Origin: Bacillus sp. 491mf
GTDB lineage: Bacteria > Bacillota > Bacilli > Bacillales > Bacillaceae_G
Length of the DNA: 61,756 bases
Direction: 5' to 3'
NCBI RefSeq assembly: GCF_900112415.1
Contig: NZ_FOLV01000021.1
Coordinates: 1-61,756, forward strand
The position numbers and the translations under genes were made by a program. The notes below the pieces were generated by a model, which was not told where the DNA came from, searched no databases, and was given only the letters and a program-made list of their open reading frames with translations. Shown piece after piece: positions 1 through 61,756 of the stretch (the stretch's first letter is position 1; the number at the start of each line of letters is the position of its first letter).

Positions 1-124
1 AGAGAGGCGCTTTTTGCCTCGTCCGAGGGGGCGAAACGACCGGAGATTCTAGCCGCTGGAGCTGGACAATGCTTTTGCCGAATTTTGAGGTGGGAGTATT
101 ACTGCCCGTTAATGCGGGACAAAA
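1..124. repeat. bcr1-like dispersed repeat, partial (cut by window edge)
   Basis: The segment ends in GGTGGGAGTATTACTGCCCG followed by TTAATGCGGGACAAA, a variant of the element end (ACTGCCC..GAATAGCGGGATAAA) seen at 10764-10788 and 50052-50092. Bases 1-80 match the internal module of the copies at 41583-41802 and 50052-50283 (CTAGCCGCTGGAGCTGGAC and the GGGGGCGAAACGACCG block). The left end lies outside the window. It overlaps the 3' end of the GT4 gene, whose stop codon it supplies. Confidence 0.75.
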
Positions 125-1214
125 CCTTTTCATACGCTTCATACGTATTTTCATATAAATTCCGTAATGAAAAATGAGAAGACGCATGGGTATATAATCG
201 CTCACCCATCTCTACTAATTCACCATTTTTCCACTTTTCATATGCCTCTTCTAACGCCCGAGCAAGCGCCGCAGCATCACCAATTGGAATAATCCAGCCA
301 TATGTATCATCAACAATCAGTTGTGACATATCACCAACATCTGTAGCAATAGAAGTTAAACGCTGATTTGCCCCTTCTAATAAAACAAGGGGGAAACTTT
401 CACTATACGATGTTAATAAATTGATATGCGCTGCGGCATATAAATTCTTTGCATCTGCACGATGTCCTAAAAATAGAACTTTATCTTCTAACCCTTTTTG
501 TTTCACTGCTTCTTTTAATTCATTCTCAATTGGCCCGTCACCAAGTAACAGCACTTTCATTTTGGGAATTGTTATATTTTGCAACGCTTCAAATAATATT
601 TCATGCCCTTTAACAGGATGTAAACGGGCTACCTGAATTGCTGTAAATACATCTTCTTGTATATCAAAATTCTCTTTTACATCATAAGGCTTGGCCGGCG
701 TACGATCATATTCAATTCCGTTATAGATTGTACAAATTTTCTCTTCTGGTACACCAAGCGTTACCGTATTCATCTTAAAACGCTCTGTAATAGCAAAAAA
801 TAAATCAACTTTCTTAAACGAACGTAAATTTAACTTTGTAAAAACCCAACCTTTTAAACCGCGCTTCATAAAATCTAGCGTTGGATCACTATGAATAGTT
901 GTAACCCATTTAGCATTTATCTTTCTGCTTAATAAAGACAGATAAAAGTTGGCCCTTGCACCGTGTGTATGCACAATATCAAAACCTTCTTTATTAATAA
1001 AAGAACGTATTTTTGAAAGAATAGATATATCATAACGAGATGATTGTGAAAAAACATGTACTTTTATCCCTAATGCTCTCGCTTCGCTTGCTATTACACC
1101 TTCTTCAAATACCGCTAATTCTACTACACCTTTTGGGAATTGCGATAAAAGTGAAATAATATGCGTTTTTCCGCCGCCTGTTTCTGCTCCAGCATTCATA
1201 TGTAACACTTTCAT
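99..1214 (-). CDS. GT4-family glycosyltransferase
   Basis: This is a 371-residue retaining glycosyltransferase of the GT4/GT-B type, expected to transfer a nucleotide-activated sugar onto a cell-surface glycan precursor at the cytoplasmic face. The N-terminal domain has the glycine-rich ETGGGKTH loop and DIVHTHGARAN. The C-terminal Rossmann domain has VARLHPVKGHEIL, LLLGDGP and the EX7E-like ESFPLVLLE that binds the donor diphosphate. The start is at 1214, where GGAGG lies 7 bases upstream; the in-frame ATG at 1232 overlaps that Shine-Dalgarno. Odd: the last residues (SRINGQ) and the stop are read from a dispersed repeat, so the C-terminus may have been replaced. The O-antigen ligase-like gene lies upstream on the same strand. 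Family is sure; donor and acceptor are unknown. Confidence 0.88.
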   Translation of the reverse strand: MKVLHMNAGAETGGGKTHIISLLSQFPKGVVELAVFEEGVIASEARALGIKVHVFSQSSRYDISILSKIRSFINKEGFDIVHTHGARANFYLSLLSRKINAKWVTTIHSDPTLDFMKRGLKGWVFTKLNLRSFKKVDLFFAITERFKMNTVTLGVPEEKICTIYNGIEYDRTPAKPYDVKENFDIQEDVFTAIQVARLHPVKGHEILFEALQNITIPKMKVLLLGDGPIENELKEAVKQKGLEDKVLFLGHRADAKNLYAAAHINLLTSYSESFPLVLLEGANQRLTSIATDVGDMSQLIVDDTYGWIIPIGDAAALARALEEAYEKWKNGELVEMGERLYTHASSHFSLRNLYENTYEAYEKVLSRINGQ

Positions 1215-1325
1215 CTTTTTTCCTCCATTCAATATATTTTCTCGTTTTTACTTTTTAACATATAGATTGCGGCTATACAGACAAAAAGACTCTACTACTG
1301 TCTTTCTCTCTTTGTTTGAACATCG

Positions 1326-1372
1326 CACCTACACATGACCAGACACTCTCGTCCACCCAAAAAGAAAGGGAT
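1326..1372. repeat. second-family dispersed repeat (GAGAGTGTCTGG type), partial
   Basis: Read on the minus strand this holds GGTGGACGAGAGTGTCTGGT followed by CATGTGTAGGTGCGATG, closely matching the start of the longer copy at 20945-21062. It sits between the GT4 gene and the O-antigen ligase-like gene. Confidence 0.5.
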
Positions 1373-1383
1373 TTTTATATAGC

Positions 1384-1421
1384 AAAAAATAAAAGCTAAC
1401 ATATTGCTAGCTCTTATTTTT
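1384..1421 (-). terminator. rho-independent terminator after the O-antigen ligase-like gene
   Basis: On the minus strand AATAAGAGCTA pairs with TAGCTTTTATT and is followed by TTTT, directly after the stop codon of the 1425-2792 gene. Confidence 0.7.
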
Positions 1422-1424
1422 CCA

Positions 1425-2792
1425 TTATTCTATTTCTAAATCAACGATTAAATATGCTAATAATACGACAAAATAAATGCTTACTCCTGGTGCCGTTAAC
1501 ACATGACCTGCTGTAAACGCAATTCCTAATGCTAATCCAAGACCTGCAGCTAACAATGCGTACTTAACTGTAAATATTTCACGGAACCTTGTTATTAATA
1601 CTATTAGAATTCTTAAACCATAATACAAAAACGGAATCATAAGAAAAATGAAACCGATAATTCCAAAAGTATAAAACCAATCATGGAAATCTCTCTCAAT
1701 TAATTTTGGGGCATCTTTGAAGTTACCACCGTACCCCATACCAAGTAACTTCTGAGACATAGGTGCTTGTTTATAAAAATCCTCATACGTTTTCATAAAT
1801 AATTCACGCCCACTAAAAATAAGAGCTTGTGTCTCAGCCTTTTTCTCTTCCTCTTTCGCTTTTACCGTTTCTTCTTGTTTCACATGGTTATTCTGTTGCT
1901 TTTTTTCCTCTTGTACTTTTTCAAATACTTGATGATGAATCCCTGTATTTCCATATATCGGTGAGAACGGAAAATATCCTGCTACTCCTGCCAATATAAC
2001 TGTTGCAATTAAACCATTTAACAAATACGACTTTTTATTAAACTCTTTTCGTTGTAAAAACGCTTGTATAAAGCACATAAAAACAGCAATAACAACTGTA
2101 CAGACAATAGCCCCGGCCCCTACCTTTGTACCAATCGCAAACAATGAAAATATGATTAAAAGAGACGGAATCCAAAAATAGCTTTTTGCTAAACTTGTTG
2201 TTTTTTCAATAGAATATAAAATAACCACTGGACATATGATTGCTAAAATTGATCCCAGTTCATTCCCAGCAAAAAACCAGCCGCGAGAGCCTTCTTTAAA
2301 ATATTCATAACTATTATAATCCGTTCCAGTTGCAATAGCTGCAACCATCGTTACATTTATAATTAGAGCTGCATATGCTACACAATTTCTCATTTTTGTA
2401 TGCATTGCTTCTTTCGTCTTTAATGACTTAAATACGAGAATATAGCAACTTATCATCACAAATGGATATAACGCCTTTGCTATAAACTTAAGATCTTCCA
2501 TTTGTAACATCGGATTCTTAATCATTTTGTTATTTAAAAATCCTAATCCAAGGACAATTCCTAACCCAAGTAAATAGATAATATATTTTCGATTTTCTTT
2601 TATACGGGCTTGTGTAAGAATATAAATACCACCAAGAGCCATAACAAATAAACGCGTTATCACTCCAACCGTCGCATCAATTTTGAGCTCTAAAATACAA
2701 AACGATGTAAGTAAATCTATAATTGGTTGTAATATAATAAAAATCAATAGAAATTGCTCAAATTTATAACTTAAACTATTGTGATTTAACAT
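1425..2792 (-). CDS. O-antigen ligase/polymerase-like polytopic membrane protein
   Basis: A 455-residue integral membrane protein with about a dozen hydrophobic segments and one large hydrophilic loop (residues ~285-330, rich in K, E and Q) ahead of a FSGRELFMKTYEDFYKQAPMS segment and a HDWFYTFGIIGF segment. This layout, a Wzy/WaaL-type periplasmic loop near the C-terminus, is that of the O-antigen ligase family (Wzy_C), which joins or polymerises lipid-linked glycans outside the membrane. GGGGGTAAAG precedes the ATG. It lies upstream of a GT4 glycosyltransferase on the same strand and close to two GT39-like proteins, which supports a surface-polysaccharide role. Family assignment rests on topology and weak motifs; polymerase versus ligase activity cannot be told. 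Confidence 0.75.
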   Translation of the reverse strand: MLNHNSLSYKFEQFLLIFIILQPIIDLLTSFCILELKIDATVGVITRLFVMALGGIYILTQARIKENRKYIIYLLGLGIVLGLGFLNNKMIKNPMLQMEDLKFIAKALYPFVMISCYILVFKSLKTKEAMHTKMRNCVAYAALIINVTMVAAIATGTDYNSYEYFKEGSRGWFFAGNELGSILAIICPVVILYSIEKTTSLAKSYFWIPSLLIIFSLFAIGTKVGAGAIVCTVVIAVFMCFIQAFLQRKEFNKKSYLLNGLIATVILAGVAGYFPFSPIYGNTGIHHQVFEKVQEEKKQQNNHVKQEETVKAKEEEKKAETQALIFSGRELFMKTYEDFYKQAPMSQKLLGMGYGGNFKDAPKLIERDFHDWFYTFGIIGFIFLMIPFLYYGLRILIVLITRFREIFTVKYALLAAGLGLALGIAFTAGHVLTAPGVSIYFVVLLAYLIVDLEIE

Positions 2793-3066
2793 CTTTACCC
2801 CCTATAAATATAGTTGCTTCGTTCCAAATACCTATTATAGCATAAGTTCTTAATGGACTAGATGGGATTTTAATTGAATCATAAAATCCTTGATGGCGTC
2901 ATTTTCCCTCATATCCATTGTATTAACTTTGAAAACGACACTTTCAAACGCTTTCTTTCCTTATTCCTTCACTTTTTTTACATGTAGCGAAACAGCAATT
3001 GTTATTTTTATAACTTTAGTGTATATTCTTTCCTTGGAACATCTTTAGAAGGAAGGGATCGGAGCG

Positions 3067-3699
3067 ATGTTTTTAATTGATGTATTTACATTTCTCGGTA
3101 TTATCGCAGCTGCCATTTCTGGTACATTAGTAGGTTTAAAAAAAGAACTCGATTTATTTGGTGTCCTTTGTTTGTCTGTGGCAACAGCACTTGGCGGTGG
3201 GATCATTCGAGATGTTATGATTGGAAACTTACCTCCAGTTGCATTTGTTCAACCAATTTACTTTTTTATTAGTATCTTAGCAGCACTATTTACTTGTATG
3301 TTTTTCGAACGGATTCATAAGTTACAAGTTGTTATTATGCTTTCAGACGCTGTTGGTTTAGGCGTATTTACTGCTATCGGTGCAAATGCGGCCATTACTC
3401 ATCATATGGATGGTTCTTTCTTAGTTGTTTCTATGGGAGTCATTACAGGTATTGGTGGTGGGATTTTACGTGATATGTGTGCTCAAGATATCCCATATGT
3501 CTTTCGTAAAGAAATTTATGCCATTGCCTCCATTTTAGGTGCAATTAGTTTTCTTATAACTTATGAGATGGGGTCACACGTATTAGCTTTCTATATTTGT
3601 TTACTCGTAACATTTGTTATACGTGTAGTAACTTTTATCTATAATGTGCATTTTCCAGTCTTTTTTAAAACGCATGCAAAAATTAATAAAGGTCATTGA
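3067..3699 (+). CDS. TRIC-type trimeric intracellular cation channel family protein (UPF0126)
   Basis: A 210-residue protein with seven predicted membrane segments. It contains two internal repeats with the family hallmark: ALGGGIIRDVMIGNLPPVAF (residues ~41-60) and GIGGGILRDMCAQDIPYVFRKEIYA (~136-160). The glycine-rich kinks and the conserved RD pair define the prokaryotic TRIC family, whose characterised members are homotrimeric cation channels. GGAAGGGATCGGAG precedes the ATG. It is transcribed alone, opposite to the gene before it and convergent with the GT39-like gene after it; the two share a terminator. Ion selectivity in this organism is not known from sequence. Confidence 0.85.
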   Translation: MFLIDVFTFLGIIAAAISGTLVGLKKELDLFGVLCLSVATALGGGIIRDVMIGNLPPVAFVQPIYFFISILAALFTCMFFERIHKLQVVIMLSDAVGLGVFTAIGANAAITHHMDGSFLVVSMGVITGIGGGILRDMCAQDIPYVFRKEIYAIASILGAISFLITYEMGSHVLAFYICLLVTFVIRVVTFIYNVHFPVFFKTHAKINKGH

Positions 3700-3725
3700 T
3701 CTATTTTCATAAAAAGAATGACATA

Positions 3726-3757
3726 AAAACTCCTATGAGTGCATCATAGGAGTTTTA
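3726..3757. terminator. bidirectional terminator between convergent genes
   Basis: AAAACTCCTATGA and TCATAGGAGTTTTA form a near-perfect hairpin with T-runs on both strands. It ends inside the stop region of the minus-strand gene and serves both the TRIC gene and the GT39-like gene. Confidence 0.85.
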
Positions 3758-5080
3758 CTTTTTAAAAAATAGTTTTTGACAATACTGATTTATCACATAT
3801 ATCCCATAGCTTTGTAATATCAATAGACTTGGGACTAATACACCCTCATATACAATATGCATGTTCATAAACCTTGTACACAAATGGCTCGCAATTATGA
3901 GTAGAAACAGCATATAATTTCTATTTCCCTGTTTTTGAACTAGAAGATGTAACATAGAGATTGCCGTAAATATCGTAATCATCATGTATATAAAATATCC
4001 ACCTTTTATAAAGGTGCTTTTCATTTCTTGTTTCTCTAGATTTCCTAAACTCATTTGAATAGAAGAAAAACGATCCTTCTCTATTTTATTCAACTTTTTG
4101 TTTATAAAATCCATATTATATTGTTTTTTCTCTTGTTCTGCTCTTTTTTCATTTTCTCCTACTAGGACAGATTGAATATACCCTTCGTTTGTAAAAGTGT
4201 ATCGCGAATTACTTGATGTTCCAAGTGCATAACTTACTGCGTAATGAACACCATAAAATATAACACATACACCTACTAGTCTAATCAACATTCCTTTTCT
4301 ATCTGGACTTTGCAAAACTTCTACTAATACAAGATACAAAACAAGAACTATAATTAAAAATAAGCCTAATGGACGAATCATATTACTGAAAGCAAATAAA
4401 GCAACGGCGACTCCCCACATATACGAATGACTTAATCCTTTATGTATAAGTAAGTAACAAGCAAAATAAAATAAACATGTTGCCAAATGCTCATTCGTTA
4501 ACACAGAACAAAGCATGATATTAGGAATATACAAAGCGTATAATACCGCTGCAATTCGGCCACATTCTTCATGAAATAGTTTTGAAGCAAGCTGATAAAT
4601 AAAATAAGCGGTAGCTCCGCAATATAAAACATTACATACCTTTAAGACAAACGTTGCATCTCCGAAAAAGCGAATTAAAAAGGATTCGTACATAATAAAA
4701 GGAGATTGAACTACAGTTTCTAGACTGCTAAAAATAGTATTTCCTTGTGCAACTTGTTTAGCAGCTTCATACATCACATTCATATCACTTTCGATTGGAG
4801 CTTTCATTAACACAATGGATAGAAACCGGAGTAACACAGTACCAGAAATGAGAAAAATAACAAATTGTTTATCCGTAAATCGATGTTGTAAAATAGAGGT
4901 AGTCAGCAAAAGTAAAATGATACAAACACCTACTACAATCGCTAAACTAGAAGATTTTACATCAAAAACAGTTTTTACCTCTCCAAAAGAATACCAAAAG
5001 GAATATGCAAAAAAGAGGAACATGAGTCCAACTACTACCTTGTAAAAAAAAGCTGAAAAACCTATCTGCATCTTGTCCAT
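3755..5080 (-). CDS. GT39-like membrane glycosyltransferase (paralogue 1)
   Basis: A 441-residue polytopic protein resembling the GT39/ArnT-type GT-C fold, enzymes that use polyprenyl-phosphate sugars on the outer membrane face. The first extracytoplasmic loop holds PIESDMNVMYEAA, where the acidic ESD is in the place of the GT-C catalytic aspartate motif. A conserved core follows: VLKVCNVLYCGATAYF, RIAAVLYALYIPN and SVLTNEHLATCLFYF. The same blocks occur in the 10872-12296 protein, so the two are paralogues. A large hydrophilic loop (residues ~285-350) precedes the last membrane segments. The ATG used has AGAGGTG about 15 bases upstream, a weak match, so the start is less sure. Sugar and acceptor are unknown. 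Confidence 0.78.
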   Translation of the reverse strand: MDKMQIGFSAFFYKVVVGLMFLFFAYSFWYSFGEVKTVFDVKSSSLAIVVGVCIILLLLTTSILQHRFTDKQFVIFLISGTVLLRFLSIVLMKAPIESDMNVMYEAAKQVAQGNTIFSSLETVVQSPFIMYESFLIRFFGDATFVLKVCNVLYCGATAYFIYQLASKLFHEECGRIAAVLYALYIPNIMLCSVLTNEHLATCLFYFACYLLIHKGLSHSYMWGVAVALFAFSNMIRPLGLFLIIVLVLYLVLVEVLQSPDRKGMLIRLVGVCVIFYGVHYAVSYALGTSSNSRYTFTNEGYIQSVLVGENEKRAEQEKKQYNMDFINKKLNKIEKDRFSSIQMSLGNLEKQEMKSTFIKGGYFIYMMITIFTAISMLHLLVQKQGNRNYMLFLLIIASHLCTRFMNMHIVYEGVLVPSLLILQSYGIYVINQYCQKLFFKK

Positions 5081-5367
5081 AACTTTATTCTATCGCACCT
5101 CTTTTTTCTCTTGTTAATAGGTATCTATACCCTTAACTTCGTATTTGTAACAAAACGATTTTATCATGAATAATGAGAATACTGGTACCCTATTTCTATG
5201 ACAAAGTTATTAACGTCATATATTCTCCTTGCAATGTAAGCGAAATCTCTTTTACACTACAATCTATATACAGAGAAACTTCCGGCTATTATTCATAATG
5301 AATGATAGACGAAATAAATTAAGTTCTGATGAATATCATGAGAACAAACGAAACAGGAGTAGATAAT

Positions 5368-5880
5368 ATGGAAAAGAAATTTATGAGAGAGTCCAGGGCG
5401 ATAAAAACAACACGGGTTTTCCCAAATGACTTAAACAACCATCAAACATTATTTGGTGGAAAATTATTAGCAGAAATTGATAGCATTGCTTCTATCGCCG
5501 CTGCACGCCATAGCCGTCAGCATTGTGTAACTGCTTCTATCGATTCTGTTGACTTCTTAACACCAATTCATCAAACCGATTCTGTTTGCTATGAAGCATT
5601 CGTTTGTTATACAGGAAGATCTTCTATGGAAGTATTTGTAAAAATCGTTGCAGAGGATTTATTAGGCGGAGAACGCCGCATTGCTGCAACTTGCTTCATC
5701 ACTTTCGTCGCATTAAATAGTGGAAAACCAGCCTCTGTACCGGGTGTAATAGCTGAAACAGAAGAAGAACTCTGGTTATATAACACGGGTGAAGAGCGTG
5801 CAGAAAAACGAAAAATGAACCGATTAAAGAGTAAAGAAATGGCCGAAGTACTAACAATTCAAAAACCATGGAGTGTATAA
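5368..5880 (+). CDS. Acyl-CoA thioesterase, hotdog fold (YkhA/BACH type)
   Basis: A 170-residue single-hotdog-domain acyl-CoA hydrolase, cytosolic, releasing CoA from medium or long-chain acyl-CoA. The signature NDLNNHQTLFGGKLLAEIDSIASIAAARHS carries the hotdog helix and the catalytic Asp. VTASIDSVDFLTPIHQTDSV is the first core strand pair, and the GERRIAATCFITFVAL strand follows. The start at 5368 has AGGAG 8 bases upstream; the earlier in-frame ATG at 5329 has none. A basic tail (EKRKMNRLKSKEM) is typical of the family. It is monocistronic, with a strong terminator 29 bases after the stop. The physiological substrate cannot be read from sequence. Confidence 0.9.
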   Translation: MEKKFMRESRAIKTTRVFPNDLNNHQTLFGGKLLAEIDSIASIAAARHSRQHCVTASIDSVDFLTPIHQTDSVCYEAFVCYTGRSSMEVFVKIVAEDLLGGERRIAATCFITFVALNSGKPASVPGVIAETEEELWLYNTGEERAEKRKMNRLKSKEMAEVLTIQKPWSV

Positions 5881-5907
5881 TTTCACAACCTCTTTATTCT
5901 TATATAG

Positions 5908-5938
5908 AAGGAGCTGACTAAAAAGTCAGCTCCTTTCA
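5908..5938 (+). terminator. terminator of the thioesterase gene
   Basis: AAGGAGCTGACT and AGTCAGCTCCTTT pair perfectly around an AAAA loop and are followed by a T-rich stretch. Confidence 0.88.
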
Positions 5939-6077
5939 CTTTTCAATATGATTCAGCTCAGCGAATCGCCAATGTATTGCAAAGAACGGTTGATAACAGA
6001 AAAAAACTAACTTCAAAAGACACTTATGTACCTTTTGGGTCAGCTTCGTTTTTTATTTATGAAAATACGAAACTTTC

Positions 6078-6221
6078 TTATCTGCTATTTTTAATGCAAT
6101 GAATAACAGAATCCACAGTTGCTTTACAAAGTTTATCTGCGGTAAACTTATATCCGTAATTACTTAAATACAAATTTAGCTTCCAATGTTGAATTCCTTT
6201 CAATAGAAACGCAAAAGCATT
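6078..6221 (-). pseudogene. Open fragment with protein-like composition, no start codon (gene remnant)
   Basis: The thioesterase-flippase gap (5881-6254) holds a 47-codon open stretch on the minus strand that reads NAFAFLLKGIQHWKLNLYLS and then NYGYKFTADKLCKATVDSVI plus HCIKNSR before a TAA. It begins straight after an in-frame TAA and has no start codon or ribosome site, so if real it is the tail of a lost gene. I do not recognise the family. Its amphipathic, protein-like composition is the only evidence, and a chance open frame is possible. Beyond the thioesterase terminator I see nothing else in this gap. Confidence 0.35.
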
Positions 6222-6254
6222 TTATTTTAAGAACTATCAATGAAAGGTGAAATT

Positions 6255-7709
6255 ATGCAAAAATCAATTGTATCAAATGTTTTTTATAAACTATTGCTCA
6301 ACACCTTTAATATTATCCTTCCACTTCTAGTAGGACCATATGCATATCGAATGCTCGGGTCTCATTCAATGGGAACAGTTAACCTTAGCGAAACAATTTT
6401 TAATTATTTCTTTGTTTTTGCTACATTTGGTGTGTATCAATATGGCTTACGCGAAATTAGCTTAGTAAAAAACAATAAGAAAAAAACTTCACAATTATTT
6501 ACAAGTTTATATCTTATTAACTTTACAACTAGTATCCTTGCTTTAATCGCATTTTTACTTTTTAGTTACATTGGATATGAAAATAAAGAGGAGTTTCCTG
6601 TCCTTCTTATTTTTGGATTCAACTTTATTTCAAGTTTATTTTATGTAGAATGGTACAATGAGGCACATGAAAATTATGATTTCATTGCGAAAAAAACAGT
6701 TATTGTTCGTCTCATTTATGTTGTCCTTCTATTCATTTTCATTCATGGTGCAAATGATTATAAACAATATGCAAGTTTATTAGTTTTATCAACATTTTTA
6801 AACCATTTTATCAGTTTTATATATGTAAAACGTCAAGTTAAGTTCGATTTTTCTAACATAACCATTGTTCGACATATAAAACCATTATTTTTAGTTGTTA
6901 TCTTTTCAAATGCAAGTATCCTGTATACACAATTAGACCGATTTTTATTAGGAGAGTATGCTGGTAAATCCGAACTTGCTTACTATGTAATGGCTTTTCA
7001 AATTATGACGATTATTAATACACTTATGTTAAGTGTAATTCAAGTTACAGTTCCACGGCTCTCTTATTTATCAGGAAATGCAGATGAAAAAGAGTATGAA
7101 TCATTATTAAATAAAATCTCAAAAGTGTACTTTATTACATTATTCCCAGCATCTATTGGCTTAATGCTTATCGCTCATGGAGCTGTTGTTATTTACGGAG
7201 GAAATGAATTTGCTAACGCTGGTAACACGTTAGTTGCTTTTGCATTATACATGATTGCAATAGGTATCGAATCCATCTTATCGAATCAAATTATTTACGT
7301 AAAAAAGAAAGAAAACATTTTAGTACGTTTTTTATTCATTGGTGGTTTTCTAAACCTTATTTTAAATATCTCGCTAATCGTCTTTCATGTATTCACACCG
7401 ACAACAGCAATTTTTACAACTACGATTTCATACTGCTTGCTAGTTATACTGGAATATATATATGTAAAAAAGAAACTAAAAGTAAATTACACATTATTCG
7501 ATATGTCGAAACTAAAATATCTCTTCTATTCACTTACATTTGTACCATTATCATATCTCATCCGTATAACAATTTCAGGGAAAATCCTTTCTGTTCTAGT
7601 TACAATCATCACCTGCGGATGTGTATATGCATTGATTTTATTGATAACAAAAGATGAGATATTGTTTACGCTTTTAGATAAAGTGAAAGAAAAACTGAAG
7701 AAAAAATAG
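6255..7709 (+). CDS. Oligosaccharide flippase family protein (Wzx-like, MOP superfamily)
   Basis: A 484-residue protein with 12-14 predicted membrane helices. The N-terminus (NVFYKLLLNTFNIILPLLVGPYAYRMLGSHSMGTVNLSETI) is the classic start of polysaccharide flippases that move undecaprenyl-linked glycan units across the membrane. Also visible are LDRFLLGEYAGKSELAYYVMAFQ, the helix 7 region with the charged residues of the MOP lumen, and a lysine-rich C-terminal tail. The start at 6255 is preceded by AAAGGTG; an earlier ATG at 6240 overlaps that site. A GT2 glycosyltransferase follows 66 bases downstream on the same strand, so they probably form a two-gene operon. The glycan carried is not known. 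Confidence 0.88.
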   Translation: MQKSIVSNVFYKLLLNTFNIILPLLVGPYAYRMLGSHSMGTVNLSETIFNYFFVFATFGVYQYGLREISLVKNNKKKTSQLFTSLYLINFTTSILALIAFLLFSYIGYENKEEFPVLLIFGFNFISSLFYVEWYNEAHENYDFIAKKTVIVRLIYVVLLFIFIHGANDYKQYASLLVLSTFLNHFISFIYVKRQVKFDFSNITIVRHIKPLFLVVIFSNASILYTQLDRFLLGEYAGKSELAYYVMAFQIMTIINTLMLSVIQVTVPRLSYLSGNADEKEYESLLNKISKVYFITLFPASIGLMLIAHGAVVIYGGNEFANAGNTLVAFALYMIAIGIESILSNQIIYVKKKENILVRFLFIGGFLNLILNISLIVFHVFTPTTAIFTTTISYCLLVILEYIYVKKKLKVNYTLFDMSKLKYLFYSLTFVPLSYLIRITISGKILSVLVTIITCGCVYALILLITKDEILFTLLDKVKEKLKKK

Positions 7710-7775
7710 TGTAAGTAACAAAACACCATCTTGCATGTTTAAGCGAATGAAACTTCTTTAAAGGAGCTGTTCCGA

Positions 7776-8597
7776 TTGAAATTCTCTTTAATCATGGCGA
7801 CTTGCGGCAGACGTGATGATATTATAGATTTACTAAAATCATTAGAAAAACAAACATATAAAGACTTTGAACTCATTGTAGTCGATCAAAACGATACACC
7901 GATCTCTAATTTATTTGATGACTATAAAGAAAAATTTCCAATCAATTATATATACACGCCAATCAAAGGACTCTCCCGTGCGCGGAACACAGGATTAAAA
8001 GTAGCTGATGGTGATATTATCGCTTTTCCAGATGACGACTGTATTTATGAAACGAATGTGTTAGAAAGCATTCAATACACGTTTAAACAAAATAAAAACA
8101 TTCATTTTATTTCTACCAACACAACAAATGTAGAAGGGACAGGCTCTTTAATACATGCTCCTAAAACAGATATTATTTTAAATAACAAATACGGATTCAT
8201 GGGCCCTTCCTTTGCCCTCTTCTTTATGAAACAGTTCGTACAAGATGTGGGAACGTTTGATGAAGACTTAGGGGTTGGAGCAGGAACAATTTACGGAGCT
8301 GGTGAAGAAACCGATTTTGTACTTCGCGGTATGAAGAATGGATATACAGGTTTATTTAAGAAAGACCTTTTCGTATATCATCCAGTAAAAGAAGAGGTCA
8401 TTAATGAGCAATCATTAAACAGAGCAATTTCCTATGCCGGTGGTTTCGGAAGAGTCATTCGCTTACATTATGGATTTCCTTACTTTTTACGTGCCATTGC
8501 CGCTGCCTCGTTCCGTACGATGCAAAACATCTCTAACGATAAAAGAAAATTCCATACCAATCGCTTAAAAGGGATTGTTAGAGGATATTTTAAATAA
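7776..8597 (+). CDS. GT2-family glycosyltransferase (GT-A fold)
   Basis: A 273-residue cytosolic inverting glycosyltransferase. The nucleotide-binding start FSLIMATCGRRDDIIDLLKSL and LIVVDQND are GT-A features. GLSRARNTGLKVADGDIIAF leads into PDDDC, the metal-binding DxD motif, and GAGTIYGAGEETDFVLRGMK holds the conserved acidic ED pair that acts in acceptor activation. It uses a TTG start with AAAGGAG 9 bases upstream. It follows the flippase, suggesting it builds the unit that the flippase exports. The stop codon TAA lies within the ATAAA end of a repeat element. Sugar specificity is unknown. Confidence 0.88.
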   Translation: MKFSLIMATCGRRDDIIDLLKSLEKQTYKDFELIVVDQNDTPISNLFDDYKEKFPINYIYTPIKGLSRARNTGLKVADGDIIAFPDDDCIYETNVLESIQYTFKQNKNIHFISTNTTNVEGTGSLIHAPKTDIILNNKYGFMGPSFALFFMKQFVQDVGTFDEDLGVGAGTIYGAGEETDFVLRGMKNGYTGLFKKDLFVYHPVKEEVINEQSLNRAISYAGGFGRVIRLHYGFPYFLRAIAAASFRTMQNISNDKRKFHTNRLKGIVRGYFK

Positions 8598-8650
8598 AGT
8601 TAAATGAACCATCAGTTGGTGTGTTCATGATTTCCCACTGATTAGAGGGA
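8594..8650. repeat. bcr1-like repeat, half element
   Basis: ATAAAGTTAAATGAACCATC and the arm CCCACTGATTAGAGG match the left half of the copies at 10693 and 44216 (ATAAAGTGAAAC..ATCAGTGGG..CCCACTGATTA). The ATAAA boundary overlaps the GT2 stop codon. The right half (ACTGCCC..GCGGGATAAA) is missing. Confidence 0.6.
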
Positions 8651-8652
8651 GA

Positions 8653-8694
8653 AAAAGAGCAACTGTTCCTGTATTGGACAGCTGCTCTTTTTTT
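8653..8694 (+). terminator. terminator of the flippase-GT2 operon
   Basis: AAAGAGCAACTGTTCC and GGACAGCTGCTCTTT form a long stem followed by a T-run, 56 bases after the GT2 stop. Confidence 0.85.
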
Positions 8695-8879
8695 CAAAGG
8701 CGCAACTATCGTTTACATTGTTGCAATAAGGAAATTCCATAAAGTTACAGCCCCCTTTTCATAAGGAATACATGATAATTCAAAGATAAAAGATAGCATT
8801 ATAGTTAAGAATTTAGTATCATGATTCAAGATACTATTATAAATCGAAATTAAAAAACCTACCTAAAGCGTCTTTTTTT

Positions 8880-8955
8880 AGGTAAGTGAGAGCATCTGAC
8901 CATGCATGGGCTAAAGAAAGTGAATGCAGGTCATTTTTTATGCTGCGTATCAGTA
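8880..8955. repeat. second-family dispersed repeat (degenerate copy)
   Basis: GCATCTGACCATGCATGGGC and GTGAATGCAGGTCATTTTTT resemble the copy at 12312-12425 (GCAAGTGCAGGTCATGCC and the trailing TGTTCTGCATAGCAGTAAT). Similarity is partial. The rest of the 8695-9013 gap is AT-rich and I see nothing else in it apart from a small hairpin, CCTACCTAAA..TTTAGGTA, near 8857-8885. Confidence 0.4.
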
Positions 8956-9013
8956 ACTTTTATATTGAAAAATTAAAATGGTTTTATATATTTCAAACAG
9001 GGTGGAGGACAAT

Positions 9014-10573
9014 ATGAGCTTATTAACAGTTGAAAAACTAGGTCATACTTTTGGTGATCGTACACTATTTAAAGATGTATCAATGCGTTTACTAGCGGGA
9101 GAACATGTTGGTTTAGTCGGTGCAAACGGTGTTGGTAAATCAACATTTATGAACATTATTACAGGACAACTGATTCATGACCAAGGACGTGTAGAATGGA
9201 CACCTGGTACACACTATGGATACCTAGATCAACATACAATTTTAACACCTGGACGAACTATTCGTGATGTATTAACAGATGCGTTTTTACCTTTATTTGA
9301 AAAAGAAAAAGAATTAAATACAATTGCTGAAAGCATGGCAACAGCGTCGCCAGAAGAATTAGAAGAACTACTTGAAAAAATGGCGGGAGTGCAAGATGCA
9401 CTTGAAGCAGGCGGCTTTTATTTATTAGATATTAAAATTGAAGAGGCAGCACGTGGTCTTGGAATTGATGCAATTGGCTTAGATCGTGATGTTGCGGCAC
9501 TAAGTGGTGGGCAACGTACGAAAGTATTGCTTGCAAAGCTATTACTTGAGCAACCTGAAGTACTATTACTCGATGAGCCAACTAACTATTTAGACGTTGA
9601 ACATATTCAATGGTTAACAAACTATTTAAAGGAATATCCTCATGCGTTCCTTTTAATTTCCCATGATACAGAGTTTATGAACAAATGTGTAAATGTTATT
9701 TTCCATCTTGAATTTTCAAAAATGACACGTTATACAGCAACATATGAAAAGTTCTTAGAACTAGCAGAACTGCACAAAAACCAACATTTAAACGCATATC
9801 AAAAACAACAAGAATTCATTAAACAGCAAGAAGATTTTATTGCGCGAAATAAAGCGCGTTACTCAACAACTGGACGTGCAAAAAGTCGTCAGAAACAACT
9901 CGATCGCATGGAACGCATTGATCGTCCAGAAACTGCTATGAAACCGGAGTTTTCTTTTAAAGAATGCCGTGCAAGCAGTCGTTTTGTCTTTGAAGGAGAA
10001 GGCGTAGAGATCGGCTATACGCATCCTCTATTACCGAAATTAACAATGACGATTGAACGTGGTGAAAAAATTGCCATTGTTGGATGTAACGGTGTCGGAA
10101 AATCAACATTACTCAAAACGATCCTTGGAAAAATTAAACCACTAAGCGGAAAAATTAGCCTTGGTGATTTCTTAGAGCCTGCTTATTTTGAACAAGAAGT
10201 TAAGGCTGAAAATATTACACCAATTGATGATGTATGGAATGCGTTCCCGAACTTGGACCAGCATCAAGTACGTGCAATGCTTGCGAAATGCGGCTTAAAA
10301 AATGAACATATTTCTCGTCCACTGAGCCAATTAAGTGGTGGCGAGCAAGCAAAAGTTCGTTTATGCAAATTAATGGCAACAGAAAGTAACTGGCTATTAT
10401 TTGATGAGCCAACAAACCATCTTGACGTGACAGCTAAAGAAGAACTGCAGCGTGCTATGAAAGCATATAAAGGTACAATTATTCTTGTTTGCCACGAGCC
10501 TGATTTTTATGAAGGTTGGATTACAAAAGTTTGGAACGTAGAAGAATGGGCAGAGCAAGCAGCTCAACAATAA
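9014..10573 (+). CDS. ABC-F family ATPase (YfmM-like)
   Basis: A soluble 519-residue twin-ABC protein without membrane segments, i.e. an ABC-F protein acting on ribosomes rather than a transporter. Domain 1 has Walker A GANGVGKST, signature LSGGQRTKV and Walker B LLLDEPTNYLD. The linker (ARYSTTGRAKSRQKQLDRMERID) is the basic P-site tRNA interaction motif region. Domain 2 has GCNGVGKST, LSGGEQAKV and LLFDEPTNHLD. Both catalytic glutamates are present. It starts at 9014, with GGAGG 5 bases upstream, instead of the upstream in-frame ATG at 8978. It is monocistronic. Sequence style matches B. subtilis YfmM; a role in translation rescue or antibiotic protection is inference from the family. Confidence 0.9.
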   Translation: MSLLTVEKLGHTFGDRTLFKDVSMRLLAGEHVGLVGANGVGKSTFMNIITGQLIHDQGRVEWTPGTHYGYLDQHTILTPGRTIRDVLTDAFLPLFEKEKELNTIAESMATASPEELEELLEKMAGVQDALEAGGFYLLDIKIEEAARGLGIDAIGLDRDVAALSGGQRTKVLLAKLLLEQPEVLLLDEPTNYLDVEHIQWLTNYLKEYPHAFLLISHDTEFMNKCVNVIFHLEFSKMTRYTATYEKFLELAELHKNQHLNAYQKQQEFIKQQEDFIARNKARYSTTGRAKSRQKQLDRMERIDRPETAMKPEFSFKECRASSRFVFEGEGVEIGYTHPLLPKLTMTIERGEKIAIVGCNGVGKSTLLKTILGKIKPLSGKISLGDFLEPAYFEQEVKAENITPIDDVWNAFPNLDQHQVRAMLAKCGLKNEHISRPLSQLSGGEQAKVRLCKLMATESNWLLFDEPTNHLDVTAKEELQRAMKAYKGTIILVCHEPDFYEGWITKVWNVEEWAEQAAQQ

Positions 10574-10605
10574 GCTTTAACCAATCGGAAATAACGAGAT
10601 AAAAA

Positions 10606-10640
10606 CATGCCCCTTGTCTAAAACAAGGGGCATATTTTAT
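10606..10640 (+). terminator. terminator of the ABC-F gene
   Basis: TGCCCCTTGT and ACAAGGGGCA form a perfect 10-bp stem, followed by TATTTTATT. Confidence 0.88.
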
Positions 10641-10692
10641 TATTTTTTCTTCCTGAAAATCATTTTACCTTATTAAAAAAAATTGTATTCTT

Positions 10693-10788
10693 ATAAAGTG
10701 AGACTTTAATCAGTGGGGGTTTTCTTCATCCCCCACTGATTATTAGCCCTCACCAATCGGGCTTACTGCCCACGAATAGCGGGATAAA
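10693..10788. repeat. bcr1-like repeat, full short form with ATAAA ends
   Basis: The element begins ATAAAGTGAGACTTTAATCA and ends ACTGCCCACGAATAGC then GGGATAAA, so both ends carry the same ATAAA (TTTAT on the other strand). Inside are the arm pair ATCAGTGGGGG/CCCCCACTGAT and CCAATCGGGC. It is 96 bases long. The TTTAT boundary is the described hallmark of B. cereus group bcr1 elements; the family name is inferred, not checked. Confidence 0.8.
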
Positions 10789-10871
10789 GTAAAACTTCGA
10801 GTTCTTAAACACGATAAATAGTACGCTTTATTCCTGTATAATCATTCTATTCAACAAGGGGGGACCGAATC

Positions 10872-12296
10872 ATGTTAAACATACAATGGAATCGTTTCAG
10901 TTCATTGTTAGCAAAGTGCCTCGTAATTTTGTGCTTACTTATCTTTGCTTTTTCTATTTGGAATTCTTATTTAACTGTTAAAGAAACTTTATTCGTTCGG
11001 ACACTTATTAGTGCTCCCATTATAATTATCAGCATGATTTTGTTAATACTGCTAACCTATCTTTGTAATACATACTTTTCAAAAACTATATTTATTATTT
11101 TATTAACAATTTGTGCGTTTATCACTCGATTCATTTGGATTTTAAAAATCCCAACACCAATTGAATCTGACTTCGCATTAATGTATGAAGCGGCTGTACA
11201 AGCCGCTCACGGTAACTATGGCTTTTCAAGTTCTCCATACTTTACAACATGGGTGTATCAACTGGGATTTACGATGTATCAAGCTTTCGTCATCAAATTA
11301 TTCGGTAACCATATATTTATTTTAAAGTTGTTAAATGTTCTTTATTGTACGGGAACTACACTATGCGTATATGGCATTACAAGCAAAATTTTTAATGAGT
11401 GGGCTGGACGTATAGCCGGACTATTATATGCCTTTTATATTCCAAGTATTATGATGAGCTCAGTTTTAACCAATGAACACCTTGCAACATTTTTATTTTA
11501 TTTAGGATTCTATTTATTAGTAAGCTTACACAATAAATATACTTGGATCTTTGTCGGAATTGCACTAGCATTTGGTGATATCATGCGCCCTTTAGGTAGT
11601 TTCATCTTATTAGCTGTTATCATTTATCTATTCATTCATGAATTTCTTGGAAAAGATAAAAAAACAATGTTTACTACAACAAAGAAACTTATTGGTATTC
11701 TTGTTGTCTTTTATGCTGTGCATTATATTGTAAGCTCTATATTCATTGCTACAGGAGTTACAAAGTATCCTTTATCTAATCGTGATCCTCTTTGGAAATT
11801 TGTCATAGGATTCAATTCCGAAACAACAGGAACATATTCAATGTCAGATGCTGAAAAAATTACGAGTCTGGAAATAGGCGAAGAACGAAAAGCAATCGAA
11901 ATAAAACTCATTAAAGAGCGAATTGCAGACAAAGAAAAGCTATTCACACTCTTTGGAGATAAATTTTCCTCTATGTGGGGTGATATTGATTCCGCTGGTT
12001 ACTGGAGTCTAAATCAATTAAATAAAAAAGAATTAATTGATACATCCATGGAGTATGAAAAATATGTGTATATGGCAACTATGTTATTTGGTGTGATAGG
12101 ATTATTATCCCTTCTTTTCACAAAACAGAAAAACCTTCAATATACATTATTTCTCTTACTTATTATCGGATATATAGCTGTGCATTTTTTAATAGAGATA
12201 CAGACAAGATATCGATATTTTATTATTCCTAGCTTCTTCATTATTCAAAGCTATGGAATCTATATGATTCATCAATATGTGAGAAAAAAACGATAG
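10872..12296 (+). CDS. GT39-like membrane glycosyltransferase (paralogue 2)
   Basis: A 474-residue polytopic protein of GT-C type. After two N-terminal membrane segments it has PTPIESDFALMYEAAVQAAH, with the acidic ESD expected near the active site, then LLNVLYCTGTTLCVYG, RIAGLLYAFYIPSIMMSSVL and TNEHLATFLFYLG. These blocks align almost word for word with the 3755-5080 protein, but the first loop differs (YFTTWVYQLGFTMYQAF) and a longer extracytoplasmic region (~300-385) is present. GGGGGGACC precedes the ATG. A complete repeat element lies 84 bases upstream. It probably transfers a lipid-linked sugar onto a surface polymer; donor and acceptor are unknown. Confidence 0.78.
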   Translation: MLNIQWNRFSSLLAKCLVILCLLIFAFSIWNSYLTVKETLFVRTLISAPIIIISMILLILLTYLCNTYFSKTIFIILLTICAFITRFIWILKIPTPIESDFALMYEAAVQAAHGNYGFSSSPYFTTWVYQLGFTMYQAFVIKLFGNHIFILKLLNVLYCTGTTLCVYGITSKIFNEWAGRIAGLLYAFYIPSIMMSSVLTNEHLATFLFYLGFYLLVSLHNKYTWIFVGIALAFGDIMRPLGSFILLAVIIYLFIHEFLGKDKKTMFTTTKKLIGILVVFYAVHYIVSSIFIATGVTKYPLSNRDPLWKFVIGFNSETTGTYSMSDAEKITSLEIGEERKAIEIKLIKERIADKEKLFTLFGDKFSSMWGDIDSAGYWSLNQLNKKELIDTSMEYEKYVYMATMLFGVIGLLSLLFTKQKNLQYTLFLLLIIGYIAVHFLIEIQTRYRYFIIPSFFIIQSYGIYMIHQYVRKKR

Positions 12297-12311
12297 AAAA
12301 GCATTTTTTAA

Positions 12312-12425
12312 AATGGCCTGGGAAGGACTGGCTATGTATAGAAGCGATCAGGACCTTTTCCTACCACATGCGAGGGTTTTAAAAGCAAGTGCAGGTCATG
12401 CCTTGTTCTGCATAGCAGTAATCAA
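12312..12425. repeat. second-family dispersed repeat
   Basis: GGACTGGCTATGTATAGAAG followed by CGATCAGGACCTTTTCCTAC and GTGCAGGTCATGCCTTGTTC recur at 20945-21062 and, inverted, at 44388-44452. It fills most of the gap between the GT39-like gene and the msrAB terminator. Confidence 0.65.
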
Positions 12426-12545
12426 TAAGTCAATATAGGTATATATAAACGTGTAAAATTCAATGTTCTTTACATTGCATATCAAATATTTACATCCGAA
12501 AAGATACCGGAGATTTCCGAATCATTGATCGCACCAGATGTAATA

Positions 12546-12595
12546 ACAGCCTGTTCCGAAAATAAAGCGAGCGGAACAGGCTGTTATATTTTTTA
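12546..12595. terminator. bidirectional terminator between convergent genes
   Basis: AACAGCCTGTTCCG and CGGAACAGGCTGTT form a 14-bp stem followed by TATTTTTT. It lies between the rightward GT39-like gene and the leftward msrAB. Confidence 0.9.
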
Positions 12596-13552
12596 GCGTC
12601 TAAACAGGATAAGAAAATCCCCGTACCCTTCTTTCTCTAAATCCTCTTTAGGAATAAAGCGCAGTGCAGCAGAGTTAATACAATAACGTAAACCATTTGG
12701 TCCCGGTCCATCTGGAAATACGTGCCCCAAATGAGAATCTGCTTCTTTACTACGTACTTCCGTTCTCGTCATATTATGACTGACATCTATTTTTTCTTTC
12801 ATACTTGCTGATAACATTGGTTTTGTAAAACTAGGCCATCCACAACCACTATCAAATTTATCTAACGAACTAAATAGAGGCTCTCCTGACACGATATCAA
12901 CGTAAATACCTTCCTCTTTATAGTCCCAATATTCATTTTGAAAGGGTGGTTCTGTTCCATTTTCTTGCGTAACATAAAATTGCATGTCAGTAAGCTTTCC
13001 CTTTAAATGCGTATTATCCTTTGGCCAATATTTTTTGATAAACGCATCACGCCCTGAACCTTGACGATATAACGCGTATCGAAATGAGTTTTTCTTATGA
13101 TAGCCTTGGTGATATTCTTCCGCAAGATAAAATGTTGCAGCTGGTAAAATTTTCGTGACAATCGGTTTCGAAAAGCGTCCACTTTCTTCTAACTCACGTT
13201 TAGACACCTCTGCGGCTTTACGCTGCTCTTCGCTATGATAAAAAATGACTGTTTCATATGATTGTCCACGGTCATGAAATTGACCTCCAACATCAGTTGG
13301 GTCAATTTGTTGCCAATATAAGTGAAGTAATTGCTCATATGGCATACGCTCTGGATCAAACGTAATTTGCACTGCTTCATAGTGCCCGGTTGTCTCTCTG
13401 CAAACTTCTTTATATGTTGGATTTTCTTTATGGCCGCCTGTATATCCGGATACAACCTTTATAATGCCATCCATTTCCTCAAATGGCGATACCATGCACC
13501 AAAAACATCCCCCAGCAAATGTTGCAAATTCATATTTTTCGTTTACAACCAC
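12593..13552 (-). CDS. msrAB: Bifunctional peptide methionine sulfoxide reductase MsrA/MsrB
   Basis: A 319-residue fusion that reduces both epimers of methionine sulfoxide in proteins using thioredoxin. The MsrA domain (residues ~5-160) has the catalytic GGCFWC and the [17 protein letters not shown] region. The MsrB domain (~185-310) has [10 protein letters not shown], the [22 protein letters not shown] block and the catalytic cysteine in RYCINS. The MsrB zinc-binding CxxC pairs are not present, as in many fusions. The start is a GTG with GGGGTG upstream. No signal peptide, so cytosolic. It is monocistronic, with the terminator touching its stop. Oxidative-stress control is likely but no operator was recognised. 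Confidence 0.95.
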
Positions 13553-13608
13553 TTCTTCACCCCACTATCTTTTCTTACAGTATGGCATATACAAATATAA
13601 GTTATAAA

Positions 13609-13638
13609 TAAAAAAGCATCAAAATAGATGCTTTTTAT
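13609..13638 (-). terminator. terminator of the AI-2E family gene
   Basis: AAAAAGCATC and GATGCTTTTT pair around AAAATA, overlapping the stop codon of the minus-strand gene that ends at 13635. Confidence 0.8.
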
Positions 13639-14696
13639 TTCTCATTTACCGTTTCCTCTTTCTCGTCACTTATTACATCTAACACATCGAGTAAAAACAT
13701 AAAAATTGGAATCCCTATAATCAATCCCCATACACCTAAAAAATGTTCAGAGAAAATTAAAATCATAAATGTATAAAATATAGGTAAATTTGTTTTTTCT
13801 GACATAAACTTTGGATTTAAGAAGTAACTTTCAATCGCATGAATGACTGCTACAATAATTAAAACGTATAAAATATACACCATACCACCAGTGTTATAAG
13901 CAATTATACAAAGTGGAAACAGCGAAATAATGACACCTGCGACTGGAATAAGCCCCAGCAAGAAGATCATTAAAGCTAGTCCGAGTAGTTGCGGAAAATC
14001 TAAAAACCAAAGCGCAATAGTTGATAACACACAATTTACAATCGCAATAAGAAATTGCGCCTCAATCACTTTTCCAAATGAACGAGCAAATTTTCTTCCA
14101 AAATACTCAATTTCATTATAGAAAATAGCTAGTCTACTCTCTTTGAACTTCGCTGTAAACATAACAATTCTTGACTTTTCTAACAAGAAAAATAAGCTTA
14201 AAATAAGTGAAAGTAAAATTTGCAAACTTACTTTCCAAACATTTGTTAGTGAACTATAAATAATATCAACGCCTTGATTCACATACTTCGAAAATTCCAC
14301 GTGGTCAATTGCAGAAACTAGATATTTAATTATCTCATTATCAGGTGGGTTTCGTATAAATACATTAAACTGATACACAAGTTGCGTAATTTGCACCAAT
14401 AAAACTGGTACATATTTGTATAATGTAATAACGATTCCACTAATCAATGCTGCATATAAAAATGCAATAATTATTTTCCGATTAATTGGTAAGAAATGTT
14501 CCATCTTGCGAGAAATAAATTTTTGAAATCTATCCATCAAATACGTAAGAATAAATGTAACTAAAATTAAATTAAACATACTTTTCATCCCATATAAGAT
14601 GAGCACAAGTAACCCTAATACAACTATCCTCTGAAATCCTTTGCTTTGAAACAGGTTTTTCATTTGCATAATCGAAGCGTGATCTCTCCTGTCCAT
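13635..14696 (-). CDS. AI-2E family membrane protein (PerM/UPF0118)
   Basis: A protein of about 350 residues with the AI-2E/UPF0118 architecture. A helical hairpin at the N-terminus (VVLGLLVLILYGMKSMFNLILVTFILTYLMDRFQ) comes first, then an extracytoplasmic amphipathic region (~100-150), and a C-terminal half with GLALMIFLLGLIPVAGVIIS and GVWGLIIGIPIFMFLLD, both diagnostic. Members have been linked to autoinducer export, Na+/H+ exchange or solute efflux, so no substrate is assigned. The start is uncertain: the ATG at 14696 has no good Shine-Dalgarno, and AGGAGA lies about 15 bases before a second ATG at 14669. Monocistronic. Confidence 0.85.
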   Translation of the reverse strand: MDRRDHASIMQMKNLFQSKGFQRIVVLGLLVLILYGMKSMFNLILVTFILTYLMDRFQKFISRKMEHFLPINRKIIIAFLYAALISGIVITLYKYVPVLLVQITQLVYQFNVFIRNPPDNEIIKYLVSAIDHVEFSKYVNQGVDIIYSSLTNVWKVSLQILLSLILSLFFLLEKSRIVMFTAKFKESRLAIFYNEIEYFGRKFARSFGKVIEAQFLIAIVNCVLSTIALWFLDFPQLLGLALMIFLLGLIPVAGVIISLFPLCIIAYNTGGMVYILYVLIIVAVIHAIESYFLNPKFMSEKTNLPIFYTFMILIFSEHFLGVWGLIIGIPIFMFLLDVLDVISDEKEETVNEK

Positions 14697-14927
14697 TCAT
14701 TTTTATCTTAATTTCATTTTACAATATAAATGGTACTTTCAGAACGTATTATTATAAACTAAATAAAAAGTTTTATGATAGCACATTAAAATCTGACATA
14801 AAAACGGCCAGGTCCTCCTGGCTTAGGAAAAGGAGCGTAGACCTATTCGCCCTATATGTTGATTACAATTAATGTAACATAAAAGAACAAGCTATTTATA
14901 GAAATCTGTCTCTACAAATAGCTTGTT
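14697..14927. other. intergenic stretch upstream of the AI-2E gene
   Basis: AT-rich leader followed by a small GC-richer block at 14800-14835 (CCAGGTCCTCCTGG palindrome and AAGGAGCG) that may be a worn copy of the second repeat family. Nothing coding is visible. Confidence 0.3.
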
Positions 14928-14929
14928 CT
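14880..14929 (-). terminator. terminator after the lrgB remnant
   Basis: AGAACAAGCTATTT (14884-14897) and AAATAGCTTGTTCT (14916-14929) form a perfect 14-bp stem; on the minus strand it is followed by TTTTA. It is probably the original terminator of the lrgAB operon, kept after the genes were lost. Confidence 0.75.
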
Positions 14930-15130
14930 ATAAAAGATCCATATTTATCCCGCTATTCACGGGCAGTAATACTCCCACCTCAATACCAAACGCAACGCCA
15001 AGGGCATGTCCAGCAGTTCCTAACGCTAATCCTTTTGCAATCAGATTCTTCACTTTAAACATTTTTAAGAATAATGCCCCCATAAGCACTTACAACACAG
15101 AGCGTCAAATATATGAAATCAGTTATAAAA
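14928..15130 (-). pseudogene. lrgB: lrgB remnant (antiholin-like protein), deleted and frameshifted
   Basis: The minus strand from 15083 reads [20 protein letters not shown] and then [15 protein letters not shown], which is the conserved core of LrgB ([15 protein letters not shown] in intact proteins). Just upstream, another frame reads [16 protein letters not shown], the preceding LrgB segment, so a frameshift lies near 15080. After GIE the frame runs straight into a bcr1-like repeat end ([12 protein letters not shown]) and a stop. The first two thirds of lrgB and all of lrgA are missing. The position, directly after lytS-lytT, is where lrgAB lies in relatives. Confidence 0.8.
14943..14979. 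repeat. bcr1-like repeat end inserted in lrgB remnant
   Basis: TTTATCCCGCTATTCACGGG followed by CAGTAATACTCCCACCTCA is the same end seen at 50052-50092 and, inverted, at 88-124. No second end is present, so this is a fragment; it fuses directly to lrgB-derived sequence. Confidence 0.75.
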
Positions 15131-15148
15131 AAAGAAGGATGAAATGCC

Positions 15149-15178
15149 AAAAGCAGCTTCTTAAATATGAAGCTGCTT
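15149..15178 (-). terminator. terminator at the end of lytT
   Basis: AAGCAGCTTC (15151-15160) pairs with GAAGCTGCTT (15169-15178). The lytT stop codon lies in the loop, and on the minus strand TTTT follows. Confidence 0.8.
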
Positions 15179-15898
15179 CTTTAATTCTTTTGCATATGTC
15201 CGGCTTACAGGAACTTTTGAATCGTCTTTCATAATTAAATTATACGTAGAGTTAAACCACGGCTGGATTTCAGAAATATGATTTATATTTACGATAAAAC
15301 TGCGATGTACACGCAGAAAATTCATTTGTGGCAATCTCTTTTCTAATATGACAAGCGTATCATGCGTCGCATACGTATCACAAATCGTTTTCACAATTAC
15401 TTTTCCGTCTAACAATCCAGCATATACGATATCTTCTATATTCACTAATACAATCGATTCATCAATCGACAGCGCTAATTTTTTCATTCTACTGGATACA
15501 TCAGGTGCATGTACTTCTTGTTTCTCCTCCATTTCATGTTGTTTTCGTTTTTTAAACTTCTTAATCGTTTGAACGATGCGCTCTTCATCAAACGGCTTTA
15601 AAATATAATCTAAAGCATCTACTTCAAATGCCTGAATGGCATATTGATCATAGGCCGTTGCAAATACAATAGCTGGTGGCTGCTTCATCTTCTTAAGTAT
15701 ATTTGCAATCTCAAATCCATTATCATCCGACAGCTGAATATCTAAAAAAACGAGATCTGGTTTACTTTCCATTAATTTCTCTAATGCTTCTTCTACACTG
15801 TCTGCCTCATCAATAATATCGACCTCTTTCGTTCGATATAATAAATATTTTAATTCGTCCCGTGCTAACATTTCGTCATCAACTACTAATATTCTCAA
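15161..15898 (-). CDS. lytT: LytTR-family response regulator LytT (LytR)
   Basis: A 245-residue response regulator. The receiver domain has the acidic pocket VVDDE near the N-terminus, phospho-Asp in PDLVFLDIQLSDDNGFE, and the conserved Lys in LKPFDEERI. The C-terminal LytTR DNA-binding domain (~145-245) contains FLRVHRSFIVNINHI and YNLIMKDDSKVPVSRTYAKELKK. The start is TTG at 15898 with GAGGGAAG upstream, overlapping the lytS 3' end by 20 bases, so translation is coupled. In relatives LytST senses membrane potential or carbon overflow and switches on lrgAB; here that adjacent target is a remnant, so any output must be elsewhere. Confidence 0.92.
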   Translation of the reverse strand: MRILVVDDEMLARDELKYLLYRTKEVDIIDEADSVEEALEKLMESKPDLVFLDIQLSDDNGFEIANILKKMKQPPAIVFATAYDQYAIQAFEVDALDYILKPFDEERIVQTIKKFKKRKQHEMEEKQEVHAPDVSSRMKKLALSIDESIVLVNIEDIVYAGLLDGKVIVKTICDTYATHDTLVILEKRLPQMNFLRVHRSFIVNINHISEIQPWFNSTYNLIMKDDSKVPVSRTYAKELKKQLHI

Positions 15899-17645
15899 TA
15901 TCGCTTCCCTCTTTTCTTTGAATTGGAATCGTAAAGGAAATCTCCGACCCTGCTTCCAGTTCACTTACAATATGAAGCGTTGTATCTTTTCCAAACAACC
16001 CCATTAACCGTTCATTAATATTGAATAATGCTGTTCCCGTTCCTTTCTTTGACGATACAACCGCTTTTCCTAACTGCTCTAATCGCTCTGGTTCAATCCC
16101 TTGTCCGTTATCTTTTATTTTGAAATGTACGCTGCCCTGCTTAGCATAAACATGAATTTCAACTTGACATAAAGGCTGTTTTTTGGGAAATGCATGGCGA
16201 AGAGCATTTTCTATTAATAATTGCAGCACAAACGGTGGAATCAAAATATTATACAGTTCGTCTTCAATATACATTTTCACTTCATATTTATTTGGAAATC
16301 TCGCTTGTTCTAACGACATATACGCATGCACATGATTTAATTCTTGTTCTAACGGAATGAGAAGCTGTCTTGCACCTTGTAAATTGCAGCGAAAATACAC
16401 GCTTAGCTGTAACAATAATTTCCTTGCTTTTTCTACATCTGTACGACATAAAGCAGAGACTGTATTAATCGCATTAAAAAGAAAATGAGGGTTAATTTGT
16501 GCTTGCAATGCCTTTATTTCCGCATCTTGCAACAATTTACTTTGCAATTCTGCTTCCCCAAGTTCAAGCTGCGTTGAAAAGATTTTCGCTAATCCTTCTG
16601 CCAGCTCCTCCTCTACGGGACTTAATGAATTGGGATTTTTAAAATAAAGCTTTAACGTACCGATAGTCTTTCCGTGAGACGTGAGCGGAATCACAATTGC
16701 CGCTTGTAATAAACACCCTCCATGCTGACAATTAATTTCTTCGCGTGACTTTGCTTTCATAATTTCCCCGGTCTTTAGCACATCTTTTGACAATTCGGTA
16801 ATTAAGCTATGGGAAGGAATATGATGATCAGATCCTAATCCAACATGTGCTAATATTTTTTCCGTATCTGTTAGAGATACTGCATCTGTTCCTGTAAAGT
16901 GGTGGATAATTTGTGCTACATGCGTACATGATTCTTCCGTTAATCCTTGGCGAAAATACGGAAGTGTTTTATCAGCAATGCGCAATACTTTATGCGTTTG
17001 TAATGCCTTCGCATGTTCTTCTTGCCGTAAAATAGACTGAATCATTGACATTAAAATAAAACTTCCGAAACCATTTACGATAATCATTGGGATTGCAATT
17101 GTTTTCACAATACTCCAGCCGTCATTGATTATGAAAAGAATCATAAGCATTTCCAGCGATACCATGCAGATACTAAGCATTGCAGAAAACTTAGGAGTTA
17201 CAACGCGATTTCGTTTTTGATATAAATAACCAATATAACCTGTCACAATCCCAGCCAAAATAGAAGAAATTGCACAGCTAAGTGCAGTCGTTCCTCCTAG
17301 TACATAGCGATGAATACCGGCTATAGACCCTACTCCTATTCCAACAATTGGACCTCCAAGTAACCCGCTAATCCCAATTCCCATAATACGCGTATTCGCA
17401 ATCGTACTAGAAGAAGAGACGCCCTGAAGCCAATTTTCATTCATAATCGTATTGCCAGAAATCTCAATACCTGTGTAGTTGCTTACAATTGTAAATAATG
17501 AAAATATGCCAATTAACATAAAGCTACCTTTATAGCCATCTTGCTTATGCAGCAGCCAACGGAACACTTTAATATGTGAAAGTAAAAATCCTAAAATAAC
17601 AATTAAACCAACGCGTTCAATCATCATTAATAATAAATTTCCCAT
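15879..17645 (-). CDS. lytS: Sensor histidine kinase LytS
   Basis: A 588-residue membrane kinase. An N-terminal 5TMR-LYT transmembrane domain (residues ~1-195) comes first, with GISGLLGGPIVGIGVGSIAG and AISSILAGIVTGYIGYLYQKR. A GAF domain (~230-370) follows, and then the His_kinase domain with phospho-acceptor QAQINPHFLFNAINTVSALC. A GHKL ATPase region closes it, with PPFVLQLLIENALRHAFPKK as N-box, DNGQGIEPERL as G1 and GTALFNINERL. It phosphorylates LytT, encoded downstream with a 20-base overlap. All key residues look intact. No conserved promoter element was recognised in the 290-base gap upstream. Confidence 0.93.
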   Translation of the reverse strand: MGNLLLMMIERVGLIVILGFLLSHIKVFRWLLHKQDGYKGSFMLIGIFSLFTIVSNYTGIEISGNTIMNENWLQGVSSSSTIANTRIMGIGISGLLGGPIVGIGVGSIAGIHRYVLGGTTALSCAISSILAGIVTGYIGYLYQKRNRVVTPKFSAMLSICMVSLEMLMILFIINDGWSIVKTIAIPMIIVNGFGSFILMSMIQSILRQEEHAKALQTHKVLRIADKTLPYFRQGLTEESCTHVAQIIHHFTGTDAVSLTDTEKILAHVGLGSDHHIPSHSLITELSKDVLKTGEIMKAKSREEINCQHGGCLLQAAIVIPLTSHGKTIGTLKLYFKNPNSLSPVEEELAEGLAKIFSTQLELGEAELQSKLLQDAEIKALQAQINPHFLFNAINTVSALCRTDVEKARKLLLQLSVYFRCNLQGARQLLIPLEQELNHVHAYMSLEQARFPNKYEVKMYIEDELYNILIPPFVLQLLIENALRHAFPKKQPLCQVEIHVYAKQGSVHFKIKDNGQGIEPERLEQLGKAVVSSKKGTGTALFNINERLMGLFGKDTTLHIVSELEAGSEISFTIPIQRKEGSDIENISS

Positions 17646-17772
17646 TTTACGTCCATCCTTCGTGTATTCACTTTATTTCATTCAATATATTACATCATTA
17701 TGTCTATATCTGCAGGATATATTTATTTTATGGAAATAACATTATGATATAGGAATAATTTAACAATGGTAC

Positions 17773-17805
17773 AAAAAAGAAGCTCCCTCAAATGAGGAGC
17801 TTCTT
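17773..17805 (-). terminator. terminator after the 17936-19498 gene
   Basis: AAGAAGCTCC and GGAGCTTCTT pair around CTCAAATGA; on the minus strand it is followed by TTTTTTG. It lies 130 bases past the GT39-like stop. Confidence 0.82.
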
Positions 17806-17935
17806 CTTTGTATTATTTATGAAAGAAAATTGGTTTCAGCACTTGATTTGGATATGGCTTATTCCAGCCAAGATTTTAACAAAAATTTGTAAAAAGGAGT
17901 AAATAGAAATTACCAATCACACCCTTCTCAAATTT

Positions 17936-19498
17936 CTAATCTTTCTGCTTATAGAGTAAAAACTTAGTATCCGATCCTTCTACAAGTTGCTGTTGCTCAG
18001 CAACTAAACGATAATTTTTGTGAAGGTAAGGAACGTCAACCTCACTTGGAATCGTCTTTGGATCAACTCTTAATACAACAAATTTAATCTTTTTCTCTTT
18101 TATATAACGATGTTGCTCATCCATATTTTCAGGATATTCTTCATAGTTAATGTTTTGTCTTTCAAAATAGCGGATATTCGGTACAATATCTGCAGCTAAA
18201 TAAAATCCACCGTCTAAAGAACCATAATTTAATAACGTTGGATTCGGTTCTTGATTCATGATTTCAGCAAATGTTTCCTGTGCAAGAGGCCCCTTCTGAT
18301 AGAACTTTGAAGCCTTCATATTGGAATTATAACCGAAGCAGAAGAAAATCGTTGCCATCGCCATCATTGATAGAGCAAACCATTTACTTTTACCAAGAGT
18401 AATCTGCGACTTTATGTTAGCATTTTGAATAAAATGAGCGATTGCTATCAATCCAAATAGCCCTAAAGGCGTTATAATAAGGAAATAGTATGGATAGCCT
18501 CTTCCTCCAATATATACTCCTACAATTAAGAAAATGATAGTACTTAAAAGCATCCATTTTTGACTTCTATCTTTAAAGTACTTCCATGTAAACATAAAAT
18601 CAATTAAACCGACAATAATCAACACTTTACTTTCAAAATTACCATTAAATGCATCGCCAAAAGTAAATGCGAAATTCATAAGTTTCTCAGCTTTACCTAC
18701 TTGTGATGAATAAGTACCAAGATTAAATTTCAAATACACATCTATCAAATCTTGAATTGCATGATTCATACCAAAATAGATAAACCATGGAACACTTGCA
18801 AGAGCTAGTCCCGCAAACGTGAAAACAATTGCGTTCATTAAGTCCTTCCATCTTTTTTCACCTATACAAATAATTAAAATTGCAAGGTAGAATCCGATCC
18901 AAGCTCCAACAAGGGTAAATTTAATCCAAAACACACAGGCAATCATAATCCCATTTAAAAGATAAATTCTCCGGTTAAAAAGTGAGTCAGAGCCATACTT
19001 AAAATATTTAAATATCATATAAAGAAGAATCATTATAAAAGGAATCGAAAATTCTTCAGCACTATCCCCAAAACGAAATGCATTTTGATTTAATACTAAT
19101 ACTGGGAAAAAAATAGATATGAACGCAGAAGGCATCCAATTCAAATATAGGCGGGAAATCTTGAATGCTAAAACAACGTTAACAAACATTGCAAGACTTT
19201 CCAGTATGTAAACTCCAACGAAAGTGGAATGAGAAAACGAATAAGCTAATGCATGCAAACCATATAGCAAAGGACCCTTCTGTTCAAAAATATCTTGATA
19301 AGGAACTAATCCATTCGCCATAGCTTTTCCAACTGTAAAAAAGGCATTAGAATCTACCCACTCACTTAACGTAAAGAATGGGGATGTCTGTGTAAAAAAC
19401 AACATAATAAAAAAGGAATAAAAAAATAAAAAGATATTTAGTTTTTCAAATGATGATTCATTTATCCTGAGATCATTAAACCTAACTGACTTTTTCAT
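17936..19498 (-). CDS. GT39-like polyprenyl-phosphate-dependent membrane glycosyltransferase
   Basis: A 520-residue protein with about 11 membrane segments in the first 380 residues and a ~130-residue hydrophilic C-terminal domain. The first extracytoplasmic loop has WVDSNAFFTVGKAMANGLVPYQDIFEQKGPLLYG. This is the GT-C signature: an acidic residue near the first helix, followed by YxDxxxxKGP, common in GT39/PMT-type proteins that take the sugar from undecaprenyl phosphate. It is not close to the 3755/10872 paralogues. Upstream on the same strand is a GtrB-like GT2 enzyme that would make such a lipid-linked sugar, so the two probably work together. The acceptor is unknown. Confidence 0.82.
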   Translation of the reverse strand: MKKSVRFNDLRINESSFEKLNIFLFFYSFFIMLFFTQTSPFFTLSEWVDSNAFFTVGKAMANGLVPYQDIFEQKGPLLYGLHALAYSFSHSTFVGVYILESLAMFVNVVLAFKISRLYLNWMPSAFISIFFPVLVLNQNAFRFGDSAEEFSIPFIMILLYMIFKYFKYGSDSLFNRRIYLLNGIMIACVFWIKFTLVGAWIGFYLAILIICIGEKRWKDLMNAIVFTFAGLALASVPWFIYFGMNHAIQDLIDVYLKFNLGTYSSQVGKAEKLMNFAFTFGDAFNGNFESKVLIIVGLIDFMFTWKYFKDRSQKWMLLSTIIFLIVGVYIGGRGYPYYFLIITPLGLFGLIAIAHFIQNANIKSQITLGKSKWFALSMMAMATIFFCFGYNSNMKASKFYQKGPLAQETFAEIMNQEPNPTLLNYGSLDGGFYLAADIVPNIRYFERQNINYEEYPENMDEQHRYIKEKKIKFVVLRVDPKTIPSEVDVPYLHKNYRLVAEQQQLVEGSDTKFLLYKQKD

Positions 19499-19589
19499 TT
19501 CTTTTAAGTCTTCCTCTCATTCATTTAATTAATGCCGGGGCCATTTTATAACAAGCTTATCCCCCGTTAAAACTTCATACCTATACTAA

Positions 19590-19655
19590 AAATTTATCCC
19601 CATCTTCAGATACGTGCTAGGCAATAACCCAGCAGTAAGATGGGGATGATTTTAA
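19590..19655. terminator. long hairpin with nested stem (probable terminator of the GtrB-like gene)
   Basis: ATCCCCATCTT (19596-19606) pairs with AAGATGGGGAT (19637-19647). The 30-base loop holds its own small stem, GCTAGG/CCCAGC. On the minus strand it is followed by AAATTTTTA, about 100 bases after the GtrB-like stop. Confidence 0.6.
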
Positions 19656-19748
19656 TTAAACACAGCCTAAAATAATTAATAGTAAATATTTATAAGGTTT
19701 GTCCAGCCTAAGAATATTTTTATGAGGATGGGCCTTCTTAGTTTCTAT

Positions 19749-20744
19749 TTACTTTTTAATCAAGTCTGATACGTATTCTTTTTGTTTCTCAAGAACGCTA
19801 TTCTTTTCAATTGTATATCTCGGACGCCCTTTTGTTTCTTTAAAGATTTTTCCTATATACTCACCAATAATTCCAATTGCCAACAACTGTACTCCTCCAA
19901 CAATCCAAATGGATAGCATCAATGAAGTCCAGCCACTAGTCGTATATGAAAAAACTTTTGCAAATAATGCATAAAGAGCAATTCCGATTCCGATAAGCAC
20001 CATCAAAAATCCTAAATATGAAACGAATCTTATTGGTGCAACGCTAAATGAAGTAAGTCCATCAAAAGCAAAAGCAATCATTTTCTTTAATGGATACTTT
20101 GATTCACCAGCAAATCTTTCTTTACGGTCATAATAAACATTAGTAGATTTAAAGCCTAATAGAGGAACAATTCCTCGAATAAATAAGTTTTCTTCTTGAT
20201 ATTTTATAAATTCGTCTAACGCTCTTTTACTCATTAAACGATAATCTGCATGATTGGGTACTAACTTAACACCCATTTTCCCCATAAGACTGTAAAACCA
20301 TAAAGCGGTGTTTCGTTTAAATTTTGTGTCCGTGTCTCTCTTATCTCGAACTCCATATACAATCTCATAACCTTCTTGATACTTATCGATAAATTGATAG
20401 ATAACGTTAACATCATCTTGAAGGTCTGCATCTATTGAAACCACACAATCTGAAAAATCTCTTGCTGATTCTAAACCAGCGATTAATGCTCCTTGATGGC
20501 CAAAATTTCTACTTAATTTTAATCCTTGAACATAAGGATTTGTTTCGGTTTTTTCTTCAATTATGCCCCATGTATTATCAGAGCTTCCATCATCTACATA
20601 AAAAATGATACTTTCATTACTTATTTTGTTATTTACAACTAAATCGTCCATAACTCTTGTTAGTTCTTTTGTTGTTTCCTCTAATGTAGCTTCTTCATTG
20701 TAGCAGGGAACAACAATCGTCAATAGAGGTATATTGTGCGCCAT
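19749..20744 (-). CDS. GtrB/DPM-like polyprenyl-phosphate glycosyltransferase (GT2)
   Basis: A 331-residue enzyme that transfers a sugar from a nucleotide donor to undecaprenyl phosphate at the cytoplasmic face. The GT-A domain has TIVVPCYNEEATLEET, IFYVDDGSSDNTW, KLSRNFGHQGALIAGLESA and the metal-binding SIDADLQDD. Two C-terminal membrane helices (~residues 225-295) and the FKETKGRPRYTIEK tail are typical of GtrB-type proteins. The start at 20744 has AAGGAGTGG just upstream; the ATG at 20774 lacks a ribosome site. It is followed on the same strand by a GT39-like protein that would use its product, an arrangement known for modification of teichoic acids or other wall polymers. Confidence 0.88.
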   Translation of the reverse strand: MAHNIPLLTIVVPCYNEEATLEETTKELTRVMDDLVVNNKISNESIIFYVDDGSSDNTWGIIEEKTETNPYVQGLKLSRNFGHQGALIAGLESARDFSDCVVSIDADLQDDVNVIYQFIDKYQEGYEIVYGVRDKRDTDTKFKRNTALWFYSLMGKMGVKLVPNHADYRLMSKRALDEFIKYQEENLFIRGIVPLLGFKSTNVYYDRKERFAGESKYPLKKMIAFAFDGLTSFSVAPIRFVSYLGFLMVLIGIGIALYALFAKVFSYTTSGWTSLMLSIWIVGGVQLLAIGIIGEYIGKIFKETKGRPRYTIEKNSVLEKQKEYVSDLIKK

Positions 20745-20944
20745 TTTTCCACTCCTTAATTTTAAAAAACCCATTTAATATATCTTAAAATTTACAAGAT
20801 TCTGTACGCACAAATTATCTTAACATATTTAACTATAAAATGTAATAATACCCATTGACCTTTCGATTAAAATTCCTTAACAATACCACAAATTTAGCTT
20901 ACTTATATATATAAATTAAAAAAACAACATAAAACCCTCTTCTT

Positions 20945-21062
20945 TTTTATGGGAGGACGAGAGTGTCTGGCTGTGCATAGGAGCGGTCAGTGCCTTTTCC
21001 TGCCACATGCAATGTTGTAAAACAAAGGGAGCGCCAGGAGCGGTCATGATGTATTCTACATA
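20945..21062. repeat. second-family dispersed repeat, longest copy
   Basis: GACGAGAGTGTCTGGCTGTG, CATAGGAGCGGTCAGTGCCT and TTTCCTGCCACATGC are followed by a second block with GCCAGGAGCGGTCATG. The blocks recur at 12312-12425, 44388-44452 (inverted) and 1326-1372. The 573-base gap 20745-21317 is otherwise AT-rich; no other gene is visible. Confidence 0.65.
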
Positions 21063-21317
21063 ACAACAATTTATATGCCGAAACATTAAAACGGATTTAT
21101 ATAGTTAAAAATTAAACATCTTCTTGATTCGGCCCAATCCCTATGTACTTCTAATCTCAACGTATCATTTATTTATCCATACTGCCTTCAATATCATTAA
21201 CTATTCATAGATTTTCATATTACTTATATACATAGAATATATATAACGTTGAATATATTCTTGTCCTTCTTCGAATTGACTGAGGTATAAACAATAAACA
21301 GTTAAGGGAGGAAATAG

Positions 21318-22451
21318 ATGTTATATACCGACGAGTTTATGGAGAGTTTACGGATGGAAGGTGACCCTATTCCGGATGAAATTATTAAAGAATTGTTCAA
21401 AAATAGTCAAGTTGATGCAGTAAATTCTTTGTTGAAACAATTAATTAACAATGACCAGTCTTATCCAGGGGAACTTCCTGATAACATCGAAAGTTGGCTG
21501 AGAGATACAGCTTATTGTCCAGAAGGAGTTGACTGGGCCCGAATGAGAAACGCAACTGACTTATTTCGAGAACATGGTATTGCTATCACTTTACTATTAG
21601 CAACAGGCTCACTTGTATATTGTTATGCAGCACGCAAAGGTGTTAAGGTCCTTACATTCAGTTATCGCTTAGGTCAAAATGCCTATCGCAGGATCGCTGA
21701 AACAGGACAATTCGTCCTTCATGTCATGGCACCAGATGGTCTTGAATCCGAAGGACAAGGAATCAAAGCGATCCAAAAAATCCGTTTAATGCATTCGGCT
21801 ATTCGTCACTTGGTCCAACAAACCGATAGATGGGACGAAAAAGAAAATGGTATCCCCATTTGTCAGGAGGATCTGCTCGGTACTCTATTAACTTTCTCTA
21901 GTGTTATCATTGATGGCCTTCGTCGTTTAGGTATGAATATAACAGAAAAACAGGCCGAAGATTACCTGTATTTTTGGAAAATCGTAGGATCCATGTTAGG
22001 AGTTCGGGAGGACATTATCCCAGAGACCATGGAACAATCAATAATGTTAACAGAAATTATTGGAAGAAGGCATCATGGTCCGTCTCCCGAAGGAATTGAG
22101 ATGACTCAGGCTCTTCTTGAATATCATGCAGATCTAATTCCGGGTCAGATGTTTGATAATATTATTCCTGCTCTAATTCGAGAAATCGTAGGGGACGAAA
22201 TTGCTGATTGGATGGAAGTTCCCCGCTCCAATTGGCAAAAGTTAATGAAACTTAAAGAACTAATGGGTTTTCTTGATTCTGATTATTCAGGTGTTTTTGG
22301 AAGTATGGCTAATCATCTCGGTCTGGCATTGCTCAGACGTCAGTCACTTGCTATGACCGATTATGAATATACCCCGTTTCTCATACCAACAGAGCTACGA
22401 AAGGCGTGGGGAATAGATGGAGATGCAAAAAAAGTGGGTAAAAATGAATAA
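21318..22451 (+). CDS. Oxygenase MpaB / rubber-oxygenase (Lcp) family protein, DUF2236
   Basis: A 377-residue predicted cytosolic protein of the MpaB/B'/Lcp catalytic-domain family (DUF2236), b-type haem oxygenases whose best known member cleaves rubber. Visible: an all-helical core with ITLLLATGSLVYCYAARKGV and GQNAYRRIAETGQFV. KIRLMHSAIRHLV follows, where His is the expected haem ligand and the flanking Arg pattern matches Lcp RLMHARVR. GIPICQEDLLGTLLTFSSVII also belongs to the family core. No signal peptide, unlike secreted Lcp, so rubber is an unlikely substrate. AGGGAGG precedes the ATG. It stands alone between a repeat-rich gap and rlmH. True substrate unknown. Confidence 0.78.
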   Translation: MLYTDEFMESLRMEGDPIPDEIIKELFKNSQVDAVNSLLKQLINNDQSYPGELPDNIESWLRDTAYCPEGVDWARMRNATDLFREHGIAITLLLATGSLVYCYAARKGVKVLTFSYRLGQNAYRRIAETGQFVLHVMAPDGLESEGQGIKAIQKIRLMHSAIRHLVQQTDRWDEKENGIPICQEDLLGTLLTFSSVIIDGLRRLGMNITEKQAEDYLYFWKIVGSMLGVREDIIPETMEQSIMLTEIIGRRHHGPSPEGIEMTQALLEYHADLIPGQMFDNIIPALIREIVGDEIADWMEVPRSNWQKLMKLKELMGFLDSDYSGVFGSMANHLGLALLRRQSLAMTDYEYTPFLIPTELRKAWGIDGDAKKVGKNE

Positions 22452-22651
22452 ACCATGCACACCCTTATACTTGGCAGATGATATGTGGTAGGCTGCATCC
22501 ATTGGTAGTCATACCGCTGTTGGAGATAATAACCGATTACTTGAATAATATGACTCCTGATTTAATATAGGGATTATGTGTAATATTCCATAATCCCCAT
22601 CCCATATGTATAAAAATAGAGGAACATCGCCTAATTATAAAGGGAGATGAT

Positions 22652-22729
22652 ATGCGACATTATTTAACATTTACATGGAACAAAAAAGACCAACTCTCAA
22701 TTGTAAGAGTTAGTCATAATTTTGGTTAA
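22652..22729 (+). CDS. possible small protein, 25 residues (unrecognised)
   Basis: ATG with AAGGGAGATGAT upstream opens a 25-codon frame reading MRHYLTFTWNKKDQLSIVRV plus SHNFG, then TAA. The ribosome site is well placed. Its 3' part overlaps a hairpin (AACTCT..AGAGTT). No family recognised. It may equally be a chance frame or a remnant. The rest of the gap 22452-22751 shows no other feature. Confidence 0.3.
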   Translation: MRHYLTFTWNKKDQLSIVRVSHNFG

Positions 22730-22751
22730 TTTATTAATCTTCGGCCTTCTT

Positions 22752-23231
22752 TTACTTATGGTAAGGTTCATTCCGATTAATTCGAAATGCTCTATACACC
22801 TGCTCTAACAGTACCAAACGCATCAACTGGTGAGGCAACGTCATTTTCGAGAACGACAATGACTCGTTGGAGCGTTTCATCACTTCCTTACTTAGTCCAA
22901 GCGATCCTCCAATAACAAATGCCACTTTGCTCTTCCCATATGTAGCGAGACGGTCTAAGTTTGCAGCAAATTCTTCTGATGATTTTTGTTTCCCTTCAAT
23001 TGCTAATACAATCACATGCGTATCATCAGAAATTCTATCTAAAATGCGAATTCCTTCTTTTTCTTTTACCATTTGCATTTCTGCTTCACTTAAATTTTCT
23101 GGTGCTTTTTCATCTGGTAATTCAACAACTTCCACTTTCGCGTATGAAGATAATCGTTTTAAGTATTCTTCAATGCCTTGTTTTAAATATTTTTCTTTTA
23201 ATTTTCCGATTGAGATAATTAAGATATTCAC
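22752..23231 (-). CDS. rlmH: 23S rRNA pseudouridine-1915 N3-methyltransferase RlmH
   Basis: A 159-residue SPOUT-class enzyme, the usual length, that methylates pseudouridine 1915 in helix 69 of assembled 70S ribosomes using AdoMet. Visible: the N-terminal strand [26 protein letters not shown], then the knotted C-terminal half with [13 protein letters not shown] (AdoMet loop), [26 protein letters not shown] and the invariant NEPYHK end. The start is GTG at 23231 with GGGGAG upstream; an ATG further upstream would run into the DnaA-box cluster. In B. subtilis the orthologue (yydA) also lies near the origin. Confidence 0.95.
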
Positions 23232-23256
23232 ATGTACTCCCCACCTTACAAACACA

Positions 23257-23498
23257 TTATCCACAGAAGTTATCCACATATCCACATACATCATCCACAT
23301 ATTGTGTGGGAATCTGTGTTCGACACAACATATATCGCCTTATTTTGACAAAATTCACATGTTTTTTTCTCATCACTTTCGTTATCCACATTGTGGATAA
23401 CTGGAGCTACTTCACATTCATCCACAATAATATCTAGCGCTAACTCTACATGTTCTAAACAACAAGGTAACTTCATAATTTCACCTCACTTATCCACA
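23257..23498. promoter_or_regulatory. DnaA-box cluster around yyzF
   Basis: Exact TTATCCACA boxes lie at 23257-23265, 23270-23278, 23382-23390, 23392-23400 (inverted, head to head with the previous one) and 23490-23498. One-mismatch boxes lie at 23278-23286, 23291-23299 and 23418-23426. That is eight boxes in about 240 bases outside oriC. In B. subtilis, clusters near the rlmH orthologue and elsewhere titrate DnaA and restrain initiation (established for that species); the same role here is inference. Confidence 0.8.
23291..23476 (-). CDS. yyzF: CxxH/CxxC small protein YyzF
   Basis: A 61-residue protein with CCLEH near the N-terminus and [12 protein letters not shown] near the C-terminus. 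The CxxH plus CxxC pair defines this small Bacillus family (YyzF) and suggests one zinc site. AGGTGAAATT precedes the ATG. Function unknown. It lies between the htrA-like gene and rlmH on the same strand. Several DnaA boxes fall inside its coding sequence, so DNA-level constraints act on it. Confidence 0.8.
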
Positions 23499-23499
23499 A

Positions 23500-23528
23500 C
23501 AGAAAACAGGAGGGGCCGCCTCCTGTTT
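23500..23528 (-). terminator. terminator of the wal operon / htrA-like gene
   Basis: ACAGGAGG (23506-23513) pairs with CCTCCTGT (23519-23526); on the minus strand TTTTCTG follows. It starts at the stop codon of the protease gene. Confidence 0.8.
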
Positions 23529-24721
23529 TAATACTGCTGACTGCCTAATTTTATAGTTGTTGTTTCTCGCTTTGCACCACGATAATATGTAATCGTCATC
23601 TTATCGCCAATTTTTTTATTGTATAGAGCTTTTCGAAATGCAATAATATCCTGAACTGTTTTTCCATCAATTGCTACAATGACATCATATTCATGTAAAC
23701 CAGCATCGCTACCTGGCGATGGGCTTTTTACATCTAAAATACATACACCTTCCGTTACATTTGCTGGGAGATGCAATGTTTTATCCCAATAATAAGTAGG
23801 AATTTCATTTAAAGATCTAAGCTCAACCCCAACATATGGCCGTCTTACTTTCCCATACTTTTCGAGCTCATTCATCACTGGGACAGCTCTTGCAACAGGA
23901 ATTGCAAGGCCAATTCCTTCTACCTCTTTTGCAGCAATTTTCATGGAGTTAATACCAATAAGTTGCCCTGCTTCATTTATTAAAGCTCCGCCACTATTAC
24001 CAGGATTAATAGCAGCATCTGTCTGCAATACTTCTACTTGCCAATCATAATGTCCATCTTGATCTAGATCAACTGGTACAATGCGTTCATTTGCGGAAAT
24101 AATCCCTTGTGTTACAGTACCTGAAAATTGTAAACCAAGCGGATTTCCGATTGCAAGTGCAGATTCACCACGTTTTACTTTCGTAGAATCACCAAGGTCA
24201 ATGACCTTTTTCGCATATTTTTCATCAATTTGTACGACAGCTAAATCTGTTACAACATCAGTTCCTAAAATTTTTCCCGGAACCTTTTTTCCATCGCTCA
24301 AACTTACTTCAATACGATTGGCTCCTGCTACAACATGATTATTTGTTACAATATACGCGTGCCCATTTTCTTTCTTATAAATCACTCCAGACCCTGTTCC
24401 AGCCTCAGCATCTGCTTCTGAAAAATTATCACGCTGGATATTAATAATACCAACTACTGCTTCTGAAGCACGGTCAACAGCCTTAACAAAGCCATCCCCT
24501 GTATTCACAACCTGAGGAGTAGACTGCGCTATATACTGTTTCTCTTCACTTGCTTCTGTTTCTCTAATTGTAGTCCAACCTAATTTCGAAAACGTTGGCA
24601 TAGCAAAAGCAAATAATGTAGCACCAATGACAGTTCCCGCTACACCAGAAATAAAAATATGTTTATGCTTTTGCTTTCTCTTTCGTTTCCTCTGAACATC
24701 TTCTTCATCAATAAAGGACAT
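23528..24721 (-). CDS. htrC: HtrA-like serine protease, membrane anchored (YyxA/HtrC)
   Basis: A 397-residue trypsin-like protease. A basic N-terminal stretch and one membrane segment (residues ~22-42) anchor it with the catalytic part outside. The protease domain has the triad VTNNHVV (His), TDLAVV (Asp) and NPGNSGGALIN (Ser). One PDZ domain follows (~295-390), with SPGSDAGLHEYDVIVAIDGK. It acts in quality control of exported or wall-associated proteins. It is the last gene after walJ, as in B. subtilis (yyxA), 63 bases away and probably cotranscribed. Start RBS is modest (AGGTGAGCATAA). The symbol follows B. subtilis usage. Confidence 0.9.
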   Translation of the reverse strand: MSFIDEEDVQRKRKRKQKHKHIFISGVAGTVIGATLFAFAMPTFSKLGWTTIRETEASEEKQYIAQSTPQVVNTGDGFVKAVDRASEAVVGIINIQRDNFSEADAEAGTGSGVIYKKENGHAYIVTNNHVVAGANRIEVSLSDGKKVPGKILGTDVVTDLAVVQIDEKYAKKVIDLGDSTKVKRGESALAIGNPLGLQFSGTVTQGIISANERIVPVDLDQDGHYDWQVEVLQTDAAINPGNSGGALINEAGQLIGINSMKIAAKEVEGIGLAIPVARAVPVMNELEKYGKVRRPYVGVELRSLNEIPTYYWDKTLHLPANVTEGVCILDVKSPSPGSDAGLHEYDVIVAIDGKTVQDIIAFRKALYNKKIGDKMTITYYRGAKRETTTIKLGSQQY

Positions 24722-24784
24722 TTATGCTCACCTAACCTTCCGAAAGCATTTATATTCCCCTTTATTGTTTACCAAAATGAAGAA

Positions 24785-25579
24785 TTATACGTATTGAATT
24801 TTAGTTGGCGTTTTCGGATCGGTATCGTGCAGTTGGAACGCTTCTCCTACAGCAAGTCCTCTCTCTTCAAGCACTTGCGCAACAGACATACGAGCAAGCT
24901 CTTTCATATTGTTATCTAAACTAAGATGAGCCAAATATATATGCTTTGTTTCATCTGTAATTACATCAGTCATTGCCAGCGCTGCATCTTCATTACAAAC
25001 ATGCCCTACATCACTTAAAATTCTTCGTTTAACACTCCATGGATAACGTCCCATTCGGAGCATCTCAACGTCGTGATTACTTTCAAATACAAAAGCATTA
25101 GCTCCCTTAATAACCCCTTTCATTCGGTCACTAACATACCCTGTATCTGTAATAAGCGCTAACTTTCTTCCGTTGTGATGAAACGCATAAAACATTGGCT
25201 CCGCAGCGTCATGTGAAACGCCAAACGATTCGACTTCAATATCTCCGAATGTTTTCACTTCTCCAATAGAGAAAATAAATTTTTGCTCTGTTGGAATATT
25301 ACCGATTAAGTGCTCCATCGCATTCCATGTTTTCTCATTTGCATAAATGGGTAAATGATACTTACGAGCTAATACACCTAGCCCTTTAATATGATCACTA
25401 TGTTCATGTGTGACAAAAATACCAGATATACTATTTATATCTAATTCAGCTTGCTGGAACAAAGATTCCATTGCTTTTCCACTCAATCCCGCGTCTACTA
25501 ATAACTTTTCACGTTCTGTCCCTACATACAGCGCATTTCCCGTACTGCCGCTTGCAAGTACACTAAAATGTAGACTCAT
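24785..25579 (-). CDS. walJ: Metallo-beta-lactamase fold hydrolase WalJ (YycJ)
   Basis: A 264-residue cytosolic metallohydrolase. [14 protein letters not shown] opens the fold. [11 protein letters not shown] is the HxHxDH metal motif. [21 protein letters not shown] and IYLAHLS carry the remaining metal ligands. Family members show nuclease activity (YycJ), and the protein has been linked to coordination of cell division and replication. The ATG overlaps the walI stop by 4 bases (ATGA), so translation is coupled. Member of the walRKHIJ operon. Confidence 0.93.
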
Positions 25580-26394
25580 TTTCCCTCACTCCATTGCTCA
25601 ATTTCCTTGTTGTCCTTACCTAATTGAATAATTTGTCCTTCTATCGCGTTTACAAAGTAGTCCACTTTGTCTGTATACAGATTCCAGGTTGGAACAAGGA
25701 CTTGTACATTTGAGGAAGAAGGAGCTACGACTGTTGCATATCCTAATTTTGCTCCTTTTATATGAATTCCTTGTTTCAATCCAGTTTTCGTATACAACGT
25801 TTCTAATGCATTGCGGGCAGAAATAATATCTAAATCTTTATTTCGATCTCCCATCTCTTTAAAGTCATATAGCATTGTTTGTGTATACGATATAATTTCT
25901 TTCTTTTCATTTAGTTCGGCAACAATCATCCCATGTTGATTATAAAAAAGTGGTTTATCTTTATATTTTTGAAAAAAATAAACTCTTGATCCTTCTACTT
26001 TTCCTATAGCATTGTATTTTTGTCCATCAACTACATAAGAACGCAAAAATTCGCTATAGTTATCACCTGTCGTTGCTTTCGCATTCCAAAATGGTTCCTT
26101 AAGCTTACTTACAAGTGTATTTGGCTCTTGTAAGGACACCGTTTGATTTTTTAAAGGATGTATATCTTCATCGGAAAAAGCTCTATTTTTCGCCATAATA
26201 TACGTATCTTTCGGCGACTCTTTTGGTAAATCCTCAAATGTAATTTTATCCGCCTTCATTTGGTCTTCAATATTCGTTTCCGTCATATAATCAAGTTGAT
26301 TACTATCCTTTTTTTGTACAAACTGAAAGATAAGGAAGAGATCTAAAATGAAAAAGGTAACAATAAAAATTGTTTTAATCCTATTCCAATCCAA
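25576..26394 (-). CDS. walI: Two-component regulatory protein WalI (YycI)
   Basis: A 272-residue protein with one N-terminal membrane helix ([25 protein letters not shown]) and an extracytoplasmic body with the YycI fold. It works with WalH to restrain the WalK kinase through transmembrane contact. The start is a TTG at 26394, preceded by GGAGGAG and giving MDWNRIKT; this overlaps the walH 3' end by 14 bases. The open frame extends further upstream inside walH but has no ribosome site there. Confidence 0.9.
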
Positions 26395-27718
26395 TGAGCT
26401 CTCCTCCTTTCTCTTCGCACCATTCTTTAACCTTATTGTCTTCACCGTACACAACATACCAAACGGGTTTTAAATTTATTGCAGCTATATTTTTTCCATC
26501 TGTTCCTGACTGTGGTGTAAGCTTATATCCTAATCGAATATCTTCAATTAATTTCATATCCACATTTTCATTCTTCTCTAGAGAGCGTATAACTGTCTTA
26601 CCATCCGCAAGAGAGATTGTTTGGTCATCAACATATTTTAATAATAGCTTAAATAATGGACGCTTATAGGAAATTAATTCTTCTCCCCCCCATACTTCAT
26701 CTAATGTTGCCATGCCATTTTCATTAAATACAGGTAAGCTATCAACATATAAACGATACGTTGTTTGTCTTTTTCTAGAGCTCATATATTCAAAACGATA
26801 AGAATCTGTTAAACCACTATGACCGTTAATAAAATCAAAACTGCGTTGAATAAGCGCATTTCCAGATATATTCGCTTGTTCTGATACAGCTGAATTTGTG
26901 TACTGTAACATTTGATTTTTCTTTAATACTTGCATGAGGCGAATTCCATCTGTATATGTGTTTTCACGTTCACCAGGTATTTTTTTTACATAACGAGGAT
27001 CTGTAAATAATGCATTTATAAATACATCCTCGGTAATTTCATTTACTAAATACCCCATACTCTGCACATCCGTTTTCGTATCTGGTAAAAATATTTCTCT
27101 CGTATCACTTAATGTGTATTGAGAGTAATCCCTCGCACTAGCTGCAAATTGGTCACGTGCCGTTTCAAGCTCTCGAAGCATTATTCCTTTTAACACCATA
27201 TGATATACCTTGCGATTTTCATATGAGATAAAGTAGACAGAAATATTACCATCGCGACTTTTTGATAAGTCAATCATTATACGATTAAAGCTATATGAAT
27301 CTGGGATTTTTTCCTTGATGGCAAAAACGCCCCTCATAGAATCCAATGGGATATGTGTAGGGAAAAGCATTTCAATCTTGTTTTTCCCACGAACAAAGGA
27401 GAAAAATTGCTGTTTCGGAATATCATTTGATATATCTTTAAAATCGTACAATTCTCCTCGTTGAAGTAATTTATATAATGGATCAATAGCGTCTATATTT
27501 TCGCTTCCAAGATGTGTATTCTCTTTATGGAAAAGAACAACAGAAGGTAAAATGACATTCGCAAGATTCTTCTGTTCTCCCTCCGTATTTTCTTGAAGAT
27601 ATTTCGCATTTTGCAATTTGCTGGAATCAGGTACATAAGTCCATAAATTAAAAGTAAGAAATACGCTAATAACAACTAAGTTAATTAGCAAGACTGATTT
27701 TAAGTTCTCCATATTCAT
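26381..27718 (-). CDS. walH: Two-component regulatory protein WalH (YycH)
   Basis: A 445-residue membrane-anchored protein with one N-terminal helix (VLLINLVVISVFLTFNLWTYVPD) and a large external domain of the YycH type, ending in LKPVWYVVYGEDNKVKEWCEE. WalH and WalI form a complex that modulates WalK. It starts 4 bases inside walK (ATGA overlap), indicating coupled translation in walR-K-H-I-J order. Confidence 0.93.
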   Translation of the reverse strand: MNMENLKSVLLINLVVISVFLTFNLWTYVPDSSKLQNAKYLQENTEGEQKNLANVILPSVVLFHKENTHLGSENIDAIDPLYKLLQRGELYDFKDISNDIPKQQFFSFVRGKNKIEMLFPTHIPLDSMRGVFAIKEKIPDSYSFNRIMIDLSKSRDGNISVYFISYENRKVYHMVLKGIMLRELETARDQFAASARDYSQYTLSDTREIFLPDTKTDVQSMGYLVNEITEDVFINALFTDPRYVKKIPGERENTYTDGIRLMQVLKKNQMLQYTNSAVSEQANISGNALIQRSFDFINGHSGLTDSYRFEYMSSRKRQTTYRLYVDSLPVFNENGMATLDEVWGGEELISYKRPLFKLLLKYVDDQTISLADGKTVIRSLEKNENVDMKLIEDIRLGYKLTPQSGTDGKNIAAINLKPVWYVVYGEDNKVKEWCEEKGGELIGLE

Positions 27719-29562
27719 TCCCAGTCATCCTCTTCTTCCTTTTCCATCGGAAGCGTGAAATAAATGGTTGTCCCTTTTCCTTCTTCACTTTTTGCCCAAA
27801 TCGAACCGCCATGAGCTTGAATCATTTCCTTGGCAATTGCTAGACCTAATCCTGTTCCACCTAATTTACGTGAACGCGCTTTGTCAACGCGATAGAAACG
27901 CTCAAAAATCTTATCAACGTTCTCTTTCGGAATCCCCATTCCTTGGTCGCTGATGCTTATTTCTAACATATCTTCTCTTTCTCGTAAACGATATGTTATT
28001 GTTCCACCTTCTGGAGAATACTTTAAGGCGTTTGAAATAATATTATAAAGAACTTGTGTAATTTTATCCTCATCAATCTCAATAAAACGTGTTCTCTTAG
28101 AAAATGAACGTTTAAACGATACATTCTGCTCTTTTGACATTTCAAAACGATCAATGATATTACTAAAGAATTGTGTAAAATCTACCCATTCTTTCATTAA
28201 ACGATATTCTGTACTATCTAATTTTGAAAGCTGTAGCAGCGCATTAACAAGTCGAATCATTCGCTCCGTTTCTTCTTGCGTCACTTGTAAGAATTGCGGT
28301 GCAATATTCGGATCTTGCCACGCACCTTCACCTAATGCTTCCAAATAGCTTCGCATCGTTGTTAATGGTGTACGAAGTTCATGAGAAACGTTTGCCACAA
28401 ATTCTCGGCGCTCGCCCTCGATTCGCTCTTGTTCCGTCACATCATATAATACCGCAATGAAACCATTTACCTTTCCATTGTCTTTTTGAATAATAGAAAA
28501 GCTAGCTCGTAAAATATACGGCTCATCTCTTGTACTAAAATCTAATATAACAGAGTCTGGTTCTTCATATAAATTATCTAATGTGTACTCTTCTTGAATG
28601 CCTAATATTTCTAAAATCGACTGATCTAATGCTGTTTCACGTGAAACGTTAAGCATTTTTTCAGCTGGATCATTTAATAAGATAATATCTCCTTTTCGAT
28701 CCGTTGCAATTACTCCATCTGTCATATGAGATAATACAGACGAAAGCTTTCTTCTCTCGCTCTCCGTAGAAGAACGAGCTTGCTGCAACTTCTTCGATAA
28801 ATTATTAAATGCCAATGCTAATTGGCCAATTTCATCATGACCATGCACTTTTACTTTCCGAGCGTAATTTCCCTTTGCCATTTCAATCGCTTGCTTTCTC
28901 ATATCTGAAATTGGTCTTGTAATAGTTTGTGCTAATAAAATACCTAGCACAGCTGTTACTAACAATGCGATAACCGTTCCCGTTGCAAAGATTTGATTAA
29001 TGAGTTTCATTTGTTTATAAACATCTTCCATAGAAGCAACAATATAGATTACACAAGGTTTATCATTATTTGCTTGGATGGGTACCTTGATTGGAGTAGC
29101 AACAACCTGCACACGATTTCCTGTGTTGCGGTCTAGTTCCATTTTATCAACAGGTTTTTCTTGCACTAATGCTCGTTTTACCAATAAGTCTGTTGTTTTT
29201 TTTCCGACAATACTTTGATTATATTGAAGTGATGTTGCTAACACACGACTATTCTCATCAATGACCCGAACCTCTTGAATATCAGCTTTTCGATCAGAAG
29301 CAAAACCTTCCAGACTCGTTTTCAGTGCCTCTTCAATGGTAGGATCTTTTGGTCTATCTCTTTCTTTTCCAAATTCTTGCTTTAAGTTGTAAGCAAGTAA
29401 ATTCGTTCGTTGTGTTAATGATTCTTTAAAACTCTTCACAAGATTTTTCTCTAACTCCCGAACAAAATAAACACCAATAATTTGCATTGCCATTAAAATT
29501 AATAGCATGTAAATTAATACGAACTTTAAATGAATCGACTGAAAAAAACCAACTTTCTTCAT
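27715..29562 (-). CDS. walK: Essential cell-wall sensor histidine kinase WalK
   Basis: A 615-residue kinase. Membrane helix 1 (FVLIYMLLILMAMQIIGVYFV) is followed by an external Cache-like domain (~35-180) and helix 2 (IFATGTVIALLVTAVLGILLA). HAMP comes next (ITRPISDMRKQAIEMAKGNYARK), then PAS (~260-370), HisKA with FVANVSHELRTPLTTMRSYL, and HATPase_c with IISNALKYSPEGGTI, ISDQGMGIPKENV and GGTGLGLAIAKEMI. It phosphorylates WalR to tune peptidoglycan hydrolases. The gene starts 3 bases after walR. A parS-like site lies within the PAS-coding part at 28633-28648. Confidence 0.97.
   Translation of the reverse strand: MKKVGFFQSIHLKFVLIYMLLILMAMQIIGVYFVRELEKNLVKSFKESLTQRTNLLAYNLKQEFGKERDRPKDPTIEEALKTSLEGFASDRKADIQEVRVIDENSRVLATSLQYNQSIVGKKTTDLLVKRALVQEKPVDKMELDRNTGNRVQVVATPIKVPIQANNDKPCVIYIVASMEDVYKQMKLINQIFATGTVIALLVTAVLGILLAQTITRPISDMRKQAIEMAKGNYARKVKVHGHDEIGQLALAFNNLSKKLQQARSSTESERRKLSSVLSHMTDGVIATDRKGDIILLNDPAEKMLNVSRETALDQSILEILGIQEEYTLDNLYEEPDSVILDFSTRDEPYILRASFSIIQKDNGKVNGFIAVLYDVTEQERIEGERREFVANVSHELRTPLTTMRSYLEALGEGAWQDPNIAPQFLQVTQEETERMIRLVNALLQLSKLDSTEYRLMKEWVDFTQFFSNIIDRFEMSKEQNVSFKRSFSKRTRFIEIDEDKITQVLYNIISNALKYSPEGGTITYRLREREDMLEISISDQGMGIPKENVDKIFERFYRVDKARSRKLGGTGLGLAIAKEMIQAHGGSIWAKSEEGKGTTIYFTLPMEKEEEDDWE
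28633..28648. promoter_or_regulatory. parS-like site (15 of 16) inside walK
   Basis: TGTTTCACGTGAAACG differs from the parS consensus TGTTTCACGTGAAACA only in the last base. It lies about 24 kb left of oriC, within the origin domain where ParB sites cluster in Bacillus. Confidence 0.85.
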
Positions 29563-29565
29563 ATA

Positions 29566-30273
29566 TTACTCCTGCTCTGGATCGCGTAAGTAATATCCCA
29601 CACCACGTCTTGTTACAATTAAAGTTGGATGACTTGGATTATCTTCAATTTTCTCACGTAAACGACGAACTGTTACATCTACTGTACGCACATCACCAAA
29701 ATAGTCATAACCCCAAACAGTTTGTAATAAATGTTCGCGCGTCATAACTTGTCCTAAATGCTTCGCTAAATAATGAAGCAATTCAAATTCGCGATGTGTT
29801 AACTCAATATTTTCTTCGCGCTTTGTTACACTATATGCATTGGGATTGATTACAATCGGTCCAATAACCATCTCTGCATTTTCTTCTTTTTCAGCTGCTC
29901 CACCTTGTTGATGACGACGTAAATTCGCTTTTACGCGTGCTAATAACTCACGTGTACTAAACGGCTTTGTTACATAATCATCTGCCCCTAGTTCTAATCC
30001 AAGGACTTTATCAATTTCAGAGTCTTTTGCTGTTAGCATAATAATTGGCATTTCATAGTTTTTTCGTATTTCACGACAAACTTCTAAACCATCTTTTCCC
30101 GGTAACATAATATCTAATAAAACCATATCTGGTTGTTCTTCATTTGCTTTTTCAATGGCTTCATCACCATCATGAGCCATTACAATTTCAAAACCTTCTT
30201 TTTCTAAATTAAACTTTAAAATATCTGCAATTGGTTTTTCATCATCAACGACTAAAATTTTCTTTCCCATCAT
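29566..30273 (-). CDS. walR: Essential response regulator WalR
   Basis: A 235-residue OmpR/PhoB-type regulator. The receiver domain has ILVVDDEKP, phospho-Asp in [15 protein letters not shown], the Thr in [10 protein letters not shown] and Lys in DDYVTKPFS. The winged helix has [51 protein letters not shown]. It controls autolysins and wall synthesis with WalK. AGGAGG lies 8 bases before the ATG. First gene of the wal operon, separated from the tRNA cluster by a terminator at 30312-30345. Length and residues are normal. Confidence 0.97.
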
Positions 30274-30311
30274 TTTAGTTTCCTCCTGAACATTTAATTG
30301 CCTTCTTTACA

Positions 30312-30345
30312 GAAAAACCTCTAGCTTCAACTGCTAGAGGCTTCC
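30312..30345 (-). terminator. terminator of the tRNA cluster
   Basis: CCTCTAGC and GCTAGAGG pair around TTCAACT; on the minus strand TTTTTC follows. It separates the tRNA-Phe gene from walR. Confidence 0.85.
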
Positions 30346-30435
30346 CTTCCTTCTATTTTAAAAGAACTAATCTCATTTGTAAAATTGTACAATATAAAAA
30401 GGATATTAAGCGGGCCCTCTTAATATCCTGAAAGT

Positions 30436-30507
<72 letters not shown>

Positions 30508-30550
30508 AAAACATATATATAAAACCACTAATTGTGGTATTAAACAAAAG

Positions 30551-30626
30551 TGGCGGTCCCGACCGGGGTCGAACCGGCGATCTCCTGCGTGACAGGCAGG
30601 CATGTTAACCACTACACCACGGGACC
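30551..30626 (-). tRNA. trnD: tRNA-Asp (GTC)
   Basis: Acceptor arms GGTCCCG/CGGGACC, anticodon loop CTGTCAC (GTC) and T loop GGTTCGACCCC. The 3' CCA is encoded, giving 76 bases. Confidence 0.96.
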
Positions 30627-30646
30627 AAAATAAAACAAAAAAAAAG

Positions 30647-30718
30647 TGACCCGTACGGGATTCGAACCCGTGTTACCGCCGTGAAAGGGCGGTGTCTTAA
30701 CCACTTGACCAACGGGCC
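30647..30718 (-). tRNA. trnE: tRNA-Glu (TTC)
   Basis: Acceptor arms GGCCCGT/ACGGGTC with one G-U pair, anticodon loop CTTTCAC (TTC) and T arm GGGTTCGAATCCC. CCA is not encoded. Confidence 0.96.
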
Positions 30719-30730
30719 ACGAAAATAAAA

Positions 30731-30806
30731 TGGTGAGCCATGAAGGACTCGAACCTTCGACCCTCTGATTAAAAGTCAGATGCTCTACCAACTGAGCTAA
30801 TGGCTC
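30731..30806 (-). tRNA. trnK: tRNA-Lys (TTT)
   Basis: Acceptor arms GAGCCAT/ATGGCTC, anticodon loop CTTTTAA (TTT) and T arm AAGGTTCGAGTCCTT. CCA is encoded. First gene of the cluster Lys-Glu-Asp-Phe. Confidence 0.96.
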
Positions 30807-30902
30807 ATGTTCACCAATGTCATGTTTTCGTGACGACAAGAGTTATAATATCATGAAATGATATATTTGTACAATACTTTTTTATATTTTTTTATAAAAA
30901 CA

Positions 30903-30942
30903 TAAAAAAAGAACCCATTTAAATTGGGTTCTTTTTTAATAT
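30903..30942 (-). terminator. terminator of purA
   Basis: AAAAAAAGAACCCATTT and AAATTGGGTTCTTTTTT form a palindromic stem with T-run, about 25 bases after the purA stop. Confidence 0.9.
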
Positions 30943-30968
30943 ATCGTATTTTTAAGAAAAAAACAAGA

Positions 30969-32261
<1,293 letters not shown>

Positions 32262-32305
32262 TCAAGCACCTCCGAAATTTTCAAACGAACTTTTCAAACA
32301 ATATA

Positions 32306-32333
32306 ATTGTACCAAAATGCAAAGAGAAGTCAA
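32306..32333 (-). promoter_or_regulatory. sigma-A promoter of purA
   Basis: Minus strand TTGACT (32328-32333), 16-base spacer, TACAAT (32306-32311), about 50 bases before the purA ATG. Confidence 0.7.
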
Positions 32334-32336
32334 TTT

Positions 32337-32379
32337 AAAAACGAACATTTTTTTCTCTTTTATCTTTTTTGTTCGTAAG
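32337..32379. promoter_or_regulatory. PurR-type operator (two inverted PurBoxes) upstream of purA
   Basis: AAAACGAACATT on the plus strand and TTGTTCGTAA downstream form an inverted pair with 24 bases between the CGAAC and GTTCG cores. This is the arrangement of Bacillus PurBox pairs (AWWWCCGAACWWT). They sit immediately upstream of the -35, as expected for repression when PRPP is low. Confidence 0.72.
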
Positions 32380-32418
32380 AATTTCATTTTACGCATGAAA
32401 ACATTATTTCACAAACAA

Positions 32419-32459
32419 AAAAAGAAACACATTTTATTATAAGAAATGTGCTTCTTTTT
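32419..32459 (-). terminator. terminator of the dnaB transcript
   Basis: AGAAACACATTT and AAATGTGCTTCT pair with one mismatch and are flanked by A/T runs; on the minus strand it ends in TTTTTTT. Confidence 0.85.
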
Positions 32460-32478
32460 TATACTCTCGCTATGCTTG

Positions 32479-33831
32479 CTATGCATGCCCATCCTCAAAA
32501 CGTCGTTCTAAGTTTACGAATTTGTTAAACTCCTTTACAAACGCCAGTTCAACCGAACCTACTGGACCATTACGCTGCTTAGCAATAATAATTTCAATTG
32601 TATTTTTATTTTCTGTTTCTCGGTCATAGTAATCTTCACGATATAAGAATGCTACTATATCAGCATCTTGCTCAATACTTCCTGACTCACGAATATCCGA
32701 CATCATCGGACGCTTATCTTGACGAGATTCTACACCACGAGAAAGCTGCGATAAGGCAATAACCGGAACTTCTAGTTCACGCGCCAATCCTTTTAGTGTA
32801 CGAGAAATCTCCGATACTTCTTGCTGACGGTTTTCACCAGATTTCCCGCTACCTTGAATAAGCTGCAAATAATCGATTAAAATCATTCCAAGACCATGTT
32901 CTTGTTTTAAACGTCTACATTTTGCCCGAATTTCACTAACACGAATACCTGGCGTATCATCAATAAAAATACCTGCATTTGAGAGACTGCCCATAGCCAT
33001 CGTCAGTTTCGCCCAGTCTTCTGAAGTTAAAGTCCCTGTACGAAGACGCTGTGCATCAATATTCCCTTCTGCACAAAGCATACGCATAACGAGCTGGTCA
33101 GCCCCCATCTCTAAACTAAAAATCGCAACATTTTCGTCCGTTTTCGTCGCAACGTTTTGAGCAATATTTAAAGAAAATGCTGTTTTCCCTACAGATGGAC
33201 GCGCCGCTACAATAATTAAATCATTGCGCTGGAAACCTGCTGTCATACGATCTAACTCGGTGAAACCCGTTGGAATTCCTGTAACTTCACCTTTTTGATT
33301 ATGCAGTAATTCAATTTTATCGTAAGCTGCTACAAGAACATCTTTAATATTTTGGAAACCTTTTGTATTCGTACGCTGAGATACCTCTAATATTTTTTTC
33401 TCAGCTTCATTTAATAGACTCTCTACATCATCTTCTCGTTCATAACCATCCGACACAATATGTGTTGCTGTCCGAATAAGCCGACGCAAAATCGATTTTT
33501 CTGCGATAATGCGCGCATAATATTCTACATTAGCAGCTGTCGGTACAGCTTCCGCTAGTTCAGCTAAATAAGAAACACCGCCAATTTCTTCTAACAAGTT
33601 TTGATCAGCAAGTGCTGCTGTTGCGGTAACTAAATCAATGGGCTCTCCTTTATCAGAAAGATCAAGCATCATTTGATAAATTTTTTGATGCGCCGTTCGA
33701 TAGAAGTCTTCTGGCATTAGCATTTCCGAAGCTGATGTTAACGCTTCTTGATCAAGAAAAATAGCTCCTAATACAGCTTGTTCAGCCTCAATATTATGCG
33801 GAGGGGTACGATCAGCAAACATATCACTCAT
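32479..33831 (-). CDS. dnaB: Replicative DNA helicase DnaB (DnaC in B. subtilis)
   Basis: A 450-residue hexameric 5'-3' helicase of the replication fork. The N-terminal helicase-associated domain starts PPHNIEAEQAVLGAIFLDQ. The RecA-like domain has Walker A ARPSVGKTAFSLNIA, IFSLEMGADQLVMRM, Walker B MILIDYLQLI, and the DIRESGSIEQDADIVAFLYRE and NGPVGSVELAF motifs. No intein is present. The ATG at 33831 has AAGGAGG 8 bases upstream; an in-frame TTG two codons earlier is less suitable. It follows rplI on the same strand by 27 bases. Confidence 0.97.
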   Translation of the reverse strand: MSDMFADRTPPHNIEAEQAVLGAIFLDQEALTSASEMLMPEDFYRTAHQKIYQMMLDLSDKGEPIDLVTATAALADQNLLEEIGGVSYLAELAEAVPTAANVEYYARIIAEKSILRRLIRTATHIVSDGYEREDDVESLLNEAEKKILEVSQRTNTKGFQNIKDVLVAAYDKIELLHNQKGEVTGIPTGFTELDRMTAGFQRNDLIIVAARPSVGKTAFSLNIAQNVATKTDENVAIFSLEMGADQLVMRMLCAEGNIDAQRLRTGTLTSEDWAKLTMAMGSLSNAGIFIDDTPGIRVSEIRAKCRRLKQEHGLGMILIDYLQLIQGSGKSGENRQQEVSEISRTLKGLARELEVPVIALSQLSRGVESRQDKRPMMSDIRESGSIEQDADIVAFLYREDYYDRETENKNTIEIIIAKQRNGPVGSVELAFVKEFNKFVNLERRFEDGHA

Positions 33832-33858
33832 GCGCAATCCTCCTTTTCAATCTTTTCT

Positions 33859-34305
33859 TTATTGTTCAGTAACATGAACCTTTACTGTTGCTGTTACTTG
33901 TGGATGTAATTTCACAGTAACGTTCGTATATCCTAATGCACGAATTGCATCGTCCATTTCAAATTTACGTTTATCAAGTTTAATATTATGAGCTTTTTGT
34001 AAGCTATCTACAATTTGTTTACTTGTAATAGAACCAAATAAACGGCCGCCCTCACCTGATTTTGCTTTTAATTCTACTGTTAATTTTTCTAGCGTTGCTT
34101 TTAATTCCTTGCATTTTTCAAGCTCTAATTCTGCATCTTTTTCTTCTTTACGCTTTTTCGCATCTAATGTCTTCATATTTGCATTTGTCGCTTCAATTGC
34201 AAGTCCTTGTTTTAATAAAAAGTTATTCGCATAACCGTCTGGTACGTTTTTCATTTCCCCTTTTTTCCCTTTACCTTTTACATCTTTTAAAAAGATTACT
34301 TTCAT
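33859..34305 (-). CDS. rplI: 50S ribosomal protein L9
   Basis: A 148-residue protein of standard length. The N-terminal RNA-binding domain [36 protein letters not shown] is followed by a long connecting helix and a C-terminal domain with [19 protein letters not shown]. It binds the base of the L1 stalk on 23S rRNA. The ATG overlaps the gdpP stop by 4 bases, so translation is coupled with gdpP. Confidence 0.97.
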
Positions 34306-36275
34306 GATTGTGTTCCTCCCTCTAAATACTCATTTATAATAGATTTTAAGTTTGCTTCTGCTTCATCAATTGATATGTCTTGTATTTGCGTTGCGGCATT
34401 TGTTAAATGGCCGCCCCCGCCTAAATTTTCCATAATAAGCTGTACATTTACTTCTCCTAAAGAGCGTCCACTAATCCCAATTACCTTTTCACCGCGCTGT
34501 GCAATTACGAAAGAGGCAATCACTCCAGTCATTGTCAGTAATGTATCAGCCGATTGGGCAATTAATACTTGATCATAAACCCCATCACCATCTACCTTTG
34601 CAATTGCAATCCCGTTTTTATAAATGTACGCATTTCGAATTGTTTTTGCAATTTGTAAATAATGGGCCATATCTTCTTTTAATAACTTTTGTACCAATAT
34701 AGTATCTGCGCCATGAGAACGAAGATATGAAGCTGCATCAAACGTACGTGCTCCGGTACGGAATGTAAAACTCTTCGTATCCACGATAATACCTGCCAGT
34801 AAAGCCGTTGCCTCTAACATATTCATTTTCAAACGCTTAGGCTGATACTCCAACAACTCTGTTACAAGTTCTGCTGTAGATGATGCATATGGCTCCATAT
34901 AGACAAGCAACGGATCTTCAATGAAATCCTCACCGCGGCGATGATGATCAATCACCACAACATTTTCAATCTTATCAAGCAACCTTTTTTCCATAACCAT
35001 AGATGGTTTATGCGTATCTACTACAACAAGAAGTGAATCATCATTCGCAAATTCAAGAGCCTGCTGCGGCGTAATAAAGCGAGACCATAACTCCTCATGC
35101 TGCTTAACTTCATCCATTAAACGCTTAATTCCTTTATCAGAATCATTTTCATCTAACACGATATATCCTTCTCGCTCATTCAACTGTGTTACTTTTAAAA
35201 TCCCAATTGCAGCTCCAATTGCATCCATATCTGGTGCTCGGTGCCCCATAATAATGATATTGCTACTTTCTAACACAAGATCTTTTAAAGCGTGAGAAAT
35301 TACACGTGCACGTACACGAGTACGTTTTTCTACGGGATTCGTCTTCCCACCATAAAACTTTACTTTCCCTGTTGCTTGTTTAATAGCCACTTGGTCTCCA
35401 CCTCGGCCAAGTGCTAAATCGAGACCAGATTGCGCCATAGATCCAAGTTCTACCAGGGACAAATCACCAGAACCAACACCAATACTAAGAGTAAGAGGAA
35501 TATTTCGTTTAGACGTTTCTTCACGCACTTGATCTAAAATATCAAATTTCCCTTTCTCCATTTGTGTTAAAATACTTTCATTTAACACAACAAAATATCG
35601 TTCAGATGAAGCACGTTTCAAATACGCACCATGCTTCACAGCCCATTCATTTAGTAAAGATGTAACGTGACTTGTAATATTTGTACGCAATTGATCATCT
35701 AACCCTTGCGTTACTTCATCATAGTTATCTAAATAGATAACAGCAAGTACCGTTCTTTGATCTTCATACATTTTCTCAATTTCTGTTTGCTCTGTGACAT
35801 CAAAGAAATAAATTAACTTCTCTTCTTTCCTCGCAAACACACGAAATTTCCGATTGTTTAAAGACACAATATCATTAGCTGTTTCCCCTTTTGTAAATAA
35901 AAGTAAGGCTTCTGATAAATCATACAAGTGCCATCCAGCTAACGCGTGTTGTCCTAAACAAGAAGATAGATATGGATTTGCCCAGTCGATTCCATAATCC
36001 TTATTATATAGTAAAATTCCAATCGGCATTTGATTGAAAGCCTCATTACTTACCTTTTTTACCCTTGTAATCGTATCATTTGTATACTTTTCAACGCTTC
36101 TTTGAAATGCGAGTTCAAATTTAATAACGAAAAAGAAGACAATACAAAAAACAACAAAGGAAATCATCCCGGTCATCCAATGAAAATAAACGAGAATCGT
36201 AATGAGTAAAAATGTTAAAAACGCCAATACATAAACAGGATACAAAAACCGCTGTTTCTTATAAAATTCAGGCAT
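34302..36275 (-). CDS. gdpP: Cyclic-di-AMP phosphodiesterase GdpP
   Basis: A 657-residue membrane protein that hydrolyses c-di-AMP to pApA, affecting wall stress and beta-lactam tolerance. Two N-terminal membrane helices (residues ~10-55) come first. A PAS-like domain (~80-170) follows, then a degenerate GGDEF domain (~175-300; active-site motif altered). The DHH/DHHA1 phosphodiesterase has [36 protein letters not shown] (DHH) and the DHHA1 [15 protein letters not shown] precedes the ATG. The ATAAA end of a bcr1-like repeat is only 1-2 bases upstream of that ribosome site, so the repeat forms its 5' region. Confidence 0.96.
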
Positions 36276-36287
36276 ATATACAACTCC

Positions 36288-36390
36288 TATAAAGTGAAAC
36301 TTCCATCAGGGAACTTTTCTGCCTACCCACTGATGATTAGTTGAACCAATCGGCAGTTTATCCTCTACCGATATTTAATCGGGTCAACAC
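36288..36390. repeat. bcr1-like repeat, degenerate right half
   Basis: ATAAAGTGAAACTTCCATCA begins the element, followed by CCCACTGATGATTAGTTGAA and CCAATCGG. The other end is eroded (no clear GCGGGATAAA). It fills part of the 213-base gap between yybS and gdpP. Confidence 0.72.
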
Positions 36391-36488
36391 ACTTATTCCT
36401 CGCTTACAGAGTCTAATCGTTCCATTAAACGTAGGATAAAAGCTTCAATTTCTATGCTTCGTTACAAAAAGGTTTATATTTCACATAC

Positions 36489-37427
36489 TTATTTCATCTG
36501 TATTTTCAATCGTAACGAAAAGCCTAAATCAATTATACCTAAGATTGTCATAAGAGGAAACAAAACTGGAACAAACAACCCTACAACAAAAGTTAAGATC
36601 GGAATAGCTTTAGTATATCCTTTTGCATTTGTAAAAAAAGCAAGGAGCGAAAAGCCTTGAAACAACAGCAAAAAGGTAAAAATTGTTGATAAATTTAAGA
36701 ACACCATTTCTACATATGACCCTGCCTCTATTTTTGCAAAAGAAGCAAGCAAAATAATCACGACATACAACCAAACAATACTCTTTGGTATTTGTATATC
36801 ACGAAATTTAGGCCAAGATGCCGCCGTGTACTTTAATCGTTTTAAAACACGATTGGCAATTAGAATAGTAATCCAAGAAGAGAATAGCGAAGCCATAGCA
36901 AGTACAGTTGGTAAAAGCACCCCAATTGTATTAACCGCTTTTTTCAATTCAGCTAGCTGCCCTTCATTTACAGATGCACCCGCCATTTTCATAAACTTCT
37001 CGCTTTGTTCCATCGATTGTTTGAACATATCTTGCATCTGTTTCACAATATCTACATTAAAGAACTGCACGCTAACAATATACAGCAATACAAAACTTAC
37101 AAGATATACAAGTGTTCCAACCAATAAAATTTCAATAACACTTTTTTTCTTTTTATACATATGTCCTAATATAACACCTGTTACTCCGAACATAAGTGTA
37201 TTCGCAATACTAAGAGGCGAACTCACAATAAGCGTTACAAGAATCGCTGCCCCGAGTAGCATACAAGCACTACTTAACTGATATCTTATCGTAAAAATAA
37301 GAAATGGTAACGGCAATGCAAATATAAATATAGCCCCTAAAACGGGCATATACAGAGAAGCAAGAAGCAAAATAGCATATAAAGCAAGTAATACCGCTCC
37401 TTCTGTAATGAGTCGTGTGCGCTTCAT
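36489..37427 (-). CDS. yybS: YybS family membrane protein (DUF2232)
   Basis: A 312-residue polytopic protein with about eight membrane helices. The opening RLITEGAVLLALYAILLLASLYMPVLGAIFIFALPLPFLIFTIRY is typical of YybS/DUF2232, a relative of ECF-transporter S components. A cytosolic methionine-rich stretch (MQDMFKQSMEQSEKFMKMAG) sits in the middle. The start is at 37427, where GAGGGTG precedes the ATG; the longer open frame upstream lacks one. It lies between rpsR and gdpP as in B. subtilis. Function is not established. Confidence 0.87.
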   Translation of the reverse strand: MKRTRLITEGAVLLALYAILLLASLYMPVLGAIFIFALPLPFLIFTIRYQLSSACMLLGAAILVTLIVSSPLSIANTLMFGVTGVILGHMYKKKKSVIEILLVGTLVYLVSFVLLYIVSVQFFNVDIVKQMQDMFKQSMEQSEKFMKMAGASVNEGQLAELKKAVNTIGVLLPTVLAMASLFSSWITILIANRVLKRLKYTAASWPKFRDIQIPKSIVWLYVVIILLASFAKIEAGSYVEMVFLNLSTIFTFLLLFQGFSLLAFFTNAKGYTKAIPILTFVVGLFVPVLFPLMTILGIIDLGFSLRLKIQMK

Positions 37428-37489
37428 TCTCCACACCCTCTTTCTATAAAGTAAAACTTCTATCATAGTTAACAAAAAGAAGAGAATAG

Positions 37490-37526
37490 CAAAATGCACA
37501 GTAGAGTAATACTCTACTGTGCATTT
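37490..37526 (-). terminator. terminator of the rpsF-ssb-rpsR operon
   Basis: ATGCACAGTAGAGT (37494-37507) and ACTCTACTGTGCAT (37511-37524) are perfectly complementary with an AAT loop; on the minus strand TTTTGC follows. It lies 9 bases past the rpsR stop. Confidence 0.92.
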
Positions 37527-37535
37527 CATACGTTA

Positions 37536-37808
<273 letters not shown>

Positions 37809-37816
37809 CTATACCA

Positions 37817-38323
37817 TTAGAAAGGTAAGTCATCGTCTGAAATATCAATCGGTTGACCTACATTTGCAAATGGATCGTCATTTCTAGTAAACCCGGCATT
37901 ATTGCCATTGTTACCAGATTGACCAAATGGGTTTTGGGAGCCTTGATTTCCGAATCCTGCTCCCGATGGTTGCGGATTAAATGAACCACGTTGTTCACCA
38001 GCGCTACTGCGTGGCTCTAAAAATTGTACGTTCTCTGCAACCACTTCTGTTACATATACACGTTTTCCATCTTGTCCCTCATAATTACGAGTTTGAAGAC
38101 GACCATCTACGCCTGCTAAACTACCTTTTTTCAAGAAGTTCGCTACATTTTCTGCTTGCTTACGCCATATAACACAGTTAATAAAGTCAGCTTCACGCTC
38201 ACCTTGCTGATTAGTATATGTGCGATTAACAGCTAATGAAAAAGTAGCTACTGCAACACCGTTTGGCGTGTAACGTAAATCAGGGTCTTTAGTTAAACGA
38301 CCAACGAGTAAAACGCGATTCAT
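37817..38323 (-). CDS. ssb: Single-stranded DNA-binding protein SsbA
   Basis: A 168-residue protein. The OB fold (1-110) starts [34 protein letters not shown] and includes [31 protein letters not shown] flexible Gly/Gln/Asn-rich linker follows, then the acidic tip DISDDDLPF, which recruits repair and replication proteins. The start is the canonical MNRVLL; the GGGAG site is about 13 bases upstream, rather far. It lies between rpsF and rpsR, as in most Firmicutes. Confidence 0.96.
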
Positions 38324-38356
38324 CAATCGAACCACTCTCCCTATATATCTTAATTA

Positions 38357-38644
38357 TTATTCTTCCTCTTTAACAACGATGTGACGAATGATGTTTTCAT
38401 TGATCTTAGCTAAACGATCGAATTCTTTAACTGCTTCTGAGTTAGAATTTACGTTTAAGATCATGTAGAAACCTTCACGTAAGTCGTTGATTTCGTAAGC
38501 TAAACGACGCTTACCCCAATCTTTTGTGTTAATGATTTCTGCACCATTTTCAGTTAAAACGCCTGCAAAGCGCTCAACTAAAGCTTTTTGAGCTTCTTCT
38601 TCCATGTTTGGACGAATGATGTACATGATTTCGTACTTTTTCAT
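38357..38644 (-). CDS. rpsF: 30S ribosomal protein S6
   Basis: A 95-residue protein starting [26 protein letters not shown], with [25 protein letters not shown], the canonical S6 sequence. Forms a heterodimer with S18. The start at 38644 follows AAAGGAGGTG. First gene of the operon; its leader can fold so that the ribosome site is sequestered (see 38645-38692). Confidence 0.97.
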
Positions 38645-38692
38645 TACACTTTCACCTCCTTTTGGTCTAAACGGCCCATATTGGGCAAGGAG
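38645..38692 (-). promoter_or_regulatory. rpsF leader, candidate S6:S18 autoregulatory hairpin
   Basis: On the minus strand CTCCTT (38687-38692) is complementary to the AAGGAG Shine-Dalgarno (38656-38661). An inner stem, GCCC..GGGC, is followed directly by CCG, and that trinucleotide in an internal loop is the described S6:S18 recognition feature of rpsF leaders. The repression role is inferred from that family. Confidence 0.6.
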
Positions 38693-38725
38693 CAATTAAT
38701 TTATAGTAATTACTCACGAGTTTAG

Positions 38726-38754
38726 ATTATATCATAGTAAGTTAGAGGAATCAA
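38726..38754 (-). promoter_or_regulatory. sigma-A promoter of rpsF-ssb-rpsR
   Basis: Minus strand TTGATT (38749-38754), 17-base spacer and TATAAT (38726-38731), about 80 bases upstream of rpsF. Confidence 0.82.
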
Positions 38755-38766
38755 CTCACGAAAACA

Positions 38767-38800
38767 TAAAAAACTTGGCAAACTCAATGAATTTGCCAAG
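38767..38800 (-). terminator. terminator of ychF
   Basis: AACTTGGCAAA and TTTGCCAAGTT pair around CTCAATGAA; on the minus strand TTTTTTATG follows. Directly upstream of the rpsF promoter. Confidence 0.9.
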
Positions 38801-38834
38801 TTAGATACTTTATTTTTTCCTAGGAAATAAAAAA

Positions 38835-39935
38835 TTATACATTAAAGCGGAAGTGTACAACATCTCCGTCTTTCATAATGTATTCTTTTCCTTCTAAACG
38901 TACTTTTCCAGCTTCTTTAGCAGCTGTCATAGAGCCATTTCCTACTAAATCATCATAAGATACTGTTTCTGCGCGAATAAATCCACGTTCAAAATCCGTA
39001 TGAATGATTCCAGCACATTGTGGTGCTTTCATTCCCTTTTTGAATGTCCAAGCACGAACTTCTTGTACACCAGCTGTAAAGTAAGTAGCCAGTCCTAATA
39101 AATCATAAGCTGCACGAATTAATTGATCGAGACCAGACTCTTCAATACCTAGCTCTTCAAGGAAAACCTTTTTCTCTTGTTCATCTAATTCTGCAATTTC
39201 TGATTCAATTTTTGCACAAACAACAATTACTTGTGAGTTTTCCTTCGCAGCAAACTCTTTTACAATTTGTACATATTCATTTCCAGATGGGTCGATTATA
39301 TCGTCTTCAGAAACGTTTGCTACATACAGCATTTCTTTTACTGTTAATAAGTGAAGACCTTTTACTACTTTCATTTGCTCTTCAGTAAATTCAACTGTAC
39401 GAGCCGGATTTCCCTCTTCAAATGCTTCTTTTAAGCGAACTAAAATTTCATGTTCAAATACAGCATCTTTATCTTTTTGTTTCGCTAATTTTGTAACGCG
39501 TTCCAGACGCTTATCAACAGATTCTAAATCCGCTAAAATAAGCTCTAAATTAATTGTTTCAATATCTGCAATTGGATCTACTTTTCCTGCTACGTGCGTA
39601 ATATTCTCATCTTCAAAGCAACGAACCACTTGGCAAATTGCATCTACTTGACGAATATGAGATAAGAATTTATTTCCTAATCCTTCCCCTTTACTCGCAC
39701 CTTTTACAATACCTGCGATATCTGTAAATTCAAAGACAGTTGGTACAGTTTTCTTCGGTTCTACAAGCTCAGTTAATTTATTTAAACGGTGATCTGGAAC
39801 TTCTACGATTCCAACGTTTGGATCTATTGTACAGAATGGGTAGTTCGCAGATTCTGCACCTGCTTGTGTAATTGCATTAAATAATGTTGACTTACCTACG
39901 TTCGGTAATCCAACGATACCAGCCGTTAATCCCAT
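38835..39935 (-). CDS. ychF: Redox-regulated ATPase/GTPase YchF (OLA1 family)
   Basis: A 366-residue Obg-like P-loop NTPase, the usual length. G1 is GLPNVGKSTLFNAIT, followed by TIDPNVGIVEVPD, DIAGIVKGASKGEGLGNKFL (G3) and a helical coiled-coil insertion (~125-205). The TGS domain has TFKKGMKAPQCAGIIHTDFERGFIRAE. Members bind ribosomes and preferentially hydrolyse ATP. The start at 39935 is 8 bases from GGAG; the ATG three codons earlier is too close to it. Monocistronic or preceded by yyzM. Confidence 0.96.
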   Translation of the reverse strand: MGLTAGIVGLPNVGKSTLFNAITQAGAESANYPFCTIDPNVGIVEVPDHRLNKLTELVEPKKTVPTVFEFTDIAGIVKGASKGEGLGNKFLSHIRQVDAICQVVRCFEDENITHVAGKVDPIADIETINLELILADLESVDKRLERVTKLAKQKDKDAVFEHEILVRLKEAFEEGNPARTVEFTEEQMKVVKGLHLLTVKEMLYVANVSEDDIIDPSGNEYVQIVKEFAAKENSQVIVVCAKIESEIAELDEQEKKVFLEELGIEESGLDQLIRAAYDLLGLATYFTAGVQEVRAWTFKKGMKAPQCAGIIHTDFERGFIRAETVSYDDLVGNGSMTAAKEAGKVRLEGKEYIMKDGDVVHFRFNV

Positions 39936-40004
39936 ATCATTCACTCCTATGACTCAATCTTCCATCATTATAGATAGTAACGAATAAAATGACAAGCTTC
40001 ATCC

Positions 40005-40121
40005 AAATTTATCAAGTGAAGCAAATAGTCTTTTACAGACAATTTCTCCCCTTCTATCCTCTGCGGATTTCCTACAAATTTGAAGCGGGAATCTTCCTGC
40101 CCATTAATTGCTAATAAAAAA
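40005..40121. repeat. bcr1-like repeat, strongly degenerate
   Basis: Read on the minus strand it begins TTTATTAGCAATTAATGGGC and continues AGGAAGATTCCCGCTTCAAATTT, then GGGGAGAAATTGTCTGTAAA. It parallels TTTATCCCGCTATTCGCGGG/CAGTAATATTCCCACCTCAAATTTT and GGTGGGAGATAACTGCCCGTAAA of intact copies with many substitutions. Lies in the ychF-yyzM gap. Confidence 0.5.
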
Positions 40122-40154
40122 CAGCAGCAACAATGCCACTGTTTCTTATTTCAT

Positions 40155-40352
40155 CTATTCTTCATGTTTTACAAGTATTTTCTTCACCTTACGATCAAAA
40201 TCTCTTCGAGGAATTAATACCGAATGGTTACACCCCTCGCACTTAATACGGATGTCCATTCCCATACGGATAATCTTCCAACGATTTTCACCACATGGAT
40301 GAGCTTTCTTCATTTCCACTATGTCATGCAAGTTATATTCTCTTTGCTCCAT
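40155..40352 (-). CDS. yyzM: YyzM, DUF951 small protein
   Basis: A 65-residue protein reading HDIVEMKKAHPCGENRWKIIRMGMDIRIKCEGCNHSVLIPRRDFDRKVKKIL. The HPCG and CEGCNH cysteines and the PR..F.RK end define DUF951, which may bind zinc and nucleic acid. It overlaps nothing and lies 20 bases downstream of mscS on the same strand, just upstream of ychF as in B. subtilis. Function unknown. Confidence 0.9.
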   Translation of the reverse strand: MEQREYNLHDIVEMKKAHPCGENRWKIIRMGMDIRIKCEGCNHSVLIPRRDFDRKVKKILVKHEE

Positions 40353-40372
40353 TCTCTAAACTCCTCTCACCA

Positions 40373-41254
40373 CTAATTTACTGTCTCATTCATCAGTTCT
40401 TCACGGTTATATAGAACCATACGTGGATACGGAATTTCAATCCCATGTAAATCAAGACGATTTTTAATTTCTTTGCGTAGCGCTCTCGCTACTACAAAAT
40501 GTTGCATCGGTTCTACTTCAGCTGTAACCCTCAAAACAACCTCTGATGCCGCTAAACTCTGTATACCTAATAATTGCGGACGATCAACCATTTGCTCATA
40601 CCTTGTTGGTAATTCATCTAACAATGTTTCAAGAACTTGTTCTGCATGTTCAATATCACTTTCATATGAAATAGCTACATCTACAAAGGCAACGCTATTA
40701 CTAACAGAGAAATTTGTTACTTCCTTAATACTTCCATTTGGAATAATATGAATTTCTCCTGTCCATTTCTTCATTTTTGTTGTTCGCAGGCCAATTTCTT
40801 GAATAACTCCTTCAAATTGCCCTAAGCGTACATAGTCCCCTACTGAAAATTGATCCTCTAATAAAATAAAGAATCCAGTAATAACGTCTTTGACTAAGTT
40901 TTGTGCACCAAAACCAACCGCCAAACCAACAACCCCTGCACCAGCTAATAATCCTTTTGTATCAATTCCAAATACACCTAACAGCGCAATTATTACAATA
41001 AAAAAGATAACATATGTTAAAATGTTTTCTAATAATTTTGCTACTGTCATCGTTCGTCTTTCAGAAATTTGAATCGGCGATTTGGCCTTCATTTTGAAAG
41101 CATTCCGGATAATCACTCTGCCAAGTCGAATAACTACACTCGAAATAATAAAAATAAGTATGATTTTCAGTAAACCGAGACCGATATTCTCCCATAATCC
41201 TGCATTTAATAACCAATTTGTAAAGTCTGTATATAAGTCGTGAATTCCTTTCAT
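40373..41254 (-). CDS. Small-conductance mechanosensitive channel (MscS family)
   Basis: A 293-residue MscS-like channel that opens under membrane tension to release solutes. Helices at ~20-45 and ~75-100 lead to the pore helix TM3: GAGVVGLAVGFGAQNLVKDVITGFFILLEDQFSVGDYVRLGQFEGVIQEIGLRTTKMKKWTGEIHIIPNGSI. This covers the Gly/Ala-packed pore, the beta domain entry and the family signature. The C-terminal cytosolic cage follows. AGGTAGGTCGCG precedes the ATG. Cotranscription with yyzM is likely from the 20-base gap. Confidence 0.93.
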   Translation of the reverse strand: MKGIHDLYTDFTNWLLNAGLWENIGLGLLKIILIFIISSVVIRLGRVIIRNAFKMKAKSPIQISERRTMTVAKLLENILTYVIFFIVIIALLGVFGIDTKGLLAGAGVVGLAVGFGAQNLVKDVITGFFILLEDQFSVGDYVRLGQFEGVIQEIGLRTTKMKKWTGEIHIIPNGSIKEVTNFSVSNSVAFVDVAISYESDIEHAEQVLETLLDELPTRYEQMVDRPQLLGIQSLAASEVVLRVTAEVEPMQHFVVARALRKEIKNRLDLHGIEIPYPRMVLYNREELMNETVN

Positions 41255-41582
41255 CGCGACCTACCTTTCTATCTTATATTCATTATTCATTGTAACAGAA
41301 TTTCTCCTATATTTTACGAAAAAAGTTCTCTCATAACACTTTTATTTTCGCATTCCATGAGGTATAAAATCACACATTTTTTTATATACTAGTACTAGTA
41401 TTCTACAGAATACATGATACGCTTCATCCTTTTTATACTTTATAAATCTATATACAAGAGTGCCCTCCTCTTCTGCTCATATCTTTTAAAACACTCTTAT
41501 CCCATAAGAAAATGAAGTTTCCTCTAAACGAACAGCAAAATAGTTCTTATCTTAAGAGAAATATGTAATCTGCAAAAATCAA

Positions 41583-41802
41583 ATTTATCCCGCTACTTTA
41601 GAGCAGTAAGACTCCCATCTCAAGATTTTGAGAAAACGGTGTCCAGCTCTAGCGGCTAGATTCTTCGGTCGTTTCGCCCCCTCGGATGAGACAAAAAGTA
41701 CCTCTCTGCCTTTGGTGTGGGCGTCCTGCGATTCTGAGCGAGCCACTTCCGCTTTTCTAAAGAAGATAGGTGGGAGATATAACTGATGGTTAGTTAAACT
41801 TT
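41583..41802. repeat. bcr1-like repeat, long form with internal module
   Basis: TTTATCCCGCTACTTTAGAG at the left and GATGGTTAGTTAAACTTTAT at the right give TTTAT at both ends. Between them lie CTCCCATCTC/AGGTGGGAGA arms and a ~110-base module with GTCCAGCTCTAGCGGCTAG and GAGCCACTTCCGC, shared with 1-80 and 50105-50200. It occupies the second half of the 588-base mscS-yyaC gap; the first half (41255-41582) is AT-rich with nothing recognised. Confidence 0.78.
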
Positions 41803-41842
41803 ATATGAAATATACTAAATTCTATTAAAGGATGGATGCTTC

Positions 41843-42439
41843 GTGAATATTGGAAGTTTTCGTTTACCTTTTTTTGAAAAAGATTCGCAACAGATTATGT
41901 ATCATGATGTAAATTGCAATCAAACAATTAGTAGTTTTCTACTTTCTCATCTCCCAATCGAACAAAACTCTCCACTTATCATACTGTGTATTGGAACAGA
42001 TCGCTCAACTGGTGATGCATTAGGGCCCCTTGTCGGCTCAAAACTACAGGATTATAACATCCAAAATTTTCATTTATACGGGACACTAGAATCACCCGTC
42101 CATGCTTTAAACTTGGAAGAAACAATTACAGAAATACACAAATCATTTATGAATCCCTTTATTATTGCGATTGATGCTTGTCTAGGGAAATCACAAAATA
42201 TTGGTTCAATTACAGTTGGAACAGGTCCTAGTAAACCTGGAGCAGCTATGAATAAAAACCTTCCCTCAATTGGTGATATGCATATTCATGGTATTGTAAA
42301 TTTAAATGGATTTATGGAGTTTTTTGTCCTACAAAATACAAGACTAAATCTTGTTATGAAAATGGCTACCGGCATTGCAGAAAGTATTATTGAAACTGAT
42401 AAAAAAATTGCGGTAATGAAAAAAATAAACCATCTATAA
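41843..42439 (+). CDS. yyaC: Spore protease-like protein YyaC (DUF1256)
   Basis: A 198-residue protein of the YyaC family, related to the germination protease fold and found in spore formers. Visible: PLIILCIGTDRSTGDALGPLVGSKL (the conserved GTDRSTGDxxGP motif), GTLESPVHALNLEE, FIIAIDACLG, GSITVGTGPSKPGAAMNKNLPSIGDMHIHGIVN. GTG start with AAGGATGG upstream. Convergent with parB; its last codons are part of the shared terminator hairpin. A forespore promoter is likely but not recognised. Peptidase activity has not been demonstrated to my knowledge. Confidence 0.92.
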   Translation: MNIGSFRLPFFEKDSQQIMYHDVNCNQTISSFLLSHLPIEQNSPLIILCIGTDRSTGDALGPLVGSKLQDYNIQNFHLYGTLESPVHALNLEETITEIHKSFMNPFIIAIDACLGKSQNIGSITVGTGPSKPGAAMNKNLPSIGDMHIHGIVNLNGFMEFFVLQNTRLNLVMKMATGIAESIIETDKKIAVMKKINHL

Positions 42440-42463
42440 CTGAAGATGGTTTATTTTTTATCA
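42420..42463. terminator. bidirectional terminator between yyaC and parB
   Basis: AATAAACCATCT and AGATGGTTTATT pair around ATAACTGA, with A and T runs on either side, overlapping the last codons of yyaC. Confidence 0.88.
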
Positions 42464-43315
42464 TTCTCCCGCTAAAAGTTCTAAAATACGTTGCAAGTCA
42501 TCTTTATTGAAAAATTGAATTTCGATTTTTCCTTTTTCTTGTTTTGTTTCCTTAATTTTTACGGATGTTCCAAATCGATCTCGCAACACCGTCTCTTGTT
42601 CCTCAAAGAAGATATTTTTTTGTGGTTTTTGTCTCTTTGTTTCACGTGAAACATATTCATTCATTTGCTGAATAATTTGTTCCAACTGACGGACATTTAA
42701 CCCTTCTTCTTTAATTCGTTGCAATAAATTATTGATTTTTGTTTTATCTTTTAATGCAAGTAGTGTTCGTCCATGTCCCATAGAAATACTTCCATTGGCA
42801 ATCATATCTTGTACGAAAGGTGGGAGGGTAAGTAAACGAATGTGGTTTGCAATATGCGGTCTGCTTTTTCCAAGCCGCTTTGCTAACTGTTCTTGTGTTA
42901 TCTTAAGCTCCTCCATGAGCATTTGATAAGCTAATGCTTCTTCAATTGGCGATAAATCTTCGCGTTGCAAATTCTCTAGTAACGCAAACTCCATCATTTG
43001 TTGATCATTTAACTCTCGAACCACGGCAGGAACTGTTTTAAGATCTGCTTCTTTTGCAGCACGAAATCTCCGTTCTCCTGCAACGATTTCATACCCCTTA
43101 ATACTTTTCCGAACGATAAGAGGTTGTAAAATTCCATGTTCTTTAATAGATAACGCTAATTCTTGAATTGCTTCATTATGAAAATATTTACGCGGCTGAT
43201 ACGGGTTAGGACGCAATTGATTTATCTGCAATTCTTGAATTGTTTCTCCCTCTTTCACATCTAAATCTGGAAAAAACGCATTAATTCCTCTTCCTAGTCC
43301 TTTAGCCACCTGCAA
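42461..43315 (-). CDS. parB: Chromosome partitioning protein ParB (Spo0J)
   Basis: A 284-residue CTP-dependent DNA clamp that loads at parS and organises the origin region. N-terminal domain: [33 protein letters not shown] and the CTP-binding [42 protein letters not shown]-terminal dimerisation domain follows a linker. TTG start with AGGAAG upstream, overlapping the parA end by 14 bases. A perfect parS lies inside this gene at 42638-42653, as in B. subtilis spo0J. Confidence 0.96.
42638..42653. promoter_or_regulatory. parS site (perfect)
   Basis: TGTTTCACGTGAAACA, an exact 16-base match to the ParB site, within parB about 10 kb left of oriC. Confidence 0.97.
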
Positions 43316-44063
43316 TCACTTCCTTTGCTAAATCTAAATACACTTCTGCCCCCCTTGACTTAGCATCATACATCATAATTGGTTTTCCATGACTCGGTGC
43401 TTCACTTAAACGTACATTACGCGGAATAATAGATCTATATACTTTATCTCGGAAGTATTTCTTCACTTCATCAATTACTTGTAGTCCTAAATTTGTACGA
43501 GCATCTAGCATTGTTAGTAAAACACCTTGAATTGCTAAATTTTTGTTTAAATGCTTTTGTACAAGACGAACTGTATTTAATAATTGACTTAACCCCTCTA
43601 GGGCGTAGTATTCACATTGAACAGGAATAATAACAGAATCTGCAGCAGTTAATGCATTAATGGTTAATAAACCTAAAGATGGGGGACAATCAATAATAAT
43701 ATAATCATATTCATCACGAATTGGCTGCAGCGCACGCTGCAGGCGAACTTCCCGGGAAATTGTCGGTACAAGTTCTATCTCGGCTCCTGCTAGTTGAATG
43801 GTAGCAGGGAGTACATCTAAATTCTCAGTTTTTGTTCGCTGTATAACTACACGAACATCCATGTCTTCTACAAGCACATTGTAAATACATTCATTTAACT
43901 CTGATTTTTCAATTCCGACTCCTGTCGTTGCATTCCCTTGTGCATCAATATCAACAAGAAGTACTTTTTTTCCTACTTGCGCCAATCCAGCTCCTAAATT
44001 TACCGATGTTGTTGTCTTTCCAACTCCACCTTTTTGATTAGCAATGGCAATGATTTTTCCCAT
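43302..44063 (-). CDS. parA: Chromosome partitioning ATPase ParA (Soj)
   Basis: A 253-residue deviant-Walker ATPase. The N-terminus [29 protein letters not shown] carries the signature [21 protein letters not shown] and [18 protein letters not shown] are switch regions. DTP-type basic residues near [13 protein letters not shown] mediate DNA binding. It works with ParB in segregation and modulates DnaA activity at oriC. The start at 44063 follows GTAGGTGA; the longer frame adds six unsupported residues. A Noc-binding-type palindrome lies within it at 43747-43760. Confidence 0.96.
43747..43760. promoter_or_regulatory. candidate Noc-binding site inside parA
   Basis: ACTTCCCGGGAAAT matches the NBS consensus ATTTCCCGGGAAAT at 13 of 14 positions. 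Noc sites are normally spread over the chromosome away from the terminus. Confidence 0.7.
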
Positions 44064-44215
44064 GATGTCACCTACTTTCAACCTTTATATCTTTTTCTGC
44101 AAATGATTACTTTCATTTTAACATGAAATAATCATGCTTCTTTATTCTTCTGTATATTAAACTTCAAAATTTATTTACAAACTCCTTCTTAATTTTAAAA
44201 GAAAATATAGTACTT

Positions 44216-44345
44216 ATACAGTGAAACCTCCATCAATGGGATGCTTTATTCCCCACTGATGGTTAGCCCACCCAATCGGGCGCATGCCAGCAGCTTTCTT
44301 CCCTGCTCTTCTCCAGCCTTTACTGCCCACGAATAGTGGGATAAA
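44216..44345. repeat. bcr1-like repeat, full short form
   Basis: It starts ATACAGTGAAACCTCCATCA and ends ACTGCCCACGAATAGTGGGA plus TAAA, with CCCACTGATGGTTAG and CCAATCGGGC between. Same orientation as 10693-10788 and 130 bases long. Lies in the noc-parA gap. Confidence 0.78.
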
Positions 44346-44387
44346 AATGGACTTATACCTTGCTTCCTTTCTTTGTTTTAAAACTTT

Positions 44388-44452
44388 GTGCGTGGCAAGA
44401 AAAGGTCCTGACCGCTCCTATACATAACCAGTCCCCCCTGACCATTTAAAAA
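44388..44452. repeat. second-family dispersed repeat, inverted copy
   Basis: GCAAGAAAAGGTCCTGACCG and CTCCTATACATAACCAGTCC are the reverse complement of blocks at 12312-12425 and 20945-21062. It lies 43 bases from a bcr1-like element. Confidence 0.65.
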
Positions 44453-44505
44453 ATTGCTTTTCTGCCTTTTTTCATAGAGTTACTAGTTTTTAATGCATGA
44501 CAAAA

Positions 44506-44541
44506 CAAAAAGACCTCTACCGACGGTTTGAGGTCTTTCTA
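44506..44541 (-). terminator. terminator of noc
   Basis: AAAGACCTC and GAGGTCTTT pair around TACCGACGGTTT; on the minus strand TTG follows a T-run, just after the noc stop. Confidence 0.8.
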
Positions 44542-44546
44542 TTTTC

Positions 44547-45395
44547 TTACTTCTTCTTTGGAATTTTAATTGTAATTTGATAGTATTCATCAAATTCTTC
44601 TTCTTCTGAATTTACATTTAAACCACTATTCGCAACCATTTGTAAAGATTGACGAATCGTATTCATTGCAATACGCATATCGCGACTTACCGCTTTTTGT
44701 TTTGCTTTTCGTTTCGGCTTCGTTTCTTCTAACAATTTAGCAATTCTATCTTCTGTTTGCTTCACATTCAATTGCTTTTCAATGATTTCTTGTAAAATTG
44801 TTAATTGAATCTCTTTATTTTTAAGTGGAATAAGAGCACGAGCATGACGTTCTGTAATACTCTTCTCTAATAGAGCTTGTTTAATTTCTTCAGGTAATTT
44901 TAATAGTCTCAACTTGTTCGCAATTGTAGATTGTCCTTTACCTAGTCGCTGTGCTAATGCTTCTTGCGTTAAATTATGTAATTCAATTAACTTTTGATAA
45001 GCAACAGCTTCTTCAATTGCTGTAAGTTCCTCTCGTTGCAAGTTTTCAATTAAAGCAACAGAAGCAGTCTCAGTATCGTTCAAATTTTTTATAATAGCCG
45101 GAACAGTTTCCCAACCTAATTTTGTAGCAGCTCGAAAACGTCTTTCACCAGCAATAATCTCATATTTTCCCTCGCCATACTGCCGAACAACAATTGGTTG
45201 AATTAATCCATGTGTATGAATTGTAAGAGCAAGCTCTTCAATACGCGCATCATCAAAAATTGTCCGTGGCTGATAGCGATTAGGAACGATATTTGCTAAC
45301 GAAATTTGTTTGATTTCTTCATGGCTTTCTTCTTGTAGTGCTAATTCAGCCTCTTTATCTCCAAAGCCAAATAAACGAGAAAATGTGTTTTTCAT
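44547..45395 (-). CDS. noc: Nucleoid occlusion protein Noc
   Basis: A 282-residue ParB paralogue that binds NBS sites and blocks FtsZ assembly over the nucleoid. The N-terminal [15 protein letters not shown] is the amphipathic membrane-targeting helix typical of Noc. Then [35 protein letters not shown] (CTP motif), and [30 protein letters not shown]. The recognition helix QSTIANK differs from ParB (RPHIANH), as expected for NBS rather than parS. The start at 45395 follows AAGGTGGTGG; the longer open frame runs through a parS-like site and a repeat and is not coding. Confidence 0.95.
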
Positions 45396-45440
45396 ACATA
45401 TTCCACCACCTTGAATCCTATTGAATACTCTATACAAAAA

Positions 45441-45456
45441 TGTTTCATGTGAAACA
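45441..45456. promoter_or_regulatory. parS-like site upstream of noc (15 of 16)
   Basis: TGTTTCATGTGAAACA, one base from the consensus and still perfectly palindromic except at the centre. It lies 45 bases before the noc start, about 7 kb from oriC. Confidence 0.8.
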
Positions 45457-45464
45457 TTTACGTT

Positions 45465-45620
45465 CTTATTCCACAGTAACGGACAGTAATATCCCCATCT
45501 CAAAATTTCCTCATACATAAAGTTAGGCAGGTAAAAATAAACTGTCCACAAAAGCACAATTTGTTGAACTAGCGATTAGTAAGAGGTTCAGCTTCCCTAC
45601 TAATCAAAGTTTCCCTTTAT
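45465..45620. repeat. bcr1-like repeat, upstream member of a tandem pair
   Basis: CTTATTCCACAGTAACGGAC and AGTAATATCCCCATCTCAAA open it; AAACTGTCC, GTTGAACTAGCGATTAG and CTAATCAAAGTTTCCCTTTA close it with TTTAT at 45616-45620. It is diverged but keeps the full order of blocks. It lies in the 388-base noc-rsmG gap. Confidence 0.7.
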
Positions 45621-45768
45621 TTCTTTCGCTCTAACGGGCAGTAAGCCCACGCCTCAATATTGTAAGAAATCTAAAAAGATAGGTGGTGGATAACTGCCTG
45701 TAAAAGCTCGATTCGTTCAACTAAGCATCAGTGCTAATAAACAAGCTTACTGATATATAACTTAATCT
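45616..45768. repeat. bcr1-like repeat, downstream member of a tandem pair
   Basis: Starts TTTATTTCTTTCGCTCTAAC followed by GGGCAGTAAGCCCACGCCTC, then AGATAGGTGGTGGATAACTG and GTTCAACTAAGCATCAGT. It shares the TTTAT at 45616-45620 with the previous copy, so the two are head to tail. Confidence 0.7.
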
Positions 45769-45783
45769 TACGTCTAATAAGAT

Positions 45784-46503
45784 TTATTTTTCAATAGGTA
45801 ATTTATTCGGTGTTCCTGGCTTACGCGGATATTTCTTTGGCGTTTTTCTCTTTTTATCAATCAATAAAATGTTACGTTCGCTTTCCTCGAATGGTAATTG
45901 GAACGTAGACATCTCTTTTAATTCCCCACCAAGCACTTGCAGAGCATACTTACCATTTTCAATTTCTTCGTTTGCAGCTGCACCTTTCATTGCAATAAAT
46001 GTTCCTCCTACTTTCACAAGCGGTAGGCACAATTCACTTAAGACAGAAAGGCGAGCAACAGCGCGTGCCATTACAATATCAAAAGATTCACGTACTCCTT
46101 CTTTTTGTCCAAATGTTTCTGCACGATCATGACAAAACGCTACGTCTTGTAATTCTAATTTTGTTGCTAAATGATTTAAAAACGTAATACGCTTTTGCAA
46201 AGAATCGACAATTGTAATTTTTAAATTTGGAAAACATATTTTTAATGGAATACTCGGGAACCCTGCCCCTGCGCCAACATCACAAATAGAAAATGGTTTT
46301 GAAAAATCATAATAAAAAGCAGCTGTAATAGAATCAAAAAAGTGTTTTAAATACACATCTTCTTTCTCTGTAATTGCAGTTAAGTTCATTTTTTCATTCC
46401 ATTCAACTAATGTTTCAAAATAGATTTCAAATTGTTCTAACTGCCTAGCAGAAAGAGTAATCCCTCTTTCCACTAGCATAGATTGAAATTGTTCTATATT
46501 CAT
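45784..46503 (-). CDS. rsmG: 16S rRNA (guanine-527 N7)-methyltransferase RsmG (GidB)
   Basis: A 239-residue class I AdoMet methyltransferase acting on G527 (m7G) of 16S rRNA; loss gives low-level streptomycin resistance in other bacteria. AdoMet motif [22 protein letters not shown], then [28 protein letters not shown] and [15 protein letters not shown]. The basic tail [20 protein letters not shown] is typical. 21 bases separate it from mnmG upstream; cotranscribed with mnmE-mnmG. Confidence 0.96.
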
Positions 46504-46524
46504 CTCGCTATATCTCCTGACTAT

Positions 46525-48414
46525 TTATTGGTTCGATACTCGTGCAATTTTTCCTTGTTCTATATACACAAGTAAAATGGAAATATCAGCTGGATTTACC
46601 CCAGAAATACGAGATGCTTGCCCCATAGATAGCGGACGGACATCTTTTAATTTTTGACGTGCTTCAGAAGCTATTCCAGAAATTGCATCATAATCAATAT
46701 CAACCGGAATCTTTTTGCTTTCCATACGTTTCATACGTTCTACTTGTTGTAAAGATTTTTCAATATATCCTTCATATTTAAGCTGGATCTCAACTTGCTC
46801 TGCTACTTCATCACTAACTTCTACTTCACTTGGAGCAAGAAGATGGATATGCTCATATGTCATTTCTGGACGGCGTAATAAATCACTCGCACGTATACCA
46901 TCCTTTAGTTCACTTCCGCCAGCTCCGCGGATAAGTTCTTGTACTTCAGGACGCGGCTTAATAATAATACTTGCTAAACGTTCTTTTTCTTTTTCAATTT
47001 TCTCTTTCTTTGCTGTAAAACGTTCATATCGTTCTTCTGGAATCAACCCAATTTCATGCCCAGTCTCTGTTAAACGCAGGTCCGCATTGTCATGACGTAA
47101 TAATAATCGATATTCTGCACGGGACGTTAACAAGCGATATGGCTCATTTGTACCTTTTGTAACTAAATCATCGATTAAAACACCAATGTATGCATCTGAA
47201 CGATTTAAAATCACTTCTTTTTTACCTAATGAACGACACGCAGCATTAATACCGGCCATTAAACCTTGCCCTGCCGCTTCTTCATAACCAGAAGTTCCAT
47301 TAATTTGACCCGCTGTATATAAATTTTGTATTTTCTTTGTTTCAAGTGTTGGCCAAAGCTGCGTTGGTACAATTGCATCATATTCAATTGCATATCCTGT
47401 GCGCATCATTTCTACGTTCTCTAGGCCAGGAATGGTCTTTAACATCTCACGTTGTACATCTTCTGGTAAACTTGTTGATAAACCTTGTACGTATACTTCT
47501 TGTGTATTGCGACCTTCTGGCTCTAAGAAAATTTGATGACGCGGCTTATCGTGGAAACGAACAACCTTATCTTCAATAGAAGGACAGTATCGTGGGCCTG
47601 TTCCTTTGATCATGCCCGAATACATAGCAGAACGATGTAAGTTTCCATCGATTAAACGATGCGTTTCTTCACTTGTGTATGTTAACCAGCATGGAATTTG
47701 ATCCATGATGAACTTTGTTGTTTCAAAAGAGAATGAACGCGGTATATCATCACCTGGCTGAATTTCTGTTTTGCTATAATCAATTGTACGACTATCTACA
47801 CGCGGAGGCGTACCCGTTTTAAAACGAACTAGTTCAAACCCAAGCTCTTCTAAATGCTCCGATAATTTCACAGATGGTTGTTGATTATTTGGACCGCTTG
47901 AATATTTTAAATTCCCAACAATAATTTCACCGCGTAAAAACGTACCAGTTGTAATAACAACTGTTTTCGCTGTATATTCTCCTCCAGTTTGTGTAACAAC
48001 GCCTTTACATACACCATCTTCCACAACTAAGCGTTCAACCATTGCTTGACACAATGTTAAATTTGGCGTTTCTTCGATTGTTTTTTTCAATTCATGCTGA
48101 TACGCAAATTTATCTGCTTGGGCACGAAGTGCACGTACTGCTGGACCTTTCCCAGTGTTTAACATACGCATTTGAATATGCGTTTTATCAATATTTCTTC
48201 CCATCTCGCCGCCAAGTGCATCAATTTCACGAACAACAATTCCTTTTGCAGGTCCACCAACTGAAGGGTTACACGGCATAAATGCGACCATATCTAAGTT
48301 AATTGTTAACATTAATGTTTTTGCTCCCATACGAGCTGCTGCCAAACCAGCTTCACATCCTGCATGGCCTGCACCGATTACAATCACATCATAAGAACCA
48401 GCATTGTATCCCAC
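46525..48414 (-). CDS. mnmG: tRNA uridine-34 cmnm5 modification enzyme MnmG (GidA)
   Basis: A 629-residue FAD enzyme that with MnmE adds carboxymethylaminomethyl to wobble U34. FAD motif [26 protein letters not shown]. Signature [24 protein letters not shown] with the catalytic cysteine nearby in PCNPSVGG, and [23 protein letters not shown] with the [19 protein letters not shown] block. C-terminal helical MnmE/tRNA-binding domain intact. Lies 19 bases after mnmE. Confidence 0.97.
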
Positions 48415-48433
48415 TTTCCATTCCTCCTTACAA

Positions 48434-49810
48434 TTACTTTCCTAAACAAAATTGAGAGAATAACTGATCAATTAAGCTTTCGTGTACAGTGTCTCCCGTA
48501 ATTTCACCGAGTATTTCCCATGTTCTTGTTAAATCAATCTGTACCATATCAATTGGCACGCCGCTGTGAATAGCCGCAATTGCATCACCAATCGTCTTTT
48601 CTGCTTGTGTTAATAAACCAATGTGACGAGCATTCGATACATATGTCATATCAGTCGCTTCAATTGCTCCTTCAAAGAAGAGATCGGCAATTGCCCGTTC
48701 TAGCTCATCTACACCTTTCTCTTCAAGTAAAGCTGTTGTAATAACACGAGCTGAACCCGCCAATTTTCCAACGTACTCCATGTCAATTTGCTGCGGTAAA
48801 TCTGTTTTATTTACAATGACGATAAAGTCTTTTCCTTGTACCGCTCGGAATAACTCTTCATCCTCACTTGTTAACGCTTCGCTATAATTTACAACAAGAA
48901 GAACTAAATCTGCTTTATTCATCATCTCTTTTGAGCGTTCGACACCAATTTGTTCTACAATATCATCTGTCTCACGAATACCAGCTGTATCAATCAATTT
49001 AAGCGGTACACCGCGCACGTTCACATATTCTTCAATAACATCTCGAGTTGTTCCTGCTATATCTGTTACAATTGCCTTCTTTTCCTGTACAAGGCTATTT
49101 AATAGCGATGACTTTCCAACATTCGGTCTTCCAATAATAGCCGTTGCAATTCCTTCGCGCAAAATCTTCCCTTGCTTTGAAGTTTGTAACAACTTTTCAA
49201 TTTCTGACTTAACATAAGTCGCCTTCTCAATTAAAACACCATGCGTCATTTCTTCTACGTCATCGTATTCCGGATAATCAATGTTCACTTCAACATGAGC
49301 TAACGTTTCTAAAATCTCTTGTCGCAAACGACCAATTAATTTTGATAATCGGCCTTCCATTTGATTAATCGCAACATTCATTGCACGATCTGTTTTAGCA
49401 CGAATTAAATCCATAACCGCTTCTGCTTGCGATAAGTCAATACGCCCATTTAAAAAAGCACGCTTTGTAAATTCTCCAGGCTCTGCCAAGCGAACACCTT
49501 GTGATAAAATAAGCTGTAATACTTTATTTACAGAAACAAGGCCACCATGACAATTTACCTCAACAATATCCTCACGCGTAAATGTCTTTGGTGCCCGCAT
49601 AATCGAAACCATAACTTCTTCAATCACTTTATTTGTATCTAAATCCACAATATGCCCATACTGAATTGTATGAGATGGAACTGTCGTTAAATCTTTTCCT
49701 TTAAAAATACGGTTTACCTTTTCTACCGCATCATCTCCACTTACTCGAACAATGGCAATTGCACCTTCCCCAAGAGCTGTGGAAATCGCAGCAATTGTAT
49801 CAAATTCCAT
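48434..49810 (-). CDS. mnmE: tRNA modification GTPase MnmE (TrmE)
   Basis: A 458-residue protein. N-terminal folate-binding domain (1-118) has [21 protein letters not shown] and [15 protein letters not shown]. The G domain within the helical domain has [38 protein letters not shown] and NKTDLP. The C-terminal FCLGK carries the invariant cysteine needed for modification. K-dependent GTPase working with MnmG. AGGTGAAAGAAC precedes the ATG. A DnaA-box-bearing hairpin and a repeat separate it from jag. Confidence 0.97.
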
Positions 49811-49936
49811 GTTCTTTCACCTCACTTGCTTATTTCTCTATATTTCAACACGATTTTTTCTTTCACTAAATTATTAGGATACCATAACGAAACTTCGTAA
49901 AAAAGAATAATAACTTATTTTATTATGTCCTCACCT

Positions 49937-49991
49937 AAATCGCACTAAACTTATGCACAGTGGATAAGTTTAGTGCGATTTTTTATCCACA
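49937..49991. promoter_or_regulatory. long hairpin with DnaA boxes in the mnmE-jag gap
   Basis: AAATCGCACTAAACTTA (49937-49953) and TAAGTTTAGTGCGATTT (49965-49981) form a perfect 17-bp stem with loop TGCACAGTGGA. One-mismatch DnaA boxes TTATGCACA (49951-49959) and AGTGGATAA (49959-49967) fill the loop, and an exact TTATCCACA lies at 49983-49991. A T-run follows on the plus strand only. In B. subtilis the trmE-jag gap carries a DnaA-box cluster. Confidence 0.7.
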
Positions 49992-50021
49992 GATCATTTC
50001 TCTGTCTTCATATTTTATCCA

Positions 50022-50055
50022 GTAAAAAACCGGCACTCAAACGAGTTACCGGTTT
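50022..50055 (-). terminator. terminator of the rpmH-rnpA-yidC-jag operon
   Basis: Minus strand AACCGG..ACTC GTTT GAGT..CCGGTT followed by TTTTAC. It is separated from the jag stop by an inserted repeat whose TTTAT end overlaps this stem's flank. Confidence 0.8.
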
Positions 50056-50283
50056 ATCCCGCTATTCGCGGGCAGTAATATTCCCACCTCAAATTTTGGT
50101 GAAAGCATTGTCCAGTTCTAGTGGCTAGAATGTTCGGTAGCTTCGCCTCTTCCTAACATTCTGGACGAGCCACTTCCACTTTTCTTAAGAAGTTAGGTGG
50201 GAGATAAACTGCCCGTAAAAGTTTGATTGATTCAACTAGCCACCCATCTAGAATCAATTCCTCAAGATGGGTGTTTCATGTTA
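50052..50283. repeat. bcr1-like repeat, long form with internal module
   Basis: TTTATCCCGCTATTCGCGGG starts the element; GGTGGGAGATAAACTGCCCG, GATTCAACTAGCCACCCATC and GATGGGTGTTTCATGTTAT end it at the jag stop codon. The arms GGGCAGTAATATTCCCACCT and AGGTGGGAGATAAACTGCCC are inverted repeats enclosing a ~110-base module (GTCCAGTTCTAGTGGCTAG to GAGCCACTTCC). It lies between jag and its terminator. Confidence 0.82.
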
Positions 50284-50898
50284 TTTCGGAGATACAACAA
50301 CATGTCGATGTGGTTCTTTACCTTCAGACGTTGTAATCACATATGGATGATTCGAAAGTGCTTGATGTATAATTTTTCTTTCAAAAGAAGGCATCGGTTC
50401 TAACACAACCCTTTTTTTGGTGTTGCCCACTTGCTTTGCTAACCGAAGCGCAAGCGATTCTAACGTGTTTTTTCGTTTATCACGATAATTTTCAGCGTCA
50501 ATTGTTACACCGATATATTGTTTCGTACTACGATTTGCAACAAGTTTTGTTACATATTGTAAAGAATTTAATATATTACCTCTTTTTCCAATTAATACAC
50601 CAATATCACTACCAGAAAGCGTAAAATGAATCTCACGCCCTTTTACATCTGTTTCAACAGTTACATCAACATCCATTGCTTTTATGATACTTTTCAAATA
50701 AAGTTCTGCTTCTTCTACAGGATCTTTTGTTACAATGACCTCTACAATAGCAGGTCGTCCTCCAATAAACCCAAGAAAAGCTTTTTTTCCTTCATCAATG
50801 ACATGTATCTCAACTTTATCTCTTGGTACTTGTAATTGTTCTAATGCAAATTGCACTGCCAGTTCGACGGTTTGTCCTTTAGCAGTAATCATACTCAC
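50281..50898 (-). CDS. jag: RNA-binding protein Jag (KhpB / EloR)
   Basis: A 205-residue protein with the Jag-N domain (1-50; [48 protein letters not shown]). A KH domain (~75-140) has [21 protein letters not shown], and an R3H domain ends [39 protein letters not shown]. KhpB binds RNA and affects cell elongation with KhpA and, in spore formers, the SpoIIIJ neighbourhood. ATG overlaps the yidC stop by 4 bases. Its stop codon is within a repeat end. Confidence 0.95.
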
Positions 50899-51662
50899 TT
50901 ACTTGATCCTCCTGCCTTACTAGCCTTAAGATCCGGCCCTTTGATCAAATATGTTTGAGCAATACCAAAGATGTTACCTACTACCCAGTAAAGAGATAAT
51001 GCAGCTGGGAAGTTAATTGCGAAAACCAAAATCATGATAGGCATAAGCCAAAGCATCATTGCCATTTGTGGATTTTGCCCCGCAGTACCAGCCATTGCTA
51101 GCTTTTGTTGAATAAACGTTGTGATCGCTGCAACGATTGGAAGAATATAATATGGATCAGCATGACCTAAATCAAACCATAAAAAACTATGTTGTTTGAT
51201 TTCTGCCGTTCTGATAATTGCATGATAAAATGCAAATAAAATTGGCATTTGAATAAATATTGGTAAACAACCTGCTAATGGATTGATGCCATGCTTTTGA
51301 TACAATTGCATCATTTCTTGTTGCAACTTTTGTTGAGTTGCTTGGTCTTTAGAGCTATATTTCTCTTTTAATTTTGCCATTTCAGGTTGTAATACTTGCA
51401 TCGCTTTCGTGCTCTTCGTTTGCTTAATCATTAATGGTAATAACGCAAAACGAATGATAAGAGTTGTAACAACAATCGCTAAACCATAGTTATTGCCAAA
51501 TATGGTTGCAAAATACGTGATTAACTGAGAAAGTGGATATACGAAATATTCATTCCAAATCCCTGTACTTTGCGGTGTAATCGGCTGATTTGTTTGATTA
51601 CAGCCAGCGGCAATTGCCATAACAACAATAAGCATAACTAGTAAGCCTATCTTTTTTTTCAC
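50895..51662 (-). CDS. yidC: Membrane protein insertase YidC (SpoIIIJ, lipoprotein)
   Basis: A 255-residue insertase. Lipoprotein signal peptide [21 protein letters not shown], with the lipidated Cys at 21. Five-helix core: [39 protein letters not shown] (with the conserved Arg), [54 protein letters not shown]. It inserts membrane proteins with or without Sec, and is needed for forespore development when it is the SpoIIIJ paralogue. The position next to jag marks it as SpoIIIJ. Follows rnpA by 39 bases. Confidence 0.95.
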
Positions 51663-51701
51663 AGCCTGCTCCTCCTTGTTTCGGTATGTATATTGTGTAA
51701 T

Positions 51702-52067
51702 TCATTTTCCTCTTTTTCCGCCATTTTTTGCCCGTTTTACTCCCGAGCGTTGCAGAGCATGAATTAAGCTTTTCTTTAATTGTTCATAGTCCATGTCTGA
51801 ACAAGGCTTCCTTGCTATTATAACAAAATCTTTCCCAGAATCTATCTCATCTTTTAATTCTGTAAAAGCCTGACGGATCATACGCTTAATGCGATTACGC
51901 ATAACTGCATTTCCTATTTTTTTACTAACGGAAAGACCAATTCGAAAATACGGTTGATCAGGCTTCTCTAACTGATAGATAACAAATTGACGATTGGCAT
52001 TTGATTTTCCATTTTGAAAAACAGCTTGAAATTCCTCATTCTTCTTTACACGATTCTTTTTCTTCAT
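51702..52067 (-). CDS. rnpA: Ribonuclease P protein component
   Basis: A 121-residue basic protein that helps RNase P RNA process tRNA 5' ends. [47 protein letters not shown] (the RNR signature) and [22 protein letters not shown]. The start at 52067 has GGAGTG upstream; the 21 extra residues of the longer frame lack a ribosome site. Follows rpmH by 78 bases. Confidence 0.95.
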
Positions 52068-52145
52068 ATCAATTGAACACTCCTGTATTTCGCCAGTGGA
52101 AAATTCATAATTACTAGAAAAAAAGACCACTGAACGATCAGTGGC

Positions 52146-52280
52146 CTACGCAGATAATACTTTTCTACCTTTACGACGACGAGCTGCTAGAACTTTACGT
52201 CCGTTCGCTGTGCTCATACGGCTACGGAAACCATGTACTTTGCTGCGCTTACGTTTATTTGGTTGATAAGTTCTTTTCAT
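52146..52280 (-). CDS. rpmH: 50S ribosomal protein L34
   Basis: A 44-residue protein too short for a usual ORF cut-off: [20 protein letters not shown] then [20 protein letters not shown] and VLSA. This is a complete and typical L34. GGGAGGTG precedes the ATG. First gene of rpmH-rnpA-yidC-jag, divergent from dnaA across oriC. Confidence 0.97.
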
Positions 52281-52326
52281 TATATGACACCTCCCTGAGG
52301 AATAACTGTTAAAGACAGTCCTATAA

Positions 52327-52356
52327 ATTATAGTTAATTTGTTAGGAAAATGTCAA
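52327..52356 (-). promoter_or_regulatory. promoter of rpmH operon
   Basis: Perfect TTGACA (52351-52356) and TATAAT (52327-52332) hexamers on the minus strand with an 18-base spacer, 47 bases before rpmH. Confidence 0.85.
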
Positions 52357-52429
52357 TGCCTCTAGAAATTTTCATAAAATATTCATTTTCTCTCTATTCA
52401 CAAGGTTGTTCACAGCGTATTCCATTTGT

Positions 52430-52690
52430 TGTGGATAATTTTTTTCGCCACTTTTTTCTATCCACAAATTTTTTTTTGTTTTCACACAGTATATCGTACT
52501 GTGGACAAGTTTATTCCACAAGGTATTGATTTTGTGGATAACTTTCCGAATTACATTGCTATTGCTATCTTTTTTTGATATTATAGTTGTGTTTTCACCT
52601 TGAACAAGTTTTTAACAATTATTATTTATCCACAAAGTGTGCATAACTTGTGGACATGTATAATCACATGTGCATAAAAAGTTTTCCACA
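52430..52690. other. oriC: oriC, upstream DnaA-box cluster (incA/B region)
   Basis: Exact boxes TGTGGATAA at 52430-52438 and 52533-52541 and TTATCCACA at 52626-52634. One-mismatch boxes at 52458-52466, 52500-52508, 52638-52646, 52669-52677 and 52682-52690. Both orientations occur in very AT-rich DNA between rpmH and dnaA. With the dnaA-dnaN cluster it forms the bipartite Bacillus origin. The 561-base gap 52281-52841 contains no gene. Confidence 0.93.
52556..52584 (+). promoter_or_regulatory. candidate dnaA promoter
   Basis: TTGCTA (52556-52561), 17-base spacer, TATTAT (52579-52584), flanked by DnaA boxes on both sides, which fits autorepression by DnaA. Leader would be about 250 bases. Confidence 0.55.
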
Positions 52691-52841
52691 ACGTGTTTTT
52701 TTGTCGAAAACTCTATTTCGGATTTTAAATGCTTTTTTCTTTTAAAAAGTGTTTCGTATAAATATACAGCGTTTTTCGCTTGCGTTATACAAATATTAAA
52801 CACCCTGTTGTATCATCGTCTTTTGTAAAGGAGGGACACCT

Positions 52842-54185
52842 TTGGAAAATATTTCGGATTTATGGAATAGCACCTTAAAAGAATTAGAAAAGAAAGTAAG
52901 TAAGCCTAGTTATGAAACGTGGCTTAAGTCTACAAAAGCGTATTCTTTAAAAAAGGACGTTTTAACAATTACTGCGCCGAATGAATTTGCACGTGATTGG
53001 TTGGAATCCCATTATTCTGATCTTATTTCAGAAACAATTATTCATTTAATGGGAGCGGAACTTACAATTCGCTTTATCATTCCACAAAGTCAAACAGAAG
53101 AGGAATTTGACTATCCTCCTGTTCAAAAGAATAAAACAATGCATGGTGAGCCTAATCATTTCCCACAAAGTATGCTTAATCCTAAATATATATTTGATAC
53201 CTTTGTAATCGGTTCTGGCAATCGTTTTGCCCATGCTGCTTCTTTAGCTGTGGCGGAGGCGCCCGCTAAAGCATACAATCCCTTATTTATTTACGGGGGA
53301 GTAGGACTAGGAAAGACGCATTTAATGCATGCGATTGGTCATTATGTCATCGAACACAATCCAAACGCAAAAGTCGTTTATCTATCATCTGAAAAATTTA
53401 CAAATGAGTTTATTAATTCTATTCGTGATAATAAAGCAGTTGATTTTCGCAATAAATATCGAAACGTCGATGTTCTGCTTATCGATGATATTCAATTTCT
53501 TGCTGGAAAAGAACAGACGCAAGAAGAATTCTTCCATACGTTTAATGCATTACACGAAGAAAGTAAACAAATTGTAATTTCAAGTGATCGTCCACCAAAA
53601 GAAATTCCAACATTAGAAGATCGCTTACGCTCACGTTTTGAATGGGGACTTATTACAGATATTACTCCTCCAGATTTAGAAACAAGGATTGCGATTTTAC
53701 GTAAGAAAGCAAAAGCTGAGGGGCTTGATATCCCGAATGAAGTTATGCTTTATATCGCTAATCAAATCGACTCTAACATTCGTGAATTAGAAGGTGCCCT
53801 AATTCGTGTTGTAGCGTACTCCTCTTTAATTAATAAGGATATTAATGCGGATTTAGCTGCTGAAGCACTAAAACATATTATTCCAAATTCAAAGCCAAAA
53901 ATTATTTCAATTTATGACATTCAGAAGGCTGTAGGGGATATTTTCCAAGTGAAATTGGAAGACTTTAAAGCAAAAAAGCGCACAAAATCTGTCGCTTTCC
54001 CTCGTCAAATTGCAATGTATCTGTCTCGTGAATTAACGGATTCCTCTTTACCAAAAATCGGTGAAGAGTTCGGCGGACGTGATCATACTACAGTCATTCA
54101 TGCCCATGAAAAAATTTCAAAGTTGTTAAAAACAGATACACAATTACAAAGACAACTGGAAGAAATTCGCGATATTTTAAAGTAA
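52842..54185 (+). CDS. dnaA: Chromosomal replication initiator DnaA
   Basis: A 447-residue AAA+ initiator. Domain [37 protein letters not shown] (oligomerisation and SirA/DnaD contacts), and domain II linker (~85-110). Domain III has Walker [19 protein letters not shown], the initiator-specific region [37 protein letters not shown] (Walker B) and the arginine finger region [13 protein letters not shown]. Domain IV HTH ends [27 protein letters not shown] start with AGGAGGG upstream, as in many Bacillus. Flanked on both sides by its own binding sites. Confidence 0.98.
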
Positions 54186-54231
54186 TAATTAAATAATGTG
54201 AACAACGTGAATAACTATTCTTGTTTTACAC

Positions 54232-54263
54232 ACAGTCTATCCACATGTAGATAGACTGTTTTT
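54232..54263 (+). terminator. terminator of dnaA, overlapping a DnaA box
   Basis: ACAGTCTATC (54232-54241) and GATAGACTGT (54250-54259) form a 10-bp stem followed by TTTTT. The one-mismatch DnaA box CTATCCACA (54237-54245) lies in the stem-loop. Confidence 0.8.
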
Positions 54264-54279
54264 CCGTCTTTTTATTAAG

Positions 54280-54345
54280 TTATCCACATATCCACAAGCC
54301 CTATTACTATTACTACTAATTTTTTATTATTATTAAATAAACTCA
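54280..54345. other. oriC: oriC unwinding region: DnaA boxes, DnaA-trios and AT-rich DUE
   Basis: Exact box TTATCCACA (54280-54288) overlaps ATATCCACA (54288-54296). A short GC-richer AGCCC follows, then CTATTACTATTACTACTA (54301-54318), six consecutive triplets that on the bottom strand read 3'-GAT/AAT, the DnaA-trio. Then TTTTTTATTATTATTAAATA. This matches the B. subtilis basal unwinding system layout (incC). Confidence 0.9.
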
Positions 54346-54372
54346 ATTTTATACTTACCGGAGGTTTTCGAT

Positions 54373-55518
54373 ATGCATTTTTCAATTCAAAAAGACTACC
54401 TTGTCAGAAGTGTACAAGATGTAATGAAAGCTGTTTCCTCTCGTACAACAATTCCAATTCTTACAGGGATCAAAATTGTAGCAAATGAAGAAGGTGTTAC
54501 ATTAACAGGTAGTGACGCAGATATATCCATTGAATCTTTTATCCCAGTCGAAGAAGATGGGAAAGAAATTGTAGAAGTAAAACAATCTGGAAGTATTGTT
54601 TTACAAGCAAAATATTTCAGTGAAATTGTAAAAAAATTACCGAAAGATACAGTTGAAATTTCTGTAGAAAGTCATTTTATGACAAAAATAAAATCTGGAA
54701 AATCTGAGTTTAATCTAAATGGTTTAGATTCAGCTGAGTATCCATTATTACCACAGATTGAAGAACATCATGTATTTCAAATCCCAACAGATCTTTTAAA
54801 GCACATGATTCGTCAAACTGTATTCGCTGTATCTACATCAGAAACACGTCCGATCTTGACAGGTGTAAACTGGAAGATATATAACAGCGAGTTGACTTGC
54901 ATTGCAACAGATAGTCATCGTTTAGCACTTCGTAAAGCAAAAATTGCAGGACAAACGATTGCAAATGAGTTTCAAGCTAATGTTGTGATTCCAGGAAAAA
55001 GTTTAAATGAATTAAGTAAGATTCTTGATGAATCAGAAGAGATGGTAGATATTGTTGTAACGGAGTATCAAGTTTTATTCCGTACAAAACATTTGTTATT
55101 TTTCTCTAGACTATTAGAAGGCAGCTACCCGGACACTACAAGACTTATTCCGCCTGATAGCAAAACAGATATTTTTGTAAATACAAAAGAATTTTTACAA
55201 GCGATTGATCGAGCGTCGTTATTAGCGAGAGATGGACGTAATAATGTTGTGAAATTATCAACTTTAGAAAATGAAATGTTGGAAATTTCATCGAATTCTC
55301 CAGAAATCGGAAAAGTAGTAGAAGAAGTTCAATGTGAGCAATTTACTGGGGAAGAGTTAAAAATTTCGTTTAGTGCAAAATATATGATGGATGCATTAAA
55401 AGCATTGGATAGTACAGAAATCAAAGTTAGTTTTACTGGTGCGATGAGACCATTTTTAATTCGTACTGTGAACGATGATTCCATTATTCAACTAATTTTA
55501 CCGGTACGTACGTACTAA
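54373..55518 (+). CDS. dnaN: DNA polymerase III beta subunit (sliding clamp)
   Basis: A 381-residue clamp of three similar domains. Begins MHFSIQKDYLVRSVQDVMKAVSSRTTIPILTGIKI; FAVSTSETRPILTGVNW opens domain 2; ends with the hydrophobic pocket segment PFLIRTVNDDSIIQLILPVRTY. CGGAGG precedes the ATG by 9 bases. It tethers PolC, DnaE, MutS and others to DNA. The 55519-55642 gap carries a terminator-like hairpin. Confidence 0.98.
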   Translation: MHFSIQKDYLVRSVQDVMKAVSSRTTIPILTGIKIVANEEGVTLTGSDADISIESFIPVEEDGKEIVEVKQSGSIVLQAKYFSEIVKKLPKDTVEISVESHFMTKIKSGKSEFNLNGLDSAEYPLLPQIEEHHVFQIPTDLLKHMIRQTVFAVSTSETRPILTGVNWKIYNSELTCIATDSHRLALRKAKIAGQTIANEFQANVVIPGKSLNELSKILDESEEMVDIVVTEYQVLFRTKHLLFFSRLLEGSYPDTTRLIPPDSKTDIFVNTKEFLQAIDRASLLARDGRNNVVKLSTLENEMLEISSNSPEIGKVVEEVQCEQFTGEELKISFSAKYMMDALKALDSTEIKVSFTGAMRPFLIRTVNDDSIIQLILPVRTY

Positions 55519-55528
55519 AATTATGGTG

Positions 55529-55563
55529 AGGGTTACTAGTGTGGATTTACTGGTAACCCTTTT
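55529..55563 (+). terminator. hairpin/terminator after dnaN
   Basis: AGGGTTAC and GTAACCCT pair around 16 bases and are followed by TTTT; attenuation before rlbA is possible. Confidence 0.65.
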
Positions 55564-55642
55564 GATTTCTCGCTATTACTTTCCTAATGCTTGTTTATTT
55601 AGTACAATGAAAGAATGAACACTTTTAGAAAGTGAGCGATTT

Positions 55643-55858
55643 ATGATGAAACGTATTCAAATTTCGACAGAATATATTACATTAGGACAATTTTTAAAAC
55701 TGGCTGACGTGATTGATACAGGCGGAGCGGTAAAGTGGTTTTTACAAGAGTATGAAGTGTATGTAAATAAAGAACTTGAAAATCGACGAGGCCGAAAATT
55801 ATATACAAATGATATTGTTGAAATTCCGGAGATCGGAACATTTCAAGTTCAAGGATAA
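55643..55858 (+). CDS. rlbA: S4-domain protein RlbA (YaaA)
   Basis: A 71-residue single S4 RNA-binding domain protein: TEYITLGQFLKLADVIDTGGAVKWFLQEYEVYVNKELENRRGRKLYTNDIVEI. In B. subtilis YaaA (RlbA) is a ribosome-associated factor needed for full 50S assembly or activity. Lies directly upstream of recF (12-base gap), the standard order dnaA-dnaN-yaaA-recF. Confidence 0.92.
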   Translation: MMKRIQISTEYITLGQFLKLADVIDTGGAVKWFLQEYEVYVNKELENRRGRKLYTNDIVEIPEIGTFQVQG

Positions 55859-55870
55859 AGGGGGATCCCT

Positions 55871-56998
55871 TTGTATATTACAGAATTACATTTACAGAAC
55901 TATCGCAATTATGAGAAGTTAGATCTTTCCTTCGAAGATAAAGTAAACGTAATTATTGGTGAAAATGCGCAAGGAAAAACCAATTTGATGGAAGCAATCT
56001 ACGTATTAGCGATGGCGAAATCTCATCGAACTTCTAATGATCGTGAACTTATCCGATGGGATGAGGATTATGGTAAAATAAAAGGGAAACTACAAAAGAG
56101 AAACAACTCTTTGTCTTTAGAACTAAATGTTTCTAAAAAAGGGAAAAAGGCAAAGTTAAATCAACTTGAGCAACAAAAATTAAGTCAATATATTGGTGTG
56201 ATGAATGTTGTTATGTTTGCACCAGAAGATTTAAATCTTGTTAAAGGAAGTCCTCAAGTACGAAGACGTTTTTTAGACATGGAGCTTGGACAAATAGCTC
56301 CTGTGTATTTGTATGAATTAAGTCAATATCAAAAAGTCCTTACACAGCGTAATCATTTGCTTAAAAAAATGCAAGGAAGCAGTAAAAGTGATGAAGCTAT
56401 GCTAGATGTGTTTACAATTCAACTCGTTGAGCATGGTGTAAAAGTGTTAAAAAAACGTTTTGAATTTTTACGTCTATTACAAGAATGGGCAGCTCCAATT
56501 CATCAAGGAATTAGCAGAGGACTTGAAGAACTAGAAATAGTTTATAAACCAAGCATAGATGTATCAGAATCCATGGATTTGTCGAAAATAGAAGAAGTAT
56601 ACTATGAAAGTTTCCAATCTGTGAAACAACGTGAAATCTTCCGTGGTACAACCTTAATTGGTCCTCACCGTGACGATTTGCAATTCTTTGTTAATGGGAA
56701 AAATGTTCAAGTTTTTGGTTCGCAAGGACAACAACGAACGACCGCGCTTTCCCTAAAGTTAGCTGAGATCGAATTGATTTATTCAGAAGTTAACGAATAT
56801 CCAATCCTTTTATTAGATGATGTGTTATCAGAACTAGATGATTACAGGCAATCACATCTGCTTAATACGATTCAAGGAAAAGTGCAAACGTTTGTAACAA
56901 CGACAAGTGTTGATGGAATTGAGCATGATACATTAAAACAAGCAAAAACAATTCATGTAACGAACGGCACAGTGGATTGTGGAGAAGAAGATAAATAA
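55871..56998 (+). CDS. recF: DNA replication and repair protein RecF
   Basis: A 375-residue SMC-like ATPase that helps RecA load on gapped DNA. Walker [59 protein letters not shown], signature [20 protein letters not shown], Walker [21 protein letters not shown] start with AAAGGGGGAT upstream. Coupled with rlbA. Confidence 0.96.
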
Positions 56999-57021
56999 CT
57001 TCTGTCTAAATGGAAAAGTAG

Positions 57022-58959
<1,938 letters not shown>

Positions 58960-58967
58960 TGACTGAT

Positions 58968-58992
58968 GACAGGAATCGGAGTATTCCTGTCT
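58968..58992 (+). other. hairpin in the gyrB-gyrA gap
   Basis: GACAGGAAT (58968-58976) and ATTCCTGTC (58983-58991) form a 9-bp stem, followed only by TTCT, so weak termination or mRNA processing rather than a full stop. Confidence 0.5.
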
Positions 58993-59050
58993 TCTACGTA
59001 TAAATGAACATGATATATCGATCGGAAATGTAATGAGGAGGTGCTGGTTG

Positions 59051-61525
59051 ATGTCAGACAACCAACAACAAGGCCGAATTCGAGAAATTAATATTAGCCA
59101 AGAAATGCGTACCTCGTTTTTAGATTATGCGATGAGCGTTATCGTATCTCGTGCACTGCCAGATGTTCGTGATGGATTAAAACCTGTTCACCGCAGAATT
59201 TTATATGCGATGAACGATTTAGGGATTACTGCTGATAAGGCGTATAAGAAGTCTGCGCGTATTGTTGGTGAAGTAATTGGTAAGTATCATCCACACGGTG
59301 ATTCGGCGGTATATGAAACAATGGTGCGAATGGCCCAAGACTTTAGTCAACGTTATATGCTAGTAAATGGACATGGTAACTTCGGTTCTGTCGATGGTGA
59401 TTCGGCGGCTGCGATGCGTTATACAGAGGCAAAAATGTCCAAGATTTCTATGGAACTATTGCGTGATATCACAAAAAATACAATTGATTATCAAGATAAC
59501 TATGATGGTTCGGAAAGAGAACCGATTGTATTACCTGCGCGCTTTCCTAATTTATTAGTAAATGGTGCAACAGGTATTGCGGTTGGGATGGCAACGAACA
59601 TTCCTCCGCATCAGCTTGGTGAAGTAATTGATGGGGTATTAGCGTTAAGTCATAATCCGGAGATTACGATTGCGGAATTAATGGAGTATATTCCCGGCCC
59701 AGACTTCCCAACAGCTGGTCAAATTCTTGGACGAAGTGGAATTCGAAGAGCGTATGAAACAGGGCGTGGTACAGTAATTCTTCGTGCAAAAGTAGAGATC
59801 GAAGAGAAGGCAAATGGGAAACAATCTATTATTGTGACTGAACTACCATATCAAGTGAATAAAGCAAGATTGATTGAAAAGATTGCGGAGCTTGTTCGAG
59901 ACAAAAAGATTGATGGTATTACAGATTTACGTGATGAATCAGATCGAACTGGTATGCGTATCGTTATGGAATTACGACGAGATGCTAATGCAAATGTGTT
60001 ATTGAATAACTTATATAAACATACAGCACTTCAGACAAGCTTTGGTATTAATATGCTATCGCTCGTAAATGGAGAACCGAAAGTATTAAATTTAAAAGAA
60101 TGTCTATATTATTACCTGGATCATCAGAAGGTCGTTATCCGTAGACGTACTGCATATGAATTAGAGAAAGCGGAAGCTCGTGCTCATATTTTAGAAGGTT
60201 TACGCATTGCGTTAGATCATCTTGATGAAGTAATTACTCTAATTCGTAATTCGAAGACAGCAGACATTGCAAAGCAAGGATTAATGGAACGTTTTGGCTT
60301 AAGTGAAAAGCAAGCCCAAGCAATTTTAGATATGCGTTTGCAACGTTTAACAGGGTTAGAGCGTGAAAAAATCGAACAAGAATATCAAGAACTACTTGCA
60401 TTGATTGCGGAGTTAAAAGCAATTCTCGCAGATGAAGAGAAAGTTCTTGAAATTATTCGTGAAGAATTAACAGAAGTTAAAGATCGCTTTAATGATACAC
60501 GAAGATCAGAAATTACAATTGGCGGTATGGAAGCAATCGAGGATGAAGATTTAATTCCAGAGCAAAACATTGTAATTACACTTACTCATAATGGGTATGT
60601 AAAACGATTACCAGCTTCTACGTACAAAACGCAAAATCGTGGCGGACGTGGAGTTCAAGGTATGGGGACGAACAATGATGATTTTGTAGAACATTTGTTA
60701 ACAACATCTACACATGATCATATTCTATTCTTCACAAATAAAGGGAAAGTATACCGGACGAAGGGATATGAAATCCCAGAGTATAGCCGTACAGCTAAGG
60801 GTATACCGATTATTAATTTATTAGAAGTAGATAAAGATGAATGGGTAAATGCGATTATCCCAATCCGAGAATTCAGTGATGACCATTACTTATTCTTTAC
60901 GACGAAACAGGGTATTGCAAAAAGAACACCACTTTCATCGTTTGCTAACATACGTAATAATGGTTTAATTGCAATATCACTTCGTGAAGATGATGAAGTT
61001 ATTTCTGTTCGATTAACAACAGGCGAAAAAGATATGATTGTGGGAACGAGTAACGGTATGTTAATTCGCTTCCATGAACAAGATGTTCGCTCGATGGGAC
61101 GTAATGCAGCGGGTGTGAAAGCTATTACGTTAGGTGAGGAAGATCAAGTAGTTGGCATGGAAATCGTTGAAGATGAAATGGATGTTTTAATTGTAACGAA
61201 AAATGGTTATGGCAAGCGAACGCCAGTTGAAGAATATCGCCTCCAAAGCCGTGGGGGTAAAGGACTTAAAACATGTAATATTACAGATAAGAATGGTAAG
61301 TTAATTGCTGTTAAGTCTGTAAATGGTGAAGAAGATATTATGCTGATTACAGCAGCGGGTGTTTTAATCCGTATGCCGGTTGATCAAATTTCTCAAATGG
61401 GACGTAATACACAAGGTGTTCGTTTAATTCGTTTAGAAGGCGAGCAAGAAGTAGCAACGGTAGCAAAAACACAAAAAGAAGATGAAGAAGAGATACAAGA
61501 AGATCAAGAAAGCTCAGAAGAATAA
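59051..61525 (+). CDS. gyrA: DNA gyrase subunit A
   Basis: An 824-residue subunit. The N-terminal breakage-reunion domain has [31 protein letters not shown], then the quinolone region [16 protein letters not shown] with Ser85 and Glu89, the wild-type residues, and the catalytic Tyr in [12 protein letters not shown]. The C-terminal six-bladed pinwheel carries the GyrA box [10 protein letters not shown] and related repeats ([20 protein letters not shown]). Acidic tail [14 protein letters not shown]. The start at 59051 has GGAGGTG upstream; the ATG at 59033 overlaps that site. Confidence 0.97.
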
Positions 61526-61550
61526 GGGAACTTCCCTTATTCTTTTTTTT
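61519..61550 (+). terminator. terminator of gyrA
   Basis: AGAATAAGGGAA and TTCCCTTATTCT are fully complementary with almost no loop, followed by TTTTTTT. It overlaps the gyrA stop. Confidence 0.88.
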
Positions 61551-61561
61551 ATAAAAAGGGC

Positions 61562-61590
61562 TTGCGTAGGAGAAGCAAAGTCTATATAAT
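61562..61590 (+). promoter_or_regulatory. rRNA operon promoter P1
   Basis: TTGCGT, 17-base spacer, TATAAT. First of two tandem promoters between gyrA and the rRNA operon, as for rrnO in B. subtilis. Confidence 0.8.
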
Positions 61591-61635
61591 AGGCAGAGTC
61601 AGCAATTCGTTGAAACAAAATGTTAAAACAATTTG

Positions 61636-61664
61636 TTGACGAACATGAAATGTTATGTTATATT
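61636..61664 (+). promoter_or_regulatory. rRNA operon promoter P2
   Basis: TTGACG, 17-base spacer, TATATT, 74 bases downstream of P1. Confidence 0.82.
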
Positions 61665-61756
61665 ATGAAAGTCGCCAAAACGCGACATTGAACTTTGAAA
61701 ACTAAACGAAACAAACAACGTGAAACGTCAATTTTTATTTATGATGCTAGACAAAC
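61665..61756 (+). other. 16S rRNA leader (pre-rRNA 5' region)
   Basis: AACTTTGAAAACTAAACGAA and ATGATGCTAGACAAAC are the familiar Bacillus pre-16S leader. The mature 16S start is expected just past the window end; no rRNA itself is inside. Confidence 0.75.

Follow-up and report, generated by a model that had tools for sequence, protein, structure and literature searches.

bcr1-like repeats beside dnaA in Bacillus sp. 491mf and their possible movement as single-stranded DNA in the Bacillales

Results

The window, which is the whole analysed stretch of 61,756 nucleotides of Bacillus sp. 491mf (contig NZ_FOLV01000021.1), carries a gene at 52842-54185 that we take from its position to be dnaA, followed by the gene for the DNA polymerase III beta subunit, and eleven sites with repeated DNA (Table 1). 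The gene lies to the right of every copy listed, so the initial annotation was correct in placing the repeats left of oriC. From matching published descriptions we take them to be bcr1 (Bacillus cereus repeat 1), the subject of papers by Okstad (2004), Klevan (2007) and Kristoffersen (2011). A covariance model, the kind of profile proposed alongside the initial annotation, was trained on copies of other genomes and run on the window without filters; it returned seven matches with E < 1e-6, each of them within the 50 kb to the left of dnaA, the remaining four of the 11 sites being fragments or insert-carrying copies. The original count of about 11 elements is borne out insofar as bcr1-like DNA is present at 11 of 11, in mixed quality and with seven clear matches, and the blocks follow the order then described. 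Exact TTTAT at both ends, then ascribed to complete copies, is found at four of the 11 sites (10693, 36289, 39984 and 41584), with one end missing or changed at the other seven.

Table 1. bcr1-like sites in the window
Position	Strand	Feature	Details
1-123	-	bcr1 copy cut by window edge	TTTGTCCCGC at 123 as left end; part of TGTCCAGCTC-type insert
8594-8640	-	weak right-end remnant	6 edits to right-end motif; no model match
10693-10788	-	short complete copy, 96 bp	TTTAT both ends; without central hairpin; E 2.4e-14
14944-14983	+	left end only, about 40 bp	95% identical to left end at 50053; model E 0.31
36289-36440	-	degenerate copy, TTTAT both ends	model E 1.7e-7
39984-40118	-	degenerate copy, TTTAT both ends	placed at 40005 in the initial annotation; model E 1.8e-7
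41584-41804	+	copy with nested TGTCCAGCTC..CGCTTTTCT repeat in first-hairpin loop	not a model match
44216-44345	-	copy with altered centre	model E 2.6e-13
45465-45619	+	first of head-to-tail pair, upstream of noc-like gene	model E 4.1e-13
45616-45766	+	second of head-to-tail pair	model E 1.7e-17 (as 45620-45766)
50053-50284	+	copy with nested TGTCCAG-type insert in first hairpin	model E 8.7e-7 (50053-50227)

The edge copy and bases 41584-41707, both insert-bearing, are 81% alike over 124 bp, and the remnant at 8594 retains 72% identity across 62% of the consensus. The copy at 41584, with a shortened right part, has repeats D2 and D3 in common with that at 50053, while the head-to-tail pair is joined through a single TTTAT at 45616-45620 common to both copies. 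Contact with ORFs of at least 90 aa was seen at five of the 11 sites: the edge copy overlaps by 25 bases, the 8594 remnant and the copy at 50053-50284 by 4 each, the 14944 fragment lies inside a mechanical 103-aa ORF, and the 45465 copy runs into the noc-like ORF where this is extended upstream. The remaining six sit in the gaps between such ORFs. The repeats of the window fit bcr1, a non-autonomous mobile element, in a decayed state.

Full copies measure 141-159 bp. Read from the left, an intact element comprises TTTAT, ten bases ending in TTAA and a long hairpin (ACGGGCAGT..CCCCCACCT / AGGTGGGGG..ACTGCCCGT), followed on the right by a linker, CTAA, a 13-bp hairpin (e.g. CCATCAGTGGGGG / CCCCCACTGATGG), AAGTTTCAC and a final TTTAT, so that subterminal hairpins are present at both ends; direct reading of the end sequences, TTTATCCCGC and ATAAAGTGAAAC, found no terminal inverted repeats. 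In a set of 31 copies, one per genome and mostly chosen by a model already holding the fold, 96.0% of cells are paired and 69 cells carry double changes, against 17.4 ± 3.6 after shuffling and 6-18 when the alignment is slid. Among 37 copies found by sequence pattern, double changes number 20 against 6.8 ± 2.4; a fourth predicted small helix, 73% paired in this set and with no double changes, was dropped before the 31-copy count. At the hairpin feet, CTAA is conserved in 31 of 31 copies and the successive bases of TTAA in 30, 29, 31 and 31, but 25 of the 95 unpaired columns are invariant, so this conservation does not single out TTAA and CTAA, and the last A of TTAA is able to pair. The balance of G.T and A.C mismatches, tried as a test for the folding strand, gave no consistent asymmetry and hence no signal (27:17 and 41:57). 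No Rfam family, group II introns included, reached its gathering score against the element, either in the window or in three loci. Internal deletion between CCCCCAC and GTGGGGGAT repeats at a later stage probably accounts for short forms of about 54 and 105 bp.

The host range extends beyond the Bacillus cereus group. The covariance model matched 96 of the 299 genomes sampled from the order (E ≤ 1e-3) and 39 of 398 genomes of the class (E ≤ 1e-6), two samples that overlap, and hosts outside the group include Ectobacillus, Psychrobacillus and Metabacillus. A right-end pattern was found in four of 19 genomes of the family, at 19 and 82 places in two of them and at 4 and 2 in the others, with 0 for the reversed-pattern control in all 19. 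Of the 101 pattern places in genomes G008 and G003, 74 right ends were read, 40 of them belonging to elements of 141-159 bp (60 stretches), and right ends per genome run from tens to over a hundred. These matches contradict the published restriction of bcr1 to the B. cereus group, as stated in PMC6542083 and PMC8725734, on range and not on structure. No match was obtained in the phage collection, two viral pattern searches gave none, and plasmids yielded one weak match, on a Bacillus arachidis plasmid, besides chance matches.

Local density is high, as initially remarked, with seven model matches in 50 kb (six events if the pair is counted once). The 57-63 copies per genome published for B. 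cytotoxicus (PMC8725734) and the maximum of 130 for B. mycoides (PMC6542083) translate into about 0.7-1.2 per 50 kb, with assumed genome sizes and published search criteria that differ from ours. In three relatives (G256, G186 and G097) no copy falls within 50 kb of oriC, against an expectation of 5.0, the latter two genomes being counted in complete mismatch classes. The high density is local and not a general preference of bcr1 for the origin.

The initial annotation read the repeats as a non-autonomous mobile element and suggested examining empty orthologous sites, and three loci support that reading, each with a single TTTAT when empty: four empty against 27 filled viral contigs, G240 against G262, and L074/L075 against L043. 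A fourth candidate, Psychrobacillus L071 against L066/L077, was set aside with flanks too altered. Target duplication, which had also been suggested, agrees with the single TTTAT, which does not by itself exclude it; an element that inserts 3' of a fixed TTTAT and itself terminates in TTTAT fits the data as well. TTTAT stands at both ends in 51 of 71 copies (sets of 31 and 40, two copies common to both, the right end having been part of the search pattern for the 40), including 28 of the 40 copies of 141-159 bp from G008 and G003. Because both ends deviate together in none of the 71, a fixed site fits better than duplication of a varying sequence. Tandem arrays of bcr1 were also observed.

Of 186 copies in three genomes that look complete, 144 have the TTTATCCCGC strand along the direction of the replication fork (p 2.8e-14): 74 of 84 in G256, 22 of 27 in G186 and a modest 48 of 75 (64%) in G097, the counts for the latter two taking in complete mismatch classes only. 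G084, left out of this total, has 7 of 11 with the fork, which is not significant, and the window copies have no strand bias (four of seven model matches with the leftward fork). In a gene control in G256, 54 of 62 elements ran with the fork compared with 84 of 122 flanking genes, and the proportion was 6 of 7 with both neighbouring genes against the fork, 20 of 24 with mixed and 26 of 29 with both genes along it. Element orientation in this genome thus ignores the direction of neighbouring genes. Only six of 70 elements in the gene-control analysis lie inside an ORF call, so they are mostly intergenic. Replication-linked orientation is likewise known for Tn7 and several IS families (PMC5371812).

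A search for a transposase gene flanked by bcr1 ends covered 35 sources of Y1 genes (30 of 54 Y1 places, four further loci and stretch L220) and gave none; they contain one moderate and one weak model match, neither at the borders of the Y1 gene. Scanning 12 Y1 loci for end motifs revealed no clear bcr1 ends. Judged by length and score, G256 has two RAYT-like and G097 two IS200-like genes, so there is no single shared Y1 type, while G120 has Y1 fragments only. Several genomes rich in bcr1 carry RAYT-like genes. As a partner, RAYT was rejected: the cluster of G008 (L220) has its own GGTGCCTGTCACC palindromes, and no bcr1 ends stand at the Y1 borders in any of the 35 sources. The repeated IS200-like elements of G097 and G186 were discarded for their different borders. 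In G240 and G262, an element of IS605 type is preceded by TTTAT, but its left end, on which it was judged, is unlike bcr1, and the sequence read as its guide differs from TTAA and CTAA. A long autonomous version was also rejected: for none of the 74 right ends of G008 and G003 does the nearest left end fall at a distance of 0.4-2.5 kb; for one it lies at 351 bp and belongs to a neighbour, and ten have no recognised left end.

Discussion

We consider it somewhat more likely than not that bcr1, a non-autonomous element widespread in the Bacillales, is moved by a single-strand (HUH/Y1, IS200/IS605-like) transposase acting in trans; the 25 invariant columns among the 95 unpaired ones lower this estimate slightly. 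The likeness to IS200/IS605-type transposition is drawn because bcr1 combines a lack of inverted repeats with subterminal hairpins and a fixed TTTAT. We infer that a Y1 transposase supplied in trans would bind both hairpins on the strand shown, and that the bases at their 5' feet, TTAA and CTAA, as putative guides, would direct cleavage at both TTTAT; the single-stranded element would then leave the lagging-strand template and insert 3' of another exposed TTTAT. Since TTTAT closes the element, the right end of a resident copy would itself serve as a target, which would give rise to head-to-tail arrays with one TTTAT in common.

Among known systems, IS200/IS605 elements and PATEs (palindrome-associated elements moved by TnpA in trans) are described in PMC6006769, PMC7290912 and PMC5371812 as lacking inverted repeats, carrying subterminal hairpins with conserved bases 5' of their feet, inserting 3' of a fixed pentanucleotide and favouring the lagging-strand template. 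bcr1 differs in that no cognate TnpA or parental IS was found in the 35 Y1 sources, in its long first hairpin and its length of about 155 bp, and in that both cleavage sites would be TTTAT, with guides that are putative. REP/REPIN sequences, whose spread is ascribed to a trans-acting Y1 enzyme, the RAYT (TnpA-REP), also form many small hairpins per genome (PMC6006769, PMC3733652), but hairpin feet in bcr1 are TTAA and CTAA, not GT[AG]G, and the scanned RAYT-like loci are without bcr1 copies at their borders. With bcr1 as published, our copies share the TTTAT motif (PMC6542083), mobile features, intergenic position, hairpin fold and a length of about 150 bp (147-167 bp in PMC2267715); they depart from it in their occurrence in three further named genera and many Bacillales genomes and in the strand bias of three genomes.

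Other modes of spread would account for part of these observations. A classical MITE, mobilised by a double-strand DDE-type transposase in trans with a 5-bp target duplication preferring TTTAT, would leave the single TTTAT of the three empty sites, and bcr1 is listed among MITEs in PMC3733652; we nevertheless hold this unlikely, as the ends show no inverted repeats, changes at a single end look like decay while no copy has two non-TTTAT ends, and a factor that targets forks would be required for the strand bias. Empty sites with one TTTAT and tandem arrays would equally follow if a tyrosine or serine recombinase moved a circle with one TTTAT into a chromosomal TTTAT, and a mechanism like site-specific recombination is named as possible in PMC6542083. 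Such a recombinase does not by itself explain fork-linked orientation, and we regard it as distinctly unlikely. A 5-mer amid variable flanks is, moreover, a very short site for these enzymes.

Some group II introns reverse-splice or are copied into single-stranded DNA at forks. If bcr1 RNA did the same, its fold acting as RNA, the strongly covarying helices and the lagging-strand bias would fit, as would the finding that bcr repeats are present in mRNA in two strains (84 of 165 and 62 of 155; PMC3446304). This mode is improbable, given that it leaves TTTAT at both ends unexplained, that the element has no Rfam match at gathering score in the window and three loci and that wobble pairs are without consistent strand asymmetry. 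Still more remote is an immobile regulatory RNA or terminator, selected place by place and oriented with its genes, although the mostly intergenic position, the covarying hairpins and the occurrence of bcr elements in UTRs (PMC3446304) speak for it. Immobility is already largely refuted by the empty sites, by the tens to more than 100 right ends per genome and by an orientation along the fork in six of seven cases with both flanking genes running the other way; a secondary RNA function is possible.

Returning to transposition as single-stranded DNA, we see an even chance that such non-autonomous transposons form a superfamily spanning the Bacillales, with bcr1 as its best-known branch, in which TTTAT would be both target and right end, TTAA and CTAA would be putative guides, orientation would record replication direction, and the trans-acting Y1 enzyme might differ by genus. 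Relative to the published accounts consulted, in which papers of 2019 and 2021 still call bcr repeats specific to the B. cereus group, the wider host range, the single-TTTAT empty sites at three loci and the fork-linked strand bias in three genomes are new. If bcr1 is indeed a widespread single-strand element, its presence would no longer mark the B. cereus group, its mover could be sought in genomes with at least 100 copies, its spread among genera could be used to follow transfer, and it would serve as a short, natural model for studying the influence of fork direction on genomes.

bcr1 copies in the window and beyond

bcr1-like DNA was present at all 11 places marked in the window by the initial annotation, although its quality was mixed: seven matched a covariance model of bcr1 copies (E below 1e-6), three more were backed by alignment to other copies, and that at 8594 was one weak remnant. 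The model was built from 37 copies, 36 out of two genomes (G008 and G003) and one out of a viral contig. Identification of the element as bcr1 rests on the TTTAT motif and the length, and searches of Rfam with the window and three loci returned no family matching the element.

The window, a stretch of chromosome, carries an ORF that we take by its position to be dnaA, directly followed by the DNA polymerase III beta subunit gene, and a presumed noc-like gene, named likewise. Its PurA is a near, non-identical match to 4m0g, presumably from B. anthracis, and the best relatives of the noc-like protein in the searched collection were Ectobacillus (76–78%). We infer that the host belongs to the B. 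cereus group or is closely related to it. Perfect DnaA boxes (TTATCCACA) numbered 10 in the window against 0.8 expected; five are packed into 242 bp at a distance of 29 kb to the left of dnaA, where they may form a cluster for DnaA binding away from oriC. A separate dispersed repeat family (GGACTGGCTATGTATAG..), unlike bcr1 in sequence, gave alignments of 51–237 bp.

Two papers describe bcr repeats as confined to the B. cereus group (PMC6542083, PMC8725734). Across 19 scanned genomes, the right-end pattern CCCACTGATNNAAGTTTCACTTTAT (≤3 mismatches) occurred at 82 places in G008, 19 in G003 (Ectobacillus panaciterrae, going by its locus L003) and 4 and 2 in two others, and was absent from the remaining 15; the reversed control pattern matched in none of the 19. 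In a conserved gene, compared over 1.8 kb, G008 and the window are 77% identical. Model matches were found in 96 of 299 genomes of an order sample (E ≤ 1e-3) and 39 of 398 of an overlapping class sample (E ≤ 1e-6), both of which may include B. cereus-group members, although a family search gave no genome nearer than 80% to the window and DnaA of the seven genomes tested was 75–83% identical to that of the window; since at most 10 candidates per genome were scored in the order sample, its counts are ‘at least’ values. In a set of 80 named loci surrounding the noc-like gene, model matches fell in Psychrobacillus (L071, 125 bits; L077, 31 bits), uncultured Metabacillus (L043, 77 bits) and Amphibacillus (L067, 42 bits).

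Anatomy, fold and empty sites

Reading 74 right ends in 60 stretches of G008 and G003 gave 40 elements of 141–159 bp, 4 of 124–139 bp, 8 of 94–110 bp and 11 of 48–56 bp; one further right end (351 bp) was partnered by its neighbour's left end and 10 were without a recognised left end. In a consensus of 31 copies, one per genome, TTTAT and CCCGCATTAA are followed by a hairpin with a 9-bp base and 9-bp upper stem, then by a linker, CTAA, a 13-bp hairpin, AAGTTTCAC and TTTAT. Exact TTTAT stood at both ends in 23/31 and, in a second set, 28/40 copies; the remainder had one end changed, never both. A second repeat (TGTCCAGCTC..CGCTTTTCTT) occupies the loop of the first hairpin in three window copies, and 8 of the 80 named loci contain a similar 20-mer; copies in L115, L239 and L241 hold other inserts at other positions.

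In a structure-blind alignment of the 31 copies, 28 of them picked via model score, which favours paired copies, 96.0% of cells were paired, and 69 carried double changes against 17.4 in shuffled and 6–18 in slid controls, including swaps from A-U to C-G and from G-C to C-G. The 37-copy set, found by a sequence pattern that takes in the last hairpin's 3' arm, gave 20 double-change cells against 6.8 shuffled, with 85.6% of cells paired against 84.6% shuffled. A predicted small fourth helix (AGCCC/GGGCT) was excluded from the 31-copy count, since the 37-copy set showed no double changes in it and just 73% of its cells paired. TTAA 5' of the first hairpin was kept in 30, 29, 31 and 31 of 31 copies (its last A can pair), and CTAA 5' of the second in 31/31 at all four bases. 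These occupy the same position as the guide tetranucleotides 5' of hairpins in IS200/IS605 elements (PMC6006769). Invariant columns are common here, however, numbering 25 among the 95 unpaired ones, and being conserved does not by itself set these bases apart.

The initial annotation read the paired TTTAT as a target duplication, and a single TTTAT was found at empty orthologous sites of three loci. Filled in 27 viral contigs, many near-identical, as ..TTTTTAATTTTTATTTAT[CCCGC..CACTTTAT]AAAAATGAG, with internal variants of 100–158 bp at the same position, the viral site reads ..ATAATTTCTATTTATAAAAATGAG with one TTTAT in four others (L123–L126). The filled site GTTGTTCAATTTAT[CCCGC..CTTTAT]CTATCAAAGATTC of genome G262 has the empty counterpart GTTGTTCAATTTATTCATGAAAGATTC in G240, which holds additional DNA farther upstream. 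L043 carries a head-to-tail pair of identical 144-bp copies overlapping by five bases, besides a remnant after AATCAATAAA; Metabacillus niabensis (L074) and a Bacillus sp. MAG (L075) are empty there (AATCAATAAAGG, one ATAAA), and five other loci compared base by base (L036, L042, L061, L063, L064) have ATAAT in place of that ATAAA. Empty sites with one TTTAT fit a target duplication as well as they fit insertion behind a fixed TTTAT.

Features located in the window and in compared sequences
Feature	Sequence	Coordinates	Remark
Presumed dnaA	window	52842-54185	ORF
Presumed noc-like gene	window	near 44547-45416	
parS-like sites	window	45441-45456, 42638-42653, 28633-28648	one exact, two with one mismatch; a tandem bcr1 pair begins ~8 bp past 45441-45456
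DnaA-box group	window	23257-23498	
GGACTGGCTATGTATAG-type repeat	window	12286-12389, 20891-21125, 44371-44472, 1324-1374, 8837-8997	
TGTCCAGCTC..CGCTTTTCTT insert	window	41637-41778, 50105-50200, 1-80	
bcr1 right-end arrays	G084:C1	640163-640562, 2465535-2465822, 2607324-2607649	same direction, 3 or 4 right ends, 121-152 bp steps
RAYT-like Y1 genes	L220 (G008:C29:286500-306400)	5701-7635, 16747-17364	four genes, three in tandem; GGTGCCTGTCACC palindromes nearby
IS605-type element behind TTTAT	L259	1282-2766	bcr1-rich genome
IS605-type element behind TTTAT	L260	1283-1844	bcr1-rich genome
Model match, moderate	L260	281-426	Y1 source
Model match, weak	L267	499-553	Y1 source

Density and strand bias

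The high density near the origin proposed by the initial annotation holds locally, with seven matches (six events) in 50 kb of the window, but does not extend to three relatives: G256, G186 and G097 had no copies (complete mismatch classes) within 50 kb of oriC against 5.0 expected, and their spread along the arms was compatible with uniform (KS p 0.30, 0.28, 0.11). Against 0.7–1.2 per 50 kb, a rate from published counts divided by assumed genome sizes, the window count has a Poisson probability of 9e-5 to 1.5e-3, though the window was chosen for density and search criteria differ.

Copy strand was compared with fork direction for genomes that had a single long contig and in which dnaA could be located, using complete mismatch classes of pattern matches and placing the terminus opposite the origin (sizes of G186 and G097 rounded). 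Copies ran with the fork in 74/84 cases in G256, 22/27 in G186 and 48/75 in G097, together 144/186 (p 2.8e-14); G084, outside this total and with arrays merged by eye, gave 7/11 (p 0.55). The window showed no strand bias, four of its seven model matches running with the leftward fork and three against. As a control for gene direction, ORFs were called by script around 70 of 122 pattern places in G256 (all 48 with ≤1 mismatch and 22 others), of which eight near the terminus were left out of the counts. Elements ran with the fork in 54/62 cases against 84/122 for flanking genes, and did so in 26/29 cases where both neighbours ran with the fork, 20/24 at mixed neighbours and 6/7 where both opposed it; gene direction thus does not explain the bias in G256.

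IS200/IS605 elements favour the lagging-strand template (PMC5371812, PMC7290912), which is also the bcr1 strand that runs with the fork; PMC5371812 notes such orientation biases in other transposons also. Our literature search, which left subscription journals mostly uncovered, found no paper tying bcr1 to IS605/IS200, although one may be in print elsewhere. IS605-type elements in two bcr1-rich genomes share the TTTAT target with bcr1 but differ at the left end. Y1_Tnp matches, of differing kinds and in G120 as fragments only, occurred in all 14 bcr1-rich genomes tested. Scanning 35 sources with Y1 genes gave one moderate and one weak model match and none at Y1 gene borders; hence only anatomy and strand bias speak for the proposed bcr1 transposase, an IS200/IS605-type Y1 enzyme.
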